Shown here one piece after another: positions 1 through 64,000 of a DNA stretch of 64,000 nucleotides. The notes beneath the pieces are model-generated. The model was not told where the DNA came from. It saw nothing but the letters and a program-made list of their open reading frames with translations, and made no database searches. The stretch is from Blastococcus sp. PRF04-17 (GTDB taxonomy: Bacteria; Actinomycetota; Actinomycetes; Mycobacteriales; Geodermatophilaceae). Every line of letters begins with the position of its first letter. Position 1 is the first letter of the stretch. Location: positions 310,001 to 374,000 of the forward strand of contig NZ_CP095412.1 of assembly GCF_023016265.1 (NCBI RefSeq), written 5' to 3'. The translations under genes and the position numbers were made by a program.

Positions 1-1013
1 CGCACCTCGGCCGCCCCAAGGGCGCGCCGGACCCGCAGTTCTCCCTGGCGCCGGTCGCGGCGCGCCTCGGTGAGCTGCTGGGCGCGCCGGTGCCGCTCGC
101 GGCCGACGTCGCCAGGGACGACGCGTCCGCCCGGGCGGCCGCGCTCGGCGACGGCGACGTCCTGCTGCTGGAGAACGTGCGCTTCGAGGCCGCCGAGACG
201 TCCAAGGACGACGCCGAGCGCGGAGAGCTGGCCGACCGGTTCGCCGCCCTCGCCGACGTCTACGTCGACGACGCGTTCGGCGCCGTCCACCGCAAGCATG
301 CGTCGGTGTTCGACGTGGCCGAGCGGCTCCCGCACTACGCCGGCCGGCTGGTCGCCCGCGAGCTCGACGTCCTGCGCCGGCTGACCACCGAGCCCGAGCG
401 GCCCTACGTCGTGGTCCTGGGCGGGTCCAAGGTCAGCGACAAGCTGGCCGTGATCGAGGCACTGCTGCCGAAGGTCGACCGGCTGCTGGTCGGGGGCGGC
501 ATGTGCTTCACCTTCCTGTCCGCGCAGGGCCACGGCGTCGGGAAGTCGCTGCTGGAGGCCGACCAGGTCGATACCTGCCGGCGGCTGCTGGCCGAGGCCG
601 GCGACCGCATCGTCCTGCCGGTCGACGTCGTCTGCGCCCCGGAATTCGCCGCCGACGCGCCGACGGCGACGGTAGCGGTGGACCGGATCCCCGACGACCA
701 GATGGGCCTGGACGTCGGCCCGCGCACGGTCGAGCTCTTCGGCACCGAGCTGGGCGACGCACGCACGGTGTTCTGGAACGGCCCCATGGGCGTCTTCGAG
801 CTGGCCCCCTTCCAGGAGGGCACCCGCGGGGTGGCGGCCGCGGTCGCCGCCGTCGACGGGCTCTCGGTGGTGGGCGGTGGGGACTCCGCCGCCGCCGTCC
901 GCCAGCTGGGGCTCGACGAGGGCGCCTACGGGCACATCAGCACCGGTGGCGGCGCCTCCCTCGAGTACCTCGAGGGCCGGGAGCTCCCGGGCCTCGCCGT
1001 CCTCGCCGACTGA
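1..1013 (+). CDS. pgk: Phosphoglycerate kinase, 5' end outside the window
   Basis: Glycolytic enzyme that makes ATP from 1,3-bisphosphoglycerate and ADP in the cytoplasm. The reading frame is open from the first bases of the window (codons start at position 3) and begins inside the conserved HLGRPKG motif, normally near residue 60, so about 60 residues are missing and 336 are present. Visible motifs are [11 protein letters not shown], the nucleotide-binding GGGMCFTF stretch, the GGGDSAAAV loop and the C-terminal [13 protein letters not shown], all expected of PGK. The stop lies 12 bases before tpiA, so the two are cotranscribed. Nothing looks degenerate. Family assignment is secure. Confidence 0.97.
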
Positions 1014-1025
1014 TCAGGGGCTGAC

Positions 1026-1853
<828 letters not shown>

Positions 1854-1901
1854 CCGCCGCTGCCGCCGCCGGCCGCACAACCGGGGGCGGAACAGCAGGC
1901 T

Positions 1902-3683
1902 GTGGAGAAGACGCTCGAACGGCTCGACCACCGGCTCCCGTCCTGGGCGCGGGGGTGGTGGCCCCGACGACGGATCATCGCGGCCGGCGCGGTCGTGGTC
2001 CTCGTCGTCGTCGTGGCGGTCAGCTGCCTCGGCGGCTCGGGCGGGCGGGCCGACGTCCCGGTCGTCGAGGGCGAGCCGAACGCGGCCGTGGACGGCGTCC
2101 GCGCGCCGTCGGACCGGACCGGCGGCACGCTGCGCGTCGTCACCGGTCAGATCGACAGCCTCGATCCGCAACGCTCGTACCTCCCCGGCGTGTGGAACCT
2201 CATGCGGCTCTACACCCGCACGCTGGTCACCTACAGCACCGAGCCAGGAGCCACCGGCACCCTGGTCCCCGACCTGGCCACCGACCTCGGCACGGTGTCG
2301 GAGGACGGGCGCAGCTGGTCGTTCACCCTGCGCGAGAACGTCCGGTTCGAGAACGGCCGGCCGATCACCGCGCAGGACGTGAAGTACGGCATCCAGCGCT
2401 CGTTCGCCTCCGACGTCATCGTCGGCGGGCCGACGTACGTGGTGGACCTGTTCGACGACCCGGGCAACCCCTATCCGGGGCCGTACTCCCGCGAGGAGGA
2501 CGACCCGGAGCTCACATCCATCGAGACCCCTGACGAGCGCACCATCGTCTTCCGGCTGCGCGCTCCTCAGCCCGATCTGCCCTACGTGCTGGCGCTGCCC
2601 TCGAGCAGCCCGGTGCCGGCCGAGGCCGACACCGGCGGCAGCTACGGCGCCGACCCGGTGTCGTCGGGGCCCTACGCGATCACGTCGGTGGATCCGGCCG
2701 CCGGGATCCTGCTCGACCGCAACCCCCAGTGGGACCCGGCGACCGATGACGTCCGCACCGCGCTGCCCGACCAGGTAGTGGTCCGCTCGGGGCTGGGCGG
2801 GGTCCAGCGCGACCAGGCGCTGCTCGCCGGCTCGGCCGACCTCGACACCACCGGCGCCGGAGTCCAGCCCGCCACCACGGCCCGGCTCGCCGCCGACGAG
2901 GACCACCCCGTGCGCGACCGGGTCGACGACCTGACGACCGGCGCGCTGCGGCTGCTGGCGCTGCCGACGGTCGTCCCGCCGATGGACGACGCCGCCTGCC
3001 GTGCCGCGGTCGCCGCCGCGATCGACCGCCGGGCGGTGCAGGAGGCGCTCGGCGGGCCGGTGAACGCGGTGCGCAGCTCCCAGCTGTGGCCCCGCGCCCT
3101 GGGCGACGGCCCGGAGGACGCCGACCGCGGTCCCGACCTCGACGCCGCGCGGGCCTCGCTCGAGGAGTGCGGAGCGCCCGACGGCTTCGACACGGTCCTG
3201 GCCGTCGCCGACACGAAGGTCAGCGTCGACGTGGCCGAGGCGATCGCCGAGCAGCTCGCCGAGGTCGGCATCCGGGTCGAGATCCGTCCGCTGCCCGCCA
3301 CGTCCTTCTACGCGACGGACGTCGGCGATCCGGCCAACGTGGCCGCCAACGGCTACGGCATCGTCCTGGCCACCTGGACGGCGGACTTCCCGACCCCCGC
3401 CTCGTTCCTGGTCCCCCTGGTCGACAGCCGCAGCATCCGCGCCGTCGGCAACACCAACTACGCCCGACTCGCCGCCCAGCCGGTCGACGCGCTGGTCGAC
3501 CAGGCCCGCGCGTCGGGGGAACCGGAGGCGTGGCGGGCGGTCTCGGCCGCGGTCACCGACGCGGCCGTCTACGTCCCGCTCGCCGAGACCCGCGTGCAGC
3601 TCGTGGCCGGTCAGCGGCTGCGCAACGGCGTCGTGATGCAGCCGTACAGCGGTTACGACGTCGCCACCGCCGGCGTGCGCTGA
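1902..3683 (+). CDS. ABC transporter substrate-binding protein, family 5 (peptide/nickel type)
   Basis: A 593-residue exported solute-binding protein of the SBP_bac_5 family, whose members bind oligopeptides, nickel or related ligands at the outer membrane face for an ABC importer. Residues 1-24 are charged, residues 25-42 form one hydrophobic segment, and VAVSCLGG around residue 43 is a weak lipobox, so it is probably a lipoprotein. The body has the family pattern: TGGTLRVVTGQIDSLDPQ near residue 80, a DLATDLG-type region, ITAQDVKYGIQRSF, and YAITSVDPAAGILLDRNPQWDP. Start is a GTG 48 bases after tpiA. No permease or ATPase gene is adjacent, so the ligand is unknown. It sits inside an otherwise conserved pgk-tpiA-secG order. 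Confidence 0.85.
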   Translation: MEKTLERLDHRLPSWARGWWPRRRIIAAGAVVVLVVVVAVSCLGGSGGRADVPVVEGEPNAAVDGVRAPSDRTGGTLRVVTGQIDSLDPQRSYLPGVWNLMRLYTRTLVTYSTEPGATGTLVPDLATDLGTVSEDGRSWSFTLRENVRFENGRPITAQDVKYGIQRSFASDVIVGGPTYVVDLFDDPGNPYPGPYSREEDDPELTSIETPDERTIVFRLRAPQPDLPYVLALPSSSPVPAEADTGGSYGADPVSSGPYAITSVDPAAGILLDRNPQWDPATDDVRTALPDQVVVRSGLGGVQRDQALLAGSADLDTTGAGVQPATTARLAADEDHPVRDRVDDLTTGALRLLALPTVVPPMDDAACRAAVAAAIDRRAVQEALGGPVNAVRSSQLWPRALGDGPEDADRGPDLDAARASLEECGAPDGFDTVLAVADTKVSVDVAEAIAEQLAEVGIRVEIRPLPATSFYATDVGDPANVAANGYGIVLATWTADFPTPASFLVPLVDSRSIRAVGNTNYARLAAQPVDALVDQARASGEPEAWRAVSAAVTDAAVYVPLAETRVQLVAGQRLRNGVVMQPYSGYDVATAGVR

Positions 3684-3691
3684 GCGTCGGC

Positions 3692-3697
3692 TAATCT
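3692..3697 (+). promoter_or_regulatory. Candidate -10 element for secG
   Basis: TAATCT lies about 50 bases before the secG ATG and just after the preceding stop codon. It fits the TANNNT pattern of actinobacterial housekeeping promoters, but no convincing -35 is visible. Confidence 0.35.
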
Positions 3698-3745
3698 CGG
3701 AGACCGGAGCCGGCGCCCGTCGCCGGTCGCGAGCCTGGAGAGACA

Positions 3746-3982
3746 ATGATCGAGCTGATCCTCAACGTGCTGCTGGTGATCACCAGCGTGCTCCTCGTGG
3801 TGCTCATCCTGCTGCACCGGGGTAAGGGCGGCGGTCTGTCGTCGATGTTCGGCGGCGCGGCGTCGTCGTCCCTGAGTGGCTCGGCCGTCGTCGAGAAGAA
3901 CCTCAACCGGCTGACCGTCTTCACGGCGGCGATCTGGACCGTGTGCATCGTCGGCCTCGGCATCCTGGTCAAGACCACCTGA
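3746..3982 (+). CDS. secG: Preprotein translocase subunit SecG
   Basis: Small membrane subunit of the SecYEG export channel. The 78-residue product has two transmembrane segments (about residues 2-22 and 54-74) around a glycine/serine-rich cytoplasmic loop beginning LLHRGKGGGLSSMFGG, the family hallmark. The ATG follows a GGAGAG ribosome binding site. A secG gene close to pgk-tpiA is the normal actinobacterial arrangement; here an ABC binding-protein gene lies between them. Length and topology are standard. Confidence 0.95.
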   Translation: MIELILNVLLVITSVLLVVLILLHRGKGGGLSSMFGGAASSSLSGSAVVEKNLNRLTVFTAAIWTVCIVGLGILVKTT

Positions 3983-4029
3983 CGCCGGACCCGCGCACGA
4001 TCGTGACCCGGGATCGCCGCTCCAGGCCC

Positions 4030-4035
4030 TAGACT
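4030..4035 (+). promoter_or_regulatory. Candidate -10 element for rbpA
   Basis: TAGACT lies about 50 bases before the preferred rbpA start and matches TANNNT. No -35 or SigR-type box can be made out upstream. Confidence 0.3.
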
Positions 4036-4085
4036 GCGCGCGCGGCGACTGGCCGCACATCCCGTACCCGATGCAGGGGGCGCTC

Positions 4086-4427
4086 GTGGCTGGTGGCAAC
4101 GCGATCCGGGGCACCCGGGTCGGAGCAGGTCCGATGGGTGAGGCCGAGCGCGGCGAGGTGGCCCCCCGGAACCGGGTCCCGTTCTGGTGCGCCAACCGGC
4201 ACGAGACCCGGGTCGCCTTCGCCAGCGACGCCGACGTGCCCGACCTGTGGGACTGCCCTCGCTGTGGCCTGCCGGCCGGGCAGGACGAGCAGAACCCGCC
4301 GCCCGCGCCGCGGACCGAGCCCTACAAGACGCACCTGGCCTACGTGCGGGAGCGGCGCAGCGACGCCGACGGTGACGCCCTGCTCGAGGAGGCGCTCTCC
4401 CGGCTGCACAGCCGCCGGGGGCTCTGA
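4086..4427 (+). CDS. rbpA: RNA polymerase-binding protein RbpA
   Basis: Actinobacterial transcription factor that binds the principal sigma factor and RNA polymerase and stabilises the open complex. The N-terminal stretch IRGTRVG resembles the LRGSRLG/LRGTRL start of known RbpA proteins. The core has Cys/His positions (WCANRHE, then WDCPRCG) that could bind zinc, and the C-terminal half has the sigma-interaction pattern around PYKTHLAYVRERRS, followed by an acidic/leucine helix ending RLHSRRGL. I chose the GTG at 4086 (113 residues) over the ATG at 4071 because AGGGGG lies just upstream of the GTG and the protein then starts close to its relatives. Confidence 0.92.
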   Translation: MAGGNAIRGTRVGAGPMGEAERGEVAPRNRVPFWCANRHETRVAFASDADVPDLWDCPRCGLPAGQDEQNPPPAPRTEPYKTHLAYVRERRSDADGDALLEEALSRLHSRRGL

Positions 4428-4455
4428 GCCGGGTCAGTCGCGCCGGGTCAGTCGC
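4428..4455. repeat. 14-base tandem direct repeat, two copies
   Basis: The unit GCCGGGTCAGTCGC occurs twice back to back at the junction of the convergent rbpA and small-protein genes. The first copy starts 1 base after the rbpA stop and the second contains the stop codon of the minus-strand small gene. Confidence 0.9.
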
Positions 4456-4606
4456 GCGGTCGCGTCTCCCACCGCGCGGTCCGGTGGTCCCAGTACTGCG
4501 ACATCGGTCGGGTGCGGCGCCGGACCTCCGGGCGCGGCTCCTCAGCGACCCGCTCCCCGGCCCGGGGGGCGGGGACGACGTACTCGCGCGTCTGGACGAC
4601 GGTCAT
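4448..4606 (-). CDS. Small basic protein of unknown function (52 residues)
   Basis: A short minus-strand gene convergent with rbpA. I do not recognise a domain. The product starts MTVVQTREYVVPAPRAGERV, is rich in Arg, Pro and Glu, and ends with an aromatic, basic tail (MSQYWDHRTARWETRPRD). It has no transmembrane segment or cysteine. The ATG at 4606 is preferred because AGGAG lies about 7 bases upstream; an in-frame ATG 27 codons further upstream has no such site. The ordered codon use and clear ribosome binding site make it a probable real gene. It ends 20 bases from the rbpA stop. Confidence 0.55.
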   Translation of the reverse strand: MTVVQTREYVVPAPRAGERVAEEPRPEVRRRTRPMSQYWDHRTARWETRPRD

Positions 4607-4703
4607 CGGCGTACTCCTGGCTGGACGGGTGCGGCGAGCATGCCGCCTCTGCCGGGGAGAGGCCGCGACCCGGGTCATCGGATGCACCGGACCCGGCCCG
4701 TCG

Positions 4704-5480
4704 TCACGCGTGGTGGTCGGAGAGATCCACGCGGGCGAGGTGGTCGGCGGTCAGGAAGGCGCGGCGCAGGTCGGCGCTGAGCCCGTCGAACGGAGACGTC
4801 TGCGACCGGTGCTCGGCCATGGCGGCCTCGCGCCGGTCGAGAACCGCGGTCGTGTCGAGGACGTCGGTGACGTCCTCGTCGGCCCGGCCCAGGGTCGCGG
4901 GGTCGAGGCCGTGGTAGGCGGTGTCCGGCCGCACCGACCGCATCTCGTCCAGCCACCGGCGCAGCAGGCTGTTGGGCAGGCAGTGCTCGTAGAGCGCCGG
5001 ACCCTGGGAGCCGGCGAGCGCGGCGCGCATGCCGGCCCGCACGTGCAGGTGGTCGCGGTGGCCGTCGCTGCCGTCGAGGACCACGACGACGTCCGGGCCG
5101 ATCTCCTCGACCAGCCGGCCCAGCACCACGGCGAGCTCGTCCACCGGCGCGGAGCACAGGGCCCCCGGGCCGCAGGCGCCGTCGAAGCCGGAGTCCCGGT
5201 AGCCGAGCAGCTCGAGGCGGGCCACGCCCAGGTGGCCGGCGGCCCGGCGCAGCTCGACCTCGCGGACGCTGCCGAGGTCCGTCCCGTGCGGCAGTTCGGC
5301 CGCCGGCTCGCCGGCCTCGCCCCGGGTGGCGCACACCACCGTGACCTCCGCGCCGCGCGTCGTCGCGTGGGCGATCGTGGAGCCGCACCCGAACGACTCG
5401 TCGTCCGGGTGCGCCACGGCGACCAGCCAGCGGTCACCGGGTTCGGGGTGCTGGAGGAGGTCGCGCGTCGTCCCGGTCAT
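4704..5480 (-). CDS. PIG-L family deacetylase (MshB/Mca-like)
   Basis: Zinc-dependent LmbE/PIG-L amidohydrolase of 258 residues. Members of this fold deacetylate GlcNAc-linked substrates or cleave mycothiol conjugates; the substrate here cannot be told. The metal-binding motif AHPDDE is at about residue 25, and the second metal ligand region is [12 protein letters not shown] at about residue 140. The ATG at 5480 overlaps the pgl stop by four bases (ATGA), pointing to translational coupling; a start 14 codons upstream would lie deeper inside pgl. It is the last gene of the tkt-to-pgl operon. The region between its end and the small-protein gene shows no further gene. Confidence 0.85.
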
Positions 5481-6243
5481 CGACCGGGCAGCATGCCCGC
5501 CGCGGCGCGGTCGAGCAACCACCTGGTGGCCCGCCGGCCGTGCACCCCTGCGGCGGGCAGCTCCGTCGGCTCGGCGCCGGCGACAGCGCGGGCCACCGCG
5601 GAGGCCTTGCCCTCGCCCGCGACCAGCAGCCAGACCTCCTCGGCCGAGTTGATCGCCGAGAAGCCGAGGCTGACCCGGGTCGGCGGCGGCTTGGGGCAGT
5701 CGCGCACGGCGACCACGGGCCGGTCGTCGGCGGCCGCGGGGGAGTCCGGGAAGATCGAGGCAACGTGCCCCTCGGCACCCATGCCGAGCAGCAGGACGTC
5801 GAACCGGGGGAGTGGGACGCCCGGCGGCGCCGCGGCGGCGAGCTGCCCCGCGTACCAGGCTGCCGCGTCCTCGGGCTCGGCGAACCCCCGTCGGAGGGCG
5901 GCATCGCGTGGATCCGGTGCTCGGGGACGCCCACCCGGCCCAGCAGCGCCTGGCGGGCCTGCTTCTCGTTGCGCTCGTCGCTCCCGGCGGGCACGAAGCG
6001 CTCGTCCCCCCACCAGAAGTCGACGTGCTCCCAGTCGACGGTCTCGCGGACCGGCTCGGCGGCCAGGCCCGCGACCTGCTCCAGCACGGCGGTCCCGATG
6101 CCCCCGCCGGTCAGGACGACCGACGCGCGGCCGTCGTGCACCGCCTGCGCGGCGGCCAGCCGGGCGACCAGCGCCTCGGCCACGACCCGCGCGAGCGCAT
6201 CGGCGTCCGGCTCGACGACCACGTCCGGGGTAGGTGCGCTCAC
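5477..6243 (-). pseudogene. pgl: 6-phosphogluconolactonase, frameshifted
   Basis: Hydrolyses 6-phosphogluconolactone in the oxidative pentose phosphate pathway. The N-terminal part starts at a GTG overlapping the opcA stop (GTGA) and reads [20 protein letters not shown], then [14 protein letters not shown] and [20 protein letters not shown] as far as [10 protein letters not shown]. The C-terminal part continues in another frame with [37 protein letters not shown] and [21 protein letters not shown]. The frames meet at the run of five C at 5885-5889 (plus strand); one extra base there restores a 255-residue protein of normal length. All active-site motifs are intact, so sequencing error is as likely as true inactivation. 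Confidence 0.85.
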
Positions 6244-7278
6244 GTCGCGGCAGCCTTCTTCCGGGGCTTGGTGCCCTGGCCGTTCTGCTCGGCGGGGTCG
6301 ACCCAGACGTGTTCGCGGGTCTCCTTGCGCTCGGCCAGCCCGGTCACGCCGGTCACCGCCTCGAGCGCGTCGCTGTAGGGCTCGTCCGGATCCAGCCGCC
6401 GCAGCTCCTCGCTGAGCAGGTCGCCGAGCACGCGCTCGGGCAGCGCCACCGTCGCGTCCGGCCGGTACGGCTGCTTGATCACGGCGCCACCCCGGCGGTC
6501 GGCGTGGATCTCCACCTCCTCGTCCTGGTCGAGCACGAGGACGACGGAGGAGACACCGCTCTCCCCGGGGCGGCGGTCGGTCGGCTCCACCGAGATCGGG
6601 CAGCCGCAGCGCGACGACAGCCACCCGGCCAGGAGCTGGGCGGTGGCGTTGCCCGGGTCGCCGGTCACGCTGCCGCCGCGTACCTCCACCGGGGCGCCGC
6701 GGCGGCCGGACACCGAGTCCAGCGTCGAGGCGAGGATCGCCCGCCACGCGGTGCTCCGCGTCCACGTCAGGTCCGTGTCGCCGGGGGCGTAGTCGGCGGC
6801 GCGGGTGCGCAGCGCCGCGATGCAGTCCTCGGCCATGGAGCTGTCGGTGATCCGCCGGTCGGCGAAGACCGCGAGCGCGTCGGTCGCCAACCGGTCCGGT
6901 GGCGGAGCGTGCCACCAGGCGACCACCGGCGCGTCGGCGGCCAGCAGCGGCAGCACCACCGACTCGGCGTGCAGCCCCAGCCCGGCCGTACATGCGCATC
7001 ACCACGGCCTCGCCCGGACCCAGCCGGCCACCGATCAGCACCTCGGCGTCCAGCCGCGGCACCGGGGCGTCGATCTGCCGGCGCACCACGATCAGCACCC
7101 GGCAGGGGTGCATCTCGGCGGCGTGCGTCGCCGCCTCCTCGGCCTCGGCGACCCGGCTCTCGTCGGCGACGACGATCAGCGTCAGCGCGACGCCGGACAG
7201 CACCGCACCGCCCGTGCGGCGCTGGGCGGCCAGCTCCTTGACGACGGCGGACCCGGTGGTGTCCCAGAGCGTGGTCAT
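6240..7278 (-). pseudogene. opcA: Glucose-6-phosphate dehydrogenase assembly protein OpcA, frameshifted
   Basis: OpcA associates with and activates the Zwf dehydrogenase in actinobacteria. The first part starts MTTLWDTTGSAVVKELAAQR at an ATG with AGGAGG about 8 bases upstream, and runs through CRVLIVVRRQIDAPVPRLDA to MRMYGR. The rest, in another frame, reads LHAESVVLPLLAADAPVVAW and ends in [11 protein letters not shown]. Removing one base from the CCC at 6981-6983 (plus strand) joins them as MYGRLGLHAES and gives about 345 residues, the normal size. It lies between zwf (25 bases away) and pgl (overlapping). The insertion may be a sequencing error. Confidence 0.85.
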
Positions 7279-7303
7279 GGCCTCGTCCTCCTCATGGGCG
7301 ACC

Positions 7304-8820
7304 TCATGGGCGGCGCCACCTCCGTCCCTCGGCGGCCAGCATCTCGTCGGCCGCCCGCGGGCCCCACTCGCCGGCCCGGTAGAGGTGCGGGGTCGTACCG
7401 GCCCAGAACTCCTCGAGCGGGTCGATGACCGCCCAGGACGCCTCCACCTCGGCGTTGCGGGGGAACAGCGTCGCGTCACCCAGCAGCACGTCGAGCAGCA
7501 GCCGCTCGTAGGCCTCCGGGCTGCTCTCGGTGAACTGCTCGCCGTAGAGGAAGTCCATGGACACGTCCCGGACCTCCATCACGCTGCCCGGGACCTTCGA
7601 CCCGAACTTGAGCGTGACCCCCTCGTCGGGCTGCACGCGGATGACCAGCTGGTTGTTGCCGAGTTCCTCGGTGTCGGTGTCGGCGAAGGGCAGGTGCGGC
7701 GCTCGCTTGAACACCAGCGCGATCTCGGTGACCCGGCGGGGCAGCCGCTTGCCGGTGCGCAGGTAGAACGGGACGCCGGCCCACCGGCGGGTCTCCACAC
7801 CGAGGCGGACGGCGGCGAAGGTCTCGGTCCTCGAGTCGGGGTCGACGCCCTCCTCCTCGCGGTAGCCCTTGGCCCGCTCGCCGGCCAGCCACCCCGGCTC
7901 GTACTGGCCCCTGACCGCGAAGGTGCCCATGTCCTCGGGCACCGAGATGGCCCGCAGCACCTTGAGCTTCTCGGTCCGGATCTCCTCCGCGGAGAACTCG
8001 ACCGGCTCCTCCATCGCGGTGAGCGCCAGCAGCTGCAGGAGGTGGTTCTGCAGGACGTCCCGGGCGGCGCCGGTCTTCTCGTAGAACTGGGCCCGCCCGC
8101 CGATGCCGACGTCCTCGGCCATCGTGATCTGCACCGAGTCGACGTGGTGGACGTTCCAGATCGGCTCGAACAGCTCGTTGGCGAACCGCAGGGCCATCAG
8201 GTTCTGGACGGTCTCCTTGCCCAGGTAGTGGTCGATGCGGAACACGTCGTCGGCGCTGAACACCGAGTCGACCAGCTCGTTGAGCTGGCGGCTGGAGGGC
8301 AGGTCCTCCCCGAACGGCTTCTCGACCACGACCCGGCGCCAGCGCTCGGGCGTGCTCTCGGCCATGCCGGTGCGCTGCATCTGCTTGAGCACCGTGGGGA
8401 ACATGGCCGGTGGGATGGACAGGTAGAACGCGGCGTTGCCGCCGATGCCCTGGCTCCCCTCGAGGTCGGCGAGGGTGGCGGCCAGGCTGTCGAAGGCGTC
8501 GTCGTCGTCGAACGAGCCCTGGATGAAGGTGATGTCGGTGGCCAGCTGCTCCCAGACGTCCTCGCGCCAGGGCGTACGGGCGTGCTCGCGGGCGGCTTTG
8601 CGGGCGAGTTCGGCGAAGTCCTGGTCCTCCCAGTCCCGGCGGGCGAAGCCGAGCAGGGCGAAGTTCGTCGGCAGCAGGCCGCGGTTGGCCAGGTCGTAGA
8701 CCGCCGGCAGCAGCTTCTTGCGGGCCAGGTCGCCGGTGATGCCGAACACCACCAGGGCGCACGGCTCCGGCACCCGGGGAGGCGTCGGTCGCGCGGGTCC
8801 CGCAGCGGGTTGGGGATCAT
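7304..8820 (-). pseudogene. zwf: Glucose-6-phosphate 1-dehydrogenase, frameshifted near the N-terminus
   Basis: First enzyme of the oxidative pentose phosphate pathway (glucose 6-phosphate to 6-phosphogluconolactone, making NADPH). The start MIPNPLRDPRDRRLP is typical of actinobacterial Zwf but lies in a different frame from the remaining 489 residues, which begin VPEPCALVVFGITGDLARKK (nucleotide-binding) and contain the active-site RIDHYLGKE and EKPFGEDL. One more base in the GGGG at 8776-8779 (plus strand) restores LPRVPEPCALVVFG and a 505-residue protein. Translation from the GTG at 8773 alone would still make an almost complete enzyme. Follows tal by 34 bases in the operon. Confidence 0.88.
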
Positions 8821-8854
8821 GGGGAGTCCTCGGTCCGGGGGCTCTGCACGCCCC

Positions 8855-9955
8855 TTACTTCTTGTCCTCGAGCTCGGTGCGCACCGACTCGGTGAGCTCG
8901 TCCCAGGAGTCCACGAACTTCTGCACGCCCTCGTCCTCGAGCACGCGGAAGACGTCGTCGAGGTCCACGCCGGCGTCGGCCACCGCCTGCATGACGGCGG
9001 CCGCGTCCTCGTAGGACTTCTGCACCGGGGTGCCCGGCTCGCCGTGGTCGGCGTAGGCCTTCATCGTCTTCTCCGGCATGGTGTTGACCGTGCCGGGCGC
9101 GATCAGCTCGGAGATGTACATCGTGTCCGAGTACTCGGGGTTCTTGACGCCGGTCGAGGCCCACAGCGGCCGCTGCGGGGCGGCCCCCTGGGCCTCCAGC
9201 GCCCGCCAGCGGTCGGAGGAGAAGACCTCCTCGTAGGCCTGGTAGGCCAGCTGGGCGTTGGCGATGCCCGCCTTGCCCTTCAGCGACGCGTCGGCGCCGC
9301 TCTTCTCCAGGCGCTTGTCGATCTCGGTGTCGACGCGGGAGACGAAGAAGGAGGCCACCGAGGCGATGCCCTCGAGCGACCCGCCGTTCGCCAGCCGCTT
9401 CTCCAGGCCGGAGAGGTAGGCGTCCATGACCGCGCGGTACCGCTCGAGGCTGAAGATCAGCGTGACGTTGACGCTGATCCCGTTGGCGATCGTCTCGGTG
9501 ATGGCCGGCAGCCCGGCCTCGGTCGCCGGGATCTTGATGTAGAGGTTGGGGCGGTCGACCAGCCACCACAGGTGACCGGCCTCGGCCGCCGTCGCGTCGG
9601 TGTCGTGCGCCAGCCCCGGGGCGACCTCGAGGGAGACCCGGCCGTCGCCGGGGGACATCTGCGCCACCGGCGCGAGCAGGTCGCAGGCGTCCCGGACGTC
9701 GGCGGCGGTGATGGTGCGCAGCGCCTCCTCGACGCTGACCTTGCGGACGGCCAGGGCGTGCAGCTGGTCGTCGTAGGACTCCGACCCGCTGATCGCCGCC
9801 GCGAAGATCGTCGGGTTCGTGGTGACGCCCACGACGGAGTGCTCGTCGACGAGCGACTGCAGGTTGCCGCTGCGGATGCGGTCGCGGGACAGGTCGTCGA
9901 GCCAGACGGCGACCCCTGCCTCGGAGAGCTCGGCCAGTTTCTCGTTCTGTGCCAT
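8855..9955 (-). CDS. tal: Transaldolase
   Basis: Transfers a dihydroxyacetone unit in the non-oxidative pentose phosphate pathway. The 366-residue product starts [20 protein letters not shown] and has [11 protein letters not shown], the Schiff-base lysine region [26 protein letters not shown] and [13 protein letters not shown], the pattern of the longer actinobacterial TalB-type enzymes. AAGGA precedes the ATG. It lies between tkt (35 bases) and zwf (34 bases). No pgi gene follows it, unlike in some relatives. Intact. Confidence 0.96.
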
Positions 9956-9990
9956 GTCTCGTGTCCTTCTCGATGGGTGGGGAGCGGGGT

Positions 9991-12201
<2,211 letters not shown>

Positions 12202-12320
12202 CTGGTGGGTGCTCCCTCGAGTTGGCCTGCGTCCTGCGGCTGAGCGTCCGTCCCGGGCCGGCGCTGGACCGGGAGCACGCCGTCGCTCTACCCGCTGCGC
12301 GCGCCGCAGCAACGCGATCA

Positions 12321-12379
12321 AGCCTAGTCATCACGGCCGATGCCGCAGCGCTGGGCGGCTGCCCCGGCCGGGCTACAGT
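12321..12379. promoter_or_regulatory. Divergent promoter region of tkt and ctaB
   Basis: A TAGGCT hexamer on the minus strand (12321-12326) faces tkt and TACAGT on the plus strand (12374-12379) faces ctaB. Both match TANNNT; -35 elements are not clear on either side. Confidence 0.35.
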
Positions 12380-12438
12380 GGCTCGGTCCCCGTCCCATGC
12401 TCGGAAGTAGGGCTAGTGCTGTTCAGGTCCGGCTCCCG

Positions 12439-13371
12439 GTGACGGCGCTCTCCGAACGCCGCGCCGAGGCGACCCGCCGGCCGCCGTCGGCCATCCGTAC
12501 CCGCGTCGGCGCGTACGTCGGGCTCACCAAGCCGCGGATCATCGAACTGCTGCTGGTCACCACGGTGCCGGCGATGATGCTGGCCGCGCGCGGCTGGCCG
12601 TCGCTCTCGCTGCTGCTGTTCACCCTGCTGGGCGGGACGCTGGCCGCCGGTGCCGCGAACGTCTTCAACTGCTGGTTCGACCGGGACATCGACCGGCTGA
12701 TGCAGCGGACCCAGAAGCGGCCACTGGTCACGGGGGCGGTCTCGCCGCGGGCGGCGCTGGTCTTCGGCGCGGTGCTGTCGGTCACGTCGGTGGTGCTGCT
12801 GGCGCTCACCACGACGCTGCTGGCCGCCGCGCTCGCGGCCGGGGCGATCTTCTACTACGCCGTCCTCTACACGATGGTGTTCAAGCGGCACACCCGCCGC
12901 AGCACCGAGTGGGGCGGCGTGCCCGGCGCCGCGCCGGTGCTGATCGGCTGGGCCGCGGTCACCGGCTCGCTGGACTGGCCGGCCGTCGTCGTGTTCGCCG
13001 TGGTCTGGTGCTGGCAGATGCCGCACTTCTGGGCGTTGGCGTTGCGGTTCAAGGCCGACTACGCGCGGGCCGACGTCCCGATGCTGCCGGTGGTGACCAC
13101 GGAGCTCTCGGTCGGCCGGCAGACGGTGGCCTGGGCCTGGATCACCGTCGCCGTCTCGCTGCTGCTGTGGCCGGTCGCGTCCGGCTACGGCATCGGGCTC
13201 GGCTACACGGTGCCGGCGGCACTCCTGGGGGCCTGGTTCGTCCTCGAGTCGCACCGGCTGCTCGGTCGGATCGCGCGCGGCGGCGAGACCAGGCCCATGC
13301 AGCTGTTCCACGTCTCGATCTCGTACCTGGCCCTGCTCATGGTCGCGATCGTCGTCGACGCCATCGTGTGA
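12439..13371 (+). CDS. ctaB: Protoheme IX farnesyltransferase (haem O synthase)
   Basis: Membrane prenyltransferase that farnesylates haem B to haem O for cytochrome oxidase. The 310-residue product has about eight or nine transmembrane segments, the prenyl-diphosphate motif NVFNCWFDRDIDRLMQRTQK followed by RPLVTG, and the second conserved loop FYYAVLYTMVFKRHTRRST. LTKPRIIELLL near the N-terminus is also typical. The GTG at 12439 is a best guess: upstream in-frame ATGs at 12340 and 12397 have no ribosome binding site and add a non-conserved leader. Transcribed divergently from tkt; its stop overlaps the next gene. Confidence 0.93.
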   Translation: MTALSERRAEATRRPPSAIRTRVGAYVGLTKPRIIELLLVTTVPAMMLAARGWPSLSLLLFTLLGGTLAAGAANVFNCWFDRDIDRLMQRTQKRPLVTGAVSPRAALVFGAVLSVTSVVLLALTTTLLAAALAAGAIFYYAVLYTMVFKRHTRRSTEWGGVPGAAPVLIGWAAVTGSLDWPAVVVFAVVWCWQMPHFWALALRFKADYARADVPMLPVVTTELSVGRQTVAWAWITVAVSLLLWPVASGYGIGLGYTVPAALLGAWFVLESHRLLGRIARGGETRPMQLFHVSISYLALLMVAIVVDAIV

Positions 13372-13655
13372 GCCGGCGCGACCTCGCCAACGCGCGCATG
13401 GGCCAGCTGGTCGGCGCCGACGGACGCACCTACTCGATCGTCGCGCCACGGATCGAGCGCGCCGAGATCGAGGAGCTGATCGAGGGCGGCCGGCCGGTGG
13501 TCACCTACTTCGCCGGCGGGCGGCTCGTCTGGCACGACGAGGACGACGCCTGGCCCGCCTGGTCCGACGCGCGCAGTGCACGCGAGACCGTCACCGGCGG
13601 CCGCTGGGAGTCACCCGACGGCGCGCAGGTCGTCGTCCTGGTCTGGCACGACTGA
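13368..13655 (+). CDS. Conserved hypothetical protein (95 residues) coupled to ctaB
   Basis: I do not recognise the family. The product starts at a GTG overlapping the ctaB stop (GTGA), so translation is probably coupled. It begins VSRRDLANARMGQLVGADGR, has no membrane segment, and carries an aromatic/acidic stretch FAGGRLVWHDEDDAWPAW and a C-terminal VVVLVWHD. The soluble character and position after haem O synthase suggest a link to haem or oxidase biogenesis, but that is inference from context only. A bidirectional hairpin follows its stop. Confidence 0.6.
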   Translation: MSRRDLANARMGQLVGADGRTYSIVAPRIERAEIEELIEGGRPVVTYFAGGRLVWHDEDDAWPAWSDARSARETVTGGRWESPDGAQVVVLVWHD

Positions 13656-13688
13656 CGCGTCGCCGGAACTTGCCGAGATCGCGCTCGG

Positions 13689-13716
13689 ACCGGTATCCCG
13701 AGCTGCGGATACCGGT
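13689..13716. terminator. Bidirectional hairpin between convergent genes
   Basis: Perfect 10-base arms ACCGGTATCC and GGATACCGGT with an 8-base loop, in the gap between the small gene after ctaB and the convergent ctaA. There is no T-run, as is common for terminators in this group. Confidence 0.7.
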
Positions 13717-13744
13717 TCCAGGGCACTCTCGCTGCCTCGGCGGG

Positions 13745-14671
13745 TCAGCGGGTGGCCGCTGCCTGCGGCGTCGCGGGGGTGAGCGGCAGTTCGGACACCG
13801 GGCCGCGGACGGACCACACGAGCCGTGCCGTGTAGGCGGTGACGAGGACGGCGCCCAGCATGTGCAGCAGCACGAGGAGCACCGGCAGGTCGGTGAAGTA
13901 CTGGACGTACCCGACGACCCCCTGTGCCAGCTGGACGATCAGCAGGTCGCGGGCCGCCCGGCGGACGCGGTCGGGGGAGTCGGTGGCGTGCAGCGCCACG
14001 AGCAGCGCGACGGTCAATCCGAGCAGGAGGAACACGACGTCGGCGTGCACCTGGCTGGCCAGCTCGGGGTCGAAGCCCGTCCGGCCGGCCTCCGGGTCGC
14101 CGCTGTGCGGGCCGCTGCCGGTCACGACCGTCCCGACCGCGAGGACGACGGCGGTGACGGCCGCGATGCCGTTCACCAGCAGCACGAAGGGACGGCGCAG
14201 CAGCGGCTGACCGACGCCGGGCTCGCGCGAGCGCAGCCACAGCACGGTGGTGATGGCGACGAGAACCATCGAGACGAGGAAGTGCGCCGCGACGGTCCAC
14301 GGGTTGAGGCCGGTCAGCACGGTGACGCCCCCGAGCAGCGCCTGCGCCGGGATGCCGAGGAAGGCCAGGACGGCGAGGGCGCGCAGGTCCCGGCGCGCCG
14401 ACCGGAACACCACGACGACGGTCGCGATGGCGACGGCGGTCAGCACGAACGTGAGCAGCCGGTTGCCGAACTCGATCGCGCCGTGCCCCGCCAGCTCGGG
14501 CGTGGCGACGAAGCTCTCGTCGGTGCAGCGCGGCCAGGTCGGGCAGCCCAGCCCCGAGCCGGTGAGCCGCACCGCGCCGCCGGTGATGACGATGACGCCG
14601 TTGGCGACCGCGTTGGCCAGCGCCACCCGGGAGACGGCGGCGGGGGAGAAGGCGGTGGGCAGGACCGGCAC
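13745..14671 (-). CDS. ctaA: Haem A synthase (COX15/CtaA)
   Basis: Membrane oxidase that converts haem O to haem A for aa3-type cytochrome oxidase. The 308-residue product has eight predicted transmembrane segments and the haem-binding histidines expected of the family, for example ELAGHGAIEFGNRLLTF, NPWTVAAHFLVSM, ASQVHADVVFLL and LLVLLHMLGA. The loop cysteine pair region GLGCPTWPRC is present near residue 43. Start is a GTG with a -10-like TAGCAT seven bases upstream, so the mRNA is probably leaderless. Convergent with ctaB, with which it acts. Confidence 0.95.
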   Translation of the reverse strand: MPVLPTAFSPAAVSRVALANAVANGVIVITGGAVRLTGSGLGCPTWPRCTDESFVATPELAGHGAIEFGNRLLTFVLTAVAIATVVVVFRSARRDLRALAVLAFLGIPAQALLGGVTVLTGLNPWTVAAHFLVSMVLVAITTVLWLRSREPGVGQPLLRRPFVLLVNGIAAVTAVVLAVGTVVTGSGPHSGDPEAGRTGFDPELASQVHADVVFLLLGLTVALLVALHATDSPDRVRRAARDLLIVQLAQGVVGYVQYFTDLPVLLVLLHMLGAVLVTAYTARLVWSVRGPVSELPLTPATPQAAATR

Positions 14672-14678
14672 GGCGTCG

Positions 14679-14694
14679 ATGCTATGCGGTGCGC
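14679..14694 (-). promoter_or_regulatory. Leaderless promoter element of ctaA
   Basis: On the minus strand the sequence reads GCGCACCGCATAGCAT, with TAGCAT (14679-14684) ending seven bases before the GTG start. The 14-base block GCGCACCGCATAGC is identical in sequence and in distance to the start codon to one in front of the gene at 45920-46891. Confidence 0.6.
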
Positions 14695-14778
14695 CCCGGC
14701 GGTGAGCCTGGTCACGACGGCCGCCCTGTCGGCGGCGTTGTTAGGGCAGCCTTGGTTGCGAGGTCCTCGAAATAGGAC

Positions 14779-14793
14779 ACACTTGTGTTGTGG
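14779..14793 (+). promoter_or_regulatory. Candidate SufR operator
   Basis: ACACT-N5-TGTGG overlaps the proposed sufR start codon. It differs by one base from the ACACT-N5-TGTGA site reported, as I recall, for mycobacterial SufR. Its position over the start region suits autorepression of the suf operon. Confidence 0.5.
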
Positions 14794-15554
14794 AAACCGT
14801 CGCGACGAACCGGCCGGCACCTGCCGACGACCGTCGCACGCGCGACCGCGTGAGCGCGCTCCTCCTCGAGCACGGTCCGCAGACCGCCGCCGAGCTCGCC
14901 GTGCTGCTCGGCATCTCGCCGGCGGCCGTCCGCCGGCACCTCGATGCGCTGCTGGCCACCGGCCGGGTCGAGGAGCGGCTCACGAGGGAGGCGCACCGGG
15001 GCCGCGGCCGCCCGGCCCGCCGCTTCCACCTGACCGATGCCGGCCGCTCGGCGTTCCCGCACGCCTACGACGACCTCGCGCTGACCGCCCTGCGCCAGGT
15101 GGCGGCGCTGGGCGGGCCGGACGCCGTCCGTGCCGTCGCCGAGGCGCAGATGGCGGGCCTGGAGGCCCGTGCGTCCACGGCCGTCGCCGGGGCCGGCGAC
15201 CGGGCGCAGGCCCTCGCGGCCGCGCTCACCGCCGAGGGCTACGCTGCCACGGCCTCGGCGATCTCCAGCGGGGGGCAGCTCTGCCAGCACCACTGCCCGG
15301 TGGCGCACGTGGCCGCGGAGTTCCCCCAGCTGTGCGAGGCCGAGACCGCGGTGATCGGCCGGCTCGTGGGCACCCACGTGCAGCGGCTGGCCACGATCGC
15401 CCACGGCGACGGGATCTGCACCACACACATCCCCGGGCCCCTACGGCCCGGGTCACAGCGCGCGGGGAACAGAACAGTCCCGCAGCGCCCTGTACCTGAC
15501 ACACCCCGCACCGCCGCACCCGCAAGGCCCGAACGGGAGAGGACGCCCGCATGA
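14790..15554 (+). CDS. sufR: SufR-type iron-sulfur transcriptional repressor
   Basis: ArsR/DeoR-like winged-helix repressor heading the suf operon; its relatives bind an Fe-S cluster and repress suf when clusters are plentiful. Residues 25-60 form the helix-turn-helix ([20 protein letters not shown]) and a basic wing follows ([14 protein letters not shown]). The C-terminal half has clustered cysteines [21 protein letters not shown] and a fourth in [10 protein letters not shown], the likely cluster ligands. After that comes a Pro/Arg-rich tail. The GTG start at 14790 overlaps a candidate SufR box; a start further downstream cannot be excluded. The stop overlaps sufB by ATGA. Confidence 0.88.
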
Positions 15555-16978
15555 CCAGCACGCAGCAGCCGCTCACCCAGGACGAGCAGATCGAGCAGCT
15601 CGGCCGGTACGAGTACGGCTGGGCCGACGCCGACGTCGCCGGCGCGTCCGCGAAGCGCGGCCTGTCCGAGGACGTCGTCCGCGACATCTCGCGCCGCAAG
15701 AGCGAGCCCGAGTGGATGCTCGAGCGGCGGCTCAAGGCGCTGAAGCTCTTCGACCGCAAGCCCATGCCCGACTGGGGCTCGGACCTCTCCGGCATCGACT
15801 TCCAGAACATCAAGTACTTCGTGCGGTCCACCGAGAAGCAGGCCACCTCGTGGGAGGAGCTGCCGGAGGACATCAAGAACACCTACGACAAGCTGGGCAT
15901 CCCCGAGGCGGAGAAGCAGCGGCTGGTCGCGGGTGTCGCCGCGCAGTACGAGTCCGAGGTGGTCTACCACCAGATCCGTGAGGACCTCGAGGAGCAGGGC
16001 GTCATCTTCCTCGACACCGACACGGCCCTGAAGGAGCACCCGGACATCTTCGGCGAGTACTTCGGCTCGGTGATCCCCTCCGGTGACAACAAGTTCGCCG
16101 CGCTGAACACCGCCGTGTGGTCGGGTGGCTCGTTCATCTACGTGCCGCCGGGCGTGCACGTCGAGATCCCGCTGCAGGCCTACTTCCGGATCAACACCGA
16201 GAACATGGGCCAGTTCGAGCGGACGCTGATCATCGTCGACGAGGGCGCGTACGTGCACTACGTCGAGGGCTGCACGGCGCCGATCTACAAGAGCGACTCG
16301 CTGCACTCCGCGGTCGTCGAGATCATCGTCAAGAAGAACGCGCGCTGCCGGTACACGACCATCCAGAACTGGTCGAACAACGTCTACAACCTGGTCACCA
16401 AGCGGGCCGTCGCCCACGAGGGCGCGACCATGGAGTGGGTCGACGGCAACCTGGGCTCCAAGGTGACGATGAAGTACCCGGCGGTCTGGATGACCGGCGA
16501 GCACGCCAAGGGCGAGGTCCTCTCGATCGCCTTCGCGGGCGAGGGCCAGCACCAGGACGCCGGCGCCAAGATGGTGCACGCCGCACCGAACACCTCCTCG
16601 ACCATCGTGTCGAAGTCGGTCGCGCGTGGCGGCGGCCGCACGTCCTACCGCGGCCTGGTGCAGATCGACGAAGGCGCCTACGGCTCCAAGTCGACGGTGA
16701 AGTGCGACGCGCTGCTGGTCGACACGATCAGCCGCTCGGACACCTACCCCTACGTCGACGTCCGCGAGGACGACGTCGCGATGGGCCACGAGGCGACCGT
16801 CTCCCGCGTCAGCGACGACCAGCTCTTCTACCTGATGAGCCGCGGCCTGACCGAGGACGAGGCCATGGCCATGGTGGTGCGCGGCTTCGTCGAGCCGATC
16901 GCCCGCGAGCTGCCCATGGAGTACGCCCTCGAGCTCAACCGGCTCATCGAGCTGCAGATGGAAGGTGCCGTCGGCTGA
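15551..16978 (+). CDS. sufB: Fe-S cluster assembly protein SufB
   Basis: Core scaffold subunit of the SufBCD complex, where new iron-sulfur clusters are built. The 475-residue product begins [20 protein letters not shown] and contains the family blocks [82 protein letters not shown] and [20 protein letters not shown]. The internal GCTAPIY cysteine is conserved. The ATG overlaps the sufR stop by four bases, and the sufB stop shares one base with the sufD start, so translation is coupled throughout. Confidence 0.97.
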
Positions 16979-18249
16979 TGTCAGCCCCCGACAACACGCT
17001 CGCCTCCGAGCTCTTCGCCCCCGGCGTCGGCGCGCAGGCGGGTCCTCCCACCACGCCCGCAGACAGCACCGGCGTGACACCCAGCGCGCACTCGCACGGC
17101 GGTCCCACCCCGACCGGCTCGCCGGCCGAGCGGTTCACCTCGCTGGACCCGGACGCCTTCGGCGTCCCCACCGGTCGCGAGGAGACCTGGCGGTTCACGC
17201 CCATGAAGCGGATCCGTCCGCTCCTGGACGGCGCCCCCTCGGACGCGCACCTGAGCTGGACCTCCGACCTGCCCGAGGGCGTCGAGCTGACCAGCGTCGA
17301 GGCGGACGACCCGCTGCTCAAGGGCCTGCCCGAGCCGGCCGACCGGCTGGCCGCGCTGACCCGTCAGCGCAGCGGCGGCGCCGCGGTCCTCCGCGTGGCC
17401 CAGGAGGCGCAGCTGGACCGCCCCGTCACCCTGGGTCTGGCCGGCACCGGTGCTGACGACGTGGTGTGGGGCCAGTTGGTCATCGAGGTCGGTGCCTTCG
17501 CCACGGCGACGATCGTCCTCGACCACAGCGGTGTGGCCCGGTACTCCGGCGGCGTCGCGGTGCTCGTCGGCGACAGCGCGCAGGTGACCCTGGTGTCGGT
17601 CCAGGACTGGGCGCCCGGTGCGGTGCACGGCGGTCAGTACGACGCCGTCGTCGGCCGCGACGCGACGTTCACGCAGGTCGTGGTCACGCTCGGCGGCGAT
17701 CTGGTCCGCCTGGTCAGCAACGTGCAGTACGCCGGCCCCGGCGGCACCGCGGAGCTCTTCGGCGTCTACTTCGCCGACGAGACCCAGCACCAGGAGCACC
17801 GCCTCTGGGTCGACCACGCGGTGCCGAACTGCCGCAGCAACGTCCTCTACAAGGGCGCGCTGCAGGGCGAGAACGCGCGCACGGTCTGGATCGGCGACGT
17901 CCGCATCCGCCCGGCGGCCACCGGCACCGAGACCTACGAGCTCAACCGCAACCTGGTGCTGACCGACGGCGCCCGCGCCGACTCCGTGCCGAACCTGGAG
18001 ATCGAGACCGGCGAGATCGTCGGCGCCGGCCACGCCAGCGCCACCGGCCGGTTCGACGACGAGCAGCTGTTCTACCTCTGCTCGCGCGGCATCGACGCCG
18101 AGACGGCCCGCCGACTGGTGGTCCGGGGCTTCTTCGCCGACGTGGTCCAGCGGATCGGCATCGACGCCCTGCAGGACCGGCTGATGGGCTCGATCGAGGC
18201 CCGCCTCGGTGCCCTGCCGGGTCTGGAGGACCAGGAGGTTCCCGCGTGA
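16978..18249 (+). CDS. sufD: Fe-S cluster assembly protein SufD
   Basis: Partner of SufB in the SufBCD scaffold. The 423-residue product has a non-conserved, low-complexity N-terminus of about 55 residues, then GVPTGREETWRFTPMKRIRP, a beta-helix core, and the C-terminal SufB/D signature NRNLVLTDGARADSVPNLEI followed by GHASATGRFDDEQLFYLCSR. The start ATG shares one base with the sufB stop (TGATG). It is followed by the Rieske-type ferredoxin gene in a GTGA overlap. Shorter and less conserved than SufB, as usual. Confidence 0.95.
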   Translation: MSAPDNTLASELFAPGVGAQAGPPTTPADSTGVTPSAHSHGGPTPTGSPAERFTSLDPDAFGVPTGREETWRFTPMKRIRPLLDGAPSDAHLSWTSDLPEGVELTSVEADDPLLKGLPEPADRLAALTRQRSGGAAVLRVAQEAQLDRPVTLGLAGTGADDVVWGQLVIEVGAFATATIVLDHSGVARYSGGVAVLVGDSAQVTLVSVQDWAPGAVHGGQYDAVVGRDATFTQVVVTLGGDLVRLVSNVQYAGPGGTAELFGVYFADETQHQEHRLWVDHAVPNCRSNVLYKGALQGENARTVWIGDVRIRPAATGTETYELNRNLVLTDGARADSVPNLEIETGEIVGAGHASATGRFDDEQLFYLCSRGIDAETARRLVVRGFFADVVQRIGIDALQDRLMGSIEARLGALPGLEDQEVPA

Positions 18250-18599
18250 GCTTCGAGCGGGTCTGCGCCCTCTCCGACGTGAAGGAGCCCGGTTCCCTGC
18301 GGGTGGAGCTGGACGACGTCGACATCGCCGTCGTCCGGTTCGAGGGCGAGGTCTACGCGATCGAGGACCTCTGCTCGCACGCCGAGGTGCCGCTGTCCGA
18401 GGGGGACGTCGAGCAGTTCAAGGGCGCCCCGACCATCGAGTGCTGGCTGCACGGGTCGTGCTTCGACCTGCGCACCGGCGAACCCACCAACCTGCCGGCC
18501 ACCGAGCCGGTTGCCGTCTACCCGGTCCGCGTGGAGGGGGAGGACGTGTACGTCGACGTGTCGATCGACGACAGCCTCCCCGCCGCGGCCAGCAACTGA
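18246..18599 (+). CDS. Rieske-type (non-haem) ferredoxin of the suf operon
   Basis: A 117-residue soluble Rieske ferredoxin. The [2Fe-2S] ligands are visible as LCSHAEVPLSEG (C-x-H) and ECWLHGSCFDL (C-x2-H), about 20 residues apart. The start GTG overlaps the sufD stop (GTGA). Actinobacterial suf operons usually carry such a gene between sufD and sufC; it may supply electrons to assembly or act as a cluster acceptor, which the sequence cannot decide. The end is 9 bases before the sufC start. Confidence 0.93.
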   Translation: MSFERVCALSDVKEPGSLRVELDDVDIAVVRFEGEVYAIEDLCSHAEVPLSEGDVEQFKGAPTIECWLHGSCFDLRTGEPTNLPATEPVAVYPVRVEGEDVYVDVSIDDSLPAAASN

Positions 18600-18608
18600 G
18601 GAGCGAAG

Positions 18609-20688
<2,080 letters not shown>

Positions 20689-20689
<1 letters not shown>

Positions 20690-21162
20690 TGCAGCTCGAG
20701 TCGATGTACCAGGAGATCATCCTGGACCACTACAAGAACCCGCACGGCCGCGGCCTGCGGGAGCCGTTCGACGCCGAGGTGCACCACGTCAACCCGACCT
20801 GCGGTGACGAGGTGACCCTGCGGCTGAGGCTCGACGGCGACACGATCGCCGACGTCTCCTACGAGGGCATGGGCTGCTCGATCAGCCAGGCGTCGGTCTC
20901 GGCCATGTACGACCTCGTGGTCGGCAAGAGGGTGCCCGAGGCGCTGGAGACCGGCGAGCACTTCATGACGCTGATGCAGGCGAAGGGCGACCCGTCGGTC
21001 GCCGAGAAGCTCGAGGACGAGCTGGAGGACGCCGTCGCGTTCGCCGGTGTGTCGAAGTACCCCGCGCGCATCAAGTGCGCGCTGATGAGCTGGATGGCCC
21101 TCAAGGACGCGTCCGCCCGTGCCCTGTCGGCCACCACCCCCGCCACCGGAGGCACAGCATGA
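20689..21162 (+). CDS. sufU: SUF system sulfur-transfer protein SufU
   Basis: Zinc-dependent sulfur acceptor for SufS in Gram-positive bacteria; related to IscU. The 157-residue product begins MQLESMYQEIILDHYKNPHG and shows the zinc/sulfur ligands NPTCGDEV (Cys and Asp), YEGMGCSISQAS and RIKCALMSW. The insert of about 20 residues before the last cysteine typical of SufU over IscU is present. ATG at 20689 (sharing one base with the sufS stop) is preferred; a GTG one codon earlier is possible. Overlaps sufT by ATGA. Confidence 0.96.
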
Positions 21163-21560
21163 GCGAGACCACCGAGAACGCCACTCCCGCCACCGACGGC
21201 GCGCCGGGCGACCTGCCGGTCTACAAGTCGGCGCTCCTGGAGGACCTCGAGGAGGCCATGCGCGACGTCGTCGACCCCGAGCTGGGCGTCAACGTCGTCG
21301 ACCTCGGCCTGGTCTACGGCCTGGACGTCGCAGAGGAGGGCGAGTCGCAGGTCGCCGTCATCGACATGACGCTCACCTCGGCCGCCTGCCCGCTGACCGA
21401 CGTCATCGAGGACCAGGCCCGCCAGGCACTGACCGGCGGCCCCGGTCCCGGCCTGGTCGACGACATCCGGATCAACTGGGTCTGGATGCCGCCGTGGGGC
21501 CCCGACAAGATCACCGACGACGGCCGCGAGCAGCTACGGGCGCTCGGCTTCCGCGTCTGA
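21159..21560 (+). CDS. sufT: Metal-sulfur cluster assembly factor SufT (DUF59/MIP18)
   Basis: Small MIP18-family maturation factor that assists insertion of Fe-S clusters, usually the last gene of actinobacterial suf operons. The 133-residue product has VVDPELGVNVVDLGLVYGL, MTLTSAACPLTDVIEDQ with the conserved cysteine, and the C-terminal WVWMPPWGPDKITDDGREQL. The first 25 residues are low complexity. Its 3' end overlaps the 3' end of the convergent permease gene by 27 bases, so there is no intergenic terminator at the end of the operon. Confidence 0.94.
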   Translation: MSETTENATPATDGAPGDLPVYKSALLEDLEEAMRDVVDPELGVNVVDLGLVYGLDVAEEGESQVAVIDMTLTSAACPLTDVIEDQARQALTGGPGPGLVDDIRINWVWMPPWGPDKITDDGREQLRALGFRV

Positions 21561-22658
21561 GGACTCGGCGGGCGTGTCGACCAGCTCGTAGCGGTGGCCG
21601 TAGGTGTCGATGACCGCCTCGATCGCGGCCACGACCGGAATGGAGACCAGCGCCCCCAGCGGGCCGAAGAGTGCCGCCCCGACGATGACCGCGCCGAAGG
21701 CGACGGCAGGGTGGATCGACACGGTCCGCGCGGTCACCCGCGGGGCGAGCAGGTAGTTCTCCACCTGCTGGTAGACGGTGCCGACGATCACGACCCACAG
21801 CGCGTCGAGCGGGTCACCGGCCAGCGCGACCAGCGCCGGCAGCGCGATCGCCAGGTACGTGCCGATGGTCGGGATGAACTGCGACACCACCCCGGTCCAG
21901 ATCGCCAGCGGCAGCCAGAACGGGACCCCGAGCACCAGCAGGGCCACGCCCGTCACGACCGCGGCGATGACCGCGAGCACCGCCCGGGACAGCACGTAGC
22001 CGCCCGTCTTCTCCACGGCGATGCGCCACACCGTGGCGATCACCCGCTGCTGCCTCGGCGGGAAGCGGCGGGAGACGGTGTCCCGCAGCGCCGGCGCCTG
22101 GGCGGACATGTAGTAGCCGAACAGCAGGAACGTGAAGAACTGGAACACGACCCCGAGGACGGAGGTCACCACCCCGAGGACGCCCGGCGCCAGCTGTCCC
22201 GCGAGGTCCTGCAACCGCTCGGGGGTCAGGTTCAGCGACGCGATGATCTCGTCCTGCGCCAGATCGGTGCCGAACCTCCGGTTGGCCTCGTCGACGACGT
22301 CGCCGACGACGTCGGGCAGGGCGGCGACCAGAGCCGCCAGCTGGTCGACGAGCAGCGCACCGAACACGGCCACGAACGCCGCGATGAGCAGGACCAGCCC
22401 GAGCAGCACCAACCCGGTCGCCGCGCCTCGCCGCAGGCCCAGCCGCGACAGCCGCTCGACGACCGGTTCGATGCTGATGGCGAAGAGCCAGGCGAGGAAG
22501 AGCAGGCCCAGGAAGGCGCGCAGGTTCAGGAACGCCCACACCGCGGCCTGGTAGACCGCGACGGCGACCAGCACGAAGACCACCGCGCGCCGGAACCACG
22601 GCGGTAGCCGGCGCTCGGTGTCGCGCCGCGCCGGCTGGGAGTTCTCGGCGGCAAGCAT
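21534..22658 (-). CDS. AI-2E family transporter / PerM-type permease
   Basis: Integral membrane protein of the AI-2E exporter superfamily; characterised members include a quorum-signal exporter and Na+/H+ antiporters, but the substrate of this one is unknown. About 374 residues with seven to eight transmembrane segments: a pair near residues 25-65, one near 90-115, and the conserved C-terminal block with LLVLGVPFWLPLAIWTGVVS, FIPTIGTYLAIALPALVAL, YQQVENYLLAPRVTARTVSI and ALFGPLGALVSIPVVAAIEA. The start at 22658 (MLAAENSQ) is uncertain since no clear ribosome binding site precedes it. Convergent with sufT, overlapping by 27 bases. Confidence 0.88.
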   Translation of the reverse strand: MLAAENSQPARRDTERRLPPWFRRAVVFVLVAVAVYQAAVWAFLNLRAFLGLLFLAWLFAISIEPVVERLSRLGLRRGAATGLVLLGLVLLIAAFVAVFGALLVDQLAALVAALPDVVGDVVDEANRRFGTDLAQDEIIASLNLTPERLQDLAGQLAPGVLGVVTSVLGVVFQFFTFLLFGYYMSAQAPALRDTVSRRFPPRQQRVIATVWRIAVEKTGGYVLSRAVLAVIAAVVTGVALLVLGVPFWLPLAIWTGVVSQFIPTIGTYLAIALPALVALAGDPLDALWVVIVGTVYQQVENYLLAPRVTARTVSIHPAVAFGAVIVGAALFGPLGALVSIPVVAAIEAVIDTYGHRYELVDTPAESSDAEAERP

Positions 22659-22786
22659 GGGAAGAGGATGTCGCCCAGCGCCACGTGAGCACAGCCGCGA
22701 CACCGCCGTGGGGGAGGCGTTGCCCCCGGTCGGGTGACAGGAAGGACGCCCTTCTCCCGGTGGCCGGTGCGGAGCACGATGGGACC

Positions 22787-22966
22787 GTGGCCGGCTACAC
22801 CGCGATCGCGGTCAGCGAGGGCGACCACTGGGTGGTCGACGTCCCGGGGATCGGCAGCACCCAGGCGGGCGGTGTCGAGGAACTCCGCGACCGGGTCGTC
22901 GAGCTGGTGGTGGCGATGACCCACTGCGATCCGGAGGAGGTCGTCGTCGACGTCCAGATCGTCTGA
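22787..22966 (+). CDS. HicB-like small protein (orphan)
   Basis: A 59-residue protein starting VAGYTAIAVSEGDHWVVDVP at a GTG. The pattern of two or three strands, a glycine turn (GIGSTQAG), a helix with evenly spaced Val/Leu, and a final strand (EEVVVDVQIV) resembles the partial RNase-H fold of HicB antitoxins and related orphan proteins. No HicA toxin gene is adjacent and there is no DNA-binding domain, so a toxin-antitoxin role is not supported. It sits between two minus-strand genes. Resemblance by fold pattern only. Confidence 0.5.
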   Translation: MAGYTAIAVSEGDHWVVDVPGIGSTQAGGVEELRDRVVELVVAMTHCDPEEVVVDVQIV

Positions 22967-22974
22967 TCGGGACG

Positions 22975-24738
22975 TCAGCGCAGGTCGGCGACCCGCCGGG
23001 TGAAGCCGGCGACCGGACGCCGCTCCCGACGCACGCCCACCGCCAGCAGCGCGCTGCCCACCACCAGCGCCGCGGCCAGCGGCCACGGCAGCGCGCGGGC
23101 GGTGAAGCCCACGGCCAGGGCGAGCGCCGTGCCGGCGCCCACCATCAACGGCGCCCGGAGGCCGTAGCGGGCGCCGGCCACCATCACCAGCCCGGCCGCG
23201 GTCAGCACGCACACGGCGCGGGCGCCGTCCGACACCACGACCGCGAGCACGCCGGACGGGACCGCCGCGACCAGGAGCCCCGGCCCCCACGCCGGCCACG
23301 AGGCGTCGCGGCGCAGCGCCGGGCCCGAGGCGACGAGGAGTGCGGCCGCGGCCGGCAGCGAATACCACTCGACGGCCGCCAGGCCCGCCGCCCCGGCGGA
23401 GATCCAGAAGGCCAGCACCAGCAGCGCGGCGCCGATCCGCCGTGCTGCGGCGTCGTCCTCGCTCTGCCGCGTGCCGGTCCGCCATGCCCAGCCGAGGGTG
23501 AACGCGCCCTGGACCGCCAGGACGATCGCCAGGGTCGACGGCTGCCGCTCCGCCAGCAGCACCAGCGCGGCCGCGACGGCACACAGCGCCGCGGCGCGGG
23601 CCGTCGCCCGCCGGCTGTCGCGCTCCAGTTCGGCGCCGACCGCCATCGCGCCGGCGTAGAGGGCGGTGAGCGCGACGGCCGCGCCGTCGGGGGAGAGCAG
23701 CCCGTCGGGCAGCGCGAGCAGCGCGGCGCCGGCGAGGCAGAGGACCGCCACCGGCAGCGAGACCGGCCGGTCGTCGGGCCGGCGGACCGCCACGACGACG
23801 GTCGGCACCGCGGTCAGCACGAGCAGCAGGCACAGCTCCGACCACCGGGCGTCCAGCAGCAGCTGCGCGACGCAGAGCGACGCCATGACCGTGCCCGCCG
23901 CCAGTGCCGCCGGCAGGAACAGGCCACGCCGCCAGCCGGTCAGCGTCGCCGCGGCCGTGTTGGCGATCAGCACCCCGGCGTAGCCGGTGAGCGTCATGGC
24001 GAGGAAGCCCAGCGACGACAACGCTCCGGTCGTCGCCACCCCGGCCACGACGCCGGCGACGACCGGCACCAGGCGCGGCGGGCCCAGCAGCGGCTCGAGT
24101 GCCGCGCGCAGCCGCGCGACCAGCAGCCCGAAGGCCGCGGCGATCATGAGTGCCGCCGACAGCCACCGCTCGGCGCCGTCGTCCGCCCACGCGCTCGACG
24201 AGCCGCCGACCACCCCCGTCAGCCACCACGGGGCGGCGGTGATCAGGGCGGTCCGGGCCACCAGGCGCCGACCGAACAGCGCGATCGCCAACCCGACCAG
24301 CGCCACGCACAGCACGACGACGGTGTGCAGCACCGCCGGTACCGCGTCGAGCCCCCGGAGGACGGCGAGCTGCGCCGCGATCCACGAGGCCAGCGGCCAG
24401 GCGGCCGTGGTCGGTGCGAGCAGGCGCAGCCCGAGGAAGACCAGCGCGAGGACGGCGACCGGCAGCCGGTCGCCGGCGGGGGACGGACCGCCCGGAGCGC
24501 TCCCGGCCAGCGCCAGGCCCGCCGCGCAGGCCGCCAGCGCCTCCTGCGAGCTGCGCAGCCGGGTCCGGGCGGCACCCAGCGCGGTCACGCCGGCGACGGC
24601 GGCCAGCGCCAGCAGCAGCAGCCGGATGCCGAGGCCGCCGTAGGCCGATGCCACCGCCGCCCCCGCGCTCACCAGGAGGACGGCGCCCACGGCGAGCAGG
24701 ACCTGGGGCGGCCGCGCTGTCTCGACCGGCTGGCTCAC
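22975..24738 (-). CDS. Multi-pass membrane protein, paralogue of the upstream gene (SCO7613 C-terminal-domain type)
   Basis: A 587-residue protein made almost entirely of hydrophobic alanine/leucine/valine segments, 15 or more likely membrane spans, with arginine-rich short loops. I recognise no catalytic motif. The C-terminal part (EWYSLPAAAALLVASGPALR, SWPAWGPGLLVAAVPSG, then further helices and a basic tail) matches the end of the gene upstream (EAYTLPAAAGLLLIALPSLR, SWAAEGAAAGVALLPSA), so the two are tandem paralogues. The layout resembles the large actinobacterial proteins annotated by an SCO7613 C-terminal domain. The GTG start at 24738 has GGGAGG upstream. No function can be given. Confidence 0.75.
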   Translation of the reverse strand: MSQPVETARPPQVLLAVGAVLLVSAGAAVASAYGGLGIRLLLLALAAVAGVTALGAARTRLRSSQEALAACAAGLALAGSAPGGPSPAGDRLPVAVLALVFLGLRLLAPTTAAWPLASWIAAQLAVLRGLDAVPAVLHTVVVLCVALVGLAIALFGRRLVARTALITAAPWWLTGVVGGSSSAWADDGAERWLSAALMIAAAFGLLVARLRAALEPLLGPPRLVPVVAGVVAGVATTGALSSLGFLAMTLTGYAGVLIANTAAATLTGWRRGLFLPAALAAGTVMASLCVAQLLLDARWSELCLLLVLTAVPTVVVAVRRPDDRPVSLPVAVLCLAGAALLALPDGLLSPDGAAVALTALYAGAMAVGAELERDSRRATARAAALCAVAAALVLLAERQPSTLAIVLAVQGAFTLGWAWRTGTRQSEDDAAARRIGAALLVLAFWISAGAAGLAAVEWYSLPAAAALLVASGPALRRDASWPAWGPGLLVAAVPSGVLAVVVSDGARAVCVLTAAGLVMVAGARYGLRAPLMVGAGTALALAVGFTARALPWPLAAALVVGSALLAVGVRRERRPVAGFTRRVADLR

Positions 24739-24778
24739 GACCGCCTCCCTCCCGATGGCCCGAGGCGCCCCCACCGTA

Positions 24779-24792
24779 GGGCGGGCCCGCCC
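24779..24792. terminator. Short GC palindrome between the paired membrane-protein genes
   Basis: GGGCGGGCCCGCCC is a perfect 14-base palindrome in the 67-base gap after the upstream membrane gene. It could form a weak hairpin, but with almost no loop; its role is uncertain. Confidence 0.3.
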
Positions 24793-24805
24793 CCGGGGCA
24801 CGCGC

Positions 24806-26957
24806 TCAGCGCATCTGGGCCACCCAGGCGACCGCCTCGCGGGCCTGCTGGCGCCGGCGCTCGTAGGTGGCGCCCACGACGAGCAGCAGCAGCCCGGCGG
24901 CGCCCAGCGTGATCCAGCGGGGCAGCAGGGGCGCGTAGGGCGACAGGCGGCCGACCACCACTCCGAGCAGCGCACCGGTGCCGAGCAGGAACGGTGCCTG
25001 GCGGTGCAGCAGCGTGCCGGCCACGGCCAGCGCCGCGGCGGCGCCGACGACCAGCACCAGCCGGAGCGCCGTCGGGTCGGCGACGACCACGAACGCCGAC
25101 GGCAGCAGCGCCACGCCGGCGGCGGCACCCTCGGCCGCCCAGGACCGCGCGCCGGCCCGGAGGGAGGGGAGCGCGATCAGGAGGAGCCCGGCAGCGGCGG
25201 GCAGCGTGTAGGCCTCCGGCGTTCCCACACCGGCGCCGCCCACCGCGATCCAGCTCGCCGCCACCAGGTCGGCGACGGCCACGACCGCGACCGGCCACCG
25301 CCCGGCCACCAGCGCATAGCAGCCGGCCGCGACGCCGGCCACCGTGAGCTGCAGGCCCACCTGGCCCCATGCTCCGGCCGACGCGGTGACCGCTCCCGCC
25401 GTCGCGCCCGCGGCCGCACCGGCCCACGTGCACACCCACTCCTCGGGCCGGCCGGTGCGCAGCGTGGCGACGGCGAAGGCGGCAGCAGCCAGGAGGGCCA
25501 GCAGCAGCCCGGCGACAGTCGACGGCAGGACGTCGTCGGCACGGGCCAGCAGGACCGCCACGTAGGGCGCGCCGAGCGCGACCGCGGTCGCCTGGCCGCG
25601 CAGTCGCGGCAGGCGGACCGCGGCCACCGTCGCCGGCACGACACCGCACAGCGCGACCAGGGCCAGCTCGGCGTACCGGGCGTCGTCGGCCAGTCGCGCG
25701 CCGGGCAGCAGCACCAGGACCGCTCCGGCCGCGACCAGCAGCGCGACCAGGCCCGGACGCCGGGACACCAGCGCCCCGGCGGTCAGCAGTGCCAGCCCGA
25801 GGCCGGCGGCGAGCAGCGGCCCGGCGTCCCCGGTCGTGGCCAGCGAACCGGCCAGCGCCGCCCCGAGGACGACACCGACGCCGCCGGGCACGACCTCCGG
25901 GAACCGGGACCCGCTCCGGACGGCAGCGAGGGCGGCTGCCCCGGCGAGGGCGAGGACGCCGGTCGCGGCCCACGACTCGGCCGGGTCGGCGCCGAAGGCG
26001 CTGCCGAGGCCGAGCAGGACCCCCACCGCGGTCCACAGGCCGGCGAGCACCCGCGCGAGCGGCCCGACCGACCGCCGCACCGCCCGGGCGGCGACGACGT
26101 CCGCAGCGGCCACCGCGAGAGCGACCGCCGCGCCCACCGGGCCGATGAGCAGCTTCCCGGTCAGCGCCAGGAAGGGCAGTGGCTGGGCGGCGAGCAGGGC
26201 GACCACCGGCCAGGTCACCGTGCTGCGGGTCAGCCGGGCGAGGGCGAGGGCGGCGCCCAGGACGACCGCGCAGGAGATCGCCCACCAGCCGCGCAGCTGC
26301 ACGTCCTCGATCGCGAAGAGGCCCAGGGCCCGGGCGGCGGCGAGGTCGACGACGAGGAGCGCGGCGCCGGCGGCGGCGAGGGCCTCCTCGGTGGCGCGCA
26401 GCCCGCGGCGCGGTGAACGCGGAGACGCCGCAGGCCAGGGCCGTGGCGGTCAGCATCACGGCGACCTGGAACACCGGCCCGAAGCGGGTCCACGCCCACG
26501 CGACGAAGGTGACCGCCGCGGCCACGACCAGCAGCGCGCCGAGACCGCCCAGGACCTGCTGCGGGGCGATCCGCCGCCGGGGCGGCCGGGCGGGCGGGCT
26601 CCACGGCGGCGGGGGAGGCGGACCGGCCAGGGGCGGAGGGGGCGACGTCACCCGGGGCGGCGTCGCCCGGGGCGGCGTCGCCCGGGGCGGCGGGACCGAG
26701 GCGTGCTGCGGGGGCGCCCACCCCGGGGCGCCGACCGGCACCGATGCCGCCCAGGGAGCGGCCGCGCGCAGCGACGCCAGGAGCTGGTCGCGGTCGCGGG
26801 CGAGGTCGGCCATGGTGGCGCCGATCCGCGCCACGACCTCGGCGGCGTGCGCGGCGGCCGGCAGGCCGCAGTTCGGGCACGGGCCGGGCCCGGTGTCGCC
26901 GGTGGGCCGTCCGCAGACGGGGCAGGGCAGGCCCCACGCGCTGCCGGGCGGGTTCAT
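24806..26957 (-). pseudogene. Zinc-ribbon multi-pass membrane protein (SCO7613 C-terminal-domain type), frameshifted
   Basis: Begins MNPPGSAWGLPCPVCGRPTG with a four-cysteine zinc ribbon (CPVC, then CPNC), then a coiled helix (AEVVARIGATMADLARDRDQ), a proline-rich linker with tandem repeats, a basic patch (ARPPRRRIAPQQVL) and about 20 membrane segments. The first 185 residues are in one frame up to ATALACGVSAFTA; the rest, from about LRATEEALAAAGAALLVVDL to the stop, is in another. Removing one base near 26404-26412 restores about 716 residues. The C-terminal half is homologous to the next gene downstream. Large actinobacterial proteins with this plan exist, but the function is unknown. Confidence 0.75.
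26649..26693. repeat. Three 15-base tandem repeats in a proline-rich linker
   Basis: Three adjacent near-identical units of the form CGCCCGGGGCGGCGT encode PPRAT, PPRAT and PPRVT in the linker between the zinc ribbon and the membrane part of the minus-strand gene. The first unit differs at one base and the last at its final base. Confidence 0.85.
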
Positions 26958-27073
26958 GCGCGCATCCTGGCCTCCCGGCGGCCGGAACGGGACGGTTTCC
27001 ACGACGTGGCGCTCCGCCGGGTGATGCCGCCGAAGTCACCGTCACGTCGTTCGGGTTATCGGCGCCGAGCGCT

Positions 27074-27079
27074 TACCCT
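27074..27079 (+). promoter_or_regulatory. Leaderless -10 element of the ABC-F gene
   Basis: TACCCT ends seven bases before the GTG start, the spacing expected when transcription starts at the start codon. TTCGGG 18 bases upstream could be a weak -35. No ribosome binding site precedes the GTG. Confidence 0.5.
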
Positions 27080-27086
27080 GGGATCA

Positions 27087-28688
<1,602 letters not shown>

Positions 28689-28860
28689 CCGGAGACGGTC
28701 CACGCCGTTCCCTTTCACCTGGCCCCGCTTCGTCGGGTGGGTGATCATGGGCCCGAGATGCCGTGGTCACCGGGACCGCGGCACCAGTGGACGGACTGCC
28801 ACGCCGGGCCGCGACTCCGCCCGGCGCTGGCATGGGCCGGCGGCGACACGGAGGGGAGTC

Positions 28861-29088
28861 ATGGCCGACTCGAGCACTGCGGATCTCGGCAAGGGCAAGC
28901 GCATCACGGGCGGGGACAGGTCGTCGCTGGCCGACGACCTGCGCAAGCGCTACGACGGCGGCGAGAGCATCCGGTCCCTGGCCACCTCCACGAACCGCTC
29001 CTACGGGTTCGTGCACCGGCTGCTTTCGGAGTCCGGGGCGACCCTGCGCAGCCGCGGAGGAGCCAACCGGAATAGTAAGAAGGCGTGA
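28861..29088 (+). CDS. Small helix-turn-helix protein (75 residues)
   Basis: A short basic DNA-binding protein. The core DDLRKRYDGGESIRSLATST followed by NRSYGFVHRLLSESGATLRS reads as a helix-turn-helix close to the homeodomain-like HTH of small conserved actinobacterial regulators, with the recognition helix NRSYGFVHRLL and a glycine/arginine/lysine tail. The ATG has a GGAGGGGAG site just upstream. Its stop overlaps the following crotonase gene by four bases (GTGA). Proteins of this type are widespread in actinobacteria but I cannot name a target. The 170 bases upstream hold no other gene. Confidence 0.8.
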   Translation: MADSSTADLGKGKRITGGDRSSLADDLRKRYDGGESIRSLATSTNRSYGFVHRLLSESGATLRSRGGANRNSKKA

Positions 29089-29867
29089 CCTCGGGCGAAC
29101 CGGAGAACGACGGCTGGATCAGGACGAGCCGGGACGGCGCCGTCCTCACGGTCACCCTGGACCGTCCTGACCAGCTGAACGCGCAGACACCGGCCACCTG
29201 GTCGGCGCTCGCCGCCGTCGGCGCCGCCCTGGAGGACGACGTCCGGGTGGTCGTCCTGCGGGGTGAGGGGCGGTCCTTCTCGGCGGGGCTGGACCGCGCC
29301 ATGTTCAGCGCCGAGCCCGGCACCACCGGCGGGCTGGGTGACCTCGGCCGGCTGGACGCCGCCGAGGCGCAGGAGCGCATCCGCGGCTACCAGGCCGGGT
29401 TCCGGTGGCTCCGCTCGCCGGGCATCGTGTCCGTGGCCGCCGTGCAGGGCCATGCCATCGGGGCCGGTGCCCAGCTGGCGCTGGCCTGCGACCTGCGGGT
29501 CATGTCCGACGACGCCCAGCTGCGGCTGCCCGAGGCGACGCTCGGGCTGGTCCCCGACCTGACCGGCACCAGCACGCTCACGGAGCTGGTGGGCTACTCC
29601 CGCGCCCTCGAGATCTGCCTGACCGGCCGCGCGGTGCGGGCCGCCGAGGCCCACGCCATCGGGCTGGCCAACGTCGTCGTCCCCGCCGCCGAGCTCGACG
29701 CCACCGTCAGCGACCTCGTCGCCGCTCTCCTGGCACCGCCGGCGGCGGCGAGCCGGGCGACCGCCGCACTGGTGCGCTCCGCCGTCCGCAACGACCCGGC
29801 CACCCAGGACGCGGCCGAGCGGGCCGCCCAGGTACTGCGGCTGCAGGACCTCGTCGCCGGAAACTGA
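29085..29867 (+). CDS. Enoyl-CoA hydratase/isomerase (crotonase) family protein
   Basis: A 260-residue crotonase-fold protein acting on acyl-CoA thioesters. Oxyanion-hole residues lie in GEGRSFSAGLD and HAIGAGAQLALACDLRV. The first catalytic glutamate of true hydratases is replaced (GAGAQ rather than GGGCE), while the second is present in LRLPEATLGLVPDLTGT, where PD is a pattern often seen in isomerase-like members. So hydration activity is doubtful; an isomerase or other crotonase reaction is more likely. The GTG start overlaps the HTH gene stop. Confidence 0.85.
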   Translation: MTSGEPENDGWIRTSRDGAVLTVTLDRPDQLNAQTPATWSALAAVGAALEDDVRVVVLRGEGRSFSAGLDRAMFSAEPGTTGGLGDLGRLDAAEAQERIRGYQAGFRWLRSPGIVSVAAVQGHAIGAGAQLALACDLRVMSDDAQLRLPEATLGLVPDLTGTSTLTELVGYSRALEICLTGRAVRAAEAHAIGLANVVVPAAELDATVSDLVAALLAPPAAASRATAALVRSAVRNDPATQDAAERAAQVLRLQDLVAGN

Positions 29868-29947
29868 CAGGGGGCGCTGCCAGACTCCTCCGGAACAGTC
29901 CGGCCGACGCCGGTGTTGGCCGGTCGACGAGAGGAGGCGGTGTGGAC

Positions 29948-31840
29948 ATGAGCCATCCCATGACCTCCATGTCCGCGATGCGGTCGTTCCGGCGGGATCC
30001 CTCGGTCACGGCCCGGGAGCTGCCGAAGGGCACGGTGCGGCGCGTCCTCGGCATCGCCCGCCCCTACCGGCGCGACCTGACGTTCTTCCTCACCCTCGTG
30101 GTCGGCTCGTCCCTGATCGGGGTGATCACGCCGCTGCTGGCCGGCGACATCATCAACCGCATCGCGGGGCTCGAGGGCACCGCGGGCGGCATCGTGCGCA
30201 TCGCGCTGATCATCGCCGGCCTCGCCGTGCTCGACGCGGTCATCTCGCTGGCCACCCGGTGGTTCTCCGCGCGGATCGGCGAGGGCGTGATCTACGACCT
30301 GCGCAGCCGGGTGTTCGAGCACGTCCAGCGCATGCCGGTCGCCTTCTTCACCCGGACGCAGACCGGAGCCCTGGTCAGCCGCCTGAACAACGACGTCATC
30401 GGCGCCCAGCAGGCGTTCACCTCGACGCTGTCCGGGGTGGTGTCCAACGTGATCGGCCTGGTGCTGACCGCCGGCGTCATGTTCACGCTGTCGTGGCAGA
30501 TCACGCTGCTGTCGCTGGTGATGGTGCCGCTGTTCGTCCTCCCGGCCCGCCGGATCGGCCGCCGGCTGCAGGAGATCACGCGCGAGGCCTACGGACTGAA
30601 CGCGTCGATGAACGCGACCATGACCGAGCGCTTCAACGTCGCCGGCGCCCTGCTGGTGAAGCTCTTCGGCCGTCCGTCGGCGGAGGCCGAGGCGTTCCGG
30701 GGCCGGGCCGCCCGTGTCCGCGACATCGGCGTGCTCTCGGCGATGTACGGGCGGACCTTCTTCACCGCTCTGACGCTGGTCGCGGCGCTGGCCACCGCGC
30801 TGGTCTACGGGCTGGGCGGCTGGCTGGCGTTCACCGGCTCGCTGAGCGCCGGTGACGTCGTGGCGCTCGCGCTGCTGCTGTCGCGCCTGTACGGCCCGCT
30901 CACCGCGCTGGCCAACGTCCGGGTCGACGTGATGAGCGCGATGGTGAGCTTCGACCGGGTCTTCGAGGTGCTCGACCTGGAGCCGATGATCGGCGAGGCC
31001 CCCGACGCGGTGCCGGTCCCGGCCGAGGACCGGTCCATCGAGTTCGACGACGTGTCGTTCAGCTATCCCAGCGCCGCGGACGTGTCGCTCCCGTCGCTGG
31101 AGGAGGTGTCGCTGCCCGAGCACGGCGGCCCCACGGCGGTGCTGCACGGCGTCTCGTTCCGGGTGGAGCCGGGCCGGCTGGTGGCCCTGGTCGGGCACTC
31201 GGGGGCCGGCAAGTCCACGATCGCCAACCTGGTGCCGCGGCTGTACGACGTGACCGCGGGTGCGGTGCGCGTCGGTGGCATCGACGTCCGGCGGGCGACG
31301 CTGGGCTCGCTGCGCGACTCGATCGGCGTGGTCAGCCAGGACGCGCACCTGTTCCACGACACGATCCGCGCCAACCTGCTCTACGCGCGACCGGAGGCGA
31401 GCGAGGACCAGCTGTGGGCCGCGCTCGAGGGCGCCCGCATCGCGGGGCTGGTCCGCTCGCTGCCCGAGGGGCTGGACACCGTCGTCGGCGACCGGGGCTA
31501 CCGGATGTCCGGTGGCGAGAAGCAGCGGCTGGCCATCGCCCGGGTGCTGCTCAAGGCGCCGGGCATCGTGATCCTCGACGAGGCGACCGCGCACCTGGAC
31601 AGCGAGTCCGAGGTGGCCGTGCAGCACGCCCTGGACGCGGCGCTCACCGGCCGCACGTCGCTGGTCATCGCGCACCGGCTGTCCACGATCCGCAGCGCCG
31701 ACCAGATCCTGGTGATCGACGACGGTCGCATCGCGGAGTCGGGGACGCACGCTGAGTTGCTGGCGCTCGGGGGCCGGTATGCCGACCTCTACCGGACGCA
31801 GTTCGCCGACGGCGAGCGTCGAACGGTCGAGGTCGCCTGA
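29948..31840 (+). CDS. ABC exporter with fused permease and ATPase
   Basis: A 630-residue half-transporter of the MsbA/multidrug type that would dimerise in the membrane. Residues 35-320 are the six-helix ABC transmembrane domain type 1 (for example LTFFLTLVVGSSLIGVITPL and RMPVAFFTRTQTGALVSRLN). The ATPase has Walker A VGHSGAGKST, Q-loop VVSQDAHLFHDTIRANLLYA, signature RMSGGEKQRLAIARVLL, Walker B GIVILDEATAHLDSESE and switch LVIAHRLSTI. An acidic insert precedes the ATPase. ATG at 29948 is chosen, ten bases after AGGAGG; a GTG two codons earlier is possible. Substrate unknown. Confidence 0.92.
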   Translation: MSHPMTSMSAMRSFRRDPSVTARELPKGTVRRVLGIARPYRRDLTFFLTLVVGSSLIGVITPLLAGDIINRIAGLEGTAGGIVRIALIIAGLAVLDAVISLATRWFSARIGEGVIYDLRSRVFEHVQRMPVAFFTRTQTGALVSRLNNDVIGAQQAFTSTLSGVVSNVIGLVLTAGVMFTLSWQITLLSLVMVPLFVLPARRIGRRLQEITREAYGLNASMNATMTERFNVAGALLVKLFGRPSAEAEAFRGRAARVRDIGVLSAMYGRTFFTALTLVAALATALVYGLGGWLAFTGSLSAGDVVALALLLSRLYGPLTALANVRVDVMSAMVSFDRVFEVLDLEPMIGEAPDAVPVPAEDRSIEFDDVSFSYPSAADVSLPSLEEVSLPEHGGPTAVLHGVSFRVEPGRLVALVGHSGAGKSTIANLVPRLYDVTAGAVRVGGIDVRRATLGSLRDSIGVVSQDAHLFHDTIRANLLYARPEASEDQLWAALEGARIAGLVRSLPEGLDTVVGDRGYRMSGGEKQRLAIARVLLKAPGIVILDEATAHLDSESEVAVQHALDAALTGRTSLVIAHRLSTIRSADQILVIDDGRIAESGTHAELLALGGRYADLYRTQFADGERRTVEVA

Positions 31841-31886
31841 CCACTACCGTCACTCCTGCACCAGTACCTCAGGAGGAGACGATTCC

Positions 31887-32351
31887 GTGACGGCAGCACA
31901 CCCGGAGGACGCCCGGATCCGGGCCCTCTACGCCGCGTTCCTCGACGGCTGGAACCGGCGCAGCGGCGCGGCGGTGGCGGCCGGGTTCGCCGACGACGGG
32001 GACATCATCGGTTTCGACGGCAGTCATCACCGGGGCAGGCTGTCCATCGCCGCCGATCTCCGGCAGGTCTTCGGCAGCCACCAGACGGCCGCGTACGTCG
32101 GCATCGTCCGGTCCGTGCGGCCGATGGCGCCGGGCGTCGCCGTGCTGCTGGCGCACGCCGGCATGATCCCGCCCGGCGAGAACGACTTCGATCCGCAGCT
32201 GCACACCGTGCACACCCTCGTCGCGGTCGACGAGGGCGGCGGCCGGTGGCGGATCTCGCTGCTGCAGGCGACCCCCGCTGCCTGGCACCAGCACCCCGAC
32301 GCACGCGAGGCGCTGACCGAGGAGCTCCGCGGCCTGCTCGCTCCGCAGTGA
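31887..32351 (+). CDS. SnoaL/NTF2-like (SgcJ/EcaC type) protein
   Basis: A 154-residue protein with the cone-shaped NTF2-like fold pattern: an N-terminal helix pair (EDARIRALYAAFLDGWNRRS), FADDGDIIGFDGSHHRGRLS, then strands such as VAVLLAHAGMIPPG and HTVHTLVAVDEGGGRWRISL. This matches the SgcJ/EcaC family often annotated as oxidoreductases although many have unknown activity. GTG at 31887 is preceded by GGAGGAG. Its stop overlaps the rhodanese start (GTGA), so the two are made together; the biological link is unknown. Confidence 0.8.
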   Translation: MTAAHPEDARIRALYAAFLDGWNRRSGAAVAAGFADDGDIIGFDGSHHRGRLSIAADLRQVFGSHQTAAYVGIVRSVRPMAPGVAVLLAHAGMIPPGENDFDPQLHTVHTLVAVDEGGGRWRISLLQATPAAWHQHPDAREALTEELRGLLAPQ

Positions 32352-33195
32352 GCGTGCTCGTCTCCGCCGCGGAGCTGCTGGCCGCCGAACCTCGGCCGGT
32401 CCTGCTCGACGTCCGCTGGGCGCTGGGGGACGACCGCGGCCGGGAGAAGTACCTCGCGGGTCACCTGCCGGGCGCCGTCTTCGTCGACCTGGAGTCGGAG
32501 CTGGCGGATCCGCCCTCGGCGGAGCAGGGCCGGCACCCCCTGCCGTCGGTGCAGCGACTGCAATCAGCCGCGCGACGGTGGGGCATCCGCGACGGCGACG
32601 CCGTGGTCGCCTACGACGCCACCGGCGGACTGGCGGCGGCGCGGGCATGGTGGCTGCTGCGGTGGGGTGGGCTCCGCGACGTGCGGCTGCTGGACGGCGG
32701 GCTCGACGCGTGGGTGCGGGCGGCGGCGCGCTCGAGAGCGGGGACGTCCGGCCCGAGCCGGGGGACGTCACCCTGACCGGTGGCGGCATGCCGGTGCTGA
32801 CCATCGACGAGGCGGCGGCCCTGCCCGGTTCCGGCGTGCTGCTCGACGCGCGAGCGGGGGAGCGCTACCGGGGCGAGGTCGAGCCGATCGACCCGCGGGC
32901 AGGCCACGTGCCCGGCGCGGTCAGCGCGCCCACCACCGAGAACCTCGCGGCCGACGGCACCTTCCGGCCGGCCGCCGAGCTGGCCGAGCGGTTCGCCGCC
33001 CTGGGCGCGCGCCGCGGGACGACCGTCGGTGTCTACTGCGGCTCCGGTGTGACCGCCGCCCACGAGGTCGCGGCGCTGGCCGCGGCCGGCGTCGAGGCGG
33101 CACTGTGGCCGGGCTCGTGGTCGCAGTGGTCGGCCGACCCGGACCGCCCGGCGGCGACCGGCACCTCGCGGGGCGAACAGGACGATTCGCCCTGA
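32348..33195 (+). pseudogene. Thiosulfate/3-mercaptopyruvate sulfurtransferase (two rhodanese domains), frameshifted
   Basis: Two-domain rhodanese that moves sulfane sulfur to an acceptor. The first domain (LLDVRWALGDDRGREKYLAG, HLPGAVFVDLESELADPPSA, VVAYDATGGLAAARAWWLLR, LLDGGLDAWV) is in one frame and the second, catalytic one (LLDARAGERYRGEVEPIDPR, HVPGAVSAPTTENL, active-site loop VGVYCGSGVTAAHE) in another. Adding one base in the GGG at 32718-32720 restores a 282-residue protein, normal for the family, with its catalytic cysteine intact. The GTG start overlaps the preceding gene. A sequencing error is the simplest reading. Confidence 0.85.
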
Positions 33196-33317
33196 GGGCG
33201 GCTTCAAGGACAGGCCCTCGGGCTCGTGAGTGTGTGCGCGGAAGCCCCGTTTTCGACTGCGGAATGGGGCCTGAGCGCACCCTGTCGACCGCGATCCAGG
33301 ACGCCGATCTTGGCTGA

Positions 33318-33333
33318 GGGGTCGGCTGACCCC
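33318..33333. terminator. Weak hairpin between convergent genes
   Basis: GGGGTC and GACCCC flank a 4-base loop in the 240-base gap between the rhodanese and the convergent DUF881 gene. No T-run. Nothing else is seen in this gap. Confidence 0.4.
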
Positions 33334-33435
33334 ATCCGATCGACCCGTGCGCGCGGCGTCCAGCCCTGTGTCCCCGACGCGGCCGTCAGCGACGGGCCGG
33401 GTGGGCGGCCCGGCAATCGCTGGCGACGTCGTCCG

Positions 33436-34185
33436 CTAGTCGCCGCTGCCCGGCACGGTGGCGTCGACCAGCACGTCGTCGTCCTGATCGACGGCGGTGG
33501 AGCCGCCGTAGCGGGCCACGTCGGCGAGCACGCCGCCGGACACGTTCAGCGCCACGGACAGGTCGGCGGGCGGGCCGATGACCCGCAGCTCGTAGGGCGC
33601 GGTGATGGGCCGGCCGTCGACGGACAGCTCGCCGGGGTCGCCCTCGACGAAGCTGGAGACGACGATCCGCACGCCGTCGACCTGCATCGCCTCGGCGCCG
33701 GCGCCGCGCAGCTCCTGGATGGCGTCGAGCAGGATCGCGGCGGTCACGGCCTTCTCCGGGTCCTTGATGGTCACCCGCAGCCCGGGGCCGCGGGCGGGCA
33801 CCGTCCCGTTGAGCACGGCGATCGCCTCCGCCCGCTGCTGGGCCTCCTCGAGCGCCCGGGCCGACTGGTCCTGCCCGCTGCCGAGCTCCTCGAGCGACTG
33901 GCGCCGGCTGGCGATCTGCTCGCGCAGCTGCTCCTCCTGGGCATTGAGGTCGTCGAGGATGCGGACCAGGTCCTCCTCGCGCTGCCCGACCGCGGCCGTG
34001 TCCCCGGTGTTGCGGATCTGGACGGTGAGGCCGAACCCGAGGGCGAGGGCGAGGGCGCCGGTGGCCACCGCCGACACCGTGCGGCCCGGCCGCTTCCGCG
34101 GCGGTGCGGCGACATCTCTACCCGAGGTCGAGACGTCGGGCTCCGCCGCCGTGCCGCCGTCCTCGTCGTTCGCCGGGCCGCTCAT
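33436..34185 (-). CDS. DUF881 family membrane-anchored protein
   Basis: A 249-residue actinobacterial protein of unknown role. Residues 1-35 are a charged, disordered N-terminus; about 36-56 form one membrane anchor (TVSAVATGALALALGFGLTV); residues 65-115 are a coiled coil (REEDLVRILDDLNAQEEQLR and on); the rest is the extracytoplasmic DUF881 domain with GPGLRVTIKDPEKAVTAAIL, LLDAIQELRGAGAEAMQVDG and PYELRVIGPPADLSVALN. The ATG has GGGAAG six bases upstream and lies 18 bases after the CbiX gene. Relatives often sit near cell-division genes, but not here. Confidence 0.88.
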   Translation of the reverse strand: MSGPANDEDGGTAAEPDVSTSGRDVAAPPRKRPGRTVSAVATGALALALGFGLTVQIRNTGDTAAVGQREEDLVRILDDLNAQEEQLREQIASRRQSLEELGSGQDQSARALEEAQQRAEAIAVLNGTVPARGPGLRVTIKDPEKAVTAAILLDAIQELRGAGAEAMQVDGVRIVVSSFVEGDPGELSVDGRPITAPYELRVIGPPADLSVALNVSGGVLADVARYGGSTAVDQDDDVLVDATVPGSGD

Positions 34186-34203
34186 CGTGCTTCCCAGCGT
34201 AGG

Positions 34204-34929
34204 TCACCCCGCGGCTGCTCCCGGGGCGCGGAGCGCGGCGTCGTAGCGGTCGAGCAGCACGGCGGCGATGCGCCGGTCGGGCAGCAGGGGAGCGGTCACC
34301 ACGTCGGCGCCCGCGCCGGCGAGCTTGTCGTGGAAATGACCCGGCGCCAGCAGGTAGGCGGCGATCACGACCCGTTCCGCGCCCTGCGCCCGGGCGGCGG
34401 ACACGGCGTCGGGCACCGGCGGCGTCGCCGCTGAGCCGTAGCCGGTGGTGACGGGGCCCGCCCACGAGCGCTGGAGCCGGGCCGCGGTCTCCTCGACGTC
34501 GGCGACGGAGCGGCGGTCGCTCGACCCGGCGGCGGCGAGGACGACCGCGGTCGCGGGATCACCCGGGTCGGCGCCGGCCTCGACCAGCCGGTCGTGCAGC
34601 ACCGCGACCAGGCGCGCATCCGGCCCCAGGGGGCGGGCGGCGACCGCGGTCTCGGCGGCCGCGACCGCGCCCGCGATGTCGACGTGCACGTGGTAGCCAC
34701 CCGAGAGCAGCAGGGGGACGACGACCGTAGGGCGGTCCGACGCGGCGAGCTGGGCCACCACGTCCACGACGGTGGGCGGCTGGACGTCGACGAAGGCTGC
34801 CGTCGTCACCAGCCCCGGGCGCAGCTCCCGGGCAGCGAGGGCCAGCTCGGCGATCAGCCGCCGTCCCGTGGGGTTGCGCGTGCCGTGCGCGCAGGCCACC
34901 AGCACCGGGGCAGCGACCGGACCGCTCAC
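34204..34929 (-). CDS. CbiX/SirB-type sirohydrochlorin chelatase family protein
   Basis: A 241-residue, two-repeat protein of the CbiX family that inserts cobalt or iron into sirohydrochlorin or related tetrapyrroles. Motifs: VLVACAHGTRNPTGRRLIAE with the conserved histidine, VPLLLSGGYHVHVDIAGAVA with the HVHVD metal site, LAAAGSSDRRSVADVEETAA at the start of the second half, and YLLAPGHFHDKLAGAGADVV with the second histidine pair. The GTG overlaps the upstream SDR stop (GTGA). No other cobalamin or sirohaem gene is in the window, so the metal and pathway are open. Confidence 0.85.
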   Translation of the reverse strand: MSGPVAAPVLVACAHGTRNPTGRRLIAELALAARELRPGLVTTAAFVDVQPPTVVDVVAQLAASDRPTVVVPLLLSGGYHVHVDIAGAVAAAETAVAARPLGPDARLVAVLHDRLVEAGADPGDPATAVVLAAAGSSDRRSVADVEETAARLQRSWAGPVTTGYGSAATPPVPDAVSAARAQGAERVVIAAYLLAPGHFHDKLAGAGADVVTAPLLPDRRIAAVLLDRYDAALRAPGAAAG

Positions 34930-35687
34930 AGCGCGCGGAGGATGCCGCCGTCGACCGCGATCATGCTGCCGGTCACGTACGAGGCGGCAGGGGAGAGCGC
35001 GAAGGCGGCGACCCGGCCGAACTCTTCCGGTCGTCCGACGCGGCGCAGCGGGATGCCTGCCTCGGTCCGTGCCCGCGCCGCCTGCGGATCCCCGGACGCG
35101 GCCTCGATCTCGGCGATCCGGTCGGTCGCGATCGTGCCCGGCATCAGCCCGAAGACGCGGATGCCCCGCGGCCCGAGCTCGTCGGCCAGGGCCTTGGCCG
35201 TCATCGCCAGGCCCGGGCGGAGGGCGTTGGAGATAGCGAGGTGCCCCAGGGGCTGGCGCACCGAGGTGGAGAGCACGAAACCGATGGCCGCACCCTCGCC
35301 GAGGTGCGGCACCAGTGCGCGGACCAGTTCGAGCGGGCCCAGGACGACGCTCTCGTAGGCGTCGCGCCACTGGTCGACGTCGGTCTGGAAGACCGTGCCG
35401 GGTGCGGGGCCGCCCACCGAGACCAGGGCGCCGTCGATCCGGCCCAGCCGCTCGACGGCCTCCTCGACCAGCCGTGAGACGGCCTCGGGTGCCCCGAGGT
35501 CGACCGTCGAGCCGTGCGCGGCCGGCTCCCCGCCCAGCTCGTCCACCGCTCGCTGCACCGATTCGGGCCGGCGAGCGCTCAGGTGCACCCGTGCGCCGTC
35601 GTCGACCAGGGCACGGGCGGTCGCGAACCCCAGCCCCCGGCTGGCGCCGGTGAGCAGGTAGCCGCGACCGCCCAGGCCCAGATCCAT
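34926..35687 (-). CDS. SDR-family protein with atypical active site
   Basis: A 253-residue Rossmann-fold protein. The cofactor loop TGASRGLGFATARALVDDGA is canonical for NAD(P)H-dependent SDRs, and the C-terminal PEEFGRVAAFALSPAASYVTG and VDGG are intact. The active-site region, however, reads STSVRQPLGHLAISNALRPG: the expected Tyr-x3-Lys is missing, replaced by the L-x-x-SN-x-x-R pattern of a divergent SDR subgroup. Activity therefore cannot be assumed. Starts 12 bases after the acn stop, and overlaps the CbiX gene. Confidence 0.85.
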   Translation of the reverse strand: MDLGLGGRGYLLTGASRGLGFATARALVDDGARVHLSARRPESVQRAVDELGGEPAAHGSTVDLGAPEAVSRLVEEAVERLGRIDGALVSVGGPAPGTVFQTDVDQWRDAYESVVLGPLELVRALVPHLGEGAAIGFVLSTSVRQPLGHLAISNALRPGLAMTAKALADELGPRGIRVFGLMPGTIATDRIAEIEAASGDPQAARARTEAGIPLRRVGRPEEFGRVAAFALSPAASYVTGSMIAVDGGILRAL

Positions 35688-35699
35688 GACTAGCCCCGA

Positions 35700-38552
<2,853 letters not shown>

Positions 38553-38676
38553 TTCTCTGCGCCTACCCCTCGTGCTTCTCGCGCTCCCTTGACCGCCCCC
38601 GATCATCCCAGTTCAGCGGCGGGAGCACCGGGTCAGGGCACCCTTGCCTCACCCGGTGACGTCGATCACGGGTCCT

Positions 38677-38682
38677 TACGGT
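38677..38682 (+). promoter_or_regulatory. Leaderless -10 element of the sirtuin gene
   Basis: TACGGT ends seven bases before the GTG at 38690, the same spacing as at other putative leaderless genes in this window. It argues for the 38690 start over the GTG at 38681. Confidence 0.45.
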
Positions 38683-38689
38683 GGACGAC

Positions 38690-39448
38690 GTGACCGGCGC
38701 CGTCCCCGAGACCCTGCCCGAGTGGCTCACCGCCGCCCGGCGGATCACCGTGCTCACCGGCGCGGGGATCTCGACCGAGAGCGGCATCCCGGACTACCGC
38801 GGGCCCAACGGCGTCTGGACCCGCGACCCCGACGCCGAGAAGCTCGTGACCCTCGGCTACTACCTGGCCGATCCGGAGATCCGGCGCCGCTCCTGGCTGC
38901 TGCGCCGGGCGATGCAGGACGCCGATCCGCAGCCGAACGCCGGCCACCGGGCGCTGGTCGACCTCGAGCGGCAGGGGCGGCTGCGCGCGCTGGTCACCCA
39001 GAACATCGACGGGCTGCACCAGGCGGCCGGCTCCAGCGGCGAGCTGGTGCACGAGATCCACGGCACCGTGCACGAGGTCGTGTGCACCGACTGCGGCGAC
39101 CGGACGACGATCCGCGAGGCGCTCGACCGCGTCGCGGCGGGCGAGCCCGATCCGGAGTGCCGGGTCTGCGGCGGCATCCTCAAGACGGCCACCGTCTACT
39201 TCGGCCAGATGCTCGAGGAGCGGGTCGTCGAGGCGTGCACCGCCGCGGCCGCCGACTGCGACGTCTTCCTCGCCGTCGGCACCTCGCTGCAGGTGTGGCC
39301 CGCGGCCGGGCTGGCCGACATCGCCGTCGGCTCCGGCGCCCGTCTCGTCGTCGTCAACGCCGAGCCGACGCCCTACGACTGGACGGCGGACCTCGTCGTC
39401 CGCGAGCCGATCGGCACCTCCCTGCCGCGACTGGTCGCGGCCGACTGA
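38690..39448 (+). CDS. cobB: Sir2-family NAD-dependent protein deacylase
   Basis: Sirtuin that removes acyl groups from protein lysines using NAD+. The product of about 252 residues has the NAD motifs LTGAGISTESGIPDYRGPNG and TQNIDGLHQAAG, the catalytic histidine in HEIHGTVHE, a zinc ribbon (CTDCGD and CRVCGG) and GTSLQVWPAAGLADIA. The tail VVVNAEPTPYDWTADLVV is also typical. The 38690 GTG is favoured because a -10 hexamer sits seven bases upstream; a GTG at 38681 is in frame. Divergent from acn and 52 bases before the acyl-CoA ligase gene; sirtuins in other actinobacteria control AMP-forming acyl-CoA ligases, so the pairing may be functional. Confidence 0.9.
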   Translation: MTGAVPETLPEWLTAARRITVLTGAGISTESGIPDYRGPNGVWTRDPDAEKLVTLGYYLADPEIRRRSWLLRRAMQDADPQPNAGHRALVDLERQGRLRALVTQNIDGLHQAAGSSGELVHEIHGTVHEVVCTDCGDRTTIREALDRVAAGEPDPECRVCGGILKTATVYFGQMLEERVVEACTAAAADCDVFLAVGTSLQVWPAAGLADIAVGSGARLVVVNAEPTPYDWTADLVVREPIGTSLPRLVAAD

Positions 39449-39500
39449 CCGACCCGGTTAGCGTGACGGGCACCACAGCCCTGAGCACCCGGGAGCCGGC

Positions 39501-41036
39501 ATGCGCGTGCCTCTGACCACCCGCGACTTCCTCGACCGCGCCGAGCTGGTCTACGGCGACCGGATCGGCATCGTGGACGAGCCGAACCAGCCGGCGCCCT
39601 CGCTCGGCGAGGTGAGCTACCGCGAGGTCGCCCGCCGCGGCCGCGCGCTGCAGGCGGGCCTGGATCGGCTGGGGATCGGCGAGGGCGAGCGGGTGGCGAT
39701 CGTCAGCCACAACGCCGGCCGGCTGCTGGAGCTGCTGCTGGCCGTGCCGTCGTCGGGCCGGGTGGCGGTGCCGATCAACTTCCGGCTGTCGCCGGAGGAG
39801 GTCGGCTACATCGTCGGCCACTCCGGCGCCCGCGTGCTGCTGGTCGACCCGGAGCTGGAGTCGACGCTCAAGGGGATCGAGGCCGAGCACCGGTTCGGCA
39901 CGGGGGAGGAGTACGAGCAGCTGCTCGACGTCGACGCCGAGCCCCGGCCGTGGGGGGAGCCCGACGAGGACGCCACCGCGACGATCAACTACACCAGCGG
40001 GACGACGGCCCGGCCCAAGGGCGTGCAGATGACCCATCGCAACCTGTGGGTCAACGCGGTCACCTTCGGCATGCACATGCAGGTCAGCGACCGCGACGTC
40101 TACATGCACACGCTGCCGATGTTCCACTGCAACGGCTGGGGCCTGCCGTACACGATGTCCGGCCTCGGCGTCCGGCAGGTCGTGCTGCGCAAGGTCGACG
40201 GCGCCGAGATCCTGCGCCGCGTCGACCGGCACGGCGTGACGCTGATGGCCGGGGCGCCGGCCGTCTGGAACGCCGTCCTGGAGGCGGCCGCCGACTGGGA
40301 CGGCGAGATCCCCGGTCGCGACCGGGTGCGGATCGTCGTCGCCGGCGCGCCGCCGCCCTCGAAGACGATCGCCCGGGTCGAGCAGGAACTGGGGTGGGAG
40401 TTCAACCAGATCTACGGCCTGACCGAGACCGCGCCGCTGCTCACCATCAACCGGCCGCGGGCGGAGTACGACGAGCTGGAGCCGGAGGAGCGGGCCAAGA
40501 AGCTGTCCCGGGCCGGGGTCCCCGCGCTGGGCATCCGGCTGCGGACCAGTGAGTCCGGCGAGGTGCTGGCCCAGGGCAACGTCGTGCTCCAGGGCTACTG
40601 GGAGAACCCGGACGCGTCCGCGGAGGCGCTCGAGGGCGGCTGGTTCCACACCGGGGACGGCGGCTCGATCGACGAGGGCGGTTACGTCACCATCTCCGAC
40701 CGCAAGAAGGACGTGATCATCACCGGCGGCGAGAACGTGTCCTCGATCGAGGTGGAGGACGTCGTCTTCAGCCACCCGGCCGTCGCCGAGGTCGCGGTCA
40801 TCGGCGTCCCGGACGACAAGTGGGGCGAGATGGTCACCGCCATCGTGGTCGTCGGGGAGGGCGAGCAGGTCACCGCCGAGGAGATCATCGCCCACTGCCG
40901 CGGCAGGATCGCCGGCTACAAGATCCCCAAGCGCGTGGAGTTCCGGGACGAGCTCGCCCGGACCGCCACGGGCAAGATCCAGAAGTTCAAGCTCCGCGAG
41001 TCCTTCTGGGCCGGCTCGGAGCGCCAGGTCAATTGA
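39501..41036 (+). CDS. Acyl-CoA synthetase (AMP-forming)
   Basis: ANL-superfamily ligase of 511 residues that activates a carboxylic acid to its CoA thioester. Motifs: P-loop INYTSGTTARPKGVQMTH, A5 QIYGLTETAPLLTI, hinge ISDRKKDVIITGGENVSSIE and the acetylatable lysine in ARTATGKIQKFKL. The sequence is closest in style to medium-chain or benzoate/fatty-acid FadD-like ligases (HTLPMFHCNGWGLPY), but the substrate cannot be read off. ATG with GGAG upstream. It follows a sirtuin gene, which could reactivate it by deacetylation (inference). A strong hairpin lies 50 bases after its stop. Confidence 0.9.
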   Translation: MRVPLTTRDFLDRAELVYGDRIGIVDEPNQPAPSLGEVSYREVARRGRALQAGLDRLGIGEGERVAIVSHNAGRLLELLLAVPSSGRVAVPINFRLSPEEVGYIVGHSGARVLLVDPELESTLKGIEAEHRFGTGEEYEQLLDVDAEPRPWGEPDEDATATINYTSGTTARPKGVQMTHRNLWVNAVTFGMHMQVSDRDVYMHTLPMFHCNGWGLPYTMSGLGVRQVVLRKVDGAEILRRVDRHGVTLMAGAPAVWNAVLEAAADWDGEIPGRDRVRIVVAGAPPPSKTIARVEQELGWEFNQIYGLTETAPLLTINRPRAEYDELEPEERAKKLSRAGVPALGIRLRTSESGEVLAQGNVVLQGYWENPDASAEALEGGWFHTGDGGSIDEGGYVTISDRKKDVIITGGENVSSIEVEDVVFSHPAVAEVAVIGVPDDKWGEMVTAIVVVGEGEQVTAEEIIAHCRGRIAGYKIPKRVEFRDELARTATGKIQKFKLRESFWAGSERQVN

Positions 41037-41086
41037 AGGACCCCCTCCTCCCCACCCCTCGCGAGCTCGGCGCGGGACCCGGGAGG

Positions 41087-41118
41087 GCGCCGTATCACCC
41101 CTCGGGGTGATACGGCGC
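41087..41118. terminator. 15-base perfect inverted repeat after the acyl-CoA ligase gene
   Basis: GCGCCGTATCACCCC and GGGGTGATACGGCGC are perfect arms separated by two bases. Most likely the terminator of the preceding gene; a role as an operator for the NlpC/P60 gene is possible because of the very short spacer. Confidence 0.7.
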
Positions 41119-41150
41119 TCAACGCCGCCTCCGACACGTCGATCCCTCCT

Positions 41151-41180
41151 GCAGCGGCACCCGTCCCGGGTGCCGTCTGC
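41151..41180 (+). promoter_or_regulatory. Leader hairpin upstream of the NlpC/P60 gene
   Basis: GCAGCGGCACCCG pairs with CGGGTGCCGTCTGC around a 3-base loop and one bulged T, giving a 13-pair stem that ends 22 bases before the GTG. It could act as an attenuator or a stabilising leader; I see no match to the c-di-AMP riboswitch that often precedes such genes. Confidence 0.45.
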
Positions 41181-41202
41181 ATGTCGAGGAGAGGTCGAGG
41201 TC

Positions 41203-42417
41203 GTGGCCAGCCGTACGTGGAGCAGTGTCATGGGCGTGGCCGTCGCGGCCGCGGTCACCGTGGGGCTCGCACCGGGCATCGCCGCGGCGGCGCCGAGCAA
41301 CGGCCAGATCGCCGAGGCCGAGAGGGCCGCCGCGCGCGCTGAGCAGCAGATCAGGGACCTGTCGGGTCAGCTGGCGCGCGCACAGGACGTCGTCGCCGCC
41401 GCCCGAACCGCCGCGGTCATCGCGCTGGACGAGTACCAGGCGATGCAGGGCGCGTACCAGGTCGCCCAGCAGGAGGCCGACATGGCGGCCGCCGCCGCGG
41501 CCAAGGCCACCGCCGATCTCGAGGTCGCCCGGGACGAGGTCATCGCCTTCGCCCGGCGCAGCTACATGGAGGGCAGCACCTACGCCGGTGCCGCCGCCCT
41601 GATCACCGCGGCCGATCCCGCGCAGATGATCGAGCGCGCCGCGCTGCTCGAGGCGGCGGGCAGCCACCGGTCCGCCGTCCTCGACCGGGTCACGGTGCTG
41701 CAGGAGCAGGCGACGGCGGCCGACGCGGCGGCCCGCTCGGCGGTGGCGGACGCGGCGGCCCTCAGGACGGTTGCCGAGGAGAAGCTCGCCGTCGCGCAGG
41801 CGGCGGAGATCGAGGCGCGGCAGCAGGCGACCGCACTCGTCGCCCAGCAGGGGCAGCTGCAGGCGCAGCTCGCCGCGGCCGAGGCGGAGCTCGCCTCCTT
41901 CGTCGGCGCCCGCGCGGCCGCCGAACGCACGGCCCGGGTCGACCGCCCCTCGCCGGCGCCGCGGCCCGCGCCGATCGGGAACCAGAACCAGGCCGGCGCC
42001 GGCGACGCCAACGCCGCGGCGGTGGCCATCGACGCCGCGAAGAACTACCTCGGGCTGCCCTATGCCTGGGGCGGCGGCGGCACCTTCGGCCCCGGTCCGG
42101 GTCTGCACCCCGACACGGGCGTCATCGGTTTCGACTGCAGCGGGCTGACCCAGTACGCCTACGCGCAGGCCGGCATCAGCATCCCGCGCAACAGCCGGGC
42201 GCAGTACGCCGCGCTGCCCAAGGTGCCGAGCCACGCGCTGCAGCCGGGCGACCTCGTCTTCTGGGCCAACGACGCGTCGGACCCCACGACGATCTACCAC
42301 GTGGCGATCTACCTCGGCGGCGACCAGGTGATCCAGGCGCCCCAGAGCGGTGACGTCGTGAAGATCTCGGCGATGTGGTGGAGCGGCTACGCCGGCGCGG
42401 TGCGACCGAGCGCGTGA
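41203..42417 (+). CDS. Secreted NlpC/P60 peptidoglycan endopeptidase with coiled-coil domain
   Basis: A 404-residue exported cell-wall hydrolase of the RipA type. Residues 1-28 are a signal peptide (WSSVMGVAVAAAVTVGLAPG then AAAAPS). Residues 35-260 are a long alanine/glutamine-rich coiled coil with a conserved hinge ([30 protein letters not shown]). A Pro-rich linker follows, then the NlpC/P60 domain (about 295-404) with catalytic Cys in VIGFDCSGLTQYAYAQAG, RNSRAQYAALPKV, PGDLVFWAND and catalytic His in YHVAIYLGGDQVIQAP. The GTG at 41203 is used. The coiled coil is homologous to that of the Rpf-like protein at 50.4 kb. Followed by a strong terminator. Confidence 0.9.
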   Translation: MASRTWSSVMGVAVAAAVTVGLAPGIAAAAPSNGQIAEAERAAARAEQQIRDLSGQLARAQDVVAAARTAAVIALDEYQAMQGAYQVAQQEADMAAAAAAKATADLEVARDEVIAFARRSYMEGSTYAGAAALITAADPAQMIERAALLEAAGSHRSAVLDRVTVLQEQATAADAAARSAVADAAALRTVAEEKLAVAQAAEIEARQQATALVAQQGQLQAQLAAAEAELASFVGARAAAERTARVDRPSPAPRPAPIGNQNQAGAGDANAAAVAIDAAKNYLGLPYAWGGGGTFGPGPGLHPDTGVIGFDCSGLTQYAYAQAGISIPRNSRAQYAALPKVPSHALQPGDLVFWANDASDPTTIYHVAIYLGGDQVIQAPQSGDVVKISAMWWSGYAGAVRPSA

Positions 42418-42442
42418 ACCGGGCCTGCCCCCGGACATGAGG

Positions 42443-42476
42443 GCGTCGGGCAGCCACGGGGGGAGCTGCCCGACGC
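42443..42476. terminator. Strong hairpin terminator after the NlpC/P60 gene
   Basis: Perfect 12-base arms GCGTCGGGCAGC and GCTGCCCGACGC with a 10-base loop, 26 bases after the stop codon. No T-run. The rest of the gap to moxR (about 220 bases) shows no gene. Confidence 0.8.
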
Positions 42477-42695
42477 GAGAGCAAGGCTAGCAGCCACCAC
42501 CCCCTCCGGGCAGGGGTGTGGACACGGCTCGGCGCTCGTTTCCGCGCCGTGCCGAGGCGGCCGTCCCCGCCTCGGCGGCGTCCGCCCACGGCGCCCAGGA
42601 AGGTGTAGGACACTGGGCTCCGGGGCGGGCCGCGCCGTCCCGTCGACGGCTCTCCCGTGCCGGGAGGACGTGGACCGGCACGACCAGGGAGTTCC

Positions 42696-43889
42696 GTGAG
42701 CACCGCTGCCAGCACGCCGATCGAGAGCTCTTCGCAGGGTGCGGCCGCACCGGTGCCGCCGTCGGTCGACGCGAGCCGGCTCGAGCGGGTGCTCTTCGAG
42801 ATCAAGCGGGTGATCGTCGGCCAGGACCGTCTCGTCGAGCGGATGCTCGTGGCCCTCCTGGCCCGCGGCCACGTGCTGCTCGAGGGAGTCCCCGGCGTGG
42901 CGAAGACCCTCGCCGTGGAGACGCTGGCCACCGCCGTCGGCGGCCGCTTCGCCCGCCTGCAGTTCACCCCCGACCTGGTGCCGGCCGACATCATCGGCAC
43001 GCGCATCTACAAGGCCGGGCAGGACACCTTCGACACCGAGCTCGGCCCGGTGTTCGCCAACTTCGTCCTGACCGACGAGATCAACCGCGCGCCGGCCAAG
43101 GTGCAGTCGGCGCTGCTCGAGGTCATGGCCGAGCGGCAGGTCTCGATCGGCGGCGTGACCCATCCGCTGCCCGACCCCTTCCTGGTGCTGGCGACGCAGA
43201 ACCCGATCGAGTCCGAGGGGGTCTACCCGCTGCCCGAGGCGCAGCGCGACCGCTTCCTGATGAAGGTGCTCGTCGACTACCCGAGCCCCGAGGAGGAGCG
43301 CGAGATCGTGTACCGGATGGGCTCCGAGCCGCCGGTCGCCGAGACGGTGCTCAGCCCGGGCGAGCTCATCCGCCTGCAAAAGACGGCCTCGCAGGTGTTC
43401 GTGCACCACGCCCTGGTCGACTACGTCGTCCGACTGGTCGTCGCCACCCGGTCGCCCCGGGAGCACGGCATGGAGGACGTCGCGACCTGGGTGTCCTACG
43501 GCGCCAGCCCCCGCGCGTCGCTGGGCCTCATCGCCGCCAGCCGTGGGCTCGCGCTGGTCCGCGGGCGTGACTACGTGCTGCCGCAGGACGTCCTCGACGT
43601 GACCGCCGACGTGCTGCGGCACCGGCTGGTGCTGTCCTACGACGCCCTGGCCGACGGCGTGCCGGCCGACCACATCGTCAAGCGGATCGTCCAGACCGTG
43701 CCGCTGCCACAGGTCGCCCCGCGGCAGAACGCCGGCGGCTTCGGCCCGAGCGCCCCGGGTGGTCCGCACGTGCCGCAGCCGCACTTCGGGCCGCCGCAGG
43801 GTGTCGTCCCGAACGGTCCCGTGGGCAACGGTCCGGGCCCGCAGGCACCGAGTTCCAACGGGTACGCGCAGGGACCGCACCCGGCGTGA
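42696..43889 (+). CDS. MoxR family AAA+ ATPase
   Basis: Cytoplasmic AAA+ chaperone-like ATPase of 397 residues; MoxR proteins act with von Willebrand factor A proteins in complex maturation. Walker A LLEGVPGVAKTLAVETLA, Walker B FVLTDEINRAPAKVQSALLE, sensor 1 LVLATQNPIESEGVYPLPEA, arginine finger in QRDRFLMKV, and the lid near SPRASLGLIAASRG. The last 55 residues are a Gly/Pro-rich disordered tail. GTG at 42696 with AGGGAG five bases upstream. First of three overlapping genes (moxR, DUF58, VWA). Confidence 0.93.
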   Translation: MSTAASTPIESSSQGAAAPVPPSVDASRLERVLFEIKRVIVGQDRLVERMLVALLARGHVLLEGVPGVAKTLAVETLATAVGGRFARLQFTPDLVPADIIGTRIYKAGQDTFDTELGPVFANFVLTDEINRAPAKVQSALLEVMAERQVSIGGVTHPLPDPFLVLATQNPIESEGVYPLPEAQRDRFLMKVLVDYPSPEEEREIVYRMGSEPPVAETVLSPGELIRLQKTASQVFVHHALVDYVVRLVVATRSPREHGMEDVATWVSYGASPRASLGLIAASRGLALVRGRDYVLPQDVLDVTADVLRHRLVLSYDALADGVPADHIVKRIVQTVPLPQVAPRQNAGGFGPSAPGGPHVPQPHFGPPQGVVPNGPVGNGPGPQAPSSNGYAQGPHPA

Positions 43890-44923
43890 TCCTCCGTCGT
43901 CGCGGGGCCGCGGACCCGCCGGCCCCACCCCCGCCGGCCGAGCACCGGGGGCTGCTGCTGCACCCGGCGACGCCCGGTTCGGGCGTCGACCCGGGTGCGG
44001 GTGACGGGGCGCCGCCGCGGTTCACCGACGGCCCCGCCGACGTGCTGCTGCGGCGTCTCGAGCTCACCGTGCGCCGGCGCCTCGACGGCCTGCTGCAGGG
44101 CGACCACCTGGGTCTCGTGCCCGGTTCCGGCTCGGAGGCCGGCGACTCGCGCACCTACCACCCGGGGGACGACGTCCGCCGCATGGACTGGCCCGTGACG
44201 GCGCGCACCCAGGTGCCCCACGTCCGGGAGACCATCGCCGACCGCGAGCTCGAGACGTGGGCGGTGGTCGACCTGTCCGCGAGCCTCGACTTCGGCACGG
44301 CCAACTGCCAGAAGCGCGACCTGGCCATCGCCGGCCTGGCCGCGGTGGGACACCTCACCGTGCACGGCGGCAACCGGCTCGGCGCCGTCGTGACCACGGG
44401 CGAGCAGGTGACCCGCCACCCGGCGATGCCCGGGCGACTGGCCGCCGAGCGGCTGCTGCGCTCGGTGGTGGCGACCCCGCGGGCGGCCGGCGGCCGGCGC
44501 GGGGACCTGGCGGCGGCGCTGGAGTCGCTGCGCCGGCCCCCGCGGCGGCGCGGGCTGGTCGTCGTGATCTCCGACTTCCTGGGCGACCTCGACTGGGAGC
44601 GGCCGCTGCGCGGGCTGTCGACCCGGCACGAGCTGCTGGCGATCGAGGTGGTGGATCCGCGGGAGCTGGAGCTGCCGGATGTCGGCCTGCTGACGGTTGT
44701 GGACCCGGAGAGCGGGCAGACCCTGGAGGTGCCGACCGGCAACCCCGAGTTCCGCGAGCGGTTCGCCGCCGGCGCGGCGGCGCAGCGGCGGGAGATCGCC
44801 GCCGCCCTGCGCCGGGCCGGGGCCGGTCACCTGCAGCTGCGCACCGACCGGGACTGGCTCATGGACGTCGTCCGGTTCGTCGCCGACCGCCGCCGGGCCG
44901 GCAGCGGGGGAGCGTCGCGATGA
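43886..44923 (+). CDS. DUF58 domain protein
   Basis: A 345-residue cytoplasmic protein of the DUF58 family that always travels with MoxR ATPases. The signature block is GSGSEAGDSRTYHPGDDVRR then MDWPVTARTQVPHVRET; after it comes a vWA-like fold beginning TWAVVDLSASLDFGTANCQK. The N-terminal 50 residues are Pro/Gly-rich. The GTG overlaps the moxR stop (GTGA) and its stop overlaps the VWA gene (ATGA), so all three are translationally coupled. The molecular role of DUF58 is unknown. Confidence 0.92.
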   Translation: MILRRRGAADPPAPPPPAEHRGLLLHPATPGSGVDPGAGDGAPPRFTDGPADVLLRRLELTVRRRLDGLLQGDHLGLVPGSGSEAGDSRTYHPGDDVRRMDWPVTARTQVPHVRETIADRELETWAVVDLSASLDFGTANCQKRDLAIAGLAAVGHLTVHGGNRLGAVVTTGEQVTRHPAMPGRLAAERLLRSVVATPRAAGGRRGDLAAALESLRRPPRRRGLVVVISDFLGDLDWERPLRGLSTRHELLAIEVVDPRELELPDVGLLTVVDPESGQTLEVPTGNPEFRERFAAGAAAQRREIAAALRRAGAGHLQLRTDRDWLMDVVRFVADRRRAGSGGASR

Positions 44924-45876
44924 TCTTCCAGGCACCGCTGTGGCTGCTGGCACTGCTCGCCGTCGTCGCGCTCGTCGCCCTGTACGTCGTGCTGCAGCTG
45001 CGCCGCAAGGCGTACGCGGCGCGGTTCACCAACGTGGCGCTGCTCGGCTCGCTCGTGCCGAGGCGCCCGGGCTGGCGGCGGCACCTGGCCTTCGCCGTCG
45101 TCGCGCTCGGCCTGGCGACCCTGGTCGTCTCCCTGGCCCAGCCCAGCACCGAGGTGCGGGTGCCGCGCGAGCGGGCGACGGTGGTCATGGCCGTCGACGT
45201 GTCGCTGTCGATGCAGGCCACCGACATCGAGCCCGACCGCTTCCGCGCCATGCAGACCGCGGCCAAGGAGTTCGTCGAGGTGCTGCCCGAGCGGATCAAC
45301 CTGGGGCTGGTGTCCTTCGCCGGGACGGCGACCACGCTGGTGCCCCCCACGACCGACCGCCAGCAGGTCGTCGGCGCCATCGACAACCTGGACCTCGCGG
45401 AGTCGACGGCGATCGGCGAGGCGGTGTTCACGTCGCTGACCGCGATCGAGAACTTCCAGTCCACCCTGGACGCCGGGGAGGCCGAGGAGGTGCCGGCGCG
45501 GATCGTGCTGCTCTCCGACGGCTACAACACCGTCGGCCGCGAGGACACGCAGGCGATCGACGCCGCCCGGGCCGCCGGCGTGCCGGTCTCGACGATCGCG
45601 TTCGGCACCGACTACGGCACGCTCGACCTGGACGGCGAGACGGTGCCGGTGCCGGTCGACCGGGCCACGCTGGAGAACATCGCCGAGCAGACCGGCGGCA
45701 GCTACAGCGAGGCCGCCAGCGCCGCCGAGCTCGAGCAGGTGTACGCCGACCTCGGCAGCCAGATCGGGTACACGACCGAGCCGCAGGACATCAGTCCGTG
45801 GTTCGTCCGCGGTGGCGTCGCCCTGGCGCTGCTGGGCGCCGTCCTCAGCCTGCTCTGGACCAACCGCCTGGTGTAG
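44920..45876 (+). CDS. BatA-like von Willebrand factor A membrane protein
   Basis: A 318-residue protein with two N-terminal membrane segments (about residues 7-25 and 55-75), an extracytoplasmic VWA domain (about 85-290) and a C-terminal anchor (about 295-312). The MIDAS metal motif is VMAVDVSLSMQATD (D-x-S-x-S), with the later T and D in SFAGTATTL and VLLSDGYNTVG. This is the BatA arrangement. Partner of the MoxR ATPase and DUF58 protein. ATG overlaps the DUF58 stop. No batB/batD-type gene follows; a bidirectional terminator comes next. Confidence 0.9.
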   Translation: MIFQAPLWLLALLAVVALVALYVVLQLRRKAYAARFTNVALLGSLVPRRPGWRRHLAFAVVALGLATLVVSLAQPSTEVRVPRERATVVMAVDVSLSMQATDIEPDRFRAMQTAAKEFVEVLPERINLGLVSFAGTATTLVPPTTDRQQVVGAIDNLDLAESTAIGEAVFTSLTAIENFQSTLDAGEAEEVPARIVLLSDGYNTVGREDTQAIDAARAAGVPVSTIAFGTDYGTLDLDGETVPVPVDRATLENIAEQTGGSYSEAASAAELEQVYADLGSQIGYTTEPQDISPWFVRGGVALALLGAVLSLLWTNRLV

Positions 45877-45918
45877 GCGGAGTGGTACGGGCGCGTTATC
45901 CGCGCCGTCCCACTCCGC
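45877..45918. terminator. Bidirectional terminator between convergent genes
   Basis: Two nested paired blocks: GCGGAGTGG with CCACTCCGC, and GGCGCG with CGCGCC around the loop TTATC. Lies directly after the VWA stop and just before the stop of the convergent oxidoreductase gene. Confidence 0.8.
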
Positions 45919-45919
45919 A

Positions 45920-46891
45920 TCAGCGGGCCGGGTCGAGGACGAGCTTGCCGGTGGTCCGACGGGCGAGCAGGTCCTGGTGGGCGTCGCGGACGTTCGACAG
46001 CGGATAGCGGCCGCCGACGATCGGCCGCAGCGAGCCGTCGGCGACCATGGGCAGCAGCTCGCCCATCGCGGCGTCGAGCAGCTGCGGCCGGGCCATGCAG
46101 TGCGCCAGCCAGAAGCCGATGACCGCCCGGCTCCGCTGCATCAGCGCCCCCGGCGGCACGGCCTTCGTCTCCTGCCGGGCGGCCATGCCGTAGGTGACCA
46201 GCCGGCCGAAGGGGGCCAGTGCCGACAGCGATCCGGCGAAGACGTTGCCTCCGGTCATCTCCAGCACGATGTCGACCGGCTTGCCGCCGTTGGCCTCGCG
46301 CAGCGCACCGGTGAACTGCTTCGGGTCGTCGTCGGCCAGCGCCGGGTCGACGGTGGCGTCGGCGCCGAGCTCCTCGGTGAGCGCCCGCTTCTCGGGGCTG
46401 GACGCGGTGGCGATGATCCGCCCGGCGCCCCACCGCTTGGCCAGCTGGACGGCGAGGCTGCCGACCCCGCCGGCGCCGGCGATCACCACGACCGACTCGC
46501 CCTCGGCCAGGTGCGCGCTGGTGCGCAGCAGGTGCCACGCGGTGGCGCCCTGCAGGACGACGGCCAGCGCCTGCTCGTCGCTGACGCCGTCCGGCACCGG
46601 CCAGGTGAGGAAGTCGTGGGCGACCGCCTTCTCGGCGTAGCCGCCGCCGTCGAGCAGGCCGACCACTCGCCGGCCCCCGCCCACCGGCGTGCCGACGAAC
46701 TCGGCGCCCGGCACGAGGGGCAACTGCTGCGCGGCCAGGTAGGAGTTCTCGATCTGGTGGGTGTCGGCGTAGTTGATGCCCGCCGTGGAGACGTCGTACA
46801 GCGTCTGGCCCGCCCCCGCCTCCGGCTCGGCGATGTCGACGACCTCGAGGACCTCCGGACCGCCGAAGCGGGTGATCTGCACGGCACGCAT
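45920..46891 (-). CDS. Quinone oxidoreductase-type MDR family reductase
   Basis: A 323-residue zinc-free medium-chain dehydrogenase/reductase that would use NADPH to reduce quinones or enones. N-terminal MRAVQITRFGGPEVLEVVDI, GINYADTHQIENSYL, PLVPGAEFVGTPV, and the cofactor motif VVVIAGAGGVGSLAVQLAKR; the helix LQGATAWHLL precedes it. No catalytic zinc ligands. ATG start with -10-like TAGCCT seven bases upstream and no ribosome binding site, so probably leaderless. The 14-base upstream block is shared with ctaA. Ends at a bidirectional terminator. Confidence 0.93.
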   Translation of the reverse strand: MRAVQITRFGGPEVLEVVDIAEPEAGAGQTLYDVSTAGINYADTHQIENSYLAAQQLPLVPGAEFVGTPVGGGRRVVGLLDGGGYAEKAVAHDFLTWPVPDGVSDEQALAVVLQGATAWHLLRTSAHLAEGESVVVIAGAGGVGSLAVQLAKRWGAGRIIATASSPEKRALTEELGADATVDPALADDDPKQFTGALREANGGKPVDIVLEMTGGNVFAGSLSALAPFGRLVTYGMAARQETKAVPPGALMQRSRAVIGFWLAHCMARPQLLDAAMGELLPMVADGSLRPIVGGRYPLSNVRDAHQDLLARRTTGKLVLDPAR

Positions 46892-46898
46892 GTCCGGC

Positions 46899-46914
46899 AG
46901 GCTATGCGGTGCGC
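46899..46914 (-). promoter_or_regulatory. Leaderless promoter element of the quinone oxidoreductase gene
   Basis: On the minus strand GCGCACCGCATAGCCT, with TAGCCT (46899-46904) seven bases before the ATG. The first 14 bases are identical to those before ctaA. Confidence 0.6.
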
Positions 46915-46936
46915 ACGGGGCGCTGCAGCGGGCTCC

Positions 46937-51421
<4,485 letters not shown>

Positions 51422-51442
51422 CGGCGCTCGGGCGAGCCCGCC

Positions 51443-52916
<1,474 letters not shown>

Positions 52917-52917
<1 letters not shown>

Positions 52918-53699
52918 TGAGCGGCAGCGACGGGATCCTGGCGGGCAAGAACGTCTTGGTGACCGGCGTCCTGACGGAGGCGTCGATCGCGTTCGCCACC
53001 GCCCGGATCGCCCAGGAGCAGGGCGCGACCGTCGTGCTCTCCAACTTCGGGCGGGCACTGTCGCTGTGCCAGCGGATCGCCAAGCGCCTGCCGCAGGAAG
53101 CCGCCGTCGTCGAGCTCGACGTCACGAACACCCAGCACCTGTCGACCCTCGCCGACCGGCTGCGCGAGCAGGGCTTCGACCGCCTCGACGGCGTCGTCCA
53201 CTCCATCGGCTTCGCGCCGCAGGAGGCCATGGGCGAGGGCTTCCCCGAGGTCGCGTGGGAGCACGCGGCCACGGCGTTCCAGGTGTCGTCGTGGTCCTAC
53301 GCCTCGCTGACCCAGGCCTGCCGTCCGCTGCTGGGCAACCCGTCGTCGGTCGTGGGGCTGACCTTCGACGCCTCGGTCGCCTGGCCGGTGTACGGCTGGA
53401 TGGGCGCGGCCAAGGCGGCGCTGGAATCGGTGAGCCGGTACGTGGCCCGCGAGCTCGGCCCCGAGGGCATCCGGTCGAACATCGTCGCCGCCGGGCCGCT
53501 GCGCAGCATGGCCATGAAGTCCATCCCGGGCAGCGCCCAGTTCGAGGAGGCGTGGGAGGGCCGCGCCCCGCTGGGCTGGTCGGTCACCGACACCGAGCCC
53601 GCCGGAAAGGCAGTCGTCGCCCTGCTGTCGGACTGGTTCCCCGCCACCACCGGCGAGATCGTGCACGTCGACGGAGGGTTCCACGCCGTCGGTGTGTAG
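52917..53699 (+). CDS. fabI: Enoyl-[acyl-carrier-protein] reductase (InhA/FabI type)
   Basis: Last step of the fatty-acid elongation cycle, NADH-dependent. The 260-residue product has NVLVTGVLTEASIAFATARI, GVVHSIGFAPQEAMGEGF, the active-site block SVAWPVYGWMGAAKAALESV (Tyr-x6-Lys, as in InhA) and RSNIVAAGPLRSMAMKSIPG. The ATG shares one base with the fabG stop. InhA-like by the sequence around the active site. Followed 54 bases later by the ferrochelatase gene, as in mycobacteria (mabA-inhA-hemZ). Confidence 0.95.
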
Positions 53700-53753
53700 G
53701 GCCCTCGGCGTGTGACCTGCATCCGCCCGCACCGCTCAGGGAGAAGACCACCC

Positions 53754-54899
53754 GTGCCCCGCGCCACCGTCGACATCACGCCCGCAGGCCAGCGCCCCGA
53801 CGAGGACCCCTCCCTCGCCGTCCGCAACAACGGCGGTGTCCCGCCGTCCTCCGAACCGGCGCCGTCCGGACGACGGGAGGCGCTGCTCGTCCTCTCCTTC
53901 GGCGGACCCGAGGGGCACGACGACGTGATGCCGTTCCTCGAGAACGTGACCCGCGGCCGGGGCATCCCGCGGGAGCGGCTGGAGGAGGTGGCCGAGCACT
54001 ACCACCACTTCGGCGGCGTCAGCCTGATCAACGAGCAGAACAAGGCGCTGATCGCGGCCGTGGAGAAGGAGCTGGCCGCGGCCGGTCTGGACCTGCCGGT
54101 CTACTGGGGCAACCGCAACTGGGCGCCCTACGTCGAGGACACCTGGGCGCAGATGGCCGCCGACGGCATCGAGCACGTCTACGTCTTCGCCACCTCGGCC
54201 TACGCCTCGTTCTCCGGCTGCCGGCAGTACCACGAGGACATCGCGCGGGCCCGCGTGTCCTCCGGTGGGGGGCCGACGGCGGAGAAGCTGCCGCACTACT
54301 TCGACACCCCCGGGTTCGTCCAGGCCAACGCCGACGCCCTCGCAGCGGCGATCGGCTCGCTGCCCGAGGACCTGCGGGGAACCGCCCGGCTGGTCGCGAC
54401 GGCGCACAGCATCCCCGACGCCATGGCCGCCGTCGCCGGGCCGCAGGGCCACGCCTACGAGGCCGAGCTCATGGCGGCCGCGGAGCGGGTCGTGGCGGAG
54501 GCGGCACCGGGCCGGACGTTCGACCTGGTGTGGCAGAGCCGCAGCGGTCCGCCGTCCGTGCCGTGGCTCGAGCCGGATGTGAACGACCACCTGCGCACGC
54601 TGGCGGCCTCCGGCGAGACGGCCGTCGTCCTCTTCCCGATCGGCTTCGTCAGCGACCACCTCGAGGTGATCTGGGACCTGGACAACGAGGCGAAGCAGAC
54701 CGCCGAGGAGCTGGGCCTGGCCTTCGCCCGAGCGGCGACGGCGGGCACGCACCCGGCGTTCGTCGAGTCGGTCCGCCTCCTGCTGGAGGAGCGCCGCGCG
54801 GGAGGACTCCCGCGCCTGGGCACCGACTGCCCGGCGTCATGCTGTTTCGTTCGTCGCCCTGTCGGGCGACACGGCGGCCAGGAGCCGTCCCCCCGCTGA
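53754..54899 (+). CDS. hemH: Ferrochelatase (coproporphyrin type)
   Basis: Inserts Fe2+ into the porphyrin; in actinobacteria it acts on coproporphyrin III in the coproporphyrin-dependent route. The 381-residue product has an about 45-residue disordered N-terminus, then ALLVLSFGGPEGHDDVMPFL, VYWGNRNWAPYVEDTWAQMA, the catalytic histidine in LVATAHSIPDAM, and FPIGFVSDHLEVIWDLDNEA. Cysteines in FSGCRQY and DCPASCCF match the positions of the [2Fe-2S] ligands of actinobacterial ferrochelatases. GTG start. Follows fabG-fabI in the same direction. Convergent with the hemerythrin gene. Confidence 0.93.
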   Translation: MPRATVDITPAGQRPDEDPSLAVRNNGGVPPSSEPAPSGRREALLVLSFGGPEGHDDVMPFLENVTRGRGIPRERLEEVAEHYHHFGGVSLINEQNKALIAAVEKELAAAGLDLPVYWGNRNWAPYVEDTWAQMAADGIEHVYVFATSAYASFSGCRQYHEDIARARVSSGGGPTAEKLPHYFDTPGFVQANADALAAAIGSLPEDLRGTARLVATAHSIPDAMAAVAGPQGHAYEAELMAAAERVVAEAAPGRTFDLVWQSRSGPPSVPWLEPDVNDHLRTLAASGETAVVLFPIGFVSDHLEVIWDLDNEAKQTAEELGLAFARAATAGTHPAFVESVRLLLEERRAGGLPRLGTDCPASCCFVRRPVGRHGGQEPSPR

Positions 54900-54959
54900 G
54901 CTCCGCCGCTTCCTCGCTCCTGCGCGGAGCCCTGCGGGTCCCACTCGGCGCGACCTCCG

Positions 54960-55594
54960 TCATCTCCGCCAGGCGGGGGCGATCTCCTTCGTGTAGCGGC
55001 GGCCGAAGACCTTCGTCAGGACCGTGACCACGGGGGGCGGGAGCTGCGTGCGGAGGAACGCCCGGTCGTCGTCGGTATCCCGTCGGTCAGCCAGGCGAAG
55101 AACCGGCCGCCGACCCCCGGGGACACCGCCCGCAGCTTCTTCTCCACCGCCTTCCACTCGGGCGTCCCGAGGTGCGGCCGCAGCGCCGGCTCCAGCTCGT
55201 CCTCCTCGTGGGCCAGGTGCCGGTCGACGACCGCCCGGGTCCGGCCGACGCTCGCGCGGGCCGCTGCGGCGTCCGTGGCCGACGCGGTGTCGGAGAACCG
55301 CGTCATCGCGGCGGACGTCTCGGCGAGCGCGTCGGCCATGGCGTGGTGCTCCGCTTCCATCGCGCGCAGCAGCTCGGGGGAGACGCCCGCCCGCTCGAGC
55401 ATGGGCCAGATGTGGGTGTCCTCGCCCTCGTGGTGGTGGGTCAGCTCCAGCCGGAGGTTCGCGTAGGCGCGGGCCAGTTCCGCGGCACGCGCCCGGTCGC
55501 CGTCGGAGACCTGACCCAGGGCGGCGTCCAGCCGATCCAGGTCACGGCGGACGGCGGCGTGGATCAGCCGGTTCATCGTCATCGGCGCGGTCAT
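54960..55594 (-). pseudogene. Hemerythrin (HHE) domain protein, frameshifted
   Basis: Non-haem di-iron protein that would bind O2, NO or iron. The main part of about 170 residues has HAAVRRDLDRLDAALGQV, ELTHHHEGEDTHIWPMLERA, AEHHAMADALAETSA and VDRHLAHEEDELEPALRPHL, giving the HHE ligand set. It then runs into a non-coding frame after FFAWLTDG. The true tail (DTDDDRAFLRTQLPPPVVTV then FGRRYTKEIAPAWRR) is in another frame; one extra base in the CCC at 55079-55081 restores 211 residues. The iron ligands are all upstream of the shift. The start is leaderless-like (TAGCCT eight bases upstream). Eleven bases after the upstream gene. Confidence 0.82.
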
Positions 55595-55602
55595 GCCGCC
55601 GC

Positions 55603-55608
55603 AGGCTA
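55603..55608 (-). promoter_or_regulatory. Candidate leaderless -10 of the hemerythrin gene
   Basis: TAGCCT on the minus strand, eight bases before the ATG. It overlaps the end of the upstream gene, so the hemerythrin could have its own start point besides read-through. Confidence 0.4.
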
Positions 55609-56358
55609 ACGACCCAGGGGCTCCCGCGGCACCGCGTTGAACGCGGCCCCGACCGCCGAGCGGACGGCGTCGGCGAGCGGGCGCAGCGCGACGTCACGGG
55701 CCGCGGCCTGCCGGTGGGTGACCGCGCCGCCCGGGGCGTCGGCCATCGCCAGGTCGAGCACCTTCGCCAGCCGCGAGGCCCGCCCGAGCACCGACACCGC
55801 CAGCGGATCGTGGTCGGCCGGGAGGTGCGGTCCGGCGGCGGGTTTCGCCAGGCCGGCGAGCAGCGCGGGCACCTCCGGGTGCCATCGGGCGAGGCCCAGG
55901 CCGGCGAGGGTGCGGGCGGCGTCGGCCACGGCGAGGTCGAGCTCGCCCGACACCGCGCGCAGCGTTCCCTCGGCCGCGGGCGGGAGAGACGCCACGCCGT
56001 CCAGGGGGAAGGCCGTCCACTGCACCGCCTCGGGACCGGCCTCCTCCGGCACCAGGGCGAGCCGTTCGCCGACGGCCACCTGCCCGGCCTCCACCGCCGC
56101 GGCGGCCAGGCCGGGAACCGCCGGCAGGCCACGGACGTCGCCCGGGACCGGGAGCACCAGGCGGAGCCGACGCTCCCCGAGCCCGCGCAGGGCGCTCAGC
56201 GCGGAGCCGAGAGGCACCGCCTCGTCGCTCCCGGGCAGGCCGGTCACCCGGTGTGCGGTGTCGCCGAGGACGGCATCCAGGGCCTCGTCGTAGGAGCAGC
56301 GGCCGGCGAGCCACGCGGTGGCCCACGCCGCGAGACGGCCGGCGGGGAACTCGTGCAC
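55606..56358 (-). CDS. Conserved hypothetical protein (250 residues)
   Basis: I do not recognise a domain family. The product is alanine/leucine-rich but soluble in character, starts MHEFPAGRLAAWATAWLAGR, and has a proline/valine-rich middle (LRLVLPVPGDVRGLPAVPGL) and a C-terminal helix AVRSAVGAAFNAVPREPLGR. No cysteine-based metal site. Its start is a GTG with TAGCCT six bases upstream and no ribosome binding site. It lies 11 bases before the hemerythrin gene, so the two probably form an operon. Codon use looks like that of real genes here. Confidence 0.6.
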   Translation of the reverse strand: MHEFPAGRLAAWATAWLAGRCSYDEALDAVLGDTAHRVTGLPGSDEAVPLGSALSALRGLGERRLRLVLPVPGDVRGLPAVPGLAAAAVEAGQVAVGERLALVPEEAGPEAVQWTAFPLDGVASLPPAAEGTLRAVSGELDLAVADAARTLAGLGLARWHPEVPALLAGLAKPAAGPHLPADHDPLAVSVLGRASRLAKVLDLAMADAPGGAVTHRQAAARDVALRPLADAVRSAVGAAFNAVPREPLGR

Positions 56359-56364
56359 CGCCCG

Positions 56365-56370
56365 AGGCTA
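56365..56370 (-). promoter_or_regulatory. Candidate leaderless -10 of the hypothetical gene
   Basis: TAGCCT on the minus strand, six bases before the GTG start at 56358. Confidence 0.4.
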
Positions 56371-56472
56371 CGACGCGGCCCGGCGGCGGCGTCCGCACCC
56401 GTTCCGTATCGGTTCGGCACCGTAGGGGACGACGAACGTCCTGGCATGGCGGACGTCTGGGAGACTCGGATC

Positions 56473-56910
56473 ATGGCTGCCTGGTTGCTCTGGCTGATCG
56501 CCGCGGGGCTCTTCGCGGCCGGCGAAATGGTGAGCCTCGACCTCGTCCTGCTGATGCTGGCCGGCGGTGCGCTCGGCGGCATGACCGTCGCGCTCGTCGG
56601 CGGTGCCACGGTGCTCCAGCTGATCGCCTTCATCGCCGTCTCCGCGCTCCTGCTGGCCGTCGTGCGCCCGATCGCGAAGAACCACCTGACCAACCGCTCA
56701 CCGCTGCAGCTCGACGGCGTCGACACCCTGATCGGCCGGACCGCCAAGGTGACCAGGGACGTCGACGCCTCCGGCGGGCGGATCCGCATGGGCGCCGACG
56801 AGTGGACCGCCCGCAGCCAGCACAGCGGCGAGACCTTCGCGGTCGGCGCCACCGTCCGGATCATGCAGGTGGACGGTGCGACGGCGGTCGTCGGGGACGC
56901 GTTGGAGTGA
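56473..56910 (+). CDS. NfeD family membrane protein
   Basis: A 145-residue NfeD-like protein: two or three N-terminal membrane segments (AAWLLWLIAAGLFAAGEMVS, LVLLMLAGGALGG, VLQLIAFIAVSALLLAVVRP), then a C-terminal soluble OB-fold domain (LIGRTAKVTRDVDASGGRIR to VGDALE). NfeD proteins pair with SPFH (stomatin/flotillin) proteins in membrane microdomains, and one follows here. ATG at 56473 chosen because GGGAG lies nine bases upstream; an ATG at 56446 is in frame but has no good site. Confidence 0.9.
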   Translation: MAAWLLWLIAAGLFAAGEMVSLDLVLLMLAGGALGGMTVALVGGATVLQLIAFIAVSALLLAVVRPIAKNHLTNRSPLQLDGVDTLIGRTAKVTRDVDASGGRIRMGADEWTARSQHSGETFAVGATVRIMQVDGATAVVGDALE

Positions 56911-57001
56911 ACCCGAGGTGGACCTCTCGCCCGGACCGTGACCCGGCCGTCCCCGAGCGGCAGGATCGAACCCGTACCGCCCCCATCGAAGGGAGCCCGC
57001 C

Positions 57002-58180
57002 GTGGAACCGGCAATCATCGCGCTGATCGTGGTCGCACTCCTGGTGATCATCGTGCTCGTCAAGAGCGTCACGATCGTCCCCCAGGCCCAGGCCAAGGTG
57101 ATCGAACGCCTGGGGCGCTACAGCCGCACCCTCTCGCCCGGACTGAGCCTGCTGGTGCCCTTCGTCGACCGGGTGCGGGCGACGATCGACCTGCGCGAGC
57201 AGGTCATCTCCTTCCCGCCGCAGCCGGTGATCACGTCGGACAACCTGCAGGTCGGCATCGACACCGTCGTGTACTTCCAGGTGACCGACCCGAGGCTGGC
57301 CGTCTACGGCATCGCGAACTACATCACCGGCATGGAGCAGCTGACCACGACGACCCTGCGCAACGTCGTCGGCGGGCTGAACCTCGAAGGCGCGCTCACC
57401 GGTCGCGACGGCATCAACAGCCAGCTGCGCGAGGTGCTCGACGGCACCACCGGCCCGTGGGGCCTGCGGGTCGCCCGCGTCGAGATCAAGGCGATCGACC
57501 CGCCGCCGTCCATCCGCGACTCGATGGAGAAGCAGATGCGCGCCGACCGCGACAAGCGGGCGATCATCCTGCAGGCCGAGGGTGCGCGGCAGTCGGCGAT
57601 CACCACCGCCGAGGGCCAGAAGGCCGCGGCGATCCTCTCGGCCGAGGGCAAGAAGCAGTCCGCGATCCTCGAGGCGGAGGCCGAGCGGCAGAGCCGGATC
57701 CTGCGCGCCGAGGGTGAGCGGGCCGCGCTGTTCCTGCAGGCGCAGGGCCAGGCGAAGTCGATCGAGACGGTCTTCCAGGCCATCCACGACGGCAAGCCCG
57801 ACCAGGGGCTGCTGGCCTACCAGTACCTGCAGACGCTGCCACAGATCGCCCAGGGCGACGCGAACAAGATGTGGATCGTGCCCAGCGAGTTCAGCAAGGC
57901 GCTGGAGGGGCTGTCGCGGCTCGGCGGGGCCGAGGGCGACGGGAAGTCGTGGCTGGACGTCGAGCCGTCGGGGAACGGCGGCGGCCGGCAGGCCGAGGGC
58001 ATCGACACCAGCAGCTGGTTCGAGTCGCAGCTGCCCCGTGCCGCCGACCAGCCGGAGGCGAAGATCGAGCTGTCCAGCATCGCCGACGTGCCGCCCCCGA
58101 CGCCGCCGTCGCTCTCGCAGGCCAAGCAGGAGGTGCGCGAGACCCCGCAGCTGGGACAGGGGTCACCAGAGGGGCCGTGA
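57002..58180 (+). CDS. SPFH/Band 7 domain protein (stomatin-like, QmcA type)
   Basis: A 392-residue membrane-anchored scaffolding protein. One N-terminal membrane segment (IIALIVVALLVIIVLVKSVT), then the SPFH domain (VIERLGRYSRTLSPGLSLLV through YITGMEQLTTTTLRNVVGGL), a coiled region with repeated AEG motifs (EAERQSRILRAEGERAALFL), and a Pro-rich tail of about 90 residues unique to this group. GTG start with AAGGGAG. Downstream partner of NfeD, 91 bases after it. Likely organises membrane proteins; substrates are unknown. Confidence 0.92.
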   Translation: MEPAIIALIVVALLVIIVLVKSVTIVPQAQAKVIERLGRYSRTLSPGLSLLVPFVDRVRATIDLREQVISFPPQPVITSDNLQVGIDTVVYFQVTDPRLAVYGIANYITGMEQLTTTTLRNVVGGLNLEGALTGRDGINSQLREVLDGTTGPWGLRVARVEIKAIDPPPSIRDSMEKQMRADRDKRAIILQAEGARQSAITTAEGQKAAAILSAEGKKQSAILEAEAERQSRILRAEGERAALFLQAQGQAKSIETVFQAIHDGKPDQGLLAYQYLQTLPQIAQGDANKMWIVPSEFSKALEGLSRLGGAEGDGKSWLDVEPSGNGGGRQAEGIDTSSWFESQLPRAADQPEAKIELSSIADVPPPTPPSLSQAKQEVRETPQLGQGSPEGP

Positions 58181-58253
58181 GGAGCGGGGCCCGGAGGGCC
58201 CCCGACGAGCGGTCGGACGCGCTCCGCTCGCCGGGGACGGCTCCTGGCCGCGG

Positions 58254-58272
58254 TGCGGTCCGGAGGACCGCA
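58254..58272. terminator. Bidirectional hairpin between the SPFH and sigF genes
   Basis: TGCGGTCC and GGACCGCA pair around a GGA loop in the gap between these convergent genes. A GGGCCC/GGGCCC pair lies upstream in the same gap. Confidence 0.65.
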
Positions 58273-58282
58273 GTGTCATCGC

Positions 58283-59263
58283 TCAGTCCTTGAGCAGGCC
58301 CTCGCGGAGCTTGGCGAGGGTCTGGCTCAGCAGCCGCGAGACGTGCATCTGCGAGATGCCGATGTCCGCGGCGATCTGCGACTGCGTCATGTTGCCGAAG
58401 AACCGCAGGATGAGGATGCGGCGCTCACGAGCGGGGATGGTCGCCAGCAGCGGCTGCAGCGACTCCCGGTACTCCACGCCCTCGAGGGCGGCGTCCTCCT
58501 CGCCGAGCGTCGCCGCCAGCGTGGGGGAGTCGTCCTCGCCGGAGAGCCGCTCGTCCAGGGAGCTGCTCCGGTAGGCGTTGGCGACCGCGAGCCCCTCCAG
58601 CACCTCGGCGCGCGGGATGCCCAGGTGCTCGGCGAGCTCCGACGGTGTGGGCGCCCGGCCGTTCTTCTGGGCGAGCTCGCCCACCGCCGCGTTCAGCGAC
58701 AGGTGCAGCTCCTGCAGCCGGCGCGGCACGCGCACCGACCAGCCCTGGTCGCGGAAGTGCCGCTTGATCTCACCGGTGATCGTCGGCACGGCGAACGAGA
58801 GGAACTCCACCCCGCGCGTCGGGTCGAACCGGTCGATGGCCGCGATCAGGCCCAGCGTGCCCACCTGGAGCAGGTCGTCGAACGGCTCGCCGCGGTTGCT
58901 GAACCGGCGCGCGAAGTGCCGGACCAGCGGCAGGTGCTCCTCGACGAGGACCTCCCGCAGCCGCTCGCGCCGCGGGTCGCCCTTGTCCAGCGTGGCGAGC
59001 TCGGCGAACAGCGGCGCCGTCCGCTCGGCCCGGCGCCGGTTGTCCGAGAGCGGCGGCGCGGCCTCTGTCTCGGTCGAGGCCTCGGCGGGCTCGACGGCCG
59101 GTGGGTCCTCGTCCGTCGCTGCGGCCCGGGGGTCCGGGACGATCTCGGCGTCGGTCGGCTCCTGGTCGACGGTCTCGGGTCCGGGATCCACGTCCTCGGA
59201 GCGCTGGTCGGGCAGTGGTACCTCCACGACGGGGGTCTCGCCGGTCGAGGGTGACCGGCTCAC
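58283..59263 (-). CDS. sigF: RNA polymerase sigma factor of the SigB/SigF/SigG family
   Basis: Stress or developmental sigma factor, 326 residues. The first 95 residues are an acidic, disordered extension (EVPLPDQRSEDVDPGPETVD and on). Region 2 is LVRHFARRFSNRGEPFDDLL then QVGTLGLIAAIDRFDPTRGV and FLSFAVPTITGEIKRHFRDQ; region 3 follows; region 4 is RILILRFFGNMTQSQIAADI then GISQMHVSRLLSQTLAKLRE, whose helix recognises the -35. The GTG overlaps the rsbW stop (GTGA), so sigma and anti-sigma are made in step. A SigF-type promoter precedes the pair. Confidence 0.95.
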   Translation of the reverse strand: MSRSPSTGETPVVEVPLPDQRSEDVDPGPETVDQEPTDAEIVPDPRAAATDEDPPAVEPAEASTETEAAPPLSDNRRRAERTAPLFAELATLDKGDPRRERLREVLVEEHLPLVRHFARRFSNRGEPFDDLLQVGTLGLIAAIDRFDPTRGVEFLSFAVPTITGEIKRHFRDQGWSVRVPRRLQELHLSLNAAVGELAQKNGRAPTPSELAEHLGIPRAEVLEGLAVANAYRSSSLDERLSGEDDSPTLAATLGEEDAALEGVEYRESLQPLLATIPARERRILILRFFGNMTQSQIAADIGISQMHVSRLLSQTLAKLREGLLKD

Positions 59264-59757
59264 CGGGCCACCGAGAGGTTCTGCTCGGCACCGCCTGCGA
59301 CGTCGCTGGGACGCTGGCCCGGCAGGTACTTGTCCATCGTGATGACGCCGACCGGCGTGGCGCTGCCGCTCCCGGCCGGCACGTCCGCCTGCGTGGAGCT
59401 GTGTGCGTCGACGACGTCCACCAGCGTGGCGAGGATCGCCCAGCCGAAGCCGTCCCGAGGCACCTCGGTGCCCTCGGCGGTCGGTACCCACGCCTCGACG
59501 TGCAGCCCGGTCCGGGTGGTCTCGAACGTCACGGTCAGCTCGGCGTCGCCCAGCGCGATCTGTGCCAGCGTCGCGCACGCCTCGTCCGCGGCCAGGCGCA
59601 GGTCCTCCACCGAGTCCAGGTCGAAGTCCATGCGGATGGCCAGGTCAGCGGCGACGGCCCGGACGGCGGGCAGGTAGGTGGCGCTCGTCGGCACGCGGAG
59701 CTCCAGGCGCTCCGCGGGTCGTGCGTCCTGCGCGAGGGCAGCCCTCGAGTCGGCCAT
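59260..59757 (-). CDS. rsbW: Anti-sigma factor, RsbW-like HATPase, with degenerate N-box
   Basis: A 165-residue serine-kinase-fold protein that would bind SigF. It starts MADSRAALAQDARPAERLEL at the ATG with GAAGGAG ten bases upstream (an ATG six codons earlier lacks a site). The ATP-binding region reads DSVEDLRLAADEACATLAQI: the glutamate of the N-box is kept but the asparagine is replaced by threonine (residue 63). The glycine-rich G1 box is not recognisable. Similar decay is seen in some actinobacterial anti-SigF proteins. So it may sequester the sigma factor without phosphorylating the antagonist. Confidence 0.85.
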   Translation of the reverse strand: MADSRAALAQDARPAERLELRVPTSATYLPAVRAVAADLAIRMDFDLDSVEDLRLAADEACATLAQIALGDAELTVTFETTRTGLHVEAWVPTAEGTEVPRDGFGWAILATLVDVVDAHSSTQADVPAGSGSATPVGVITMDKYLPGQRPSDVAGGAEQNLSVAR

Positions 59758-59882
59758 CCGTGTGTGCTCCTTCATCGCCCGCGCACCCGTCGTCCGGGGC
59801 GCGGCAGTGTCGTCGTGGGTGGGCCCGCCGGGGGTTGCAGCGGAGCGCGGGAGTCCTCCCGGCTGTGCCCAACCTCGGCTCT

Positions 59883-59909
59883 GTACCCGAGGTGTCCGGT
59901 CGTCCAAAC
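59883..59909 (-). promoter_or_regulatory. SigF-type promoter for rsbW-sigF
   Basis: Minus strand GTTT (59906-59909), a 17-base spacer, then GGGTAC (59883-59888). The SigB/SigF consensus is GTTT-N14-17-GGGTAT, so ten positions have one mismatch. It lies about 125 bases upstream of the rsbW start and implies autoregulation by SigF. Confidence 0.75.
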
Positions 59910-59946
59910 GTGCCTGCATCCACCGCCCACCGTAGGCGTCCACGCG

Positions 59947-59971
59947 GTTGCCGGTGCCCGGACCCTGGTAT
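59947..59971 (+). promoter_or_regulatory. Weaker SigF-type promoter for the SpoIIE fusion gene
   Basis: GTTG, a 15-base spacer and TGGTAT (59966-59971), eight of ten consensus positions, with the ATG 14 bases downstream. Facing away from the rsbW promoter in the same 227-base gap. Confidence 0.4.
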
Positions 59972-59984
59972 TTGCTGGCCGGAG

Positions 59985-61838
59985 ATGAGTACCGGTCCCG
60001 GCAGTGTGCCACCGCTCCCTGGACCCGCCGGGGAGGCGGGCACCGCTGTCCTGGTCGCCGCGATGGAGTCGGCGCCGGCGGCGATCTACTGCCTGTCCGC
60101 CGCCGCCGAGCCGGTGTGGGCCAACGCCCGCGCCCGGGCGCTGGGCACCGATCCCGCGGCGATGCCCATGATCGACGGCCGCAAGGTCGGGGAGCTCGTG
60201 GAGGCGGCGCTGCGCACCGGCCGGCCCGAGACGGTGACCGGTCCGCTCGGTCCCGGCGGCCCCAGGGCGACGGCCGTGGTGCGCCCCCTGCGCGTCGCGG
60301 GTGGCCAGGGCGCGCTGCTCGTCCTGGAGTCCGAGGACGTCGTGGCCGACCCCTCGCTGTGGCCCCGGACGGCCGACGGGGTGGAGCAGGCGCAGCTGTC
60401 GCTGCTGCCGCCGTCCCTGCCGATGCTGCCCGATCTGCGGCTGTCGGGCAGCTACCACCGGGCCAGCTCCTCCACGGCGGCCGGTGGGGACTGGTACGAC
60501 GCGGTCTCGCTCGGCGGCGGTCGGGTGGCGCTCGTCGTCGGCGATGCGGTGGGGCACGGAGTGCCCGCGGCCGGCGCGATGAGCCGGCTGCGCGGTGCCA
60601 TGCGCTCCTCGGCCCTGCGGGACCCGTCCCCTGCGGCGGTGCTCGCCGCGCTCGACGACTTCGCCGGCCAGATGGACGACGTCGAGGGCGCGTCGGTCTT
60701 CTACGGAGTGCTCGACGCGGGCACCGGCGACCTGGTCTACGCCGCCGCTGGGCACCCGCCGCCCCTCGTGGTGGGGACCGACGGTGGCACCGCGTTCCTG
60801 CCGCTGGACCCGCGCCCTCCGCTGGGCAGCTTCCCGGGCAGCCCGGTCGCAGAAGGCCGGCTCGTGCTCGAGCAGGGGGCCACGCTCGTCCTGTTCTCCA
60901 ACGGGGCGGTCACCAGTGCCGCAGCCGAGGCGCCCCGGGCGCTGGAGCGGCTGTCGAACGCGGCGCGGACCGTTCTGGGCGACCCGGACACGCTGGACCG
61001 CGCCGAGAGGGCGGACCTCGCCGCAGCGGTCGCCGAGGGCGCCCGCTCGCCCGGCGGATGGCCCGACGACGTGGCGGTGCTCGTGGCGCACCGCCGGTCG
61101 GCCACGCTGGAGCCGCTGCACCTGGAACTGATCGCCACGCCCGCGGTCCTTCCCGGGATCCGGCGCCGGCTCGGCGGCTGGCTCACCGGACTGGGCATGG
61201 GGGAGCAGGACCGGGTCGGCGTGATGGTCGCCGTCGGCGAGGCCTGCGCCAACGCCGCCGAGCACGCGTACCGCGGCAGCGAACCCGGCCCGATGACGGT
61301 CACGGCGGCCGTCGACGTCGACGGGCTGCTCACCGTCACCGTGCGCGACCAGGGGTCGTGGCGGCCGCCCGACCGGGACCCCGGTGACCGGGGCCGAGGA
61401 CTCATGATCATGCGTCAACTGGTCGACGGTGTCGTCCTCGAGGAGGAGGAACGCGGCACGGCGGTCACGCTGAGCATGCGCCTTCGCCGGACCCCCGACG
61501 TCGACCCGGAGCTCGGCGCCGCCACGGCGAACGCCACGGTGACCGTCGACCGGTCCGGTGCCCGTCCGGTCGTGCGCGTCAGCGGCGCCGTCGACGAGTT
61601 CAGCGCCGAGCAGCTGCGCATCCGGCTGCTCGAGGCCAGTCACGGCGGCACCGGCCGGGTGGAGCTGGACCTGGGAGGGGTGTCGCTGTTCAGCAGCGCG
61701 GCCGTCCGCGTCGTCCTGGCCATCGCGCGCATCGCACGCGACGAAGGCTGGCGGCTGGTCGTGCACGCCGCCGAGGGCGGCGTGACGCGGCACGTCCTGC
61801 AGATCAGCGGGCTGGGCGGTCTGGTGGACCTGCGCTGA
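59985..61838 (+). CDS. PAS-SpoIIE phosphatase-HATPase-STAS fusion protein
   Basis: A 617-residue protein combining all partner-switching activities. Residues 15-120 are PAS-like (AAMESAPAAIYCLSAAAEPV). About 150-370 are a SpoIIE/PP2C phosphatase (AAGGDWYDAVSLGGGRVALV then GDAVGHGVPAAGAMSRL and WPDDVAVLVAHR). About 380-500 are a HATPase with intact N-box (VGEACANAAEHAYRG) and the loops VRDQGSWRPPDRDPGDRGRG and MIMRQLVDGV. About 515-617 are a STAS domain with a phosphorylatable serine pair (LGGVSLFSSAAVRVVLAI). It is divergent from rsbW-sigF and should feed that switch: the phosphatase would reactivate an antagonist and the HATPase could bind or phosphorylate it. ATG at 59985, 14 bases after a SigF-like -10. 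Confidence 0.9.
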   Translation: MSTGPGSVPPLPGPAGEAGTAVLVAAMESAPAAIYCLSAAAEPVWANARARALGTDPAAMPMIDGRKVGELVEAALRTGRPETVTGPLGPGGPRATAVVRPLRVAGGQGALLVLESEDVVADPSLWPRTADGVEQAQLSLLPPSLPMLPDLRLSGSYHRASSSTAAGGDWYDAVSLGGGRVALVVGDAVGHGVPAAGAMSRLRGAMRSSALRDPSPAAVLAALDDFAGQMDDVEGASVFYGVLDAGTGDLVYAAAGHPPPLVVGTDGGTAFLPLDPRPPLGSFPGSPVAEGRLVLEQGATLVLFSNGAVTSAAAEAPRALERLSNAARTVLGDPDTLDRAERADLAAAVAEGARSPGGWPDDVAVLVAHRRSATLEPLHLELIATPAVLPGIRRRLGGWLTGLGMGEQDRVGVMVAVGEACANAAEHAYRGSEPGPMTVTAAVDVDGLLTVTVRDQGSWRPPDRDPGDRGRGLMIMRQLVDGVVLEEEERGTAVTLSMRLRRTPDVDPELGAATANATVTVDRSGARPVVRVSGAVDEFSAEQLRIRLLEASHGGTGRVELDLGGVSLFSSAAVRVVLAIARIARDEGWRLVVHAAEGGVTRHVLQISGLGGLVDLR

Positions 61839-61898
61839 TCCGGGTGGCGGTACCGCTGCGTCCGTTTGGGACGGCCACCGGGTGACCATCCTCCGACG

Positions 61899-62912
61899 GT
61901 GAGACTTCGGCGCAGCGACGTCAACGGCCCCGGCTACCGGCGACGCCGGGCCGGGCGTGGCTTCGCCTACTACGACACCGACGGCGTCCTGATCAGGGAC
62001 GAGGACGTCCTCGACCGCATCCGCGGGCTGGCCGTTCCGCCGGCGTGGAAGGACGTCTGGATCTGCCCCTGGCCGAACGGGCACATCCAGGCGACCGGCG
62101 TGGACGCGGCGGGTCGGCGGCAGTACCGGTACCACGACCAGTGGCGGGCCCGGCGCGACGCGGAGAAGCACGAGCGGGTGCTCGAGATCGCCCACCAGCT
62201 GCCCGACGTGCGCGACGCGGTCAACGCCGGCCTGCGCACCCGCGGCCTGAACCGGGACCGCGTGCTGGCCTGCGCCATCCGGCTGCTCGACCTGGGGGCC
62301 TTCCGGGTCGGCAGCGAGCAGTACGAGGAGGAGAACGGCACCTACGGGCTGGCCACGCTCAAGCGCGCCCACGTGTCGGTGCGCGGCGAGCGGACCTTCT
62401 ACTCCTACACCGCCAAGGGGGGCATCGAGCGGGAGGTGGAGATCACCGACCGGCCGACGGCGACCATCGTCCGGCAGCTGCTGGACCGGCCGGCGGACGC
62501 GGGGGAGGACCTGCTGGCCTACCAGACCGAGGACGGCGAGTGGCGCGACGTCACCAGCGCCGAGATCAACGCCTACCTCAAGGAGATCAGCGGCGCGGAG
62601 ATCACCGCCAAGGACTTCCGGACGTGGACGGCGACGGTGCTCATGGCCGCCGCCCTCGCCGAGGCGCCGCCGCCCAGGAGCCGCACCGCCCGCAAAAAGG
62701 TGGTCAGCGCCGCCTACCGGCAGGTCAGCGAGCAGCTGGGCAACACACCGGCGGTCTGCAAGGCCAGCTACGTCGACCCGCGGGTGGTCGACCGGTTCGA
62801 GAACGGAGAGACCATCCGGCAGCACGTGCTGGAGCGCGCGGACGAGGCGGAGGCCGACCGCGACACCCAGAAGCTGCTCGAGCAGGCGGTGTGCCAGCTG
62901 CTGTCTGCCTGA
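61899..62912 (+). CDS. DNA topoisomerase IB (poxvirus type)
   Basis: A 337-residue type IB topoisomerase that relaxes DNA through a 3'-phosphotyrosine. Domains: N-terminal VNGPGYRRRRAGRGFAYYDT with VPPAWKDVWICPWPNGHIQA, the catalytic domain with AIRLLDLGAFRVGSEQYEEE (active-site Arg), LKRAHVSVRGERTFYSYTAK, KDFRTWTATVL and the catalytic tyrosine in CKASYVDPRVVDRF (about residue 290). The length matches the compact bacterial poxvirus-like enzymes. GTG at 61899. It lies 60 bases after the SigF-locus phosphatase gene; this may be read-through or chance. A strong terminator follows. Confidence 0.92.
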   Translation: MRLRRSDVNGPGYRRRRAGRGFAYYDTDGVLIRDEDVLDRIRGLAVPPAWKDVWICPWPNGHIQATGVDAAGRRQYRYHDQWRARRDAEKHERVLEIAHQLPDVRDAVNAGLRTRGLNRDRVLACAIRLLDLGAFRVGSEQYEEENGTYGLATLKRAHVSVRGERTFYSYTAKGGIEREVEITDRPTATIVRQLLDRPADAGEDLLAYQTEDGEWRDVTSAEINAYLKEISGAEITAKDFRTWTATVLMAAALAEAPPPRSRTARKKVVSAAYRQVSEQLGNTPAVCKASYVDPRVVDRFENGETIRQHVLERADEAEADRDTQKLLEQAVCQLLSA

Positions 62913-62916
62913 GGAA

Positions 62917-62956
62917 CGCGAAAGGCCCCGCCGGCGGACCGGCGGGGCCTTTCGCG
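62917..62956. terminator. Strong bidirectional terminator
   Basis: Perfect 18-base arms CGCGAAAGGCCCCGCCGG and CCGGCGGGGCCTTTCGCG with a 4-base loop CGGA, between the convergent topoisomerase and STAS genes. The AAA/TTT tracts at the stem base resemble a canonical intrinsic terminator in both directions. Confidence 0.93.
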
Positions 62957-62966
62957 TGGTCCTTCG

Positions 62967-63365
62967 TCAGCGAGCGGTGCTGTCGGCGATCGTGAAGAGG
63001 TCGATCAGGCCGGTCACCTCGAGCGGGCGGGTGACGGCACGGGTGGTCGCGATCAGGCGCAGGCCCACCTCGCGGGCGCGGGATGACTTCTGCGTCTCGA
63101 CGAGCACGGCGAGGCCGGCGGAGCCGAGGAACTGCACGCCGGACAGGTCGATGACCAGTTCGCGCGGCTGCTGCTCCAGCTGGCTGTCGAGCGTCGAGCG
63201 GAGCACCGGAGCGGTGAAGGTGTCCACCTCGCCGACGACCGTGACCGTCACCACGCCGTCCTCACCGGTGGAGGTCGAGAGCGTGATCACGTCGTCGAAG
63301 GGTGCCTCGGTGCCCTCGGTCGACACGTCGGGCTGCCCCTCGGCGGGCAGGTCGGATGTGGTCAC
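62967..63365 (-). CDS. Anti-sigma factor antagonist (STAS domain)
   Basis: A 132-residue STAS protein of the RsbV/SpoIIAA type that releases a sigma factor by binding its anti-sigma factor. N-terminal 28 residues are acidic. The core shows TVTVVGEVDTFTAPVLRSTL and the phosphorylation-site motif LVIDLSGVQFLGSAGLAVLV with the conserved serine in LGSAG, then RLIATTRAVTRPLEVTGLID. GTG start with AGGAG 11 bases upstream. Close to the SigF locus, so probably its soluble antagonist, although it has its own transcription unit. Confidence 0.92.
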   Translation of the reverse strand: MTTSDLPAEGQPDVSTEGTEAPFDDVITLSTSTGEDGVVTVTVVGEVDTFTAPVLRSTLDSQLEQQPRELVIDLSGVQFLGSAGLAVLVETQKSSRAREVGLRLIATTRAVTRPLEVTGLIDLFTIADSTAR

Positions 63366-63564
63366 GGACAGTGGCTCCTCTCGGCGGCGTTCCCGGGCGG
63401 CGGTGACCGCCCGATCAATCTACCGCTGTGCGTTCGGGGGCTCGTCGCCCCCGGCCCGCAGGTGGATCTTCCAGGTCGCGCACCGCACCCGGGGGAGCGG
63501 TCCGCAGCGGCTGCCTGCTGAACCGCGAATTACAACGTAGACAACCGTCGGCGGGCGCGCCAAT

Positions 63565-63590
63565 CCCGCCCCCGGGGGTCCGGGGGCGGG
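63565..63590. terminator. Terminator after the DUF5709 gene
   Basis: CCCGCCCCCGG and CCGGGGGCGGG pair around a 4-base loop, just downstream of the minus-strand gene stop. The rest of the 250-base gap to the STAS gene holds no gene; an AT-richer patch (63529-63545) could carry the STAS promoter. Confidence 0.7.
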
Positions 63591-63616
63591 GTCGGCGTGC
63601 GGCGACTCCGGCGGGA

Positions 63617-64000
63617 TCAGCCCTCGACGACGTGCACGGCGCCCTCTTCGGGCCCCTGCCCGCCGACCGGCTCGTCGGCGGTGGCCTCGATGTCGTCGGC
63701 GGTGCGGTTGGTGCCGGAGTCGGAGTCCGGCGTGGTGTTGAGGTCCTGCTCCAACTGCGCGCCGGCCCGGTCGGGGTCCTCGGCGGGCCGGACGTCGGGA
63801 GCGTCGTCCGGGATCTCGCGGTCGAGCCGGTCGGTCAGCGCCTCGCCCTCCGACTGCTCGAACGCCGTCGTCCCGTGGTCGACCGATGCGCCAGGCCGCT
63901 CGCCGGGCAGTGGTGCGAACTGCGGGTCCTCGGCACGAGCCTGGGTGGGCATGTCGTCCTGCGACACCTCGGGGATGCCGTCGTCCTCGGGGAAGATGTC
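63617..64000 (-). CDS. DUF5709 domain protein, start outside the window
   Basis: An acidic, disordered protein cut by the window edge; about 127 C-terminal residues are present. The reading frame is open to base 64000 (DIFPEDDGIPEVSQDDMPTQ) and the visible part is rich in Asp, Glu, Pro and Gly: AFEQSEGEALTDRLDREIPD, VRPAEDPDRAGAQLEQDLNT, then VGGQGPEEGAVHVVEG at the end. This matches the plan of the actinobacterial DUF5709 family, whose function is unknown. Start cannot be assigned. A GTG at 63967 is inside the frame but is probably not the start. Confidence 0.7.
   Translation of the reverse strand, partial: DIFPEDDGIPEVSQDDMPTQARAEDPQFAPLPGERPGASVDHGTTAFEQSEGEALTDRLDREIPDDAPDVRPAEDPDRAGAQLEQDLNTTPDSDSGTNRTADDIEATADEPVGGQGPEEGAVHVVEG

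Follow-up and report, generated by a model that had tools for sequence, protein, structure and literature searches.

The window, i.e. the whole stretch of 64,000 nucleotides that was analysed, comprises bases 310,001-374,000 of a genome assembled as a single contig of 4,585,415 bases. The best named matches of the zwf protein encoded in the window, with identities of up to 93%, are from Blastococcus and other Geodermatophilaceae, and from this grouping we take the organism to be, most likely, an actinobacterium of the soil or stone type. The G+C content of the window ranges from 70 to 78% along its length (about 74% overall). ARAGORN found no tRNA gene in the window, and nothing in it matched Rfam at the gathering score. 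The estimated completeness of the genome is 95.89% (one contig) vs 99-100% for the majority of the better-kept relatives, although these are in 4 to 90 contigs. At the level of listings, the literature on Blastococcus and Geodermatophilaceae contained no recognisable paper for this assembly. Seven genes of the window change reading frame once:

5477..6243, minus strand, pgl (6-phosphogluconolactonase), frame change near 5885-5889
6240..7278, minus strand, opcA (glucose-6-phosphate dehydrogenase assembly protein), frame change near 6978-6983
7304..8820, minus strand, zwf (glucose-6-phosphate dehydrogenase), frame change near 8776-8781
24806..26957, minus strand, zinc-ribbon membrane gene, frame change near 26404-26414
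32348..33195, plus strand, two-domain rhodanese (sulfurtransferase), frame change near 32718-32721
46937..47739, minus strand, metallo-beta-lactamase-fold hydrolase, frame change within about 47467-47545
54966..55594, minus strand, hemerythrin-domain gene, frame change near 55077-55081, close to the gene end

All seven one-base frame changes described in the original prediction are present, close to the places proposed, and intact homologues span each junction. An automated tblastn search of the window with proteins from relatives recovered five of them (pgl, opcA, the membrane gene, the rhodanese and the hemerythrin-domain gene); both frames were spanned by proteins of 4, 5, 2, 4 and 1 relatives, respectively (as many supporting queries). 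With frame-aware alignment, six junctions came to lie no more than about 5 bases from the predicted positions, barring one of the three queries for the membrane gene. The pgl junction was localised with 8 queries; the place of the junction was agreed upon by 8 of 8 queries for both opcA and zwf, by 4 of 4 for the rhodanese, and by 2 of 2 for the hemerythrin-domain gene, the last two being overlapping stretches from one relative. For the membrane gene, two of the three queries agreed within 3 bases and the third was ~30 bases off. Pfam domains were found on the downstream pieces of pgl (PF01182), opcA (PF10128 and PF20171) and the metallo-hydrolase (PF00753), on each of the two pieces of the rhodanese (PF00581), and in the hemerythrin-domain gene (PF01814). 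Homologues cover ~54 of the 64 kb of the window, and a further break may lie in the remainder.

The break in zwf is too close to the gene start for the tblastn test and was judged from the N-termini: the initial ~15 codons are out of frame with the remainder, and the gene was in a single frame in 5 of the 5 relatives read. Outside the window the genome has another, distant gene like zwf (41% identity; G000:C1:839978-841321), so loss of the window zwf would leave a copy. The junction of the metallo-hydrolase is not among the six placed by frame-aware alignment. Five homologue loci were taken from a sample of 200 genomes of the order; at four of these one protein spans both window frames (overlap about 47326-47548), and the fifth (L179) yielded no query, as no match to the search motif was found there. 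The frame of the metallo-hydrolase changes in the same sense as that of pgl, and the six localised sites are short (4) or long (2) by one base, which fits the five losses and two gains that had been proposed. The metallo-hydrolase gene (46937-47739) had no high-similarity match in the other 15 genomes of the genus searched, and the best matches of its downstream piece (55-66% identical) are from other genera of the order; the pattern suggests that the gene may be patchy or acquired.

Alignment with close relatives had been proposed as a check of the seven sites. It was made by tblastn on regions of 74 kb around zwf from five genomes of the same genus, with genes predicted by a codon model. All predicted proteins were compared with each region, and a break was scored where a protein continued in another frame on the same strand. 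The syntenic 74-kb regions of the five relatives hold 0, 0, 0, 0 and 1 breaks, against which the window has more than chance would give. The sample of the present genome (592 kb) consisted of the window with 72 kb on its downstream side, 56 kb surrounding rpoB, and 20 evenly spaced stretches of 20 kb; stretches of five relatives served as control (given as 1,012 kb, in which two overlaps of 2 kb, in G001 and G003, are counted twice). Judged by homology, there were 12 breaks in 157,675 covered bases here vs 1 in 423,488 in the five relatives (P = 1.5e-6), the 12 excluding zwf and the metallo-hydrolase, which were detected by other means. These counts were left after 1 of 13 clusters here and 6 of 7 in the relatives had been dropped. 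The dropped clusters came via query L040, in which a frame change has joined zwf to opcA (1 of 13 here, 5 of 7 in the relatives), or via the fused rplD-rplW query of the present genome (1 of 7 in the relatives, in G003r). In the relative G006, a gene that we take from its sequence to be of the sir2 type has one frame change found in this relative only (position 51219 of joined L099-L102), and is either a real pseudogene or an isolated error.

A homology-free scan, in which coding frames that switch without a nearby stop were searched for, gave 60 sites in 592 kb here vs 17 in 1,012 kb of controls (P = 2e-13). Over the 20 stretches the mean was 2.15 sites with a variance/mean of 1.04, which looks random; the mean of 20 control stretches was 0.4. 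The rate here is about 10 per 100 kb, and the excess extrapolates to ~390 sites genome-wide. The scan is imperfect: its 7 matches in the window comprise 5 true sites and 2 extra switches within the membrane gene, and zwf and the metallo-hydrolase were missed. Proteins of the five relatives were also run against 80 named loci surrounding zwf, of which 79 were unbroken, the exception being L040; this test is blind to breaks near gene ends, and the loci are not all independent of the queries (at least L003 and L033 seem, by their equal lengths, to be the contigs G003:C2 and G006:C42).

The decisive observation is that genes that cannot be dispensed with are split as well. In the ribosomal region, rpoA is divided over two frames, and its two sides match a relative at 99% and 95% identity; Pfam searches showed one copy in each of five genomes, split only here and whole in 4 of 4 relatives. 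The same holds for metG, whose one copy is split in this genome, while each of the four relatives searched has it intact; other matches to the family are partial and lie in other genes. No cell lives without the alpha subunit of RNA polymerase or methionyl-tRNA synthetase, and therefore at least the breaks in rpoA and metG must be absent from the organism, or bypassed. A gene of the cysteinyl-tRNA-synthetase family (about 417 residues in a relative), which we presume to be mshC, and a presumably TatD-type gene are also split. Outside the window, in the joined stretch L107-L109 (about 24946-26250), the gene taken to be rplD shifts frame in its tail and continues into what we take to be rplW; the apparent L4-L23 fusion is probably an artefact. 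Genes that are whole include rpoB (open frame), rpoC (called length 1301 residues) and valS, genes presumably of the ileS and leuS types (open-frame length), and two dnaE-type genes as far as the searched domain extends.

All 13 localised sites in this genome are off by one base, 11 short and 2 long. In-frame nonsense codons with good flanking similarity were absent from 154,785 covered bases here; the count was also zero in the relatives (411,810 covered bases), and the test is not calibrated on a truly decaying genome. The proposed location of the window sites in G/C runs is true at the sites, but this is weak evidence by itself, since a run of at least 3 lies within 8 bases of 56% of random positions. 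The nearby runs of the 13 localised sites have a mean length of 3.46 vs 2.77 at random positions (P = 0.003); for the 7 localised sites outside the window alone the mean was 3.29, short of significance (P = 0.08). A five-base C/G run was present within 20 bases of 17 of the 53 scan sites outside the window (3.8 expected) and of 1 of the 17 control scan sites (1.25 expected). Among words of 4 to 7 letters around 62 sites the strongest were CCCCC, CCCCGG and CTCCCC, i.e. C/G runs, with words of the GCCGCC type weaker; some window positions in this word test were those of the original prediction, which possibly favours runs. When the run test was repeated with localised positions and sites outside the window only, the run statistics shifted slightly, and the relative standing of the explanations did not change. 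The sites in rpoA and rplD have no run longer than 2. The idea that one motif underlies the sites, e.g. through a base modification misread in base calling, was also considered and rejected, as no clean modification motif emerged from the word test.

We are very confident that the seven frame changes are residual single-base insertion and deletion errors of an under-polished assembly; the breaks are almost certainly an artefact and not a biological feature. For the most part, short C/G runs would have been miscounted and left in place by consensus polishing, and the genes are most likely intact in the living bacterium. We infer a sequencing error because slips occur all over the assembled genome, even in indispensable genes, and we likewise infer that read errors or polishing lie behind the slips and that the assembly was made from long reads of low accuracy. 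What marks assembly error was found, i.e. a randomly spread genome-wide excess at an even rate, indispensable genes (rpoA, metG) that are split, and one-base changes at short runs, with a bias to C/G and an excess of losses; the marks of decay, i.e. nonsense codons alongside the indels and essential genes spared, were not. Nor did the relatives show breaks at corresponding places. The preference of the original prediction for a sequencing or polishing error over decay is thus supported. Against this reading, real slippage mutations also favour runs. The many essential genes that are whole can be counted against it too, yet a random error rate would also leave such genes. True recent pseudogenes, lost in a lineage under relaxed selection or prone to slippage, are very improbable. 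The breaks do stand in the deposited sequence, indels in runs are a common natural mutation, and a relative too has one clean break (the sir2-type gene of G006), but rpoA and metG are split, nonsense codons are lacking, the break in rpoA is flanked by 99% and 95% identity to a relative, and the breaks are evenly spread; it is implausible that a genome lost hundreds of genes recently and at once while showing no other decay. A selected loss of the pentose-phosphate genes was rejected, as the rate in the window (7 scan matches in 64 kb) equals that elsewhere (53 in 528 kb) and essential genes are split too.

There is a small chance that the window holds a mixture of mostly errors and, among the seven, one or a few real mutations. 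The relatives do have some background (1 break by homology in 423,488 covered bases), and the metallo-hydrolase, for which the other 15 genus genomes searched gave no match of high similarity, may be dispensable; the overall rate of the genome, however, predicts seven breaks in 64 kb, so that no extra real ones are needed. Rescue of really broken genes by programmed or pervasive slippage of the ribosome or RNA polymerase is extremely unlikely. Words made of C/G runs are over-represented at the sites, as expected of a slippery signal, but the contexts differ such that no single signal is common to the sites, both directions occur, and the relatives hold the same genes in one frame (79 of the 80 zwf loci unbroken, the other broken elsewhere). 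We attach next to no credence to a Blastococcus-like strain that truly carries hundreds of breaks, essential genes included, and survives by slippage of the polymerase or ribosome on C/G runs.

Errors of the preferred kind have parallels. Spurious pseudogenes from assembly error are documented by Cooley and Wright (2024, PMC11017572). As there, one assembly carries many apparent frameshifts throughout, its relatives do not, and the frameshifts are attributable to assembly errors; unlike there, the present case was judged from the assembled sequence alone. Long-read drafts are described in the Kastor report (PMC12007338) as having gene-fragmenting, mostly single-base false deletions after short homopolymers. 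One-base losses at short homopolymers predominate here as well, but A/T runs dominate in the Kastor example, whereas C/G runs do so here, in a window of about 74% G+C. According to the Homopolish paper (PMC8011154), read-based polishing leaves systematic homopolymer indels, and the present case resembles those given there in that indels shift the frame of coding genes and inflate pseudogene counts. As a warning about data quality, inferences of lost function from this assembly (e.g. a defective oxidative pentose-phosphate branch) are unsafe, and the same holds for pseudogene counts and for fusions such as the apparent rplD-rplW. Similar cases can be tested cheaply by checking if essential genes present in one copy are split at an equal rate.

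The one broken locus among the 80 around zwf, L040, is from Blastococcus sp. TML/M2B. It has three breaks in about 13 kb (at 1360, 5275 and 7378), at positions that differ from those in the window, and from this pattern its assembly looks as if it shares the same defect.
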